The notes below the pieces were generated by a model that was not told the DNA's origin, ran no database searches, and saw only the letters and a list, made by a program, of their open reading frames with translations. Below, one piece after another: positions 1-64,000 of a stretch of 64,000 bases of DNA. Both the position numbers and the translations under genes were made by a program. Source of the stretch: Heterotrichella gracilis (taxonomy: Eukaryota; Sar; Xanthophyceae; Tribonematales; Xanthonemataceae); contig JAULBX010030041.1 of assembly GCA_032358255.1 (NCBI GenBank), positions 120,614 to 184,613 of the forward strand, written 5' to 3'. Position 1 is the stretch's first letter; every line of letters begins with the position of its first letter.

Positions 1-2725
1 ATGCTGCACCCCTCCTCATCATCATGAGTGCAGCCCTGCTGGGGTGGGCGGTGACTGCTGCTGGCGGGTTTGGGCCCATGCTCTCGACACCCAGCCAGTT
101 TGCTGCGGGAGGGCCGAAGGCTGGCCAGTTTTGGAAGGTTTTCTTCCCCTCTGTGACTGCCAATGTGGGCTTCTGGGCCACGCTCAGCCTCAACATACCA
201 GACTTCACACGGTAGGTTCCGCGAGCACAAATACGAGTAAACAAAAGGTTCCGGTGTATATACTATCACCCTGATAATAAATATGGGCCGCTGGGCCTCC
301 TCAGCCTCAATGTACCAATATATACATCCTGATACTCTGTATTCACAGCAATGGGAGGCTCCAGTCCCACCCCATGCCCCACCACCCACCACCCCCTGGC
401 AGGTTCCCTTCCCCTCGGTGACTGCCAATGTGGGCTTCTGGGCCACGCTCAGCCTCAACATACCAGACTTCACAGGGTAGGTACCGCAAATGCAGATATG
501 CACAAACAAATATATAGATACTATGTGGGCCTCTTGGCCACCCTCGGCCTCGGTATACCAACACATGCATTACGTATATATGGTGATCGCTGCGGGTGGG
601 TGGGTGGTGCGTAGGAAGCATTGGCCAGGCTGAAGCTTCTCACTGCTGTAACTGCTGTAAATTTTATGCAGATATAGGAATGGGAGGCTCCAGTCCCGCC
701 CATGCCTCCTACGCACCACCCAACCGACCGCAGCGGTCACCCCAGCTGTCCCCTTGCCCCACCATCCACCACCCCCTCCTCCCTTCCCTCCCCTGAGCAG
801 GGATCCAGCGTGACCCCCTGGTGGGATAGGCAAAGTGGACCCCCATGACCAACCTCCATCCCTGATGATGGGGGGCACCTTAACTCCCACCCCACCCCAT
901 CACATCACATCAGCCAGCAAAACTGAGCATCCCACCCCATTCCCTCCCCCTCTCCCCTCCCAGGTACGCGCGCAGTCAGCGGGACCAGTTGGCAGGCCAA
1001 GCCATCGGCCTCCCCCTGTTCATGGCGGCATTCACGTTTGTGGGCCTGGCCGTCACCTCCGCCACCGTCTCCATCTATGGCTACCCCATCTCGGACCCCA
1101 TTGTGCTGCTGGGGCGCTTGGAGGGATTCCTGCCCATGGTACTGTCGCTCACAGGTAAGGAAATGAAATGAAAAGAAAAGAGATTGTGGTATGTATCATG
1201 TAAGAAAACAAATTAGAAAGGAAGTAAAACAATGCAGCCTGCCACAATACCGCGCATATGCGTACGTATATGCGTATTTAATCAATGTTGATTATAGTAA
1301 AGGATTGAGCAAACAAAGAGGGCATTGCTCTCCTGCCCCCTGTGTATATGGCGGTCCAACTTTAGGAGCTGAATGCAATGAGATGGTTTGTGCAACCCTC
1401 TATAATATGCCTGCAGGTTTGTTGTTGGCAACCCTGTCCACCAACATTGCGGCAAATGTGGTGGCGCCAGCCAACGCCATTGTGAATTTGGCCCCCAAGA
1501 GCATTTCCTTCACCACGGGGGGCATTGTAACTGCCCTGATTGGCCTGGTCATGATGCCATGGAGGCTCATCCAATCGACACAGGTGTGCTGCAATGGTTA
1601 TTCTATTGGAATTCGAAATAAACACAGTACACAGTAGGGCACAGTACGAGATATTCATACAATGCTTGAGATGTGTGCTGGTGCAGATTCTATTCTTAAT
1701 TATAAAACAGGATGTTGGGACAATGTCATTTGTGTGTTCAAAGCTACCGACAATGGTCTGCGCAACTGGGCAGGGTTTCTTTTATAAGTGGTATCTGCTA
1801 ACTGTGGCAGGGTTGCCAACCCGGGGTGTCATTGTCGTTCATTGCATTGTATGTAACCAGGGTTAGAAATCCATTTGCTGACTGTGTCAGGGCTTCATTT
1901 TCACGTGGCTGATCGGCTACTCTGCGCTCCTGGGCCCAATCGGCGGCATCATCATAGCCGATTACTACATCGTCAGGGGCCGCAAGCTGGACATTGATGG
2001 CCTGTACAGCACAAGGGCGTCAGGACCTTACTGGTATCAGGTGGGTGCGGTGCTGGGTGGTTGCATGCGCATGACCTTAAAAGTCAGCAATGGTTTAGGG
2101 TTTTGGGTGCCATGGTGCACACAATTCCTTCATTGGTGAGGCGCGATCCTGGCTGGTTGTGCTACCATACGTGAACCAACGCCACTCCCTGCACTGTGGG
2201 CTGGTCATATGCAAAGGTGCACGTGTCCGGAATTTACTGATATGAAGTGTTTTTGCCACCGCAGCCTTGCCCTGTGCATTCTCAGTGTGTCCCAGGTAAT
2301 TTAATACATAGCAATCAAACGCACCATGCTGGCTCATACACATGCATACGTGTTATAATGGAAGTGGGATCATTCAGGCAAAATGACTGTGTGCTGCATG
2401 CTCCTTGCGTATTATATCTTTTCTGAGCGGACTGAACACGCATGGATGCATGTGGCAGACTTTCCCGAAATTGATTATATAATTATTCTGTGATCTGTGG
2501 TAGGGTGGCTGGAACTGGGCTGCCCTCATCGCGCTCCTTGCCGGGGTGCTGCCCAGCCTGCCGGGGTTCTACAACGCGCTCACCTCCTCCCCAGTCCCCG
2601 CCATTTTCGTCACCTTGTACTCCTTCGCCTGGTTCGTGGGGTTTGGCGTGGCCCTGGCGGTGTATGCGGCGCTCATGGCGGGGGCAAGAGGGCAGCAGGG
2701 GGTACCACTGGGAGCTGGAGCGTGA
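1..2725 (+). CDS. NCS1-family nucleobase/allantoin transporter (5' end outside window)
   Basis: Membrane symporter of the nucleobase-cation-symport-1 family, which imports uracil, purines, allantoin or related compounds; the substrate cannot be read from sequence. Exons by splice phase: <3-211, 964-1154, 1417-1583, 1891-2040 and 2504-2725. Visible family segments are TPSQF, the [20 protein letters not shown] helix, [21 protein letters not shown] and the helix pair around [12 protein letters not shown], followed by two more hydrophobic stretches ([12 protein letters not shown] and the segment from VPAIFVTLY). All five exons join in frame and end at a TGA. The N-terminal half, including the first helices, lies left of the window. 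The closest plant relative known to me is the plastid transporter PLUTO; that assignment is inference. A spare copy of part of the first exon lies in the first intron (403-476). Family assignment is confident; substrate and location are not. Confidence 0.85.
403..476 (+). repeat. Duplicated NCS1 exon segment, candidate mutually exclusive exon
   Basis: This segment nearly repeats bases 138-211 of the upstream exon and keeps both a splice acceptor (GGCAG before it) and a GTAGGT donor after it. Its translation [17 protein letters not shown]... differs from the first copy only at the edges. If the first exon ended at 137 (a weak AAG|GTTTTC donor), this exon would replace the original in frame. 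Including both would shift the frame. More decayed partial copies are visible near 284-325 and 526-566. Confidence 0.7.
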
Positions 2726-3754
2726 AGCAAGCTGCAAAAGCTGCAATGTTTTTGACAGCTGTACCAGTACTGGCATTCTATGGTCCATGATCAGCAGCGG
2801 CAACTCACTATTGACTTGGCAACGTGGGAGGTCATCCACATTGGCACCACACTGTGATCTTATCTACACCGGCCTATTGTGGATGCGGTGCCGCGCGTGC
2901 CTGGCAGGTCCTGGGGCAAAAGGGCAGCTGCTGCAGCGGATACCATTGGCAGCAAACCACCAAAAATGGCTTTCACCCGCACGCCCACATCCAAATGTTC
3001 ATTGTTCATTTTCAGCATTGAAGTCTCATATATTTAAAAAGGATCGCACTGCAAAGTTTGATCGCAACGATTCACTGGCGCCTCTTTACAAGGTGTCCAG
3101 ATCAGCATGTACCACAATCCAATTAGTACAACTTTTCTTTTGTGTCATGCGGACAATCATTGTGCTCTTTCCAAAAATCTACCAACTGTTGCTACGCAAT
3201 GCGCACAGCCTTCAATGTTGCCGCGACGTAGGCGGCAGAATACCGTGACTCACTCCATTGCTTTTTTCTTGTGATCATTTGGAAAACTCGACGTTCAAAA
3301 CTGCTTTGTAGTACTTAGCCCCTTGATCCTAAAATGAAAACGATAGCCCATTGTTATGTCAAAAATTGTAAGCTTGCTGAAGGTACAGCAAACATTATGC
3401 TGCATGCATGGAGTCACAACGTTCACAAATGAAACAGTCTGCTAGCAGTGAGTCATAAACGTACACGTCAGCAACTTCGAGCTACCCACCAACTGTAACT
3501 GAGATTTCCTGCCCAACGTCTACCTGAAAAATCCAGTCATATTTGTATATAGAAGGTGTATGCATTGCTTGGTACATCTAGCCATATTCCATCAACAAGC
3601 CATTCTAATTTGGTTCAAAAACAAAATTCATTCAACCCTCGCAACTCCACCACAAAACCGCTCACCCCTCTAGGACTGACCCTACCCAATCAGGGGACAC
3701 TCACTGGACCATGCGCACATGGCCACCCACTAAGACACCATGGGAGGGGCGCCG
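2726..3754. other. Intergenic, convergent 3' flanks
   Basis: Spacer between two genes that end towards each other. It should hold both 3' UTRs. AT-rich stretches are present but no gene, structured RNA or clear repeat was recognised. Long open frames here are overlapping shadows with no family signature. Confidence 0.5.
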
Positions 3755-7343
<3,589 letters not shown>

Positions 7344-8244
7344 TCACATGGACATGGCCACATGCACTGGCAGGCCAACATGTGGGTCCACATCGGGTGC
7401 AAACCCATTCAGTTACAAAACGGCGCAAGAGCCGAGTGGGACCAGCATGTGCATTATAATATCGTCCGACAGGAGTGCACACACGTATTATATGTGTGAG
7501 TGCCCTAGTTTTACCACTGAAGGGCCCCTACTAGGGGCGTGGAGGGCAATTTAAAGCAAAACAAGCAGCCCCTTACCCCGAGGCTGAACAGGCTTTATGT
7601 CGCTGTGATACCAGCCAGCGCCCCACTGTTCTTGTGCTGTCATCGTCGCTACCCCACTGTTCCGGTGTCGTGAAAGCTCGCGCAAGAATGTTTTAGCAGC
7701 GCTCAGCTGACCTGCTCGCATGGCTTGGTGTGGGTGGTGGGTATCTTTTCAACGCAGAATTTTGCTCGGAGTTTCGACACTGTTGACGGGTGGCTATTGG
7801 TGCCCTCGTCTGGTCGGGATACAACTGGGCACCATGTCTTCTCATGGTATCCGATGACAGTGGGCGAGAGTGTCAACAGGTCCCCGCCTCAGTGGTTTGT
7901 GGGCTCGCCAAACATGGTCAGAACACAAAGACTGTGTCACCGACTGCATACCAGTGTATCGGGGTTCACTGCTTTGCCTTTCGACGTAAACATGCTGAGT
8001 CCGCTTGTATATGCATGCATTCAGCCGTATTGCAATCCCCTTGACGAACTTCAAATTTTGAAGCAGTTGACCCACCTGTTTTTTGTGAAAAGACAACTCG
8101 TAGCTCTCTGCGTTTGATTGCCCACGCTGTGTTGACCTGCTGCGCCTTTGCAGCCATCGTTCTTGACCCAGTCGCCTGATTGCTGCGGTGGTGGGGCATT
8201 GCTGAGCGAACCAGTGTCCAGTGTGCGTTTCCGAGCATGGGCGT
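7344..8244. other. Divergent intergenic region, thiolase and EF-hand gene promoters
   Basis: Spacer between two divergently transcribed genes, so both promoters should lie here. No TATA element or operator could be assigned with confidence. An open frame of about 130 codons (7725-8117, +) has no recognisable protein signature and is probably 5' UTR or chance. Confidence 0.4.
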
Positions 8245-11200
8245 ATGGTGACAGCCACTACCATGGCGACAACGAAAACCACACCAGTAACCGCGCTGGA
8301 CAGCTTCGACGCAGCTTCAAGCCTTCTTGGCGACTTGGACAACACAAGAGCAGCCCTTGGCAGAAATCTAGGCTCGTGGAAGGATCACCTGAGCCAAGAA
8401 CTTGAGGTGGGAAACTCCGGAACCGAACACCACTCCTGAACGTACCTCACCCACGATAGGCTAACAATGGCCTCCCTATCTACTAGGAGATACGGTCAAG
8501 AAGTGCAGAAGCTTACGACTCTCAGCAGGATGACGTGGGGCGGAGGTACGGTATGCTGTCTGCAGCCAATATGCATGGATAACCAGAGGTACCACTGCTG
8601 CTGACCCCTTCTTGCACACCTGCAGAGGAGTACTGCTTCTAACCAGAGCGGACCTATGGGATGCTTTGGCTGAAGGCCTGGTTGACACTCTATACTCCAC
8701 GCAAGGTGCTGCATCGGCAAATGTGCTGCAGGTAAGCTGCCCTCCACCTAGTGCTGCTCACCTGCTGTTGACCGCTTGCCTGCCGTCCCTTTATGCCACC
8801 TGTGTGGTTCAGGGCCTGAGGGTGTACGTCAACGACACTCTGGAGGGCTGGCAGAACCTCCTGGAGCTGCAGGAAAGGCGCGTTCAGGTACAGTGAATAG
8901 ACACTAGGAGGAAGGCGTCACACAGGGACTGGTTTGGGGAGTCTTCTGACACATTCCAAGGATGCAGCCAGAATAGCAGTCAGTCCTACATGCCTTGCGC
9001 CAACCAGCAATGTCCTGACACTGCTTATATCATCTGACACTAAAAGCTGTGTATCGCAGGAGATCCAGGGCGCGGAGCATGCGCAGGCAGACAAAGCACA
9101 GGCAGACGTGCAGCGCTTGGAAAAGGAGGTTCTGAGGCTGCAGGATGAGAACACGGTAAGGCAGCCAACTCGCTGTGGGTCTTGCCTCTACCCTACAGGC
9201 ATAGGGCATGTAAACCCTAAACCCTTCATCACTGTGCTGTTGTAATTATCTCTTATTGCCGCAGAGGTTGTGCGCGCAAGCCGATGGGCTGGAGAAGGCC
9301 AACAAAGCCATATCAGAGGAGTTCCAGGTGTTCTTCAACAAGGCGATCTCGCTGGGCCAAAGCGCGCTGGCCCAGAGTGGTGCCACTGCCGAAGACACCC
9401 AATCGGGGCTGCCCATCAGCACTGTGCTTGCACCGGCGCCACTGCAGGAGCGGTCTACCAATGCCCCTGCACCTCAGCACCAGCCTGCCCACAGCAGCAA
9501 GGCACCCGCTGCAGTGAAGGTGCTGAAAGGCAACGGGTTGCCCAAGAAGACCAGGAAGCAGGCTGCCCAGGCACCTTCCTCACCAACAGGGTATGGCCAC
9601 AAGATTTGTGAACACCCTCCCCACCCACAGCACATGAGTTGTTTCTTTCTCAAATGAAGGTTGTGAGGACCATCAATACAACCTTCATGCAGATGTATTC
9701 CTCCATTTTATTCTTTTTCCTTTGAAATGGTGGGAGGTGGGTGCATAAAGACTAATGCATGGGGGCTGGGGTGCTTTCAGGGCCGCAGCCAGGCCTCAGG
9801 AACCAAGGGAGGTGACCGTGAACCAGCTGCGGGAGCTGATGAAGGACGTGATGGATGCCAAGCAGCGCTGCGACGCCAAGCTGCCCGCCACGCAGACCGC
9901 GCGCGAGACGCTGCCCCAGTTCTTCGACAGCTTCCTGAACAACAAGTTTGGGCTGCGGCCGCTGGTGCTGGATTGGCTCAAGGCCTACACAGCGGCCATT
10001 GACAGCTTTGCAAAGGATGACGTGGAGGTGGCCATGTTCCGCAAGGTGGGTGAGACAGTATAGCAGGTTTTATGGATCTGCCCAGTGGCTCATGTGGCTT
10101 CATGCATGTGGCTGAAGGTTTAATGGACATGGCATGGTTACTTTGTTGCATGTATTTTAAATTTGCAGTTAGATGCATCATGATGCAATAATGAATAGTT
10201 CCGAAATGTGGGCAAGCTGCTCTTTTAGTGCACACGACTGCATGCATGCGGCTGCTGCAACAATGCACAGAGCTGCTGCCTGCGATCTGCCTGGCGCAGT
10301 GCATGTAGGTGCTGCTTCAGTGCACACGTGTCAACAAAAAGTCAATCGGTTGCTTACATTCTTGCATTACAGCAAAATTGTATTAGTATGACTTGCATAA
10401 GCCACGTAGGATTATCCTGGCAGTGATTGCACTTTTTACTGACGTCCTGCTGGATCAGGTCAGCCCATGTGGCCCACGGCCTTTTCTTTATTTTTTATTT
10501 GTACCAAACAAGATTCAGTATGGTGCTTGATTCATGCCATGCCACATGCACTAATTTTTACAACGGGCTGATAAATAGACAGGCACAAAAGCGCACAGCA
10601 GCCAGTGCAGCCATGCACGTTGTCGCACCATGACAACACAGCAATTCGTCCACTCCTAAATTGTTACCACGCAGGGCCTGCGTTTTTTCCAAGTACAACA
10701 CATATGCAATTCATAATACATGTATTAACAAACACATATGTGCTTATGTGGTGAAGCGTTACGCTATTTTATCGTCCCTACCGCAGATGCTGGGCAACGA
10801 GCTTGAGGAGGAGTTTTGGGCGCAGCAGCAGCAGTTCCGGCAGAGCTCCGCCACCCTCCTGCGCCTGCTGGCCCAGCAGCGCAACCCTCTCAAGGGTGAG
10901 GCGGAGGTGGAGGCGATGGTGAAGGGCTACCTGGAGGGACACGCCAAGCTGCCGCAGGTGGGAGGGGCTGGGTCTAGGGTTTGCACTGCTGCTGTAGCAT
11001 GATGAAAGTGTAGATGTCCAGCCTGAGCACATTTCTGAGTAGGAAGGGTGGACCGCAATTAATGATTGGTTATGTATGTCCCAATGACGGGGTTGTGTCC
11101 GTTAGCCTCCTATACCTGCAAGCCTGCAACCGGCAATGTGCAACAGAGGGCACCTCGGAACCTCACAGTAGGGTAACCCAGAACCCTAAGCTAGGGCACA

Positions 11201-11977
11201 TTTGTAACCCACAATGCAACCACGTGACAGCTGTTAGTTTTACTAAACCAATTACGTGGATATCCACCTCGCAGGCCGTGTGGATGGAGCTGGTGGAGCG
11301 GCTGTACAAGCCCAAGGATGTGGTAGCTATCCAGCACCACGTGCGCACTCTGGCGGCCAGCAAGCAGCAAGCAGCGGCAGCTGCCAAGAAGGGCAGCCGG
11401 GCTGCAACTGCTGCCATCACGGCCTCCAAGAAGCCCATGGGCACCGAGCTGCCGTGGTTTGACTTCATGCACTTCCTCATGTGGCGCAACCTGGAGGTGC
11501 ACGAGCGCGCGCTGGCGCCGGTGGTGGATGCGTTCAAGCGGGTGGGTGGCGGCGGGGGATTGTCTGTGCAAGCCTGCCATGATATGACATGTAACATATA
11601 CTTAAGTGCATGTATTTTTGGGGGATTTAAATTTTCTAAGTTGCTCTTATTTCAGTCATTTTCTAGTACTTTTCTAGTACGGTGATCTTCCAAATCAATT
11701 TTTTGCAGTCAGTACAAAAAGTCTTTAGGTGGCAAATGACACCCTCCCCCCCTGCTCCGCCCCTCAGGTCGACCAGGCCAACCAGGGCTTTTTGTCGCAC
11801 GGCCAGTTCGGCTCCTTCTGCACCGCCATCAACCCCGCCATCACCCCCAAGGAGGTGGAGGTGCTGCTGGCCACCATGGACCCGCCCGGCAGCGGCCGCG
11901 TCACCTTCTCCACATGCGCATTCACGCTGGCGGCGGAGCTCACACGCATCATGGAGCAGCTGCCGCTGGCGCTGTGA
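8245..11977 (+). CDS. Conserved coiled-coil protein with C-terminal degenerate EF-hand pair
   Basis: Exons: 8245-8406, 8487-8545, 8626-8731, 8813-8887, 9060-9155, 9265-9590, 9781-10045, 10787-10957, 11275-11541 and 11768-11977; every junction keeps frame, giving about 578 residues. The N-terminal third is helical with Glu/Gln/Lys-rich coiled coil (DVQRLEKEVLRLQDEN). It is followed by a low-complexity Pro/Ala linker, then a domain with LPQFFDSFLNNKFGLRPLVL and helices rich in Glu and Gln. The C-terminus has two EF-hand-like loops (DQANQGFLS and DPPGSGRVTF) that lack several calcium ligands. The middle block resembles, from memory, a conserved protein of flagellated protists, so a ciliary or cytoskeletal role is possible but unproven. 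Start chosen at the ATG at 8245 because the exon ends in phase with the next; a second in-frame ATG lies six codons later. Confidence 0.75.
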
Positions 11978-12550
11978 CCACGCAGACGTTGTGGGCAGCT
12001 GCTACTGGGAGACAGGGGCAGCGGTGGTGGAAGGAAAGCATGGGGCGGCTGCCACTGGAAGTTTGAGGGAGGGGCACGGTGGTGGAGTGCATCTGATGCA
12101 CCTTCATGGGCCAGCAGGCGCTGGCGCTGTGGGTGGGTTGCAGCCAAGCCGGGGCGCATCAATGAGGACTCCAGGCTGGGGCTGGCGCTGTGATGCGGGA
12201 CTAACTATAAGCTGTGAGTGAAGCTCCCCCGCATCATGGAGCAGCTGGCGCCGGCGCTGTGAGCAGGCAGACATTTGGGCGGCTGCCACTGGGAATGTGA
12301 GAGAGGGACGGCATGGGGCAGCAGGCCCTTGCGCTGTGGGTGGGTTGCAGCCAAGCTGGTAGGCGCTACAGGGGACTCCAGGCAGCTGGGGCTGGCGTTG
12401 TGAATGGGGCTGCGGTGGCTGGCCCGGCAAAGGGTAAATTACCGTGGAAGGGTCAAAAAAGGCGTGCATCATCATGACGGGGCAGCTGCCACAGGCGCTG
12501 TGGGCACGCGCATTAGTAGGCAGCTGCTGCTGCCACTGGGAGCCTCGTCA
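11948..12550 (+). repeat. Imperfect tandem copies of the gene's stop-codon region
   Basis: The end of the last exon (CATCATGGAGCAGCTG ... GCGCTGTGA) and the sequence after it recur near 12233 and 12471, each followed by a related 'GGCGGCTGCCACTGGGA' segment. A second element (GGGTGGGTTGCAGCCAAGC) recurs near 12128 and 12339. Units are roughly 240-285 bp and diverged by point changes and indels. They lie in the 3' flank or UTR and are not in a continuous frame. Confidence 0.65.
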
Positions 12551-13544
12551 TCATGCGGCATGGCCAGATGGCTCAGCCCGCATTGAAAGGACCAGATGTT
12601 GCTGTGGGCGGGGTGCGCTGTACATGTAACCGATGTGCAGCCACTGGCCATGTGAGTGGGATCCAGTGTGAAGGGAGCGGTTGCAGTTGATATGCCCTCG
12701 TTGCAAGTTGACTTTAGAATAATTATCATACATTAATGTATCTTGAAACCAGTTTCATGAGACTGGTCAGACTGTGATGATCATGATTGACAGGCAACAA
12801 TGTGACATCACACGTCATGGCCACCGCAAATTGCCAATGACACCTTTGAATTGTATTTTTGCTTCCCTCAGGCTGGCAATATGGATTGACTTGTGAAGCT
12901 GCAAATTACATATTAATAATGTGGCGTGCAGTGAAAATGTGCAGCCTGCCATGACCCGCCACTGTGGCTGAAATGCTGTTGGGCATATGCTCCAGCTAAT
13001 AGTATTGCAATTTCCGAAATGAGTCAATTTTGTAACTTTGAAATGGCGCCCCAGCAGAAAACGATCTCCCATTGTATAAATGCATGAAATGGCAGACGTG
13101 TGCAACAAGTGGGCTAAGTCATACATGTCAAAAGCTTTCATCACTGGCCCAGGCTACAAATTATCTGTATGCGAGGCAATTCTTAAACCTAGACTACATT
13201 GTCAATGAAAAGTTACGGCGGTGCAAACACCACGACAATTACTGTCAATTTTATGATGGTATATACCGTACTGGTACTGTACATATAGGGACCTTTTCCA
13301 GCAAGACCTCAAGTCGCGTAGGAACAATATGTTGTATAAACCCTGCCAGGAAAGAGCTTCTTGGTGCCACATGTGCAAGACTGACTGCTAATCTGGCTGT
13401 ATTGCTGGTATGTAACTGACTAACTAAATGTATAGGGTAGAAAGGGAAAACGAAAGCAGACGCACAAAGGTGGAGTGAAATTGCCCTGCTGCGGCCCAGT
13501 GGCCACCATAACCAGCTGGGGAACACTGGGTATATTTGCCCACC
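12551..13544. other. Intergenic, convergent 3' flanks, with one dispersed repeat
   Basis: No gene recognised. The only structured item is a ~90 bp segment at 13341-13430 that recurs at 33999-34075 and, more diverged, at 48285-48354. Confidence 0.5.
13341..13430. repeat. Dispersed repeat, copy A
   Basis: Shares CCAGGAAAGAGCT and GCTAATCTGGCTGTATTGCTGG with the copy inside the PP2C intron, and the GACTGCTA...CTGGCT core with the copy near 48.3 kb. Short, non-coding, probably part of a mobile-element family; no termini or target duplication could be defined. Confidence 0.6.
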
Positions 13545-16500
13545 CTAACAGGACACTATCTGCACCGGTGGGTACCCCGGCCTAGAGTTGATGGCCGCCA
13601 GCGCACACACATCCGCTGCCGTCCCCGTCACAGTCACACAGGCCAGGCTGGTGCAGGCCTGCGCAAGCCTCTTGATGCCTGCATGCGTGATGCGCTGGCA
13701 GCCCGACAGGTCCACCGTGGTGATGGAGTCGCACCACACCCAGCCCCAGGTGTACTGCCCCACGTTGTCGAAAGCGGCGTCCGTCAGGCCTGCAGGGACA
13801 GCGATGGGGCCGTTGAACGCGTTGCTGGGCATGAGGCATGTACTCCTGCTGCGCAATCAAAACAAGCAAGCCCAGGTGTCTCCACAGATAACCTGTAGTG
13901 CACCAGATGAGCGCACGGATTGGCTAAGGCACACACTATAGTGGGTAGTGGATACCGTGCCATCCTCACCCCTTGAACTGACACCAGACTAATGGCATTG
14001 TGTGCGCATGCTCATACCTGTACAGCCGCTGAGCGAGAGGTGCTGCAGGCTGTAGAGGCCCTCCAGCGCGCCCACCACCGCACCAGTCAAGAGCGGCAGC
14101 CTTTCCAGCAGCAGGGTGCGCAGCTTGGGCAAACCGGACAGGATCTGGGTGACTGCAGCGTCTGTCAGCTGGGGACAGCCAGACAGCGACAGCCACTCCA
14201 GCCCTGTGCACTGTGATATCTCTCCCGCATTCTGCAGGCAGGACACAGGGGGTTTCAACGAGCTGGTCAGGGTTGCTGCATGCGTGGTCAAACAGCTGTG
14301 GTGCCAAAGTCTTCAATATACAAGTTCCTGTACGACAGGACGCTTGCAGGGAACTGTGCCAAGGGATGTCCACTCACAAATGCCATTGCATATGCACAGT
14401 GTGGGCACATGCAGGGCACCTGCAGACCTGTGAGTGCAAGTTTTCGGCTGTGCTGCCTGCTTTAGTTGGTTGCCCACAATACACAGGTGCAAGTGCCCTA
14501 CCTTAGGGTGCAGGTTTGTGCAGCCGGTGAGGTCCAGGTGGCGCAAGGAGGGCGCACAGCAGTGCAGGTTGGACAGTGCGCGCACGGAAGGGCTCTGCTC
14601 CTGTGCACAGGCAAGGGGCAAAGCAGTGAGGCTCATGAAGTGTGGGCAGGGCTGGTGTATGTAAGCCCACACAGTTCTCTGCAACATTTCAATGGGGTGG
14701 AGGATACTGCGCGCTGTTTAGACAAGTCTAAGCTACCTGCAGGACCACTCAAATATACCCCCCTTTGCTCACAGGTAGTTCACAGCTTCACGACTGGGAC
14801 CTACTGGACCAGCCAACGAAGGTAGCGCTTGGAGGCTGCAAGTTCCTGCTTGCATTAGCAAGGGATCCGAACGGCGTGGACTGGAAGACTGACGCTTTGA
14901 AACTCCCCGTAAACAGCACAAGTGTCGCTGCAAACTGGTCCCTGGGTTGCCCCCCCATGGCACGACCTGGCGTGGAGGTGCTCGACAGCAGGGGCAATTG
15001 TGCATGTAAGCACAGGGGAATAGGATTCTCGTCCCATGCTCGATAGTTTGGTTAAACCATGCGTGCGGCATGTCCTTCAGACGTTGTTTACCGAGTCCTT
15101 CGAAAAAGTTCAACGCTCTGAACATAATAGATGCAAATTCCAACCCTGCCACTGTCCCTCCCTCGTAGTCTAGGTGGTTAGGATATGCGGCTTTCACCCG
15201 CACGACCCGGGTTCGAGTCCCGGCGTGGGAACATACCTTTTGCAGTTGAGCTTGTGCTTTTTTGCTTTAGAACTCTTATATTTTATGGTTGGCGGGATGC
15301 AGGCTTCCTCTAACCACACTCTGTTTGCTATACTGCTGTATTGCGAGTAAATTGCCCATACATGCAACAACTGTGTGGCACACTGCATGTGCCACTGACG
15401 AGGGTAAAACATGGCAAATAAAATCCATGACACACTGTCATTTCCCCGGACCTTACCAAGTCCACACCGTGACAAAGATAAACCGTGGCAACCCAGCACA
15501 CAGGTGCAACACACCAGTTTCGCCCCCACAACTTACCCGGTCATGCGGGCGCGCCAAACGGTGCGTCCACCAGTCAGCTGCCGCTGCCCCCACAAGCGGT
15601 GACAGGAGCTGTGCACCGCCACCGCTGCTGCCAGAGCCCACCAGCCTCCCGTCCAGGCACAGCTGTGAGGTAAAGGGGGTGAGCCTGGGTCCCGCAGGTG
15701 GGATTGTGAGCGGTCCTTGCCCTGCACATGGTGCCCCGCTGGTGCTGCAAGCAAATTGCTGCACCACTGCTCTGGCCAGTGGTGACAGCAGGTCCACACC
15801 TGAACGCAACAAAAGCATCCCCTGTTGTCCCCTGTCGTGGATTTGATGCATTCAAATGAAACCCGCCATATCTGATGACACACGAATCACTTCATCACAC
15901 AATGTCAATGCCACGCACCAGATCATGACCCCTTGAATTCGCACACAGGTTGCAGGCTAAGAACTAATGACGTGCACCAGCCGGCGCCCAGCATACAGTA
16001 TGCAATATGTGCATTATCATTTCACTTATCATTACATTTACAAGCATATGCATGACCCTTGCCGAACAGGGATGCTGCATCGCCCCACACTTCACTACCA
16101 CAGCAGGGTGGCTGGCACAGGGCGCCAGGTCTGCACAACCCACATACATGGCGCATGGCAGTTGCGCACGCACCTCCTAGATCCGACGGTTGAGGCGGCA
16201 GCAAGTGCCACCGCACGTGCTGCAGGAGTGCACCGTGCGCAGCAGCAGATATCCCAGCCGCCACCCGCCCAACACCCGCTCCTGCTGTACACACACCCTC
16301 CTCAGCGCCTGCATTGCTGGGGCTCGGTGCGGCGCCATAGGGCGCTGCCTCGGCTTGTTGCGCGGTGCACCAATGGAGTAGGTGGTTGAGCAGCGCCCTC
16401 TCCGAGGTGACGGTGATGTCGTTGCCACGCCGCGCCAGGAGGGTTTCCAGCAGATGCCGCTCAAGAGAGGCAAACCCTGGAGAAACAAACGGCATTTGCA

Positions 16501-18903
16501 TTGACACATGCATATGATGGCATGCATGTACCAGTGCAGCGTCCACTGCACATGGCAAGGCAACTCACTCTCCAACACTGCAAGGCTGCGGTGCAGTGGA
16601 GAGAATCACGCATGTGCCCGTTTCCATGGCATGTGCACACATTCACGAGAGGTAAGAGTACCTCAATTCTTATTCCCTTCTCCCCCAACCCGCCACCACC
16701 TCCTGCGTTACCAGCACCCCTCCGCTGGACACCCACCTGCCGACTGTGCAATGGTCTCAAACCGCGCGCACACATAGTCCTCGCAGGAGTGCACCAGGCC
16801 TATGTGGCCCCTGTGGCTGGCATGTGACCACAGCGCGCACACATGGCGCTCCACCCAGGCGGTGGTGGCGCTGTCATGGCTGGGTGCCGAGGTGGAGGGC
16901 AGCGCAAGGAGGGACTGGAGGTACTCCTGGCACATGCTCTGCAGAAGGAGCATGGGGTGAGGACGTGGTACTATCAAGTATAGAGGTTCACCAATATTAC
17001 ATTCATTGATTACGCTATAGAGATGTGGTGCGTAGTGGAGGGTGTTGAGGGTACACATGCATGATAAGGCAACGGCTGCTGCATGTCGACCAATGCCCAT
17101 GAAAGAATCGCAGAGTGAACTTTTCAGTAATCCAGCGTTGGCATGGTGTTGCGCAACTGCATGCAGCCATACAAGACAACCATGTTCCATTGGCATCCCG
17201 CATGCGCAGATCCTACCCCTGGAAAGCATGCATACTACCAGACAATGTGCAAATGCGTGCAGGAATATCAATACCTGCAGTCCAGGTAGCTGGTAGTAGT
17301 CTGCAGCCTCCAGGATATCCGCCACGTCATCGCGCGTCAGCACAACCACTGCAGGCAACAGGCTGCGTCAGCACGTGCCTGTGTCACAACCATGCTCCTG
17401 CCGGTCACGCTGCAACATGTGCATGCAGCACCTACCGCCACACCGCAGGGCTCGTGGCGTGCAGTGTCATCCATGGGTTGGCTCATTGGCAGGGCTTATT
17501 TTCATAGTAAAGTTTATATATAGATATAAAATAATTAGAAAAAATACATTTAATTGGTACACAGTGCCTGTCGGCCTCATCAGGCTGACGCCCTCAAGCA
17601 GGCGCCACCAAATTATTTGGCACTGGCCTATGGCATTCATGCACGACCCATGTTCTGGGCATCTGCAAGAATTGACCAAAAAGGTGTAGGGGCATGCCAA
17701 AGCCTGCATACCATCAGTGTAGATGTAGCGCATGACCACCCTGAAGGTGGCTGCATCCGTTGCCTCCACATGCAGCACGCTACACTGCGCCTCATCAAAG
17801 GACAGCCCAGGCCCCTGCACAGTACCCTCGGCAGGTAAAGTGCAAGCAAGCTGTGGGCGCCCACAGCGCACATGCACATGGCTGCGGTGCTTCACCCTTG
17901 AGGCTGCTAACCTTGCATTTGGGCGGGCATGCATGTACCTCTCTCTGTATGTGTGCAGGCTATGCCGTGCGTCTGCCAGGCGCTGCGAGAGCAGGCTCTC
18001 CCCCAGCGCAGGAGCGGGGAGAAGGGTTTAGGGTTTTGGTGTGGTGACTGCATGTAGTGTGGTGGTGGCATGATGGTGTGATGCAATGTGATTTGGCGAG
18101 GGCATGTCTGTGTGGTGGTGTGGTGCAAAATGCATGGGTTGCATCCAGTCTTCCCCCTTTGGAGCCGCCAGTCTCACCTGCCTCATGGCGGACGCAAAGT
18201 ATGCGCACCGAGCAGCAAGGATGGCTCTGTGTCCATGCACCAACGTGCCGTCATCCAGCGCAAAGGTGACGTCGCTGCAGCCAGTGGAGGGACCAGGTTG
18301 CTTAGGGTTTAGGGTTTAAGGTTAGGGTTTTAGTGGGTGGTGAGGCACGAGGCACACGTATGCAGAGTGCCCAAAGGAGGAGTTGGAAAAGGTAGAGACC
18401 ACCACGCACACAGCAACAAACGTAACGGTAGGTGTGGGTTGCAGGTTGGTGTAGGAGGATGGCTGGTTGTGAGGGTGCTTGGCGGGAAAGCCTTGGAGGG
18501 TTACTAGATGAGCAGCAACCCTCAGGGGAGGCCGACGGAGGTACGTGCTTGCAATCAAAGTGTAGGGCCACGAAAGGGCAGAACACCCCTCTTCCGACAA
18601 TAGTATGTGTATATGGCTTTGCTAAGAGTCCTGTGAACGAAATTATGAGCGAATTGGAAGGAGACCGTGACAGAGTAACACCGCCCTGCTAGGCTGAGCA
18701 TACCCTCAACATACACATTATGTTCACATCAAATCTTGGCAACGCTACGCTTGAAGCCAAACTCCTAGGTGAGAGCATCGATGGTACATGCATGCATGCA
18801 AAGTGGGGGCAGAGACCCACCAAAACTGCGGGTTGTCCAGCAAGGCTCCAAGGTCTGCGCCAAGGCAACCACCGCGAAAGGTGGTCCCGGAATCACTCGC
18901 CAT
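13545..18903 (-). CDS. BTB-BACK-leucine-rich-repeat protein (plant FBL11-like)
   Basis: Probable substrate adaptor for a CUL3 ubiquitin ligase: BTB binds the cullin and the LRRs bind the target (family knowledge, not shown here). Exons in gene order: 18903-18821, 18274-18178, 17814-17712, 17348-17275, 16938-16737, 16476-16174, 15799-15537, 14600-14502, 14231-14018 and 13789-13545; phases agree, about 560 residues. BTB: LLDNPQFCDVTFALDDGTLV, HGHRAILAARCAYFASAM, FRVVMRYIYTD. BACK: DVADILEAADYYQLPGLQ, then helices with YVCARFETIAQ and FASLERHLLETLL. LRRs: LRHLDLTGCTNL, LEWLSLSGCPQLTDAAV, LQHLSLSGCTGLTDAAF, ITTVDLSGCQRITHAGI. The third exon could instead begin at 17826 or 17850, adding a few residues in frame. 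The 5' exon was recovered by its BTB start and matching phase. A tRNA gene lies in the 15.5-14.6 kb intron on the other strand. Confidence 0.8.
15159..15231 (+). tRNA. tRNA-Glu (anticodon TTC), intronless
   Basis: The cloverleaf folds by eye: D arm GTCTAGGTGGTTAGGAT, anticodon stem TGCGG/CCGCA with loop CTTTCAC (anticodon TTC), T arm CCGGG-TTCGAGT-CCCGG and acceptor TCCCTCG/CGTGGGA followed by discriminator A. One acceptor pair (position 5 with 68, T-T) is mismatched. Box A and box B sequences are close to consensus for RNA polymerase III, and a T-run (CCTTTTG) follows just downstream as a possible terminator. It sits antisense inside an intron of the BTB-BACK-LRR gene. Confidence 0.85.
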
Positions 18904-19858
18904 AGCCCAGCAGGCCTGTTGAGCAGCCCGAACAGGTGCGCTTGGCGTTGGCGTGTTGGGAGGAAGTTGCCTCGCCCTTCTATGGAAGCAGCTCCATCCC
19001 CACTGTGCTGTGACACTCTTCAGGGTGGAGTGCAGACAATCGAACGTTCGACGAACCAGCTATGGCCATGTAGAAGGTCGAAAAGGAACGCAATTGTGAA
19101 ACTGGACCACTTAAAGCCTCTCAAAACTCGGCTGAGCTCAAATCTTGTGAGCTCGACTCAGTTTTTGAGCTCGCGACTCATTCTGAGAACCCTACAAACC
19201 CTGAGAAGAAATCACAGTGTGCAGATGGAGGAGGTGAACAAAACGAAAACAAAGCAGAAACCCTGAACAGGAGTTGTTTCAGGCCCAAAATTGTCTCGAT
19301 AATGTTACAATTACATCCTGAGGTGAAAGGATGTTTACATCCATTCACGGAAGTGCCTGAACTGCCTGCACTGAGAGAGAAATCTTGGCCTATTTACAGC
19401 TACACTTCTGCACTTTATATAACAAAAAGCCACCTACATTTGCATCATCACTACCCCACCAGGTTTTTGCCAGGTCTTATCATGCCTTTGCAACCAATAG
19501 CAGCTTGGATATCCGGCACGCTACCTATGGCAACACCAGAAAGGCTAGCGACAGCCCACACTGTGGGCCACAGCTCTACTTCGACTTGATATACGCATTT
19601 CTGCAGACGTGAACCATGCATGAGAGTGTGCAGATATGCATATACCCAGTCAGAGGGCACCTCCTTCAGCATTTCACAAGCTTGCCGTCTGCATATAATT
19701 TCCCCAGCAATACTCATCTCGTCCGCACCGCTCAATCTTTATCTACAACTACCCCTTGGAGGAGTGCGTAGGCTCAAAATGCAACACCCTTGCACTATAT
19801 ACTCTCCCCAGCCTCGAGACCACCAGGCACGCCCTCCACTGTGTCAATCAGCCCAGCG
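18904..19858. other. Intergenic between two minus-strand genes
   Basis: Holds the promoter of the BTB-BACK-LRR gene and the 3' flank of the next gene. No additional gene, RNA or repeat was recognised. Confidence 0.4.
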
Positions 19859-21622
19859 CTAATCAACACCCAAGATGCCCAGCAGGAGCTTGCGTGCAAC
19901 AATGACCAGAAAGGTGGACAGCTCGCGGAATGGAGCAAAGTCCTCATCTTGGGCGATGAGCAGCTCCAGCCGATCCAGCTTGCTCACATTGAACCTGGTT
20001 GGTGGGAGGTGGCGTAGGCCCCATTGTCCCCGAATATACCAGTCAGCCGCAGCACGCTGCCACTGGCTGATCAACGCCTCCGCATCCCACCCCTTTCCAG
20101 CCCCAACAACTTGTTCCACCAGTGTTGTGAGGGACTCCAAGTACAGTTGGCGCCGGTCGCCTTCGAGGCGCTCCTCATACACCATGACAACATCCCTCAT
20201 TTCGCCCACTGGTGCAACCCCTTTCTGCCAGAAAATGTGGTTCAGTATGCACGTCAGTGGCTCGTCTGTCAAGTGGAGCAGGTCCACCACCAGGAACATG
20301 TATGACAGTGGCACCTCAATCTTGTACATCTCGCTGCCTGCGTCAAGGTCATCATCCCTGAATTCGGCACACAGCTCCTCGTAACTGGCTGCGGCGCTGT
20401 TGGCTCGGCTGCCTGACACATCAGCCAGGTTGTATGGTGTTGGGGAGTTGCCACGCGATGCACTCTGCAAGAAACAATCCAAGTGTCATTTCAAGAAGAA
20501 CAGCGCAGTGGTCCCTGGCAAAGGAACATGGAGCAGGTTGCTGGGCCTGATTAGGGGGTTGGAGGAAGAAACGCACAGCTTGGCCACTTGTAAAACCCTT
20601 CGCCATAGACCCTAAACAGGCAGCAAATCTACACAGCTAGCTGAGGTACAGTTGGTTGCCACGGCTGACTTGCTCCCCCACACAGATGCCTGTTAGGAAG
20701 GCGATAGTTATTTATATAATTTAATTGTGACTAATTGCTGCCAGGCAACGCCACTGCACCCTTGGTGGCAAACCCTACCCCCACAATGACCTCGTCAACA
20801 CCCCCCACCCCACCCACCTAACCCCACCCCACCCACACACACACCTCCAAAGTCAAGTGCATCCACCTTGCGCCACATGCCACCGGATCAGCAGGCGCAC
20901 CGGTGGTGTGGTGGTTGGGCCCGGCGCTGCTGTGTGGCCGCAGGGGTGAGGGGGCCGGCAGGCTAGGTGCTATCTGCGGCAATGGGTTGGGTAAATAATG
21001 CACCTGATGATATGACAGTTATTCAGGCAACGACGTCTGCTGCTGTGTAGGTTGGTGTGTTTGAAGAAGGGGGCTGTAACGCCCAGCTTGACAGGAATGA
21101 AAGTCAAATATATCTCCAAGAATTGGGGGTGTTAAGCAACACCAATATTGGGAACGGTGCATAGCTAAGTAGCCAAACAGCGTAACCGGTAGCTGCGGGA
21201 GTTACCCCGCAATGTCGTCAAGGTGACCTGAGGAACCATACCTTAGCTAAGGGTTTTCGTAGTAACCTGTTACAGGGGCTGGGGAGGATGGGAGAATGGC
21301 GACGTTGCAGCGTGACAGAAATAAAGGACAGGAATTTCCTTGTGCATTAAACCATATGCTATTTTTAAGAACTGCACACAGCAGTGACAATGGTGTCTGA
21401 CCAGTGTTCTGGGTCACAAGGAGACCTTGCAAGCTTAAGCACCACCTCCAGCCACCGCACCCGCACCTGCTGCCCCTTGAGGGCCAGTTCAGCCAAGTGC
21501 GCCTGGAGCTGCTGCTCTCTGCGGGCAAGGTCAGCTTGTCTCGCGTCAAGGTCCTCCTTTCTGTACTCGAGGCAGTACTCCCACAAGTCCAGCCTTTGCT
21601 CCTTCAAGGTGTTGATACGCAT
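19859..21622 (-). CDS. Unrecognised protein with N-terminal coiled coil
   Basis: I do not recognise the family. Proposed exons: 21622-21467 (coiled coil with LDARQADLARREQQLQAHLA), 20973-20845 (Pro/Ala-rich linker) and 20464-19859, all joining in phase 0 for about 296 residues. The last exon, 201 codons, is the best supported. It is a helical region with YKIEVPLSYMFLVVDLLHL, WQRAAADWYIRGQWGLRHLP and a hydrophobic C-terminus (TFLVIVARKLLLGILGVD) that could be a buried helix or a tail anchor. The first exon is one of two tandem copies. Sequence 5' of it contains frame breaks relative to the other copy, so the real gene may start elsewhere, or its 5' part may be decaying. Confidence 0.45.
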
Positions 21623-23240
21623 TTGCCTACGCTTATCTGAATCAAACTGCTTCGCCTTTGGGCAAAGTCCGCCTGTTGCGTGGCAAGCTCCCGCTCCCTG
21701 TGGGTGAAGTTGGTCTGTTGTGCATAAGCTCCTGCTTTAGTTGAGTGAGGCCAGCCTGCTGCGGGTCCAGTTCCTGTGCGTGGACAGCCAGTGTCAACAG
21801 ACAACTAACAGGGGGCAGTGGGAACAAGGCAATATAGGCAGCTCTTTTATACCTGAGACCCTATAACTAGGCCGTAAGGTGCTTACAGTCCACCAAACGA
21901 TGCGTGTACTGGGCACCATAATGACACATAATCCCTACAACTGGACCTTGCCCTATGTTGCGTGGTTCTAACTGCACACCAGTGCCCCGTCTATCAAGCA
22001 ACCCACACCAGCATGTATCCCAGCAGCAGGCTGAAGCAGTTTGGTATACTTTTAAGATAAACCCCGTTTTCATACTTACTTCCTCACTGCTGAGACCTTC
22101 AAAATTGTCCACGTGTACGGCGTGACATTGTTGCTGGTCCTGCTTGGAAGGCTCGTCAAGAGGCGCCTCATGTGCATCGTTGTGGTCACTGCCAGCGTGG
22201 TCTGGCAAGGGAGCCTGCAAGAAGCCGACCCAGTGGTTTGCGCTTTTCAGGTCACATGATACACATGGATTTCCTTGCGCACCAAACCCATCCAGCCAAG
22301 GTGTTTCAAAAGGTGTTGTGATCTGCATCAAGCAGTGACATGGTGTCCGACTAGTGTTCTGGGTCACTGGGAGACCTTGCAGGCACCACCACCAACCATC
22401 CCTCCCGCACCACACCCGCACCTGCTGCCCCTTGAGGGCCAGGTCAGCCAAGTGCGCCTGCAGCTGGTGCTCCATGTCTTCAAGGTCAGCTTCTTTGTCA
22501 TCAAGGCCCTCCTCTCTGGACCTGAGGAGGGACTCTACCGTGCCCAGCCTGAGCGCCTTCTTCTGGCTGGCACCCATTAATGAATCAAACTGCTTCGCCT
22601 TGTGGGCGAGGTCGGCCTATTGCGAAGCAAGCTCCTGCTCCCTGTGGGTGAGGCTGGCCTCTTGTGCATCAAGCTCCCGCTTCAGTTGATTGAGGCCCAC
22701 CCGCTGTGCATCCAGTTCCTGCAGCTGTGCGTAGACATATATATATATCAGTATGTACATATCAGCGCAGCCGTACGTGGACCTGTACAGCCAGCGTCAG
22801 CAGACAACTAACAGGGGGTGTCAGTGGGATTGAGGTATTGAAGGCTGGTCTTTAAACCTTACACCTTAAATTCTAGACCCGAGCCAATTTACTTCACCAA
22901 AGGATGTGTGTACTGGGCAATATAGGTGACGCTTAACCCCACACAGTGCCCACCACCAGACCCCTGGCTCTTGCCCTCTGTGGCAGGGATACGGTTTTAT
23001 ATATCCCCTTGCTATTTTTCTATGTCTCTATCTTTAGGACCAAAATTAAAATATTGGTCTAAATCATGTACTATATCCACACACCAGTGCCCGGTCTGTC
23101 AGCTAACTAGTATACCCATGTCTGGCCAGCAACATCATGTATCCCCGGTGCAGGTCGAAGCAGTCTGGTATACTTCCAGGGTAAGTGTTTCCTTAACTCA
23201 CTTCCTCATTGCTGAGAGCTTCAAGGGCTTGGCCACGGCC
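21467..23240 (-). repeat. ~1 kb tandem duplication of a coiled-coil exon region
   Basis: Matching landmarks on the minus strand: the exon end coding LALKGQQ before a GTGCGG donor (21467 and 22422), the sequence GACAACTAACAGGGG (21799 and 22802), TGTACTGGGCA (21908 and 22910) and the exon end coding GLSSEE or ALSNEE before a GT donor (near 22080 and 23202). The offset is about 955-1120 bp, varying by indels. Confidence 0.75.
22422..22760 (-). pseudogene. Second copy of the coiled-coil exon, interrupted by a stop codon
   Basis: The heptad-rich reading (ELDAQRVGLNQLKREL, ASLTHREQELASQ) meets an in-frame TAG where the sister copy reads CAG (Gln). After it the reading continues as ADLAHKAKQFDSL and ends in LADLALKGQQ before a splice donor. 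The sister copy (21467-21800) has no stop here but carries two single-base losses that shift frame. Neither copy preserves the full ancestral reading. It could be rescued only if splicing skips the damaged parts. Confidence 0.55.
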
Positions 23241-24661
23241 TTGTGGCGACAGGCGTGCAGCAGACCGATAGCCCAGCTTGTGGCGACCCCAGCCTGTGGC
23301 GACCCCTAGGCCTGCAGGCGTGCAACACACCGCACCATGCAGCACACCCCAACTGCTGTGGAGAGACGGGTTGTAACTGGGTCGTAGTGGAGCTCCAAGC
23401 CTGGCGTTGGATGCCCTGCGCTGTTGTCCTGTCCATTGCTGACAACTACCGGAGGTGATACGCCCAGCCAGCTGCACCGGGGGTACCATTGCTGCTACCC
23501 TGAGGCCGAAAACTACGGCTTAGCACGCAAGCAGCAAGAGGGAAATCAATGCAGTGCTGGTGAAGTTAAAGCTGGCTGCTACTGGTTGGCAATATACTAT
23601 GGGTACAGTCCAAAGGTTTGGTTTGGAACAGCTCGCCCGATGCTGGCATATGCATGCATGCATAGGAACCGGCAGCATGCTCGTGCACGAGGATTTCAGG
23701 CGGGTGTTGCAACTTGTTCTATGGACAGACGGGAGTAATCAGAGAAGAGGGGGTAGCGTATGCGGGTGCAGAGAGTGGGTTTGGTAGCCTTCCGTAACCA
23801 CAGTGCTCAGCAGAGGGACTCGAATGCCATCGAGGGAAAACCCTAGCCAAACCCTCAACAGTAAGATTAATTCGCTTGGTGCTCATGTTGCCACACCTGC
23901 GCAGCAACATGCCTGTTTCGAGGCATGCTCGCATCGACACATACTTTCAGTGACAGGTACTACTAGGAAGCCCACTGGAGTAGCCCGGCAAAGCGCCCAA
24001 TACTAATGCATGCATGCAAACAAGCCCACACCCATGATCTACGGGTACAGGGAATATCGTAGCTAGTGGGCATTCACCATTGTAGAATGTATGCTTTTTC
24101 ATCCAAAGTGCACGCAAGCGAAGGGTTATGTTAAGGACAGCATCGCTGCCACAGGCCACAGCAGGTGCCCAACTCGCAGAGGTCAACCAGCAGCCCAACC
24201 CCCCACAGACCACAACACACAGTGCACATAGTCACACCTCCAGTCCTCTCTGGCGGAGCAAGGGCTCCCCTCGTGGCCTCAACGTGACCTCGATGCAACT
24301 CCTCTAGATCCAAACACCTCAGCCAGCTGGCCAGGATAGTAGTACCCTAAGGGTACATGGGACTGCTACTGCTGCGCTGCTGCGTGACTGCGAGGGTCTT
24401 GAGGCGTGAGCAGGGGCCGCTGAAAGTGCAGGTGTGTGGGGTTTGGGGCCTGTTGTGGCACCCTTATCTGGAAGCGCATACAATTTACCTCCTATGCCAG
24501 CATTCCTCATCAGACCCGCATGGCTACATGCCTTACAGCAAGACAACAAACCAGACCTTTGAGCCACCCAGCTCTCCCTGGCAGCCTTGTACCGTTTGTG
24601 AGTGGCGCAGTTTCCAATGCTGAGTATGTAGTTGCTAGTTGCAACGTCGCTTCTCGTGCAG
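23241..24661. other. No gene recognised
   Basis: About 1.4 kb without a supported gene. If the downstream ZNF598-like module has upstream exons they should lie here or be missing; I searched for a RING finger or C2H2 signature and saw none. Confidence 0.4.
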
Positions 24662-25405
24662 GCCCGCATGGGCTCTCCGCAGTCGCAGCAGTTCCCAGGC
24701 AGCAGGGCGCAGCGAAACAAGCAGCTGGCGCGGCGCATGAAGGGGGCACTACAGGGTGACCTAGCAGAGTATGCGCGCATCAAGCAGCGGGCAATGGAGT
24801 ACAGGTGCGAAGGCCCGCGAACAAAACCCTAAAACCTAAACCCTAAACCCTTCATCCTAACCTCAAAATCACAAGCCCTAAACCCTAAAATTTAAAAAAG
24901 CTGTGTACAAAATGCAGTGCGTGTCAAGCAGTGGGTCTGGGTGACACAAGCCCTAAACCCTAAAAATCCTAAAAAATATGCATGCAGGGTGGGAAGTCCG
25001 CACCCATGCTAATTGCTGTGTGGGGGTGCGGTACGTGCAGGTTACAAATACCGGTGTGCGCATCACAAGACACTGCCCTCTGGGACGCCATCCCTGTTCT
25101 CATTCCGCCAAGATGTAACCGATAAAGCAGCCTTATTTTATCTATCTCCCTTTTGATCCTGCAGGCTGGGCCAGGTCACTGCCGAGGACCTGCGTGCAGA
25201 TTTCATGCGCACATTTGGATCTGGAAATGCGCAGCAAATGTTCCGGGAGATGGCGGAGCTGCTGCCTGATGGGCCCCAGCGGGTGCTGTTGCTGGATGCC
25301 GCATGGGGTGTCCCAGGGGAGGCGACAGGAGACGAGGAAGGGGGGGAGGACGGGGAGGGGATGGGGTGGGATGGTGCAGCAGGATGGGTGGAGGTTGAAA
25401 GGTGA
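24662..25405 (+). CDS. ZNF598/Hel2-like C-terminal module, orphan or partial
   Basis: Two exons, 24662-24804 and 25165-25405, join in phase (AG|G = Arg). The first contains QQFP and RRMKGALQGDLAEYARIK followed by AMEYR. The second contains GQVTAEDLRADFMRTFG, then EMAELLPDGPQRVLLLDA. This matches the conserved C-terminal block of plant and animal ZNF598/Hel2 ribosome-collision ubiquitin ligases, where a helical 'YRQG...Y...FG...L..LLPD..K...LL' pattern closes the protein. The defining N-terminal RING and C2H2 zinc fingers were not found upstream. The last exon either stops at 25405 or splices at a good GTGAGG donor (25397) to a later exon, for example near 25672-25868. It may be a gene with distant exons, a fragment, or a pseudogene. 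Confidence 0.4.
24826..24968. repeat. Cluster of CCCTAAA telomere-type motifs in intron
   Basis: At least six CCCTAAA or near-CCCTAAA units in 140 bases, directly after the splice donor of the ZNF598-like first exon. They are imperfect and interrupted, unlike a true telomere. Confidence 0.8.
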
Positions 25406-25942
25406 GGGATCATTCAGGGGTTATAACCCTGAATGTATGGAAATGCACTGCAGGGGTGGGAGGATGTAGATTGTCACATCAAATAATATCAGTTCCAACT
25501 GTTTATTGTTTTTCACCACATTTTTTCTCTTTACTGCATCCCAATGCCGTAGCCACTGGTGGTTGTCGCTGCACTGAGCAATTAAAAAGGAGGCACTGTC
25601 ACTGGCAATGCTTGGTGAGCCCTCCACACCCATGTCCACCTTCACTGACAGCTTCCCCACCTCCATGCGCAGGCCCACAGCCAACCAGCAGCAGCCACCT
25701 GGCATCTCTGAAGGCGGTACAGCACGTCCACAAGTCCCTACTGATGGGGTACACAGCCCCACGCCTTTAAAACGGGGGCAACCAGCTGAGCATGACATGC
25801 AATTCGTGGGTGCAACTGCTGCCAACTCTCTATCCCGGAGGTACCTGATTGCGCGCCCACCTGCATAGATTTGCTTGACACAAACACTGGTGTTGCCCCA
25901 TGTGACTCCCCCCCTTGCGGTTCGTCATTAGCAGTACCCTGT

Positions 25943-26003
25943 GGGGTAGCGCCACGGTGCGGCCACACTGGTGTCTTCTTGTACCGCACCGTGGCGCTAC
26001 CCC
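25943..26003. repeat. Perfect 20-bp inverted repeat with 21-nt loop
   Basis: Arms GGGGTAGCGCCACGGTGCGG (25943-25962) and its exact complement (25984-26003). It ends 50 bases before the proposed start codon of the photolyase/cryptochrome gene, so if transcribed it would form a very stable 5' UTR hairpin. Confidence 0.85.
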
Positions 26004-26052
26004 CTGTGCGACAACATGTCGCTGTTGCGGTGCACCATGAGTTGTAATCCGC

Positions 26053-29000
26053 ATGGCATCAAGTGGCCATGGTGTTCACACGGATCATAAAAACAAAAAT
26101 AGGGAAGAAAATAGAAACCAAAGGTGTGCACATTGCGGCGTAGCAAGAACGCATACTCTGCATTTGAAAAATCGTGCAGTATCTGATATCACGTTGTTTG
26201 AGTGCGCATCTCTGCGCCATCGACCACCCAATCATTTGCTGATCACCATTTACAGGCCTGCCAAGGCCGCCAGGTCAGCGGGCCAGCCATCCACCACCAG
26301 CCAACCAGCAGCCAGCACCAGCCAGCCAGCAGCCAACCAGCATGCAGCGTGCAAGGGGGGAGTGCTAGTGTGGCTGCGCCAGGACCTGAGGCTGCATGAT
26401 AACCCCGCCATCCACCACGCTGTGCTGCATGCCAGGCGCAGCGGGGGCCATGTGACCTTTGTGTACGTGCACTCACCGGAGGAGGACGGGGAGGCTTTTC
26501 AGACAGGTGCGGGCGCAAGGAAAGGGTGGGAAATGTTGATTTTTGTGCTATTATTTTACTGTATAGGGTATGTGTGATGGCTGGGGCCTGTTAGGGGTTT
26601 GGTCGTATAAAGGGATTGCGTCTGTTGGTAAAGATAAAGCAGTGGCATGCAACCTGTGTCCTACATGCGCCCAAAATCTAACCCGCGCTCAAAACCCTAA
26701 CAGGTGCCCATACCCTACAGGCACCTCCTGGCGGCCAGCAGGTGCCAGCCTGCTGTGGATCCACCACGCCCTGGCATCCCTGGATAAAAATTTGCAATCC
26801 CGGTGGGGACCGGGTGCATCCATTGTGTTCCGCCAGGGACCCTACTCAGCTGTGCTCCTGAGTGTGGCCCAGGCTGTGGGTGCGGAGGTGGTGACATACA
26901 ATAGACGATATGAGCCGGCTATGAAGGTAATAATGGGGTAACCTGAAAAGTGCTGTGCATGTAATAGCCATGCAGGTAAAATATGGTAATTAAATTATAA
27001 ATCATGAAATGGCCATGAAGGTTGAAGTTGTGAATGCGTTTTGGGGGTTGTACTACTGATACTGATATTTCCAGGAGTCGTTATGAGTTTCTGTTTATCA
27101 CAGCGAAGGAAATTTAAAGCACCCTTGGTACTCAAGCCACCAATGTGCCATCATGATCTCCGAGCTATTTAAATAGTTTAGGAAGGTCAATTTTTATCGC
27201 TTCACTATGCTTATACATCCACACCACCACCGGCACGCAGACCACCGATGTGCTCGTGACCTCTCAGCTGGAGTCATGTGGTCTGGCGGTGCACAGCTTC
27301 AACGCGCTGCTGCTGAGGGAACCGGAGGAGGTACGGGTGGACATGCGCAGCTGGAGCGGGCACTTTGGGACCCTCACGCCCTTCCAGAGGTGCGTGCTGC
27401 AGCCCAAATACTTGTTGATACCCTGTTGAGGGTCGAAGATATAGGCGCTTATGGAGTTCATTTTAGGGGTCAGGCGCCGGGTGCGAGGTGAAGTCTTCCT
27501 AGTGTTTTAAGATTGGGGATTAGGGTTTTGGAGGGGCGACGGTGCATGTGCAGCTAAAGCATGCTTTTTGGGACCCTCACGATTTCCACAGGCACGAGGC
27601 AAAACCCTTTCCTCACTTCAGGGTTTGCCACGCACCCCATCGCGCTGCTCATATATGCGTGCTGGCACCTTGCCTTATTGCTTGTAATCCAATATCTGAC
27701 ATCTTTGTCCATCCCCGCAGGGCATGTGAGAAGCTGGGCAAAATCCCCCGTCCACTGCCCACCCCCATCACCATCCCCGTGGCAGACTCCTCCCCTTGTC
27801 AGCATGCTGGCGGTGTCCCCCTTGCTGCCCTGGGCCTGTCCCGCATGCCAGTGACAGCTGAGGGTGAGGTGGTGGACTGGGCCGCACCCATACTGGGCGC
27901 CTGGGAGATCAGTGAGTCAGCTGCCCTGCTGCTGCTGGAGCGGTTCATGATGACAGGTGGGTATCTGCTTCCGCCTCGAGGCACTGTGTACAGTGTCGAT
28001 TACTAATCCTAAACCCTGCACTGCTGCTCCTGGAGCGGTCCAATGACGACAGGTGGGTTGTATTTCAACCCTTCCGTGTCAAAAATTCCGTCGCTCAATG
28101 TGGCATATTTTACTGTACGAAATCAATCTCATTGTGCTGCTTAATTGGCCCCCATCAGGTGCTTGTTGAATAGCCCATTCTATATCTTGCACACATGCAG
28201 CATTATATTCACCTATATCTACTCCAATACAATGAATTGCCTTAGTGCTTAGGCTGAAGCATTCCCTGAATCAAAACTGTAGCTTTGTAGCCATTGGGCA
28301 CTGGGAATCATTGGTAGCATCAACCCCCGCCAGTATAGAAACCAATATTCGATTTATTGCAAGCCCGCGTTCTGTATTGATGTTGTGATTACCCTATCTG
28401 TGACCCGCAGGTCTCGGCAAGTACGAGGCGCAGCGCGGTTTTGCGGACGGGCGCTGCGTGTCTCACCTGTCTCCCTACCTCCACTTTGGCCAGCTGTCCC
28501 CTCGCACCATGGTCCAACACATGGAGAGGCACAAGTAAGGACCATGGCACAGCCTTTGTGTGTGTCTGCGACATCTGCATGGTACACATGTAATGGGAGC
28601 ATGCCACGGGCTTGATGCGCGAGGGCACTTCAACTTGATGCCAATGCGGCACATATCATAGCACCAGATAGCACCGGCTTACCTTCACTTCGTTTGCTTT
28701 TTGCCTTCACTTTGGCCAGCTGTCCCCTCGCACCAATTGGTCCAGCACTTGAAGAGGCACAAGTAGAGGGGGGGCATTGCATGATGCACAAGGCACATAG
28801 CATCAGCACGGTGCACATCGAAGTTGCATGGCATCTTTGATGCATGCACACTGAGGAGCATGCTGGTGCTGGTTTGGGCATGTCTGCATGAAAGCATGCT
28901 ATAAGGTACAACCAGATCAATAATGGATGATCAAGGGGGATTCGATACTGATCAGGCATGGATTGTTCTCACACCCTCTGCACCCCCATGTGCAGCTGCC

Positions 29001-31557
29001 GCATGGTGAGCAAGACCTTCTGGCGGCGCCTGGTGTGGCGGGACCTTGCCTACTGGCAGCTGCACCATTGGCCAGCCATGGCCAGGGAGCCAATCAGGGA
29101 GCACTATGCGGCACAGGTGGGGGCTGCTGCATTTGAAAGGAAATACTGACTTTCATGCATCTGTTACTTTGATATGCATTTCACTGGGAGGACATGTGCT
29201 GATTTTCTCAACATCTGCCTCTACCTTGAGCATGGGAAACTAGAATAGGGCGCGTTTGTATTGCTAGCTAGTTAGCAGCGTATTGTGTTGGTAGTTCCAT
29301 GCTTGATTTTATGAAAAACAAAACGAGATTGAATTATTTTACAAAGTGGGTTTTGGCTTTTCTATGCAGGAGTGGCGCAGTGACAGCACCAAGGTGAAGA
29401 AAAACAGCATGATTTTACAAAAACGATTCGAAATTGGACTTTTTTACATTATGTTGGCTGCCCTGTGCAGGAGTGGCGCAGTGACAGCGCCATGGTGCGT
29501 GCGTGGCAGCGGGGGAGGACTGGCTTCCCGCTGGTGGATGCAGCCATGCGCCAGCTGTGGGCCACGGGCTGGGTGCAGCAGAATGCGCGCATGGCTGCAG
29601 CGTGCTTTCTGACTGAGTACCTCAACATCCACTGGGTGGAGGGGGCAAGGTGGGGCAGCGGCACTACCATTCGCCCTACTTTGCTTTGAGCATATACTGG
29701 TTGCTGCAGCGGGCATGTAGGGATGTGGTTTTGGTGTGGTCAAAATAAGAACAAAAGGACCATATATAGGGCTGGGTGCAGCAGAATGCGCGCATGGCTG
29801 CTGCCTGCTGCCTGACAGAGTACTTAACATCCACTGGGTGGAGGGGGCAAGGTGGTGGGTGGAGGTAGCAGCACTATTGGCATGGCGTGATTGTAGTGGA
29901 CCAAAAATATGGAATAACAAGTAAACAATAAAAAATGTTGTCTTGAGAGCTGGGCGCACATGGCGTGCGTGCGCTTCTGGTTGTGTACCTCAACCAGGCT
30001 GGGGAGTCAGTTTGTTCATTCCAATTGTTTCATTTTTTGTAGAGTTGATTCGACGACACACTGGTGGCTGGACCTGTGGAACTTTATAGGGTTTAGTGTT
30101 CAGGCGCTGGACCTGAGTCCCTAAACCCTGAACCCTAATTGCTGTGCCCAAACATGCAGGTGGTTCCACTACACGCTGGTGGATGCTGACCTGGCGATCA
30201 ACAGCATGATGTGGCAGAATGCAGGCAAATCGGGGCTGGACCAATGGAACTTCACCGTTCTGCCCACCTCCCAGGCCCAAGACCCCACTGGTGCCTACAT
30301 CAGGCAATGGGTCCCCGAGCTGGCTGGCATCCCCAACAAGCACATACACTCTCCCTGGGATGCGCCGCACCATGTGCTGGAAACTGCAGGTATGTGTGGT
30401 TGGGAAAATATGCACCTACTCCCGGAACTGTCGGGGGGCTCTCTCCACACTTTGAACTTTCTAGAATATGCAAAGCCCTCTGTCAACAAGGAACTGCACT
30501 GCTTACACGCATACGCATGTTGCGACGCCTGCAGGGGTTTGCCTGGGGGTTGACTACCCGCACCGGATAATCACCCAAGATATGCGCCAGCTCAAGGGGG
30601 AGAACACAGCGGCGATCCTGCGGGTGCGAGCCGCGGTGCCGCACTGCCGCGATGCCGCTGGCTATGATATGATCACTACACCACAGGTAGGGTTTCGGGA
30701 TGAGGGCTTAGGGTTTAGGGTCTGCCGCTGACTATGATGTGATCACCACATCACAGGTGAGGTGTGCCGATGGATGTGGTCTAGATTTGGCACTGTAAGG
30801 CCGCCATCTGCTTACTCCTGGGATAGTAATTTTGCACTGGGGGTCGATGGAGTACGGTGCTGAGGCCATGTGATCCACTCCATACTGTGGGCCATGTCGG
30901 TGCTCCTCCTGGCTTTGGGTTAGGATTTCAGGATTAGGTTTAACGGTTTGAGTCAACACCATGTATAGATTTGAGCTCTGCCCTGCTGGCATGATGCGAC
31001 CACCAAGATGCACACACACTTGGTGCAGCAGGCAGGTGCTGGCAGCTGACCTGCAATGCTTGGGCTCTGCAGCGCTCTACAGTGCACACAGCATGGGCAG
31101 CCCATGAGCGTGTTCAACAAACCCCAAACCCTAGAACTTAAAACCGTACACCCTATACACCTCTTGCAGGGCTCTAGGGTTGCACAGGACGGGCAGCGCA
31201 TGCAGGTTTTCACCAACCCCTGACGCACAAACCCCATTCCTACCCTAAACCCTAAACGATGCGCCGCAGGGCTCTACGGTGGCACAGGACGGGCAGCGCA
31301 TGCGCGTGTTCACCAAGCCCGAGTATCGCAAGCCAGCCCAAGCCAGTGGCACTGCATCGGGCACCATGGGCAGCAGTGAGGCGCCTACTGGTGCTGCGCC
31401 TGCTGTGGCATCACATGCACGCAAGGTGGCAAGGCGCCAGGTGGCGCGTGCGCAGCGCACTGTGGGTACAGCCGGCAATGCGGTGAGGGGTGCTGGGAGG
31501 AAACGCGTGAAATCTGGCTCGATTGCAGGGCTGCTATTTGGTGGTGTGGTTAAATAA
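26053..31557 (+). CDS. Photolyase/cryptochrome family flavoprotein
   Basis: FAD-binding protein for light-driven DNA repair or blue-light sensing; which of these is not decidable here. Exons: 26053-26506, 26721-26926, 27241-27389, 27721-27956, 28411-28534, 28996-29116, 29471-29649, 30160-30389, 30535-30686 and 31270-31557; all phases agree, about 712 residues. Antenna (Rossmann-like) domain: VLVWLRQDLRLHDNPA, then RQGPYSAVLLSVAQAVGAEVV. FAD domain: HLSPYLHFGQLSPR, FWRRLVWRDLAYW, RTGFPLVDAAMRQLWATGW, ARMAAACFLTEYLNIHW, TLVDADLAINSMMWQNAGKS and RQWVPELAGIPNKHIHSPW. The Asn in DLAIN sits where photolyases carry the Asn near flavin N5 (my alignment). Unusual ends: ~98 residues precede the core, and a basic C-tail (RKVARRQVARAQR, GRKRVKSG) may be a nuclear or DNA-binding tail. 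The start is the first ATG of the open frame and may be wrong. At least five exons have partial copies in flanking introns. Confidence 0.85.
27561..27592 (+). repeat. Intronic copy of photolyase exon 3 end
   Basis: Repeats the TTTGGGACCCTCACG segment and following bases of the exon edge at 27362-27395 about 200 bp downstream, with point changes. Confidence 0.6.
28015..28058 (+). repeat. Intronic copy of photolyase exon 4 end and donor
   Basis: Repeats the exon end coding LLLLERFMMT and the CAGGTGGGT donor (27917-27962) about 100 bp downstream, with substitutions that change the coding sense. Confidence 0.75.
28703..28766 (+). repeat. Intronic copy of photolyase exon 5 end and donor
   Basis: Repeats the end of exon 5 (28480-28536; CACTTTGGCCAGCTGTCCCC and GAGGCACAAGTA). 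The copy's donor position reads GTAGAG in place of GTAAGG, and an ATGG has become ATTGG. Confidence 0.8.
29365..29396 (+). repeat. Intronic copy of photolyase exon 7 acceptor
   Basis: TGCAGGAGTGGCGCAGTGACAGC at 29366 duplicates the acceptor and first codons (EWRSDS) of exon 7 at 29466, about 100 bp upstream. Both are usable AG acceptors. Confidence 0.8.
29770..29855 (+). repeat. Intronic copy of photolyase exon 7 end, frame-shifted
   Basis: Repeats 29567-29653 (GWVQQNARMAAAC ... EYLNIHW) with the donor. A one-base loss in GAGTACTTAACATC, compared with GAGTACCTCAACATC, breaks the reading. A third, shorter and more decayed copy follows near 29949-29998. Confidence 0.8.
30721..30762 (+). repeat. 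Intronic copy of photolyase exon 9 end and donor
   Basis: Repeats GATGCCGCTGGCTATGATATG...CCACAGGT (30651-30688) about 70 bp downstream with several substitutions and a TTTAGGGTTTAGGG run between the copies. Confidence 0.75.
31063..31220 (+). repeat. Two intronic copies of photolyase exon 10 acceptor and start
   Basis: Segments at 31063-31130 and 31163-31220 repeat the acceptor and first ~15 codons of the last exon (31262-31320; GGCTCTACGGTGGCACAGGA). CCCTAAA-type motifs lie between the copies. Period about 100 bp. Both copies contain stop codons or frame changes. Confidence 0.75.
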
Positions 31558-31627
31558 GGGCTTTGGGCTATAGGCTAGCTACCAACCGCCGGCAGCCTTT
31601 TGGCTGCCCTGCACATGCGCAGCAAAT

Positions 31628-31655
31628 TTGAAGGCGACAGCGCTGTCGCCTTCAA
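31628..31655. repeat. 28-bp perfect palindrome after the photolyase gene
   Basis: The palindrome TTGAAGGCGACAGC plus its complement lies 70 bases after the stop codon. A related half-site (AAAGGCGACAGCTC) follows near 31671. It may be a 3' processing or termination structure, or the remnant of a small inverted-repeat element. Confidence 0.7.
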
Positions 31656-33046
31656 GCGAGCGCTCAGCTTTAAAGGCGACAGCTCAGCTCCGGGATGTTG
31701 TACATCATGATGCAAGGAATAGGAGACTCTATGCCATCCATTGGAGGTGAATTTAATCATTATGTTCACACATTATATTTTTACAGTGATTTATAGAGAG
31801 GGGACTCGCAGCCTGCCTGTGAAAGTGGAGTCAGGGGCCCACAGTTATGTAGTATTGGTGCTGGTACTTACAGTGTCATGGCCCCACTTTGCAATAACTG
31901 GCAGTTGTTGTGCGCTGCCTCCCTTTCTTTTTCTTGAAGAAAGTGCTCTTGCCGTGCACGTGGCAGTACTTGTGTACTGTAGCATGTAACATGGATATTG
32001 GCAGGAGGCCAACAGTCATGGCCGTTGAAACAATTGCATGACATTGTACTTGACAGTCACTGCGTCTGATATGTTGCATTATCTATATAGTTACCGCCCT
32101 CAGTCTGCAACGAAGTGGAGCGTCAGAAACTGTTGCAGAGCACATTGACATTCACCTGTACTCAAAGTAAAATTGCTGCTGCATTAAGTATCACCATTCT
32201 GCAGTATACTTCCAACTGCACCGATATTGGGCATTGCGAAGCCAAGGGTCTGACTCAATAAAAACCTTAGGCCAATAAAAACCCAGTCTACTCAGAGTAA
32301 AAGACAAATGCGACGTCCAAACTCTTCCCAACGAATATTCGACGTTCAACTTGGATCAAGCATTGCGCCCTCAGGCTGGCAGGTAGATTGCCAATGATAA
32401 TCGTTATCAATGGCAATCATTGTGACCAAGGCTTGATTCTGCGGGAAACGGTGAATACACGCTTCCCACCACGCGAGCACGCGTTCAGCCTTGCCACTGT
32501 CAGCCAACCAGCCAACCAGCAGTGGACCTACCCCTATGGGGATGTAATACAAAATTAAAAGGATATCAAACTGCAAAACAAAGAGCGCTTCGGAAACTAG
32601 AAAGTATAACTATAGAACTAAACAAAAAGAAAAATGGGCCAGCGGTAAACAGGTGCACATCATACACCACAGCAACCATCACGGGGGGTATAGTACAACT
32701 TGTAGTATAGAAATACCCCTCTCATTCTACAGGGTGTCCACAAGGGAGAGTGAAAACGAGCGCAGAGGAAAGCAGCTGTGGCCTATCCCACAAACATAGC
32801 TAAAACACTGGTAGATAAGTGGATTTTGGGGCAGGAAACACCGACACTGCCTTTGTTCAATACATGTGTGCTCCATGCCCTGCGCATGCTCACGAGTAGA
32901 ATCCAGCCGCAACTGTTGTGGAAAACGACGCACCCAGAAGTAATCCAACCACCAGCCACACTGAAAGCGTTGCTGCTGTATGGAAACGCACAGACTCCAA
33001 ACTGGCACTCTGCACGTTCCCAGCACATCATGATGGTCTGGTGGGC
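31656..33046. other. Intergenic, convergent 3' flanks
   Basis: AT-richer spacer. No gene, RNA or mobile element recognised. Confidence 0.5.
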
Positions 33047-34718
33047 TTAGACCGCCAGCGCCGCGGGTTGCTGCGGCATTGAGCTGGCTACCTCAGCGCT
33101 GTCCATCAGCTTGGTGGCCACGTGGTATGTGTCTCTTGTGTGGGCAGAGTCCTCCGCCAGCGACACCTTGCCAGCCAGCGAGGTGGCAAGCGTGTTGAAC
33201 TCATCACCCAAGGAACCATCCAGCCCTGGGCCGGCCTTGGCGAGGGGCGCAGGGGGGTCGTAATAGCTGTCAAACTTGGCCACAATCTCCACGCCGGAGA
33301 GCTCCCCGGGGGCCGCCTCGGGCTCCTTTTTCTTCAAAAAGCTGGGCTTGAGCATATCCCCAACGCTCTTCTTGCGCTTCAAGGGGGCTGAACTGGAGTA
33401 GCTGTGGCTGCTTGCCAGGTCTGCCACCACGAGTGTGATGTCATCCTTGATGTGACCCGCGGCGCACGCCACCGCATGCTTCACGCACCACGAGGCCGCC
33501 ACCCCCACGGGCTTCTGGCGGCAGAACTTGACCAGCTTCTTGCTGTTGGCAGAGTCCCACACGCCATCGGAGCCGATGAACAGCCGCACCATGGTGGGCG
33601 GCAGCCGCAGCTGGAAGATGTGGGGGTGGGGCAGCACCCACTTGGCAGACGCAAAGTCGCCGATGCTGCGCGCCATGTTCAGGCCCGCGGGCCACACCCG
33701 CAGGCAGCCAATGCCCTCGTTCTCATTAGCTGAGGGCCTGTTGCTGAGGTCATCCAGGCGGGATATGAAGGCGCCCTGGCCCTTCATGCGCTCCCGCTCA
33801 GCTGGGTTCTTCTCCAGCCTGTGGTCTGCTGTCACTGGGATGACCTCAGCGCCTGTGTCAATGAAGGCCTCGGAGTCGCCCACGTTTGCCACGGTCAGCA
33901 GGTTGTCCATCACCACTGCCACGGTGAGCGTGCTGCCTGCAGCAAGAGAGGAGCAGGGGATGGGTTAGGCCAAGGGAAGCAACTGGTGGTTCAAACAGTG
34001 CCAGGAAAGAGCTGCGTGGCGCCGACTGATTGCTAATCTGGCTGTATTGCTGGAACGCATGTAACCAACTAACGAACTAGGCAACTGGTAGGAGCACCAA
34101 GAGCAAGGTATGGGCACCAAAGCAAGGCACAAGCACAGGGGCATCATCCAGCTGTTGGGCACGAGGTTTGCCCCTTACCTGCCATGCTCAAAGTGGCTAT
34201 GAAGTTCCGGTTCAGCTCCAGGAAGGTCTCAACCAAGGCGGCTGCAACTTGCCGGGAGGAGGCTGCACCTGCACACACGCACCAGCGTTCAGAACCCACA
34301 CTAATGTTGCATCCAGAGGCCAAGCAACACGTTGAGAAACCAGGTAAAGCTTACCTAGGTCGCCAGCGCCCTGCTTGACCAGGTGGGCTTCAAAGGTGGG
34401 CACCATGTTCTGTTCGATATGCTGTGCTGCAGCAGCGCCGTGGTGGCCATCGGCAACAGCGTAGAGTTGGTAGTCGTCACAGATGTGCACCAAGCTGAAG
34501 TCCTGCACAGGCCCAAGGGGATGGGTCAGGATAGGGACACCCATGCAACGAGGGTGCAGCCCAAACCTTGGGCCAAAGGCCCCAAGAGGACGAAACTTTG
34601 CGAAGGCGGGGGAGATGTAGGTGCTTACCTCGCCCTTTCGGTGTTTGCTGGCCACTGAGAACTGCTCTGCAGCTGGGTGGCTCGAGTCGAGGCTGAAGGT
34701 GGACGTGCTTTGCTTCAT
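33047..34718 (-). CDS. PP2C-type Ser/Thr protein phosphatase
   Basis: Metal-dependent phosphatase removing phosphate from Ser/Thr of target proteins. Exons in gene order: 34718-34629, 34502-34355, 34268-34179 and 33936-33047; phases agree, about 405 residues. Family motifs: KHRKGEDFSLV, metal-site Asp in AVADGHHGAAAA, TVAVVMDNLLTVANVGDSEA, MARSIGDFASAKW, IGSDGVWD and the late DD metal pair in HIKDDITLVV. GLNMARSIGD and the overall spacing resemble the plant PP2C12 (At1g47380) group, a memory-based comparison. A ~100-residue C-terminal extension rich in Lys, Pro and Ser has no known domain. The start is the ATG opening exon 1. One intron carries dispersed repeat copy B. Confidence 0.9.
33999..34075. 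repeat. Dispersed repeat, copy B (in PP2C intron)
   Basis: Nearly identical over the GCTAATCTGGCTGTATTGCTGG core to the copy at 13341-13430. Confidence 0.6.
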
Positions 34719-37015
34719 CCCGCTTGAGGTGTGGACAGGGGGAGGAAGCTGGCGTTTGTTCAGAAGCAGAGAGCGTTGCCAAGAAAGCAAAGGGATGGGG
34801 CCTCTTGTCAGGTCGAAGTGCGCTTGGCCCCGCAGGAGTCCTGGTTCAAGGGGTTCCGTGCGCCAGGGCAATAGGCAAGCCTGCAACACAAGCAGGCGTA
34901 AGAAAGCGTAATGAAGCAGAACCCACTTTTGTTTCCACCTCCTGCTTCACGTCAGCGTCTGCATAGATATGCAGGGCCTTTGCAACAAGTGCATGCACCC
35001 TTGGAACCCTCGTTTCACAGTGGTTCACCGTGTCCACGCCCCAAACATACGGAGGCAGGTAGAGGGTGCAGCCACCACTGTTCCAAATCGTAGTAAGAGG
35101 ATTGCCAAAAAACGAGGCAGGGATAGATGAGGTAAAACGTGCGCCTCTCAACAAAGTTAGAATGCGAGAACTGACATGTTTACCCGCCGAATTCGGCGGA
35201 TGCAATCATGGCGTCAAACAAGCGAGCAGCTGCCAACGAAAGCTTAAAAGCGTTGGCAGACGGAAACAAGACGCGACTTGTAATACATGCGTGGGACCAC
35301 AAACGAAACTCTTGCCCAACCCGCCAATTAGCCCCCCGTGCCGCCCAATGTACAAGTAGTCATCCCACGCACCACACCACTATCTACACTCTCGCACCTG
35401 CAAAGGGTACCCCGCAACAACGGAGCTATGAGACTCAGAGGAGAGCTGTGCGTTATGATGCCCCGTCTGCCAAGTGCTGCGTGCACGGTTTTGGGCTGCG
35501 TGCTGCACGAGTGATTAGGCACGCACGAGCGGCAACTGGCAGCAGCTGCTAATACCCTCTCTTGACAAAGACAACGCAGTACCAGTGTCCAACAGGTCGA
35601 TGCTATGCCACGACGACTGTTTTCCAACGATGTAGCTCAACAATGCGGTCTGGATACGTTGCGTCGAGATGATACGGCAGCAGCACTGGCTTTCTGCCAG
35701 AACTTGTGTCTTGCGAGCACGAGGCCTGAGCACATGCACCCTGCTGAGCGGCGTGGGATGATCCCAAACTGGGGAACTATTGGCCCAGGGCCATCCAAGG
35801 GGAGGAGGAGACTAGCAGATAGAGGCCAGTCACGCAGACTCAAACAATTAAAGTGATTTTAGTTTTTGAAGCATTTACTGAAAGCTGCTGCTGACAGCAT
35901 TGGTCTAGAGACTGCTACCATTGCCTTGAGCCACAATAGGGTCCTCAACGTCGTTCCCCTGAACCCAGTGGCACTGCCAGTATTGTTTTGTGTAACAAGA
36001 AACATAAGAGTGAAGCAGGGCCAGAAACAGGCGGAAGTGGAGTTGTTATGAGCACTGGGCATCGAATCAGTGCTCGTTTCTGTACAAGCTTGGTGTAACC
36101 GCTACGGCTGAAAGAGAGTCCTAGTGTCCTAGAACATTACCAAAATAACTGCACAATCTGGGTACAATGCATTATTACGCCGCCACCAAGACACATGACG
36201 GACTGCCACTCGAGGCAAGTCGGTCCTAGTCACTGATAACATTGACAGCTGTGCGTAAAGAAAAGAAAGAAACCGTATACAATCCGCTAGGTCAAATCCT
36301 GAAAAGGCATCTTCTCACAGACCTGACATGGCGACATATAAACCACTGCCACTCAAGGCTAGACACCACTACCTGAATAGATGGTGGCAGGACATTAGTT
36401 TGCGGGAATAGGAAAAGCAGTAGGGGAATCAACACTGCCCAAAACCCAGCCTACAAACGATGCACTGAACCTTCACCAATCTCAGCACCATCTATTTGAG
36501 TTTGTTGGCTACCACGTACAACAAAAATAAAACCCTAAACCCTATTTAAACGTTTCAAAGACCGCCACCAAGACCTGATACATTTTGTAAACAGAAGTGT
36601 CTGGATTTGCATGTGTTGCCGACTGAGCGAGTGTCAGCATGCACAACAAACAAAAGAAGAAAGTGTGTATTACAGTCTACAAAGTGCGCCCCAAGAGCAC
36701 AAAAGAATACCCAGAACAGATAATAAAAGCAAATGGCACTGCATCAAGGCCGCCATGCACTGCATTTTTGAAGCAACACATGGGTATCCCTCATTGCTCA
36801 CCAGACCCTGCTACTGCAAGTGTGTGGCCTCCAATTTTCGAAGTTCTACCTAAACTACACACCAGGTACATCCCGCCTAGTTGCGCACTGGAGCCCTGTG
36901 GTAGCTTCTGTAGCGGTCCAGGTAGGCCTTGAGGTCCGGATTGACCGCGCTGACCCCACTGCTCCCCAAACCCCAGCACAATCCCCAGCCTTGCAGACCC
37001 AAGGAGCATCACCAG
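34719..37015. other. Intergenic, about 2.3 kb
   Basis: Upstream of PP2C and downstream of the USP gene. Open frames up to ~119 codons occur on both strands but none shows a family motif or a consistent exon structure. One CCCTAAA-type motif pair near 36530. Confidence 0.45.
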
Positions 37016-40000
37016 TCAGCTCGAAAACAGCTTCATGATGATGCCCGTCACCATCTCCAGCCCAACCTGCTTCACCTCGGCAGGTAGCTCAGCTCGGATC
37101 TCGTTCATCATCGAGTCTCGGACAGGCCCTGCCAGCACCTCATCGACCTCTGAAGTAGGGTGTTCACGCAGATATGCCGCAACACGCGAGCGCAGGCGGC
37201 GCTTCCACTTGTGGGCGCTGCGCAAGGGAAACGGGGCATTGAGAGTTGCATGTGTTGTTATAGTGGTTAAAGAGCACAGGCTGATTCCATTTTCCATTCC
37301 TTAACTACTCCACTCATACTTGTACCGGCTGGCTAATGTACTGCAAGTACTGGGTGATTTCATAGGTACAACAGTGCACAGGTAGAGTGCTATACCCTTC
37401 TGAACCCCCATGTGCTCACAGTGGCTCAACTACAACCCGGCTACCACCACACCCGGATAAAACAATCATCATACACTCCACACTTCATACACAGGATCAG
37501 CAATCGCTGCAGGCTCATGAGTGGATGGCAAAAAAAGACGTGGATGTAAATGTCCCTGTACCTGAGCATTGCCTTCAGGCTGCTGGACACCTCCGCATAG
37601 GCCGCTTCCGGGAAGGACCACTTGCGCTTGCGGCTGCTGCTAGGCGTGCCATTGGCAGCGCCAGGACCCGCCTCGCCAGGTGGGCTGCTGCTGCGGTTGC
37701 TGAGCCCCACATCTGAAGGCCCTGGGCCCTCTACAGCTCCCGAGCAGCTCGTGGTACCATCCCCTGTGCTGAGCGGGGCAGCGGGTCCCGCGGCAGGACG
37801 TTGCATGCTGAACTTGACACGTGGCGCTGCTGGGGCCTGCGGGTCGCCACTTGGCGGCGGCTGGAGTGGCGCCGTGGAGGCGGGGCTCGACTGCCACCCG
37901 TTGGAGCTTGGCTGCGGTCCATTGAACGACGGCGTTGATGCGTGGAACTGCGGATGCGGCGCCGGCTCTGGCACATCCTCAGTTGACTCCGTGAAATCAA
38001 ATAGGGACAGCACGCTGGGCTTGGAGGGTCCGGCCGTTGAGGAGGGGCCTGCCTGCCGCGGTGGCTGATGCATAGGTGGCGTGTGTGCAGCGAATGGCTG
38101 GCTAAGCACCCCATGGGGGGCAGAGCTGCTGCTGGCTTTGGCGGCTCCATTTGCCACACCGTTGCCTCCAGTGGCTGGCCTGGCGCCGTTCTGGCGAATC
38201 GCAAATGGGTTGCCGCTGTTCCCGAGCACAATGGGCACGCCATTGGCAGCACCACTCGCCTTGCTGGTGCTTGCGCCATTTGCAGCACCGCCCACCCGGC
38301 TGGTGCTCGCGCCATTCGCCGCAAAGGCGCTGCCAATCGCATGCGGGGTGGTGGCGTGCGCACCCTGACTGCTCCCAGCCGCAGCCTGTTTCTGCAGGGG
38401 TGCGCTGGCACTGGCTGGCTGCATGTGCCTGGGGGGTTTGGCGACGTCCCGCACGTAGAACAGCATGTAGGCGTTCTCCTGCATGGCGTTGCCCGTGGGG
38501 GTGACGAAGGAGTCGTTCATGCGGTGCCACTTGCCGGTGCCTGCAAGGTACAAAAACCCACGTTTGCTGCTGTTGCCCATCTGACATTTCATACCACACG
38601 CAGAAGCCAGCCAGCACACACGTCAGCGTAGCTGCACAGGGCTAAAGTCACACAAGACAGGCACCATGTGCATGGGACGCTTGCTTGTGGCACCTGCTCG
38701 TGCGCATCGCATGCACAGCGTGGAATGCATGGCCAGCGGCCCATCCTTGCAGCGCACCATCCTTGACGCAGGCGTAGTAGTGGCCGTAGGAGGCGCTGGA
38801 GCCTTGGTGCACCACCAGCCCGCTCAGGCTGTACGTGGCAGGCAACCAGGGGCCAGGGGCGGTGGCGCGCTCGGGAGAACCCTTGCTTAGGTACTTGGCG
38901 AGGTCCAGGGTGGGAGGGTAGGAGATGAATCGCGTGATCTTCCCGCCCATGAAGCCATCAAAGCGCTTGAGGTGGATGACCAGCACGTTGGGTGCCTCGT
39001 GGATGCTGATCTGCTTGTCGGCAGCAACCTTCCTGCATGGCGGGAACGCGCGGTGCTCAAGTACGCTGAGGATGCAATTAATGATCTAATGCGGTCTGTA
39101 TTCAATGGTGCAATGCGGCCTGTCCAATGGTGTAGTTTGGCACCATGAGGTGGGCAGAACAAGCAATCACAACCTAGAAATTGGAGGGTTTTACCACAAC
39201 CGAGGGTTTACCACAACTGAGAAATTGGGGGGTTTACCACCAATTGTGCGTTCAGTAATGGCTTGAAACATGGAAACCCACCCCAGGAACCTTGGCCACC
39301 TTGCCCAGCCCCAATCACCAGTAACATCTGCACCCCCAGAATTTTTAAATCTCCCACCCGCGACTGCGAGGCATGATCCACCGCCACCGCCGCCCTGACC
39401 CACCTCTTGCACTTTTCGCACGAGTAGCAGTTCCCCCCCTCCAGGCGCTCGCTGGCGGTGAAGTGCTGCAAGGCCTGGTGCAGCCCCTCGCACCCGCGCA
39501 CCTCCAGCGACAAGCTGAGGTAGGGGTCCAGGGTATTGGACTCGAATCCGCAGCTGGCGCACTTCACCTGGCTCTGGAGCACCCCTCCAAACACGTGGTT
39601 GATCACTGTCTGCACGCCCTGCAGGCAAGGGGGTGTAAAATGGGTTGGGGGGGACAAGAGTGGGCAGCGTGATGAGGGTGTGTGAGTGGGCGGGTGGGTG
39701 ACGCTGTACGGGGTGCGTGGGTGATGCTGAGATTTGAATGCGTGTCAGTACGCAGCCAGCGAGGATGAATTGGCCGATGAAGCCTTGACCTCCCTGCTGA
39801 ATGCTGTGTGCAGCAGTCACCAAGCAACCTCAGCAACGCCACCTCAGAGGGCCACCCAGCAGCATTAGACCCAAGGTGCACCTCTGTGTACCTTGCTGTG
39901 CTTGGGCAGCGTGGGCGCGCCGTACAGCCCTTGCAACCAGTCGCGCTCCATGACATCCAGCAGGCCAACCAGGAACTCGTGGGCGTCCTCCTGCTCCCCG

Positions 40001-40819
40001 ACCTGGAAGGTCTTGCACACCCGTTTGAGGCGGTTGTAGACCCTGCAGGGCTTGTCTGGTGCGCCGCCCCTGCGCTGCAAGCTCCTCCTGATGCGCGAGC
40101 CCAGGCTGCAGTACATGCAGTCGGTCCAGGTGCACTGCCCGGTCTTGCTGTGGTCGTTGCTGTGCAGAACGAGGTTGACCAGTGGTGCCAAGTGGATGAG
40201 GCACTGCAGGACGCTGTTCAGGAAACAGGTGTTGCCCATGTTTTGGAGCCCGCAGGCCACGGTGTCAGCCCTGGTGAGGCACATTTGTAGCTCGGGCACC
40301 TGAGCCTGCAGTTGAGGAGCATACACAACTTGGCACTGGTATGGTACAGGTGCGTCATTGCTGTGGTTGGTTGTGAGTGTCTTGAGGTGTGCAGCTACAC
40401 AACGCAGCATGAGTTGACAAGAGGAATGAGGTGTTGGGTTTGGCTCCACTTGCAAGACGTTCAGCAGGCAGTGCCCCATACCACACGCAAACATAACTAT
40501 TGCCTGTGAACCACGGCAAAGGTACATCAGCTGGCTAACATCCCGGTTCTTATGGCAAAACTATGTATAGGACCGACTAAAAGGCCAGAAATATTATAGA
40601 CTGTGCTCCGATGGGTCCTCCACTCCAAGTGTGACGACTTGCTCCGCTACTACATGCACTGTTCCACAGGCTTACGAACATCCTACGCACCTCAGCCAGC
40701 CGTTGTATATCCTCTTGCTCTCGTGCTTGCTTGCAGTTCGACATCGAAGAGGGCAAACACCCTGCTCTGCCGTTAGGCGTAGCGATTCCTGCTGGAAAGG
40801 TTTCCGCTGAAGCCACCAT
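37016..40819 (-). CDS. Ubiquitin-specific protease (USP/UBP)
   Basis: Cysteine protease that removes ubiquitin from proteins. Exons in gene order: 40819-40691, 40305-39892, 39618-39404, 39032-38758, 38540-37562 and 37217-37016; all phases agree, about 737 residues. Cys box: GLQNMGNTCFLNSVLQCL. QEDAHEFL. Zinc-binding CxxC pairs: CASCGFE and CYSCEKCKR. NVLVIHLKRF. His box: SSASYGHYYACVKD. Closing motif: QENAYMLFYVRD. A ~290-residue Ala/Ser/Pro/Gly-rich linker follows the catalytic domain, then a basic helical tail (KWKRRLRSRVAAYLREHP). This layout resembles USP36/plant UBP16-23 types, some of which act in the nucleolus; that location is inference. The first exon was chosen because its ATG and GTGCGT donor join the Cys-box exon in frame. 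Confidence 0.88.
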
Positions 40820-41552
40820 GGCACCACAGCCGGGTCAAAACGTCAGCTGACGAACGCAATGGCCAGGGGATGCTCACCATCCACCGGGCGGTGGCAGCCA
40901 GGGAGCATCCCAAGGTCACAACGCCCTGTCCAATGCCCACACGTTGCAAAGGAGTAAATTCCAAAGTGGCATCGACGGCAGCCGCACTTGAACTGTAACT
41001 GACTTGTATCTCCAACCGGCAGCCAAGCTCCGTACATGCACAGCGGCTATAATTGTTCCGTTCTGTTGTTCGCAGCAGGGTGTTCTATATTACTCTTGCT
41101 TTGGTGGGTGAACCATCCATTTCAAACCTGTCGAAGCAGTAAAAACAGAATAAATTTTAAAAATAAGTAAATATAAACGAGAGTCTCCTGTTGGGTGGTT
41201 CACTTCGTCAAATCACTGAGCTCCTTAGTGTTAAACGCCGAATAATACTACACTCGGCGCTAGCCTTTGTGCTGCTACAAAGTTTGCAGAGCTATTGGGT
41301 TTGAAAATAATATTGGGTCATGTACATGCATGCATGCAAACCTGCCAGGTCGCTTTTGAAGCTTCATAGAGCCTATGTTGAACAACACACAATACTGCCC
41401 AATGTTTGCTATGTTATCACTTACTTACAGCGTATGCTGAGTTAATGGCGTCCCGCAATACTGGTCCACGTTCGGACAGTGCATGCATGCCAAAAATAAG
41501 CCCTTGACTTACAGCAATGCTTTAAAACGGTCCCCTCCTATCTTGAATCAGT
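40820..41552. other. Bidirectional promoter region, USP and hydrolase genes
   Basis: Head-to-head spacer of 733 bp between two start codons. No TATA or operator could be assigned. Confidence 0.4.
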
Positions 41553-43471
41553 ATGAAACACATATCTGTCAAACTAGGAGGATTGCACTTGGCTGTGTAT
41601 GACTGGGGAGGTGAAGGACTGCCCAACTTGCTGGTCCTGCATGCCAATGGGTTTCACGGGCTAACTTGGCAGCCAGTGGTGAGTTTGGTGCTGCACAATA
41701 CCCTTGGACGTTCATATGTAGGGAGAACCTTTCACAGGACTGTACATCTATATCTGTTGGTACCCTGTAACACTCTGGTGCTGGCGCAAGTTTCACTTCG
41801 CACTGCCTCCCCACAGCTACAGTGTTGGGAACTTGACAGGCGCGGTGGCTTCACAGGTTCATGAGCTAAAAGACCATTTCCATTGCTATTCTTTCGATTT
41901 CCGTGGCCACGGCAACTCAGGCCTGTCAGCAATCGATGGCTGGGATGTGTTTGCTTCTGATATCCTCGCAGTGGTGGACCAACTGCACATACAAGGTCAG
42001 GCTTCGCCTTTGTTCACTGTGGTCAACTTAGCAATTTAGAAATCAGTGTATCTGATGGTGATAATCTGCTGCAGGGTGCTACTGCTTTGGTCACTCGTTG
42101 GGCGCCACTGCTGCGCTTCTAGCCGAGCAGCGGGTGCCTGGGACCTTCTGCGCAATGTACTGCTACGAGCCTGTGGTGGTGGATAAGGTTCTGGCAAGCA
42201 AGTAAGGATAAAAATATTGATTAGATTAACATCAAACCTTTTTGTTCAAAAATACCCATTTATACTGGGCCATTATACAGTTGGTGCATTATGAAGCAAT
42301 GCATTATCAATTCCTTTGTATTTGTTGGTGGCCGTCTGACAGTGTAGTACACTGTTGCAGGAGTAGCACCAAGGCAGGGTCCATGATGCTGAGCAAAATG
42401 GCAGCAAAGCGCAAGCCTGCGTTTGCATCTGCAGCGGCTGCTCTGGAATCGTTCTCATCCAAGTTGCCATTCTCAGCCTTCCGCCCAGACATGCTCAGCA
42501 GCTACGTCAACCATGCTTTCCGCACCTTGCCAGGTACTGAACCTTTGTAGCTGTCTGTGTTGTGATGCATGGGTTCGCAAGCCTCATCAAATTCTGGCTG
42601 CGGGCTGATTATTAGCAACTAAAGTTATGCTCACATCAATAAGCGGTAACATGCATACTGCATGTGACTGCCAGAATGGCTATGGTGCAGCAAAAGACTG
42701 GGGATGCACAGCAACTCCGTCAAATGTCCATAAATTTGCTGCAGTGCCTACAAGGGAATGTGCTGCACTGTCCATTACCCCCGACTTGAACAAGCGCTCC
42801 GGTATTGTGTGCAGACGGCAGTGTGACGCTCAAGTGCACACCCGAAACAGAGTCCACTGTTTTTGACGTGTACGAGGCCAATGCACGAAAGGCCTTTGAA
42901 CAGGCTGGAACGGTCATGTGCCCCATCACAGTTGCATCTGGGAAGGTCAACCAGGATGCACACATGTACCTGCCCAAATCCTCACAGATGATTGCTGAAG
43001 CCCTGCCCCTGGGCCGCTATGAAAGGTATGATAATATTACTTCATCACATGCTTCATGAGGGCTAGAAGCTTTGCAGTGAATGTGGGCATGCGCAGCGCA
43101 GCTTGAAAGCTGATCTTGCCTTGGCAACTAAATAGATAAATAATCAAATTTCCATGCATGCCGGCATTGGCTAAGACCTGTGCTTGACCAGCCGTTCTGG
43201 CTGGTTGGTGCCCTGGTGTGAGCCAGTGGCCCCTTATCTACGCCTTGGTGCGTCCCCTTTCTCTCTTTCTTTCTTTCTAAAGGCAAATTCATTACAGAAG
43301 GTTCAGGCCTGCTGATTTGCATGCAGGTACACATGGCTCAGCCACATGGGACCAATGGAAGACCCTGAGTTTGTGGTTGCACGGGCGCTGCACTCCTTCA
43401 AAGCAAGCCAATCAACCCAGTCATGGGGAGCGCTGCCAAAGTTCCAAAACGTGCAGAAGCCCAAGCTGTAA
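41553..43471 (+). CDS. Alpha/beta-hydrolase fold protein
   Basis: Probable esterase, lipase or related hydrolase; the substrate is unknown. Exons: 41553-41678, 41857-41995, 42075-42201, 42361-42533, 42815-43025 and 43327-43471, all in phase, about 306 residues. Fold markers: oxyanion segment LLVLHANGFHGLTWQPV, FDFRGHGNSG, nucleophile elbow CFGHSLGA (Ser), an Asp/Glu region after VMCPITVASGK and the catalytic His candidate in WLSHMGPMEDPE. Length and order are normal for the family. The protein ends QKPKL; PKL is a minor plant PTS1-type tripeptide, so peroxisomal import is conceivable. Exon 2 begins at the acceptor that keeps frame; another nearby acceptor would introduce a stop. Confidence 0.85.
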
Positions 43472-45345
43472 GACAGTGCCTCTCAGCATGGAAATCCACA
43501 GCATGTATTTGTGGGTCCCTGCGACAGGTGTGAGTGTGATGTGATGTATCCAAATGGGTTTTTTGGGCATGCCGTGAGAAAGGGATGTTGTCGTGATCAT
43601 TCCGGATAGTTACCGCCTTGCCAAGCGGCTTGTTACTGCATATGCATGCTAGATGAGTCTGTCCACCCTTTGTCCTCAGTTATGCGCGACAGGTTTCCAA
43701 TTTATTGCGCACGTGTCAGGCCCTGCTAGGTTTTGCCGTGCGATTTAATGCAACCTGTACAGGGCATTTTAGTCAGAAATTGCAACGCTTGTTACAAAGC
43801 ATTACCTGCGCTGTCACTGACTTTCAAACAGCCATGGTGACAGGCATTAGCTACAATATTTGAACATGTCAGTAATTTTTTGTACAGTAATTAGAAGTTT
43901 ACAGAAACCATTTTTAAGTACAACTCCCAAGAAGGGCGAGGGAGGGCCACACCTGTGTCCAACGAATCAAAAAAGGGAACACAATGCAGTGTGGAATGGC
44001 CCTCATGGCCCGGTTCTTATGCTGACATTGTATACTCTCGTGCTGTTCATGCAAAACATTTGTACCATGCATCACTGGTGACGTTGGCTAGCATGTGCTA
44101 TCATGGCGAGCCTTTTTGAGAGCCACTTAATTCACTTTGCTGCAGTGGTGGCACCACAACTTTTGCAGTGTGCGGTTCGAGTTGAGTATTGCAGGATTAA
44201 TGCTAGCTTTGGGTCTTCAAAGGCAGGGTTGCAGCCCTTTGCTGCTTATTCTGCAAAACCACACATTCAAGGACACTTTGTGATTGCATTCAGTGCACTG
44301 AATGCAATCACAAAGTGTCCTTGAATGTGGGGTTTTGCAGAATAAGCATGATTGTCCCTTAAAACCCTAGGCTAGGGTTTCGAGCTGCCACCTGGTACCA
44401 AACTGCATGTAGGATGGGGAACGATGCACACGGTGTTGGGCGTTTCTCCGCACCGCTTAACCTCGACCTGGGCGTCACAAGCCTGCATAATTCGCCAGAG
44501 CTTGGTATTGTCTCTCAGTGGGGCCGGGTGTGCACTTGATGTCCTGCTGGGGGGCAGCAGCAGGCATCGTGGGGGGCATTGTCATCGTGCCGTGACGGCC
44601 TTGTGCAAGCAAGCACTCCACGCAACTCTCCAGGGTTTTCCTCGGCCAACAGGTAAGCATGCTTCAAACCGAGAGTGCTGCTTCAGCTTAGGGCCTTCCC
44701 TCTGACTACACCTTGTGGGCGGAGCAGTGCATGCATGCCGACACTTGTGACCCCCATAGGCGAAAAAGCCTACACGTGGCGTCAAAAACACTACTTGACT
44801 GCCGCCTACCGCTGTTTAACAATACATGCGGTACTGAGAGCGCTTGCTGATACCTTGATAGGTGAACGAAAGCAACCTCGGGGGTGTTTGTGGGTACTGT
44901 TAGTCATGCACATGTATCCCACATGCCTAGCTTTTTAGCCGGGCATGGACGTGTTGAATGGCAAAGCACGTAAGCGTTGTCCCTTTGCTAGGTCTAGTAG
45001 CTTCGTATACGTGCTAGTGTGGGCGTGCATTGTCCGATCCACAACTGCTCTTAGGGCGAAGTGCTATGGACCTGTGCGCTTCTGACACAGGTGGCAACCT
45101 TGCCCAAATGGTAGCCGACGTCAGGTACCTGCTTTCCTATGCCTGTGGCGCTACTAACGACTTCAATATACCACTACTCGCTAGGCTGCTGTGTCAACTG
45201 TTCCCGCAGGCTTTGAGCTAGGTGCACAGCAGTGGGACTCCCCCCTCCTTCCTTGGACCACCCTGCCACCCACTAAAGCACTTATGGGCCTGCAGGTAAA
45301 AAGGCATTAATGCACACCTGAGCCTGGTCTGCTTTGTCTGGAACC
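43472..45345. other. Intergenic, 1.9 kb, with a long hairpin
   Basis: No gene recognised except the near-perfect 104-nt inverted repeat described separately. Confidence 0.5.
44244..44347. repeat. 104-nt near-perfect inverted repeat (52-bp arms, no loop)
   Basis: The two halves are reverse complements across 52 positions with a single A-G mismatch (44261/44330), centred on CAGTGCACTG. A transcript would form one long hairpin; the DNA could extrude a cruciform. It lies alone in an intergenic region. Possible readings are a small-RNA precursor, a foldback element or a recent inverted duplication. Confidence 0.9.
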
Positions 45346-47438
45346 ATGGCAAGGTGCGCAGGCACTGCAGTGCTAATGTCCCTGGTCGCTACACTGCTGG
45401 CAACGCCAGCGCTGGCAGCCAATGCCAGCTTCGATGGAGGGGAAAACAGGGCTACCGATGCTATGCAGCAGTACAGCAATCTGCGTGAGACAGCAGACTG
45501 TACTGAGCCAGATTGCATGAGTGCTTCTAGCCCACTTCACCATGGGCGCAACCTCCTTGCAAGGAAGCCACCGCCCAAGAAGGGAAGCAAGCCACGCAAG
45601 CCCCCACCAAAGCCCAAAAGGAAACCCCCGCCGCTGCGCCGCCGGAAGCCCCCACCAAAGAAAGCCCCCAGGAAGCCGCCGCCCAAGAGGAAGCCCTCCA
45701 AGCCCCCACCCAAGCACGTGGCAGCAAAGGCACCCCCGCCAAGGAAGCCCACCACGCCCGCCCACAGGCCCTCACCACCCAGCCGTGAAGTAGCCAGCTT
45801 CCCAAACAGGGTCAAGGCGCGAGGCCTGTGCTACATCTTCAGCAGCACCGACGAGATGGCGCCCTTTGCGGGCTCGGTGTCCTGGTGGTACAACTGGGTG
45901 GGTTGCGTGTCCTGGTACAAAGGATGCTCACGCTACGTCATGAATTGCAATATCATCACATTTTATTGCAGCACACTACTGTGGATACTGCCCATGCATA
46001 ATGAGCTGGGATGCATCGCCGAACTGCGATTCACTGCCACTCCAATCTACCGCAGGGCCTGCAACCCAACCCAGCAGTCGCCTCCTACGCGGCGCAGATA
46101 GGGCTGGAGTATGTGCCGATGCAGTGGGGAAAGTACGCGACGTGCTGGGGTGCATTCTGTGTACAATGGTGCCATGCTATACCTGCCACATGGAGTAATG
46201 TCCCCATCATCACTGACACACCTTGCATCATGCACGCTTGATTGTTGGGGATGTAGCTGTGTGCCCCAGTGATGGTCAACAATGTGTGTCCATGTCAGAC
46301 TCCTGCGCATAAATGTATGATACATGATTGCATGATGATATGGTAAATGATTTGCAGTGACCTGCTCTGGTACTTACACATGCCAATTGCCCCCCTCTGC
46401 AGGTGGTGGGTCAGTAGGCTGAAGAACATCCCCGTGGGTGCCAAGGTGCTGCTGGGTTACAACGAGCCCAACCACCTGGAGCAAGCCAACCTCACGCCGC
46501 AAACCGCCGCCGATTTCTGGCCCCACCTCCAGGCCGCCGCCGACGCCAAGGGCCTGCGCCTGGGGTCGCCCTGCGCCGCTGCATGCGGGGGCCCGACCTG
46601 CATCACCATCTCCCCCTTCGACTGGTGGGACCAGTTCTTTGCGGTGTGCAAAGGCTGCAGGGTGGACTTCATGGCGGTGCACTGGTACAGCTGCTCGCTG
46701 GAGGGCTTGAACGTGTTTCTGACCCAAGTGGCTGCCAAGTACAAGCGCAAGGTGTGGATCACAGAATGGGCCTGCCCTGGGGTGGGCGATGCGGCGCAGG
46801 CGGCATACATCAAGGCGGCGCTGCCCATTGTGGATAACCACCCGGCGGTGGAGAGGTGGGTGCAGAGGCTATTGTTGGCTGGCGATTGCAGGGGCATACT
46901 GACTGCTCAGTTGTGATGATGCACAGTGGCCAAGCATGGCATGGCTGATCAATGAGGAATTGATGGATGGCAATCAATGCAGTGCTTCAGAATTGCCTGC
47001 AACACATGTTGAATCCTGCAATGCCATTCACCACCACTCCAATTTGATGTCAAATGCATTGGGTAGCTGCTGTGTTGTGACTGGTCATGCGCATGCTGCT
47101 GCAGGTATGCGTGGTTCTCGGTGCGGGTGTCTGGTGGGCCCTGGCTGTTCTCCTCTGTGTCCCTCCTGGATGAAAAGCACCACCTCACCACCACTGGAAT
47201 CATCTACACCTCCAAGCCAAGCAAGTACTCGACCAAGTCCATTGAGCAGGGCGGCGGCTCTCTCCAGGCGACGAATCAGACAGTTGCGCCAGAGTCGGCC
47301 TGGGATGCCATGTGCGGGGTGTGCCTGAGTGCAAGCGAGGAGGACCTCTGGGGACAGTACCGGCAGATCTGTGGGGATTGCGGGTTTCATCCACAGCAGG
47401 AACTGAAGCAGCTGGGGTTGAAGGGTAATGGCCGTTGA
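45346..47438 (+). CDS. Secreted Asl1-like (GH128-type) glycosyl hydrolase with Lys/Pro-rich region
   Basis: Predicted beta-glucan hydrolase of the Asl1/GH128 type acting outside the cell. Exons: 45346-45897, 46056-46132, 46403-46855 and 47105-47438, all in phase, about 471 residues. An N-terminal signal peptide is clear (VLMSLVATLLATPALAA). Then come ~80 residues of KPPPKK/KPPPRK repeats like cell-wall hydroxyproline-rich proteins. Catalytic domain: GLCYIFSS, SWWYNW, LEYVPMQWGK, VLLGYNEPNHLEQANLTP (Glu of NEP, likely acid/base), CRVDFMAVHWY, VWITEWACPG (Glu of TEW, likely nucleophile) and VERYAWF. A ~75-residue C-terminal region with four Cys in CGVCLSAS and ICGDCGFH follows and is unusual. 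Start: the ATG that begins the signal peptide. Confidence 0.88.
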
Positions 47439-48880
47439 AGAATCGATTTCATTGCACCAATTTAATTTGCTGCCAAAAGCCTTGAGCATTGTATGTATAT
47501 AACTTTTTTCCTAAAGAAAAAAGCTACATCTGTTTCAAAGAATGTACAAGAAACTGTACGTTGCAATCTAAGACTGTTAGAATTGGCGCTCCCATTGACA
47601 TCATTTTGAAGGTGTTGCTGAACCACTACACCCCTGGGTGTTTTTTTGTTCATATCCTGGTATCGTTGTGTTTTTTTTTTTCAGAAAATCATTACCTGAT
47701 GAGGACTGTCTACTCGGGAGCTCAACCACCATAAAGGAGTTGCAACCCCCCTTGATGTCCACCAATTATTAGTTACACTGCCTGTTTAGAATGATCGAAA
47801 TTAATCAAGAACCAAACTGTTGAATTTCATATTCATATTTCATTTCCACCTACCCTTCTGTGTACTTTGGACATAGGACAGTCTGCGAGCTCTGAGAGCT
47901 GCTGTCGCGAGGTTTGAAATTCATCAACCAAGCCTGTGGTTGAGGCCTTTTATGTGGGATTTTGCAGCTTGTGCATGTGGAAATGTAGATATTGTTAGGG
48001 CGGTGTAGGCAGTGTGAATTGGCCACGCATTTGCGCCCGCGTATATGGCTAGGTAGCCTATTATAGGACTACAAGTGCTGTCCAGAAAGAAAGAAAGGGG
48101 ACGCCAAAGGCAGATCCGAGTTAAGGGACCACTGGCTTGCACCAGGGCACATACAGCCAGAAATGGGTATTGATTTGGACTCCACCGTATCGGTAGTTTG
48201 CAAGCGGTCTAGGGTGGCAGTGCCACCCACGACCACAAGCACGTCCTCTTGAGCACAAAATACCTTCACAGTCGATATCACCTATGCCAGATGTGCAAAC
48301 CGGTGCAAGGCTGACTGCTATTCTCAGACTGGCTTTACTGCTGGGTTGTAAACCATTTGATGTGATGTGATATTTTGGCAAATCGAATACTACGATTGTC
48401 AACCCACTTTACTGTCACTGCAACGTTGTTACAGAGAGCAAGTGCTACCCTTCAGTCATGGGTAGGCTAGCATCAACCTTGCCTTGGGTGTTGGAGTCAT
48501 TCTGCTCAGCAACTTGTGAGCTTGCCAAGGCTACCATGGTACCATGCTGCAACAGAGGAATATCGCACAAGGCAATACCCTCACAAATACCCTTGTCCAC
48601 TGCCAGTGGAAGAGTATCGAAGGGGGCAAAGTTGTTCCACATCAAGAACTGTGATATAAGACCCAGTGAGAGCGAAAAACAGCCTTTCAACTGCTGCAAT
48701 ATGTCAGAACCCTATCGTGAACTCCACGACTTGTTCACGAGTCCCAGCATGCACAGCCAGCTATCAATACGTTCATGGCAAACAGCCCAAGACAGAATGG
48801 TGTTCCCCAGAACACCCTTAACCGCCTGCGCCCGGTGCAGCAACTGGTGGGATGCTTGGTAAATTACCAAGTGCGGGTAT
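47439..48880. other. Intergenic, convergent 3' flanks
   Basis: Contains T-rich stretches just after the hydrolase gene and dispersed repeat copy C at 48285-48354. A 134-codon frame at 48458-48862 (+) has no recognisable motif. Confidence 0.45.
48285..48354. repeat. Dispersed repeat, copy C (diverged)
   Basis: Shares GACTGCTA, CTGGCT and TACTGCTGG-type blocks in the same order as copies A and B. Confidence 0.4.
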
Positions 48881-50269
48881 TTACTGCTTGGCATAGGTGA
48901 TGAGCATCGCGTTGGCTGGCGTGATCTTGAACCCTTGCAGGCCAGACATGGCCACACTGGCCTGCATGTCGTTTTCAAACTCCACAAAGGCGATGCCAGG
49001 CCGCCCAGGCACCAAGCGGACCTCCTTGTAGCCAGGGAACTGCTGGAACAGCATCCCCAGCATCATGTCGTTGGTGCCCTCTGGCAGCGCCTCAACAAAC
49101 AGGATCTTGTTGGGGGGCGCTTGGTGGGCTGCGGTAGGAGCCTGCACAGCAAGGGTGGGTCCTCATTCAGGTACGAGTGACACAGAAACAAGAAAGTTGG
49201 GCCTTTAAACAGTGGTGTATGAGCAAGGAGCGCAAGGGGGTTGGCTTGCCGTACTTTGGTATGCACTGTGACCCCCATTCGTGGTAAGTATGCTGAGATG
49301 CACCATGACCCCCAGGGATAGTAGGTAAAGGAGCTGATGTATATGAGAAAGGTGGAGGCACAGGCGCAGCTGATGTAGCGGAGAAACCGCGCTCACCTTT
49401 GCAGCTGGTGCGGCACCAGGCACACTTGGGCCGGGAGCGCCCTTCTCTTTGCCCCTCTGTAGGAGTTGTTCTGTGCACACACCACGCGTGAGTTACCTTG
49501 CAGGCAACGAAGCCGACACGGTGCAATAGTGAAAAGACAGGCTCTGAGAAAAGTGCAGATGGTTGTTAAATTAACAAGCAATGCAAAGCTATGCAGTGCT
49601 TGCTGCAACACTAGTATGTTCAAGAGCCCACACCAATACAGAGCCCTTACCCCGTGCAGCTGCGTTTGCCTTCTGCCTCTCCTTCTTGTCACGCTCCTTG
49701 AAGGAGCCGTCCAGCTTTGACACAGCATCGGACTTTGTCTTGGCATATTGTATCCTCTGCAGCAAAAACATCATGGTGGGTCACTTCATATTGCCCCCAC
49801 AAATGGACAGCAGTAAACCCAGCAGCGCAAAGCCCATTTTCGCAGATGATCAGGGACATCGTTTCTCCTCTCAACCCAGGTGTGGTGCATGCATACAGCA
49901 ACAGGCCTGTGATGGCCAGCATGCATGCATAAGCAAGTTACCATGGGCTTGTCGAAGAACGGAAACCCTTGCATGGACCGCAAGGCGTTTGTGGCCGACG
50001 TGATGTCTGCGAACACAACCCATGCCTGCCCCCGCAGCCTGTACGTCTTCAAGCACACGATGTCTACAACCTTTCCAAATTGCGAGAAGACAGCATAGAG
50101 GCACTTCTTCAGTTCTGTAGCACACAAGCTTGTAAGCACAGGGACCTGGTAGTGTAGGCTTTGCTACTTCCGTATTGCCATTTGCTCCTCGCATACCTTC
50201 TTTGTTCAGCTTCTCGTACAAGTTGTGCACGTAGATGGTTTGATTGGGGGGCACATCAGGGACACTCAT
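48881..50269 (-). CDS. U2B'': U2 snRNP B''/U1A-type spliceosomal protein, two RRMs
   Basis: Binds a stem-loop of U2 (or U1) snRNA in the nucleus as part of the spliceosome. Exons in gene order: 50269-50197, 50114-49942, 49756-49651, 49470-49397 and 49141-48881; phases agree, 228 residues against ~225 for U2B''. RRM1: [35 protein letters not shown] (RNP2-like start), [10 protein letters not shown] and [21 protein letters not shown]. Linker: a basic [12 protein letters not shown] stretch, then a Pro/Ala-rich part. RRM2: [47 protein letters not shown] and [13 protein letters not shown]. Length and linker favour U2B'' over U1A, but the two are hard to separate. Exon 4 begins at the GCACAG acceptor at 49471; a nearer acceptor breaks frame. 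Confidence 0.93.
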
Positions 50270-51375
50270 GCTGAGGGGCTGAAGGCAACGACTGTGACGG
50301 GAAAGCACGCAGAGGGAAAGCTGATGGAAGCAGGGTGCTCAACGCACAGCATGCGCGAGAGAAACTGCGGTGATGCACTGTAGTGGAGAAGTAAAACTTC
50401 AAGTTGCCATCGGATGAACGAGGCATGCACCGCGGAGAGAACTTAGCAAGGTGCAAGCAGGCCAATCACGCACAGTAGACAACTAAATAAGCAACAATCG
50501 AGCTCTTGCAACCAAAAACTGCAACCCAACCTGCCCAAGTTCGATGGTTTACAACCCCCAAAAATGAGGCTGCGCCATATTGGGGGGGATTATACAACAA
50601 TAAAAAAAGCAGGTGAAAGTGTGAGTGCCCATGGCCCATGGCATGGGGTGCAGCAAAGCAACCAGTTGGCTGTTACAGGATCAAGTCCAGACTTGATGGC
50701 ACCAGCGACCAGCGGGTACATGTGATGCAACATGAGGTGCTACTTGTTCAGGGGAAGTTGCTTCCGGAGAAACAAATGGGTACATGACATAACATGCAAC
50801 AGGCGCCACTATGTTGCCTTTTCCAGTACTTGTCTTTGCTCCCGGGGAGGGTTACCGTCCTGCTGCTACACTTAAAACCTTATAAAATGTACCATAACAC
50901 TGGACATATGGCAGGTGAATGTGTGTCTCGAGCTATTGGCTCTGGTATATGTACTTGGGCTCCTGAACGTATGGCACCAGTGCACGGACATGGTTATCTG
51001 ATAGCGTTGAGTGTAGACACTTCAGGAAAACCTTATCGATACCAGCCCAGAAACAGATTGAGGGTAAAGAAATCTTTGGTACAAAAATGTTGAATGCTAC
51101 TGCATCAATATACAATATCCATGTTGCTGCATTGTGCCCACCTGACACACCCGGCAAACTGCAATCTAAATTGGTAGGATAGGTACATTGAAAAATAATA
51201 ACAAATCACAAATTATCTTTGTGGGTCTGTACCATAATATGCGGTAAGTATGACCTTGGGCATGGAAACATGCATGGCGTTGACCTTGGCAGGCATTCAG
51301 TGTAAAAACTGGGGGATTACTTGACATAGCCCGACCACCTCACGATTGTGACTGCATCCTGCATCATCCGATCTT
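50270..51375. other. Intergenic, about 1.1 kb
   Basis: Promoter of the U2B'' gene and 3' flank of ARL2. Nothing else recognised. Confidence 0.5.
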
Positions 51376-52454
51376 CTACTCCAGCATGAAAATTCTCGAT
51401 TTGATGTCCTGCACGATGTAATCAAAGCCATCTAGCAGGCCCCTGCCCGTCACAGCACTGCAGCCAACGATGCGCCAATGTCGTGTCCCAAGTTGCTGCA
51501 GGTTCAGGACCTACATTATTGAAGGGAATATTGTCATAAGCAAGAATAACGTGAGACCAATGCGGCAGATTGCAGATGGCACAGCGCTCTGCAATACTGC
51601 GACCACTGCTGGCCAGATATTGGCGCACCTTTTCAATTTCTTCTGCTGACAGTGCGCCACTGATATCTTGCTTGTTTGCAAAAATCAGCAGGGTTGCACC
51701 AGCAAGCTTTTCTTCAAGTAGCAGCTTGTGCAGCTCGTTTCTGCAATCCTCCAATCGCTGCCTGTCTGCACTGTCCACCACCCAAATCATTCCATCGGTT
51801 TGCTCATAGTAGTTTCGCCAATATGATCGCAGGGTTTTCTGACCGCCAACATCCCAGATGTTCAACCGGTACCTGCAGGAAGGCAACCATGGTGAATAAG
51901 TTTTGTGCAGTGCACCGAACGCATTTCACGCTGCACACATGGAGCCATGCAGGCGCAGTGCCAGAATCACCATACGCACTCCTTGTACTGCATCGTTTTG
52001 ATGTTGAACCCTAAAGTAGGGCTGATTGTTGTGATATCTTCACCATTGAGCTTCTTCACAATGGTGGTCTTGCCAGCGTTATCCAAGCCCCTGCGCCCAC
52101 AGGACAGGCTGTGAAACTGTGCAATGAGCAAATACAATTTCAATGCCAAATAGGCGAGAATGGAATGACATCGACGTGAAAAATGCAGCCCAAGCACCTT
52201 CTACTTTACAGTACATCCTCCGACCATATCAAACGCACAGCCCAGTTGAAAAGCGCGCATGGGGCGTATCGCATATGCATGCATATGCTCTTGCAACGCC
52301 ATACAACAAGATGCTACGTTTCGGAGGCAAGACCAACCAGGCTGCTAACAAACACTGCCCCAGCCATAATCATATGGCAAACCACTTACACCATGAGCAG
52401 TCGCATCTCCTTCTCCTTTTGCTTCACCTTCTTGATAATAGTTAGCAGCCCCAT
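51376..52454 (-). CDS. ARL2: ARF-like GTPase 2 (plant TITAN5 type)
   Basis: Small GTPase that regulates tubulin folding cofactors and cargo release. Exons in gene order: 52454-52390, 52090-51971, 51872-51629 and 51510-51376; all in phase, about 187 residues. MGLL start (no myristoylation-dependent helix like ARF1, typical of ARL2), P-loop GLDNAGKTT, switch [11 protein letters not shown], switch [24 protein letters not shown] and the SA box in GCSAVTG. With the best donor at the end of exon 2, three extra residues (CVW) appear before YRLNIWD compared with the family, so that junction deserves a transcript check. Exon 3 ends at the GTGCGC donor after EEIEK, which gives the expected ...EIEKVLNL join. 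Confidence 0.92.
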
Positions 52455-53107
52455 CCTACCGGAACCTTCGTGCTCAACAGTTGGCTGCAGGGAACGCGAT
52501 GAACCCTTTATGTTTATAGCAACACTCCAACTTACTGGCAAGCTAGCAAGAGACACACGACAACGTTGTCAACTCTTAGTCAAGAGGGGGGTTGGCAACG
52601 GTGCCATTCCACGGCGAATCATTGTCTTGTGAACACCCAGTTGTTGTACTCAGCCAAACTAAAAGGCCAACAGGTTAATCGGCAAGCTGTATTGCACGCT
52701 TTGCAGTATCCAGCTTTGTTTATATCCAGTGGGTTTACCGATGACTGCTTATATGTATAAAGCAATAGTCCCTGGACCCAAACCTTTTGGCAAGTAGGAG
52801 GTCGACTCGAGTCTCTTTTTGAAATCAAGACCTTCACTCCCGCCTTCACTCGAGTGAAAGACTCGTCGGTGTCATATTGACAGCTGAGGTCAATAGCTTT
52901 GAGGCTCAATAAACAAGTCCCCAATTACACATTGGGTGTCTTGAAGGCTTTGGGCATGCCTTGGCATGTCGTGTCATGCAGGCGGTTGCATGCACATCAA
53001 ATACATAAACGGTGAAAGACAAAAGCACGGCCTTGCTCAACATCCATGACACCATCTGCCACTGCCACAGCAGATCCAGTAGCCAGCAGCTTGCTGAGGC
53101 CACTCCG
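52455..53107. other. Intergenic
   Basis: ARL2 promoter and 3' flank of the channel gene. A 14-bp palindrome, TTCACTCGAGTGAA, lies near 52846. No gene recognised. Confidence 0.45.
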
Positions 53108-56100
53108 CTACCAGGTCCCCATCTCCACTCCCTGTGGGCTTTGTTCCCTGGGTGGGCTTTGCTCCCTGGACTCTGCCTCCCCCTGCTCATACTCCCCCTG
53201 CCCAGCGCCACCCCCTGACGCACGCAAGTGCAGCACATTCACCGTCGCAGCCCCCAGATTCTTGACCGCCTGGCCTATATTCGCAGTTGTGGTCTGGCCG
53301 ATGTTCCTCAAATTGCTGCCCAGATTTTGCAGCATCTCCTGGGTGGCCTTGCGGCTGCCAAGCTCCGGCATCTCATCCAGCACATTGAGCGAGGGCAGCA
53401 GGCGCTTGCAGCCCAGGATGTGCAGGTAGTGCTGGCGCTCAGAGGGGTGCACGCCGCGCATGAGCTGCTGCACCGCCAGGCGAGCGGCATCGGGCAGCAG
53501 CAGCACCATGTCTGGGTGCTCCTCAAAGATGGTCTGTAATGAAAACAGACAATGGAGTCATCATTGTATGAGACTGTGTGCAATGTCATGCCTTGTCCAC
53601 GACCTAAACCCTAGTAAAATCCTAACCAAACCCCAACCCCAAACCCCAGGCCATGGACCAGCAGCACCATGTCTGGGTGCTTCTCAATGGTCTGTTGTCA
53701 AAGCAGCCAATGGAGTCATCGTTGTGGGGACCCGGTGCAAGGCCAGGGCATGGATACATGTGGGTATGGCAATGGAGCATGAGTACATGCCCAACTATCG
53801 TGCAAATGCAGGGGTGCGACACGAGCTGCAATGAGTCCTGCGCAAAACGTGCGCAGTCCTAGACAAAGACAGCCTTCCAAACGGAGCTACAGCATGTTCC
53901 TGTGCTGGAAAATGATATGTTAAAATGATTTGAGAAAAGAATACGCTTGTGCTCACCTCAATGATGGACAGGGGTAGCTGCCACAACTTGCAGAAGCCAT
54001 GGGCGCGAATGGTGCATGCCCATTTCTCCTGCGTCTTGAAATGCGCTGCCAGCACCAGGCATTCACCCAGGATGACGGGAGAGGACAGCATGATCTTGGC
54101 GCCATCGTTACAGGTGGCAATCACCTTGCCTTCCTGCAAAATGCACAACCACGACCACTCAGGACTCCAGTACATGGAACATGCAAGAACAGTAAAGGTG
54201 GCTCATTGCAGTGAATAGTCAGGAGAGTCATTGCAGTGAAAATTCATAAAAATCACGTCTTGTCAATACATGGAACATCTTATGTTGTTACAGAATGCAC
54301 TGGATTGTCAAATCGTGCATGCGTAGCTTTGACAATGCATGGAAAGAGACTGGGGTGCCCCAGTGTTTCCCCCCAGCTTGCACCAAGACTTGATCCATGA
54401 CCATATATGGTATATACCCCACTGCCAGGTCGCCTTACCTGCAGCACCCAGATGCAGTCTGCGTCCTGGCTGTACTGGCACACCGCCTGGCCCGGCGCCA
54501 GCGCCACCATCTGCATGTTGGCCACCATCACCTCCTGCAGCGTCGACCCGAACGCCGTGAATATGTGGGATGACAGCAGGATGTGCTCCACCGAGCTGCG
54601 CGACACGTCCGCCTGGAGCTTGGAGGGCAGCTCATTGAATATGGCAACCTGTGACATGCCACGGGGTTTCAATGACTGTAAAATTCCAGATAATTGAGCA
54701 GGGTAGAAAACAACAGAAGACATGAGGATAGGAAAATCTAGAGGATTATGTGGAGCTTGATGGCAGGTTGTAGATCATGGCCGCTGCTGCAGATTAAATG
54801 GTGCCGGCATCTGGCAGGGTTTGTGAAGACCCTTGTAACACATCCATTTTACTGCTAATAACCCATTATTTTGAATATTATACTGTGTAAATTTCGTAGA
54901 ATATAAATGATGTGCTGTTTTATCTATCTATTTAATGTGTTTTACCTGGCTGTATTCATGCTGGTGCACCCACACGGAGCGGTAGTACTCTGCGATCTGG
55001 CGCTGCACCGGCGCAGGCAGCTTGTTCTCATGCAGGAAGCGGTCCACCTCCCGCGACTTCTCAATGTACAGACGCGAGCGCTTGGCGCGGGTGGTGGCGT
55101 TGGACAGCACCTCCGCCATCACGCCCACCATGAAACCAAAGAACATGACGCCGATGAGCTGCAGGGGCGCAAAATTGTGTGGATTATGTTGGCCAAGAGT
55201 CCTTTGTGACGTAACTTGAGGGCATGCAGGGGAGGAGGATTCGTCTTTCACATGAAATTTATCTTGCAAGATAATTGCCTGCGACTGGCAAATGGGCAAT
55301 GCATTAGGCAGGAAAGACCCTGGCCCCATATGTGCTGTCAAACCAAGATCAAAGGTTGTACTTTTCCTTTGCTGCTCCCTGCGCACCTCCTGGCACACAC
55401 AACGTACCTGGATGCACATGCTGAGGCCGCGCTCCAGTGAGTTTTGTGGCACTATGTCTCCGTACCCCACCGTGGTGATGGTTGTCATGATGTAGTGCAC
55501 GGCTGCAAGGTACTTGTCGCCATTGGACGCACTGGACATGTCCTGGGGAGACGCGCGTGTATAAATAAAATTGTAGGATATGTTTCTTTCTTTGGGAAAT
55601 TGACATTCAATATACGCAGCTTATCATACATCACTGCTGTTCATTTCTGAGCATGCCACATGGGTGTGCACCACAAGCAATGCACAAGAGGCTACCCGCG
55701 ATCAGGCGTGGCATGCAAAATGCCCGTAGCAAATCCGTTACGTGCGGCCCATGGCTGGCAGGTGGCAGCAGCAGCACTGACAGTGCATTTAAGCAATGGA
55801 TACAGCAGCAGCAGCAGCACTGCAGTGCATGTATGCAGTGGACATATAAGTACTGGCTGTGCAATGCATTGCATGCATGCTGCGCAGGGCCTACGTTTCC
55901 CGCCACTGACGCCAGCCAGCTCTCCTCAAAGCCCCTCCACTGCGCCGCCCAGTACCACATGCACCCAAAGAAGTTGACCAGCACCATGCCCATGTAGATG
56001 ACGATGGTGAGGTAGTAGCCGCCAGAGGACAAAAACCCAATGGACTGCACGGAGACAGCCAGCTCCAGCAGCTCTGAGATCAGCTTCTTCAACCGGAATA

Positions 56101-57651
56101 GCCTGCAAGCAAATCGGTGACACGTACTTGCTTGATTCTTATTAATATCGTATAGAGGTGCATTTAAAATAATGACTGTGTCTCATTGGAAGTATATGGC
56201 AATTGGGTGCTGGGCCAGCCTGCAAATATACCAGTACATCACATCATGTGCGGACCAGTCCCCTGCATCTACAAAAGCTTGCATGCAGATTCTGCTTGAA
56301 ACACGCACTGCGTATTATACTGGCCAGTTATACTGGAGCTCAAGGAAGACGACACCATGCCAAATGCACAACATATCACAGCCCAAACCTTACCTCAACA
56401 ATGTCAGAATGCGGATGATGTGTACAACGATGCAGTTGCGGCTGGTAATGTCAAGCCAAACAAGGACGTATGGGACGACAGCCAGCAGATCGAAACAGAA
56501 TGTTCCGTAAAACACATAGAATCGTGATACCAGCTTCCCGCTCGTGATAATCTTCCGCAAAGGGCCTTGGGTAACAATGATGCCAATGTGGAAGCCAAGA
56601 ATGATATCAAGGAGGAAGAGGACACCTGAGTGCAGGCAACAGACACAGCTGTTCAGGTTACAACGCCAGTGTGATCACACAATGATCACTCAAATAGGCC
56701 AACTATGCAATGCGCATGTGGCACGATGATCACTAAAAAGGAAACGCAATGCGCATGTGCCAGTGGATTTGTGATAACCATGAGCATATATGCCACAGCT
56801 TCCCAACCTGCTACGTTATCAAACTGATGCATCCAGTGCCGATCATGCTGCCTGATTGATGCGTTAAAGCCGGTTGCAAATGGCACCAGGGATGCTGTGT
56901 AGGTTGCGTCCAAAAGCCTCATCAGCCAAAGCCATGTGATTGCCCAATTGCTGTCAGGCTGAAGGATTTGCACGCAGATCAGTGACCTGCCAGCTGGCGA
57001 CCGTGCCTTCCCTTTTTTTCCATTCTTTGTGGCTCTCTTTGCCATCTCAATGCTATAACTGTCTTGTGGGTCCATACCAGGGATGGAGTAGGAATCCCTG
57101 TCCAGCTGTGGAGGACCTGGGGGCAAGTGAAAAATAGTCCATGGCATAGTCCATCGTGCATACATGACTCGTGCATTGCATCGTGTTCTAGAGGCATCGT
57201 GTCCTAGAAGAGGCGCATTTAAGGAGGGGATTAGAGGAGGGGATTAGAGGAGGGGTTAATAAATAGAAGGGCATTGCCCTCTGGCTCACTGTGTACAGCT
57301 GCATGTAGATTCCTGCTGATGCAATATACCTAGCCGCTTCTGGCATGGCATACCTTGTGACATGGAAATCTGCTCCAGGCTGAATGCAGTCTGTGCCTGT
57401 GGCTGCTGGCTTGTGCTCTTTTGCATGGCCTCATCCTCAGCCGCAAGGGCGTCCCACTGGTCCCGGGGAAGGGTGATGTGGCGTGCAAAATGCAGCTTGG
57501 CGGAGGCCTCAAACCCAGACACATCGTTCTCGATCTTGCCATAGCTGGATTTTACTGCGGAAACTGACTGGTTGAGGGACTCTCGCACATAGTCACGTTC
57601 GTTCTGCCTGTTGCTCTTGAAGATGCTGCTGAGTCCTCCGAATATTGTCAT
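53108..57651 (-). CDS. Voltage-gated-type potassium channel with cyclic-nucleotide-binding-like domain
   Basis: Six-helix cation channel of the EAG/HCN/plant Shaker superfamily. Exons in gene order: 57651-57354, 57116-56808, 56625-56394, 56102-55895, 55542-55408, 55158-54946, 54648-54439, 54133-53957 and 53533-53108; phases agree, about 735 residues. N-terminal ~100 soluble residues; S1 near WAITWLWLMRLLDATY; S2-S3 from VLFLLDIILGFHIG; S4 candidate VVHIIRILTLLRLFRLKKL, with few regularly spaced Arg. S5; pore helix with the K+ filter TTITTVGYGD. S6, LIGVMFFGFMVGVMAEVLS. C-linker AKRSRLYIEKSREVDRFL, then a CNBD-like fold (FTAFGSTLQEVMVANMQMVA, LSSPVILGECLV). The CNBD lacks an obvious Gly-Glu...Arg cyclic-nucleotide pocket, so binding is doubtful. 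Acidic, Gln-rich C-tail. The true start is ATG at 57651. Confidence 0.88.
53655..53730 (-). repeat. Intronic copy of the channel's last exon start and acceptor
   Basis: Repeats 53496-53575 (last-exon start coding TIFEEHPDMVLL, acceptor and upstream intron) about 155 bp away. The copy has lost part of the acceptor and codons. CCCTAAA-like motifs sit between the copies. Confidence 0.75.
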
Positions 57652-59259
57652 GATAAGGGCAAGCTGGCGGGGTGCAGCCAAAGCGGAGGGCAGTGGGGGA
57701 GTACCAGCTGTTGCTGGGCGCTTGCAACCAGCTGGGGATCATGTCAGCTTGGGACCTTGCGTTGATATCTTTAGTAAGCTTGAGCCTTCATTTGAGTTGC
57801 ACCGTCTACCACCTGGAGCGTGAGGTGGCGTTCAGAGGCACCAGGTGTAATATTTGTTGGTATGCATGCACATGACAGCCATTGGCATGCATATTAGTAG
57901 GGTTTTCACCAAGCACAGGAGTGGTGTTCGTTGTCCCAACAAGAACATTTGGAACCAGAAGCATGTATTTTGCCACAAAGATAGTACAAGGAACACCAAA
58001 AACGCGCCTGGACTCTCCTACCCAGTTGGGCATTCTTGCAGTAAATAGGACGGCATGCAGAGGGGGAATCACATGCCGTAGCTTTTCCACGCTCCAACGT
58101 CAGCGCGCTAGCGTTTTCGCGCTGGTAGAGTTGAAACTCTGTTTCAGAGGTACAACAACTACTGTGTTTCATTTACAGTGCCGTGCGTTCCATATGCCAC
58201 AGTACATTGCGAAAAGGTTGACGCCATCCTGCAAGTGTAACTGCAGATGTCACCACAAGTATTGGCTGACTACGGTGCTCTGGATCGTCCAGCCGATGTT
58301 TATGTACTGTATCGTGAACTAGTAACAGCGTAATGAATAGCAGCTAACTGCAAGGCTTGAACCGGTACCCTCGTGGCTAGGCAAAAGTACTGCTTCACGA
58401 CTCTGGCGTTTATTATCCCCCTTGAAACACCCAATCGGATTGTGGTCCAAAGCAGCAGCTTGTTAGGGAAAGGAACGTTTCGTTCCACGCTACGATGTTT
58501 TATACCCATTACACCGTTTTGAGTTGCTGCTGCTTCGACCGCTCGCTCGCCTACAGGTGTGGTGAATGATCCATGCCTGGATGCATGATAACAGAATAAC
58601 AGAATAATGAAGGAAAGCCCGCCGCAGTCCTGGATGCATGGGATTCATGTGCAGTGCCTTGAAGGAATAGCCCGATGCATGCTAACATGACCTTGTCCAA
58701 CGTGTGCTTGCAAATAAAGTTACAGGTTTCATTCAACTGGACACCATGTAGAGACAAGGAGGTTCCGGGTTTCTACTCGCGCTCACCGAGGCGAAGTGCC
58801 TTGCCACAGCCTAGGTGTACACCAGCTGGCGAGCGGTCTCCTAGTTGTACGTGAAATCAGCATCCCACCACCTCTTTTTTTATTGCAAGAGCTGACTTTA
58901 AAAATAGACTTCCCACAAAAACTGTACAAGAACTATAACAGGCCACTTCACCATCCAAGGTGTCACGCGCCGATATTCCATCGCGACCAGCACCACTCCT
59001 TGCCTCCAAACCCAACTCCACACCAAGCCACAACAATACTTGTGTACCGCCACACGGCGCACATCTGTGCAGCCACCCGACAGCCACAACCCCAAACCCT
59101 AACAGGGCCCCACATCACCTTGCGCCGCCACCAGTACGGCCACAACCCTAAAACCCTACACCCTGCACATGTGCGCAGCCAACCTCACTGCCCCTCGCAG
59201 TGAATTTGGCAGCTGGCCACACCCCTAAACCCTAAGCGCTGCACATATGCGTAGCCCCC
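57652..59259. other. Intergenic, 1.6 kb
   Basis: Channel promoter and 3' flank of the leucyl-tRNA synthetase. A fragment near 58345-58425 carries a B-box-like element (GGTTCAAGCC on the minus strand) but does not fold into a tRNA by eye. CCCTAAA motifs occur near 59090-59240. Confidence 0.4.
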
Positions 59260-62200
59260 TCATTGCCCCGCAGTGAACTTGGCTGCCGGCTGGCCGGGCA
59301 GCGCCGCTGCGAGCAGGTCCCCGCCCACTGCCTGTGCCTGGGGGTCACTCGTGTGCATCACGCTGATGCTGTCCAGCTTGAGCGCGCGCAGCAGGTAGGG
59401 CGTGTTCTCAACAAGCAGGGCCGCCTCGTCAAAGGGCAGCTTCACATCCAGCACCTGCGCAGCGGGGTTGGTAGGGTGAGAACCGTGCCCAGATATATCT
59501 CGCACATTACATGTGATGGTGTGCGGCAGGAGGCGAGAGCAGGTTGCAGAGGCAAAGGGATATAGCAAGTAGTGCGAGTTTTCCACCAGCAGGGCCGCCT
59601 CGTCACAGGGCAGCATCACATCCACCACCCGCGGTGGGAGGAGATCATCCACAATAAAAGCAGCATCACAGCATGTATCATCTTGATCATGGTGCGCTAC
59701 GATATCTGCTATCTACAGCCCCTGTCTCAGATGGTCCCGATGTCACCTGCTTTGCATGCACACTGCACCCGGAGCACCGTGCATAGACTTTGGGGTCTAC
59801 GTTTTAGCCCCCCAAATCCCACCCCCCCACCTGCGCGCCACCCTTGACCGCCTCGTCCATCTTGTACTTTGCAAAGGGCATGACCGTCTGCTTCTGCTGC
59901 TTCTCGGGCACAGCAGCCAGGGAGGGCTCCCCCTTCACCCCCTCCAGCACCCGCTGCATCACGTCGGAGGGGAAGCGGCCGGTGGCGGGGTCGAAGGCGG
60001 CAGACAGGGTGCGCAGCACCGCCTCCTGCCAGCCCCCAAACTGCTCCGCCACGCAGATGGTGCCGTGCGTGACCTGTGGGGGGTGGACGGTGGTGGTGGG
60101 TGGAGGGGAACGGATGGGGTTGATCGGGACCCGGTGAAAACATGTTTAGGTTTAGTTGTCTTCAAGTTGGAAAAGTAGTCATTAGGACATCGAAGCGTCA
60201 CAATTTTAGGTTTCAGACTTGAGCTGAGTTGTTGACCCATATCCAATCACAGCAAAGTCCTATCGGTCCCACCCATACCCACACCCACACCCATGCACAC
60301 CACCACTCCTCCCACCTTCACAGGAGGCGCGGGTGGCTCCCCGCCCTTCTTCTTCTTGGGTGGCGCCTCGGCCTTGGCGATCATTTTCCGGAACGATGCA
60401 ATGTGGTCCTCGATGTACAGGGATGCTCGTTGCAGCCCAAAGTCAGGCTCGGAGGCCTTTGGCCAGCCAGCCTTGACCACAAAGCCCTGCTTCTTGAGCA
60501 GGTTTGTCCAGATGTGCTCGCAGGTATGCGGGCAGAGCGGGGTCAGCAGGAGGGTGGCCACCTGGGGAGGGACAAAAACAAAAGGTTGCATCGTTACATG
60601 ATGAAAATTTAAATGATGCAAAATGATAATGAGGGGCGCCTACACGCATAAAATGCTGCGCCACTGACTGCAATTGTGAATTGTACATTGCATTCATGCA
60701 GCTGTAACGACAGATGACCACGGCCCCCACCCTCTCCCCCACCAGCACGACAAAAGTGATATGTAACAACTTACATAAATTATGATTCACCAAAAGGCAT
60801 GACAACCCCAGCGTCAGCTCCCAAAACACCGCGGTAATCTTAATATAGTGCACCGCCCCCTTCTTTCATCCCCACCCCCGCCCTCATGCCCCTCACCTCA
60901 ATGTATCGCAGCGCCAGCCCCCGGTGCATGCCCTCGGGTCCGCACGCAAAGCGGTACATGTCGCGCGCGTTCTGCAGGTCAAAGCACCCCCGCTTCAGCG
61001 CCTCCCGGAACAGCATGCCGTCATAGGCCTTGCGGGTGGCGGCAACTGCCACGTCCATCTCGTTGGAAAACACCCTGTGGAAGGGAGGGTGAGGGAAGCA
61101 CAGTTAGGCGGGGGGTGAAGGGAGTGTAATGCTTTGCTTGTGCCAGCCACAACCACAGCCACAGCCACAGCCACAGCCACAACCACAGCCACAGCCACAG
61201 CCACAGCCATGTGACTGAAGTAACACCCTGCATGTGGAGGGGGGGGGGGGGGGGAGAGGGGAGAGGGGCCAGGCCTGCCTCCTATCCCGTTTCAATGCCC
61301 CAGCCATGCGTCTCCCCCCCCTCATCCACATCCACACACCCACATCCACACACATACCCACACACACCCACACCTGTCGCTGAAGCTGCTTGCCTCCCCG
61401 TCCCTCAGGGAGTCGATGGCCGCCAGGGTCTCCTCAATCCATGCCAGCTCCTTGGTCAGGCGCAGGATGGCGCCGTTGGCGGTGGTGTGCACAAAGTTGG
61501 CGTCGTCCATGGCGTCACCTGCGGTGGGGTTGGTGGGGTGGGGATTGCATAACGGTGGGCTCATGTGGTGGATTTGGGTGAGCTGGCAATGGGCGAAGCA
61601 GGAGAGGGGCAAGTGTTGACATCAGTAAAAATGGGATGAGTGCGCTGTAGCCAAGGTCACATCACTGTGTGTTGCCTTCGGCGCCCTAAAACTTGGCAAC
61701 ACACCTAAATCCTGAAATCACAACCCCTGCTCGAAACCCACACACCCCCACTGCACCCACCTGCATCCGCCAGCGCGAACCGCATGGCATCCGCGCTGTA
61801 CTCCTTCACCGCCTGCTCCAGCGTCTTGAAGTTGCCCGTAGATTTCGACATCTTCTCGTTGTTCAGCAGCAGGTGCCCATTGCATCGGAAGGAGGCGGGC
61901 CACTTGGCCTCGGGCCACATGGCTGTGTGGTTGTACAGGCAGAAGGTGAGGTGGTTCTGGATCAGGTCCTTGCCAGACACGCGCAGGTCGAAGGGGTACC
62001 TGTGGGGGGGTGGAGTGGGGGTTGGGGGGTGGGGGTGGACGAGGTCCTTGCCTGAAAGGCGCAGGTCAAAGGGGTTACTGTGGGGTGTAGGGAGTGGAGT
62101 GGGGGGTGAGTGGTGGGGGGTGGATGAGGTACTTGGAGGGAACCAATGAATAATGGAGAAAGGCGCAGGGGGGAGGGATGGAGAGAGGGGAGGAGGGAGG

Positions 62201-64000
62201 TCTTACCAGTAGTCAAACTCCCTGCGCATGGCCTCCAGGGTGTGCGGGGGGATGGCGGTGTTGGTGGGCAGGGGCCCGTCCAGGAAGATGTAGTCCCACA
62301 TCTGGAAAGGGGGAAAGGGGTGTAAAGATGTGGTGACAGGTACATATAGTGTGACAGAGGAGCAAGTGTGACTGCCAGCATCCCTGCACTCTTTTAAGAT
62401 ATGGCATTTTTCAGGCATCCCCCCACCAGCCCGGTTTCTGACCTCACGCGGTGCGCCCTCTGCACATATGCCCTCCTGCTTGAGCGTAAGGTTTTTTTTA
62501 TAGGGTTTCCTGAAACCCTACCTCGTGTGTGACATCCTCTGGGCGGATGCCCTCGTGGTCACGGCCGTAGATGTCCCCTTTTTGCAAAAAGTGAGCCACC
62601 GTGTAGTAGGCCATGTAGATGGTGGAGTCAGACAGGGACTCGATCAGGTACTGGGGGTCCCAGGGCAACCTGCAACACATCCCAAAATAAGCTTCCAGGG
62701 ATTGATGAGGTAACTGGGGCCCAGGGCAGCTTGCGTCAATGCAAAGCGGTGAAGTGTGGCAGAGGCTTATAGCTACATGAATCCCACTGCAATGCATTCC
62801 CATTGCAAGTGCACGCCTTGTGTCAATGTGCACACGCGCAACCCACGCCTCATGCCACCGTGTAGATCCACCGCCACCCCACCACCTCCATCCCCACCCC
62901 CGCACCTGGTCCCCAGCCCGAACGACCTGCTGCAGGCCCACTGCTTCAGCCAGCCCAGCGTGTGCTCAAAGCCATGCCGCGTCTCCTCCCCGTACATCTC
63001 CATCCTCTTCAAACACCCCTGGGTGGCCTCGGCCCACTCGCCCTCGCCATAGGTGAGGTACCATTGGTCGGTCAGCGCCACCACGCAGGCGTCCCCTGAT
63101 CGGCTCATGACCGGCTTCTCGGGCTCCGAGTAGAGCATGGCGTCGCCCGAGGCGATGAGTTCCTCCTTGATGACCGCCTTGACGTCGCTCACCTGGGTAG
63201 GGATGGTGGTGGGGCGGTGAGATTGGATCAACGAAAACATTCGGTGGATGTGATGTAATAATGGATATGTGAGAGCCACCACACAGGCTGAGTGGCTTAT
63301 CCCGGGCTACTCTGGGCTGAAAAATAAAATGTGACTTTGCCTGAGGCGGTGAGGTCCTCATTGATGACGGCCTTTGCATCGCTCACTTTGGGTGCGTTGT
63401 GAAAGGAGGTGTTGAATGCAATTGGGTTACCGTGCAATGAGATTGGATATGATTCATTGTCATGACTACCTCCTTTTCCCCCCCACAAGCCAAATTTGTT
63501 TTTCATTTATCTAAAATCTTTTATGCACAAATATCTCATTAAATACAATAAACAAATATTTAATTTGCAAAGACACCCACCTTCTTGCCCGCGTATGGCC
63601 CCGCCACCATGACCCCGTCCGTGAATCCCTTGAGGTACACCATGCCCTTTGCCTCCTCCAGCTTCTTGGTGTCGTTCTGGCTCTGAATCTTCAGGTCAGC
63701 ACACACCTTCTCCGCGGCCTTGTTGCCAAACCCAGGGATCTCAATGATGGGGATCACCTGCAAGGGAATAGAGGGTTGGAAAACCCCCAGGAAAACCCCC
63801 TGCATTCCGACTGAGCATGTCCACTCCGCTAATGCCTGCATCTGCACCCCACCCACTAGCCTCACATGTATGCAATGTCCTGGGGCACCAAGGGCTTTAA
63901 ACCCCATCACTCCCACCACCGGAAATCCGAAGGGTAGCGATATTTTTCGAATTTCCCTGAACTTTGCGACGGGATAAAATGGGTAGCACGAAAGTGCGGT
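59260..64000 (-). CDS. LARS: Cytosolic leucyl-tRNA synthetase, C-terminal two-thirds (5' end outside window)
   Basis: Charges tRNA-Leu with leucine. Exons seen, in gene order: 63757-63581, 63192-62906, 62669-62522, 62301-62207, 61999-61761, 61518-61374, 61074-60897, 60561-60316, 60073-59831 and 59454-59260, all in phase. Editing-domain parts: [56 protein letters not shown]. Catalytic core: [37 protein letters not shown] and the ATP motif [12 protein letters not shown]. Anticodon-binding helices follow: [15 protein letters not shown] and [12 protein letters not shown]. The spacing of KMSKS, the C-terminal KKKKGG linker and [15 protein letters not shown] match the eukaryotic cytosolic enzyme, not the organelle form. 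The HIGH motif lies outside the window. Three introns carry copies of exon edges. Confidence 0.92.
59560..59635 (-). repeat. Intronic copy of the leucyl-tRNA synthetase last-exon start
   Basis: Repeats 59390-59458 (exon start coding [21 protein letters not shown]) as [21 protein letters not shown]. The copy keeps an open frame but lacks the CAG acceptor. Confidence 0.8.
61143..61209 (-). repeat. CCACAG hexanucleotide minisatellite in intron
   Basis: About ten CCACAG or CCACAA units in a leucyl-tRNA synthetase intron, followed at ~61239-61252 by a run of 14 G. Typical slippage repeats, likely polymorphic. Confidence 0.9.
62041..62100 (-). repeat. Intronic copy of a leucyl-tRNA synthetase exon acceptor
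   Basis: Repeats 61963-62020 (acceptor and first codons [12 protein letters not shown]). The copy reads AGTAACCCC where the exon has AGGTACCCC. Confidence 0.75.
63336..63396 (-). repeat. Intronic copy of a leucyl-tRNA synthetase exon start
   Basis: Repeats 63139-63200 (exon start [17 protein letters not shown]) as [17 protein letters not shown] about 200 bp upstream. Confidence 0.8.

Follow-up and report, generated by a model that had tools for sequence, protein, structure and literature searches.

The stretch of Heterotrichella gracilis DNA analyzed here (the window, 64 kb in length) carries genes for an NCS1-type permease, a thiolase, a photolyase, an ion channel and a class I tRNA synthetase, together with an EF-hand gene, and Pfam matches back all of these names. 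The finer qualifiers "potassium" for the channel and "leucyl" for the synthetase go beyond what the Pfam matches support. Copies of exon edges had been predicted in these six genes, and every one of them carries such pairs, as given below (percentages are identities between copies).

132..560, plus strand: NCS1-type permease (PF02133), exon end and donor 132-245 repeated at 397-510 (87%), with a partial further copy at 523-560
4950..5137, minus strand: thiolase, acceptor edge 4950-4993 repeated at 5094-5137 (80%), with telomere tracts at 4980-4999 and 5018-5059
5260..5415, minus strand: thiolase, exon edge 5260-5325 present again at 5350-5415 (92%), telomere-like repeats (5330-5369) lying both between and within the copies
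6386..6651, minus strand: thiolase, acceptor edge repeated with a period of ~117
11937..12403, plus strand: 3' end of the EF-hand gene, interleaved duplications 11937-12010/12222-12294 and 12105-12193/12312-12403
27342..27581, plus strand: photolyase, exon end 27342-27378 copied to 27545-27581 (81%), with telomere-like sequence just ahead of the copy
27921..28058, plus strand: photolyase, exon end plus GTGGGT (27921-27962; donor 27957) copied to 28016-28058 (88%), with CCTAAACC at the junction of spacer and copy
28478..28765, plus strand: photolyase, exon end and GTA recurring at 28704-28765 (90%), with a 166-bp spacer free of telomere sequence
29301..29497, plus strand: photolyase, acceptor edge 29301-29396 adjoining the real one at 29407-29497, with 10-bp filler (76%)
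29566..29855, plus strand: photolyase, final 84 bp of the exon together with GTGG present again at 29769-29855 (92%, one base deleted), with a 115-bp spacer free of telomere sequence
30653..30758, plus strand: photolyase, the clearest case in the window, X1 30653-30688 (exon end, donor 30687), 34-bp telomere-like filler 30689-30722 and X2 30723-30758 (89%)
31068..31320, plus strand: photolyase, acceptor edge present three times with a period of ~97; 31119-31153 and 31242-31257 are telomere tracts
53498..53725, minus strand: ion channel, acceptor edge 53498-53567 with a copy at 53659-53725 (86%) and telomere-like sequence in the spacer 53568-53658
59390..59633, minus strand: tRNA synthetase gene, 5' part of exon and CGCAG (59390-59459) present again at 59564-59633 (86%), spacer free of telomere sequence
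61950..62135, minus strand: tRNA synthetase gene, acceptor edge duplicated in tandem (78%)
63145..63386, minus strand: tRNA synthetase gene, 5' end of an exon found again at 63339-63386 (83%) from the splice site onward, spacer free of telomere sequence

The exon ends at 164 and 403 in the NCS1 gene model are unreliable because the gene finder merged both copies, and the similarity between the thiolase segments at 4950 and 5094 may in part be the telomere repeat itself, given the tracts located there. In the photolyase, the 166-bp spacer of the pair at 28478 matched itself alone in a genome search, and neither the spacer nor the remaining intron of the pair at 29566 has another match in the genome. 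At the photolyase junction 29649/30160, which lies beside a copy, the joined protein aligns gap-free to solved cryptochromes.

Direct repeats and their relation to exon edges

Comparison of the window with itself (copies at most 2 kb apart, at least 30 bits) recovered 37 direct repeats and one inverted repeat. Five dinucleotide shuffles of the same sequence yielded 0, 0, 0, 0 and 1 direct repeats; chance is therefore ruled out as their origin, and the expectation of a persistent local duplication process is borne out. Under stricter limits (at least 36 bits, length of at least 30 and spacing of at least 40), 31 direct local pairs in 21 clusters were retained and no inverted ones. Extended to 254 kb by adding 190 kb from elsewhere in the genome, with eight 3-kb loci left out of this count, the tally is 106 direct versus 2 inverted repeats, i.e., the short direct copies and near-absence of inverted ones expected of patch-type tandem duplication.

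A 278-kb sample of the genome supplied 116 repeat pairs and was also used to train the gene finder, so that all exons below are predictions of that program rather than RNA-based models; those shorter than 25 bp were left out of the spacing and boundary-position analyses. The spacing of the 116 pairs ranges from 66 to 1,338 bp (median 182) with a seemingly two-humped distribution, the humps lying at ~90 and ~210 bp. The repeat unit has the form X1-filler-X2, nearly always in direct orientation, and in pairs of at least 88.5% identity outside the window the sequence past X2 is generally no repeat of the spacer. Exceptions are the tandem pairs in locus L025 and the nested pairs in locus L013, a young cluster that may be an assembly artefact because a 100-N assembly gap lies inside it.

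The original prediction had proposed its own test, namely whether repeats span exon boundaries beyond chance. In the 278-kb sample, 73 of the 116 pairs have a copy that spans a predicted exon edge, as against 45.3 ± 4.6 for shifted positions, and the prediction is thus upheld in this respect. By clusters, 52 of 84 cross an exon edge and 8 of 84 are wholly non-coding, whereas five simulation runs with selection and decay gave 27–32% and 60–70%, respectively. The preference for exon edges hence stands, but the idea of a dedicated exon-copying system finds no support: over 68 single-edge crossings (whole-exon copies, 26 of 94 crossings, being left out) the boundary is uniformly positioned inside the copy (p = 0.14), which also argues against an exact cut at the splice site. 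In the crossings with at least 85% identity (n = 28) the exon part is longer (p = 0.0012), and this may stem from faster decay of introns. The copies instead resemble what is left behind when breaks are repaired with filler, which is partly telomeric.

The proposal that the duplications occasionally furnish in-frame alternative exons fared less well. Among the 57 of 116 pairs with a clean exon/non-exon split, 35 of 41 indels are not multiples of three; the copies are thus rarely, and not generally, in-frame exons, and functional alternative exons are ruled out. The intronic copies are dead: these frame-breaking indels and the substitution frequencies at the three codon positions (.112/.089/.174) are as expected where a dead copy lies next to an exon under selection. 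As a donor or acceptor is often retained in the copies, decoy splice sites could result.

Telomere repeats between the copies

The filler is frequently telomeric. For the best pair per cluster, leaving out telomere-rich copies and spacers below 5 or above 350 bp, 22 of 59 clean spacers contain telomere-like (TTTAGGG) words, a count reached in none of 500 replicates of the null (9.6 ± 2.7); the outer flanks of the copies contain them in 9 of 49 cases, versus a null of 7.6. A stricter telomere score is reached by 17 of 70 spacers, compared with 6.4% of controls. No telomere-like word was found in 37 of the 59 clean spacers, including those of the young photolyase pairs at 28478 and 29566.

The converse search, starting from telomere sequence, gave a concordant picture. 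Of 134 telomere tracts, 130 have full flanks, and 31 of these lie between direct copies, compared with 4.6% of 2,000 control sites; none of the 130 has inverted flanks at the same score. The directly flanked share climbs with the intactness of the tract (6/44, 8/36, 5/23 and 12/27). From the list of intact internal telomere arrays, 49 were examined in order; of these, 24 sit between direct copies of 27–84 bp at a score of 34 (control, 5.5% of 800 sites), 25 lack direct flanks at this score, and one has inverted flanks; with the threshold one point lower, 27 of 49 are directly flanked (control, 6%). Internal repeat arrays associated with direct duplication are what is expected of interstitial telomeric sequences formed in break repair. 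In 12 of the 27 flanked arrays the array is at most 6 bp from both copies, with an X of 19–62 bp. Other simple arrays have direct flanks in 2 of 19 cases, which makes a general fragility of simple repeats improbable as the cause, small as this number is.

Matches to a 24-base telomere array number 215 + 214 in the genome, overlaps included, and a backwards control has none. Contig C70 opens with a run of such matches, as expected of a chromosome end, and contig C626 contains two adjacent matches to the telomerase domain PF12009. The register in which arrays start is non-random, with GGG in 16 of 38 (p = 1.6e-5); the array ends likewise show a preferred register (p = 5e-4), and this is not predicted by simple priming. 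Eleven of the 49 arrays, those with imperfect ends, were dropped from each register count.

These inserts tend to lie close to splice sites. Among telomere tracts inside predicted introns with exons on both sides, 33 of 125 lie 3–19 bp past a predicted donor, against 9.3 expected; this restriction removed 9 of the 134 tracts and, among the 49 arrays, 17. Exonic tracts and the 2 of 49 arrays that have no predicted edge were left out of the distance test. At the 27 flanked arrays, X meets a predicted exon in 22 when either copy is counted, the expectation being 15% for one interval. The intronic end of X falls past the donor by 2–12 bp in 11 of 12 cases and ahead of the acceptor by 3–28 bp in 10 of 10; these values were read from coordinates, one per exon edge, ignoring second predicted copies of an exon as well as L041, whose predicted strand seems wrong, and L033, whose exon model seems wrong. 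Genome-wide and with no gene finder involved, a donor motif followed by a telomere word occurs in 1,685 matches versus 408 in mirror order, a roughly fourfold excess (some matches overlap). Split by strand, there are 1,022 G-rich and 663 C-rich matches, against 252 and 156 in mirror order. Relative to the gene, telomere orientation shows no overall bias (64 vs. 68).

Origin of the copies and its implications

We favor the view that the copies are probably scars of break repair, in which staggered breaks are filled in and joined with often telomeric filler. We infer staggered nicks, fill-in, telomerase action and a role of selection, as follows. A staggered break would arise near an exon edge, with one nick in the exon and the other from a few to ~35 bp into the intron. 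Fill-in of both ends would double the stretch X between the nicks, and end joining with filler would then leave X1-filler-X2, both copies in the same direction; in a substantial fraction of events, telomerase would first add TTTAGGG repeats to an end. Selection would keep the exonic copy while the intronic one decays, and events that split exons would be lost, so that the survivors are seen at exon edges. CST also works with telomerase at chromosome ends, which would connect fill-in duplication and telomere filler. Pairs that lack a telomere word may not follow the X-filler-X scheme but have arisen by pasting of a copy some way off.

This last class brings in templated insertion during end joining (of the polymerase theta type or by SDSA), whereby a stretch near the break is copied and pasted at a distance. 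We regard it as a doubtful general explanation, though it could cover the pairs without telomere filler alongside break repair with fill-in. Templated copying should yield inverted copies as well, contrary to the strongly direct orientation in the 254 kb, and it does not predict telomere arrays held tightly between copies. The young pairs with unmatched 115- and 166-bp spacers favor it, as do the rice insertions copied from within 200 bp of the break that are summarized in a review (PMC7407515).

An unlikely account of the splice-site preference is retention bias, under which inserts land evenly in introns and those near splice sites are kept, as G-runs downstream of donors or C-rich tracts upstream of acceptors aid splicing. 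The C-rich strand is indeed the sense strand near acceptors in 23 of 31 cases (p = 0.011), but orientation near donors is not significant (31/54, p = 0.34) and the fourfold donor-side excess is the same genome-wide in both orientations. Improbable, too, is random local tandem duplication combined with ascertainment, i.e., purging of exonic events and easier recognition of edge pairs through the conserved exon copy. The uniform boundary position is compatible with it, as is L025, a pure 121-bp tandem duplication that is almost wholly intronic; among the few clusters above 95% identity some are, like L025, nearly intronic. Against it stand the simulated cluster proportions, the frequency with which X at the arrays meets an exon and the genome-wide surplus of telomere words on the donor side.

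Intron gain by tandem genomic duplication of AGGT-containing exon segments, the new intron running from the GT of the first copy to the AG of the second, has been described (PMC4974935, PMC3443670). It resembles the present case in the direct duplication of exon sequence next to AG/GT, here at AG|GT sites and with exon-derived sequence in introns. It predicts, however, that donor aligns with acceptor, whereas the aligned predicted edges are all like with like (10 donor-donor, 9 acceptor-acceptor, 0 of 19 mixed); moreover, there is more predicted intron after the second copy (e.g., L075 and L042), and the introns here seemingly pre-existed, making this origin very improbable. Least probable of all is a mobile element with telomere repeats that makes long target duplications, which X-telomere-X resembles: the insert between the closest copies is the telomere repeat alone (e.g., L038, L049, L064 and L075), in both orientations, and two non-telomeric window spacers have no match elsewhere in the genome, where an introner or other transposable element would share its inserted sequence among many sites.

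Break repair with fill-in and telomeric filler is a kind of process already known; its frequency, the length of the duplications and the splice-site preference look new. In primates, rodents and the horse, short interstitial telomeric sequences are reported as insertions at double-strand breaks, with telomerase proposed to act (PMC2246262, PMC7215372), and the present arrays are like them in having telomere repeats at break sites, sometimes with target duplication. According to these reports, duplication accompanies 4.6% of insertions in rodents, 16% in primates and 4.5% in the horse (duplication alone), scored against empty sites, whereas here about half of the intact arrays are directly flanked, scored without empty sites, and the inserts cluster beside splice donors. 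The patch-mediated double-strand-break duplications of rice (Vaughn and Bennetzen 2014, as reviewed in PMC7407515) are likewise short, tandem or with inserts, and are ascribed to end joining after asymmetric nicks; telomere filler and a preference for splice sites, both present here, go unmentioned in section 4.3 of the review. CST-guided polymerase alpha-primase makes small tandem duplications at 3' overhangs, similarly doubling a stretch by fill-in at complementary overhangs and end joining, but in induced breaks of human and mouse cells and with an abstract that does not mention telomere addition (PMC8355091). A literature search found no paper joining telomeric repeat, intron gain and target site duplication, and among the matches listed, no title or abstract opening describes this exon-edge/telomere pattern.

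More tentatively, the breaks could be tied to splicing, with nicks just past the 5' splice site (less often before the 3' one), perhaps at the ends of U1-bounded RNA:DNA hybrids on the nascent transcript, and with telomerase and fill-in machinery healing the gap. Exons are richer in G+C than the remainder (62.7% and 50.9%, respectively), and this richness alone might steer breaks. If a tie to splicing is true, splice sites genome-wide would be marked by telomere inserts and exon-edge duplications, and a transcription-coupled, telomerase-based repair route would supply introns with exon copies. Were the splice-site preference mutational, the location of transcription-coupled breaks would become testable from genome sequence, with the inserts as datable markers. 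The duplications would be a source of material for exon-like debris, decoy splice sites and intron growth, and the findings suggest that in this alga telomerase helps to repair ordinary internal breaks, and does so at a frequency that leaves telomere-like tracts in 94 of 460 sampled introns.

Local direct duplications and gene models

Self-comparison of the window (C749 positions 120614–184613) at 30 bits recovered 37 direct local repeats and one inverted repeat, versus zero or one direct repeat in each of five shuffles, bearing out the original prediction of recurrent local duplication. The genome, which we guess from its splice signals, gene content and TTTAGGG repeat to be that of a green alga, spans 68.5 Mb in 903 contigs, from which we sampled the window, 190 kb in 19 stretches (one adjoining the window) and eight 3-kb loci, 278 kb in total; the eight loci were chosen via a spaced donor-like pattern and so are not randomly drawn. 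A further 35 kb was covered around telomere arrays. The window and the 19 stretches together hold 106 direct and 2 inverted repeats, and the whole sample yields 116 direct pairs in 84 clusters, 21 of them in the window. Repeat density is very uneven, reaching 10 in stretch L013 and 9 in L018, and the 10-kb stretches L009, L019, L020 and L021 have no local direct repeats at the same limits. A 100-N gap in the assembly falls within the youngest L013 cluster, a possible artefact. Copy spacing in the 278-kb sample appears two-humped, near 80–120 and near 200–230 bp.

Exons were called with a small gene finder trained on this genome's DNA, which reached the donor motif CAG/GTRRG (cut after CAG) and the acceptor motif TGCAG/G (cut before G). 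The predicted median exon and intron are 138 and 271 bp long, and G+C is 62.7% in predicted exons versus 50.9% elsewhere. Support for the predicted exons comes from one checked junction and from domain matches, with seven pieces of predicted window proteins matching Pfam families. Other features of the window are:

582–741: weaker palindrome, 160 bp, 76%
21369–23224: tandem duplication of about 950–1,100 bp, 72–77% identity, far exceeding the other events in size; it lies in a large predicted gene whose BTB- and LRR-like stretches were named by eye
44243–44348: palindrome, 106 bp, 98% self-complementary, predicted to be non-coding
61144–61209: CAGCCA hexamer array, 11 copies, in a tRNA synthetase gene region

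Exon edges and the fate of the copies

It had also been proposed that the copied blocks span exon edges, and this preference holds across the sample: a copy crosses a predicted exon edge in 73 of 116 pairs, versus 45.3 ± 4.6 after random shifts, none of 400 of which reached 73. We further simulated random events under five settings, discarding those with both ends inside an exon and letting the remainder decay; the simulated clusters were 27–32% edge and 60–70% wholly non-coding. The 84 observed clusters comprise 52 edge, 19 exon/non-coding, 8 wholly non-coding and 5 exon/exon cases. As simulations with selection and decay thus fall short, exon edges are over-represented among the duplications. 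The boundary is placed uniformly within the copy over 68 single-edge crossings (p = 0.14); in the 28 crossings with at least 85% identity the exon part is longer (p = 0.0012), which may reflect quicker decay of introns.

Across 57 clean exon/non-exon pairs, codon positions one to three show substitution rates of.112,.089 and.174, as expected of a neutral copy combined with silent change in the exon, and 35 of 41 indels disrupt the reading frame; hence, the intronic copies are dead. Outside the window, pairs at least 88.5% identical take the form X1-spacer-X2, two direct copies of a stretch X with a spacer generally not repeated after X2. This is distinct from plain tandem duplication, pure cases of which also occur (e.g., L025 5684–5925).

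Telomere sequence between the copies

Part of the spacers contain TTTAGGG-like sequence (e.g., window 30689–30722). With pairs carrying telomere-rich copies removed, a telomere-like word is found in 22 of 59 spacers versus a null of 9.6 ± 2.7, and the outer flanks show no excess of such words (9/49 versus 7.6 expected); with telomere-rich copies kept, a stricter score gives 17/70 spacers versus 6.4% of controls. Conversely, direct duplications flank 31 of the 130 telomere tracts in the 278-kb sample, versus 4.6% of control sites, and inverted flanks are found at none of the 130. The flanked share climbs with tract intactness from 6/44 to 12/27, as expected if array and duplication have a joint origin.

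We then followed the list of arrays in its order and took 49 with 24 or more perfect bases, skipping those at the very contig starts. Direct flanks are present at 24 and absent at 25 at the main threshold (control 5.5%), and at 27/49 (control 6%) with the threshold one point lower. Of the 27 flanked cases, 12 have both copies no more than 6 bp from the array, and 22 have either copy touching a predicted exon, whereas a single random tolerated interval of equal length would do so in 15%. In the simplest, L038, 24 bases of telomere repeat separate two 27-bp copies with 24/27 bases alike; L041, L050, L051 and L067 show, on our reading, several rounds. The sole inverted flanks among the 49 (score 70) are at L069 (C67:57985–58705), adjoining a 19-bp direct duplication. 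Registers are preferred at both array ends in L028–L076, with 16/38 starting at GGG and 13/38 ending after GGGT. The genome contains a telomerase domain; since array ends, like starts, have a preferred register, priming by telomerase is suggested rather than proven.

Splice-site placement and a break-repair proposal

Tracts lie a median of 34 bp from an exon edge, versus 104 bp for random non-coding positions, and 33 of 125 fall 3–19 bp past predicted donors, versus 9.3 expected if tracts were spread evenly over the introns that hold them; the acceptor-side excess is weak. Searching the whole genome independently of the gene finder for a telomere word no more than 15 bases downstream of the donor-like motif AGGTRNG, we obtained 1,022 (G-rich) and 663 (C-rich) matches, versus 252 and 156 in the mirror order. 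The motif is short, not all matches are donors and some overlap, for which the mirror order serves as control. Of 31 cases no more than 50 bp from an acceptor, drawn from the sample introns and the 49 arrays, 23 have the C-rich telomere strand as sense strand, as if it acted as a branch site or pyrimidine tract. The splice-site preference could be owed to selection for splicing signals, to the higher G+C of exons or to transcription-linked breaks.

The literature describes telomere insertion at breaks in mammals, a minority of insertions being accompanied by duplication (PMC2246262, PMC7215372), and short duplications at staggered breaks in rice (PMC7407515, section 4.3) and in human and mouse cells (PMC8355091). 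A review of seed-plant interstitial telomere repeats mentions that short stretches could stem from break repair (PMC8621592); a word search of it did not return “intron”. Among the matches listed, none describes telomere inserts that sit next to splice donors between long direct copies.

Pairs whose spacers lack telomere sequence may instead stem from templated copying at a distance. The observed layer of the break-repair proposal consists of the anatomy of the duplications, their orientation, their coupling to telomere sequence and their place. We infer the enzymes behind the following steps: staggered breaks would open the DNA, both break ends would be filled in, telomere sequence might optionally be added to an end, and the ends would then be joined.
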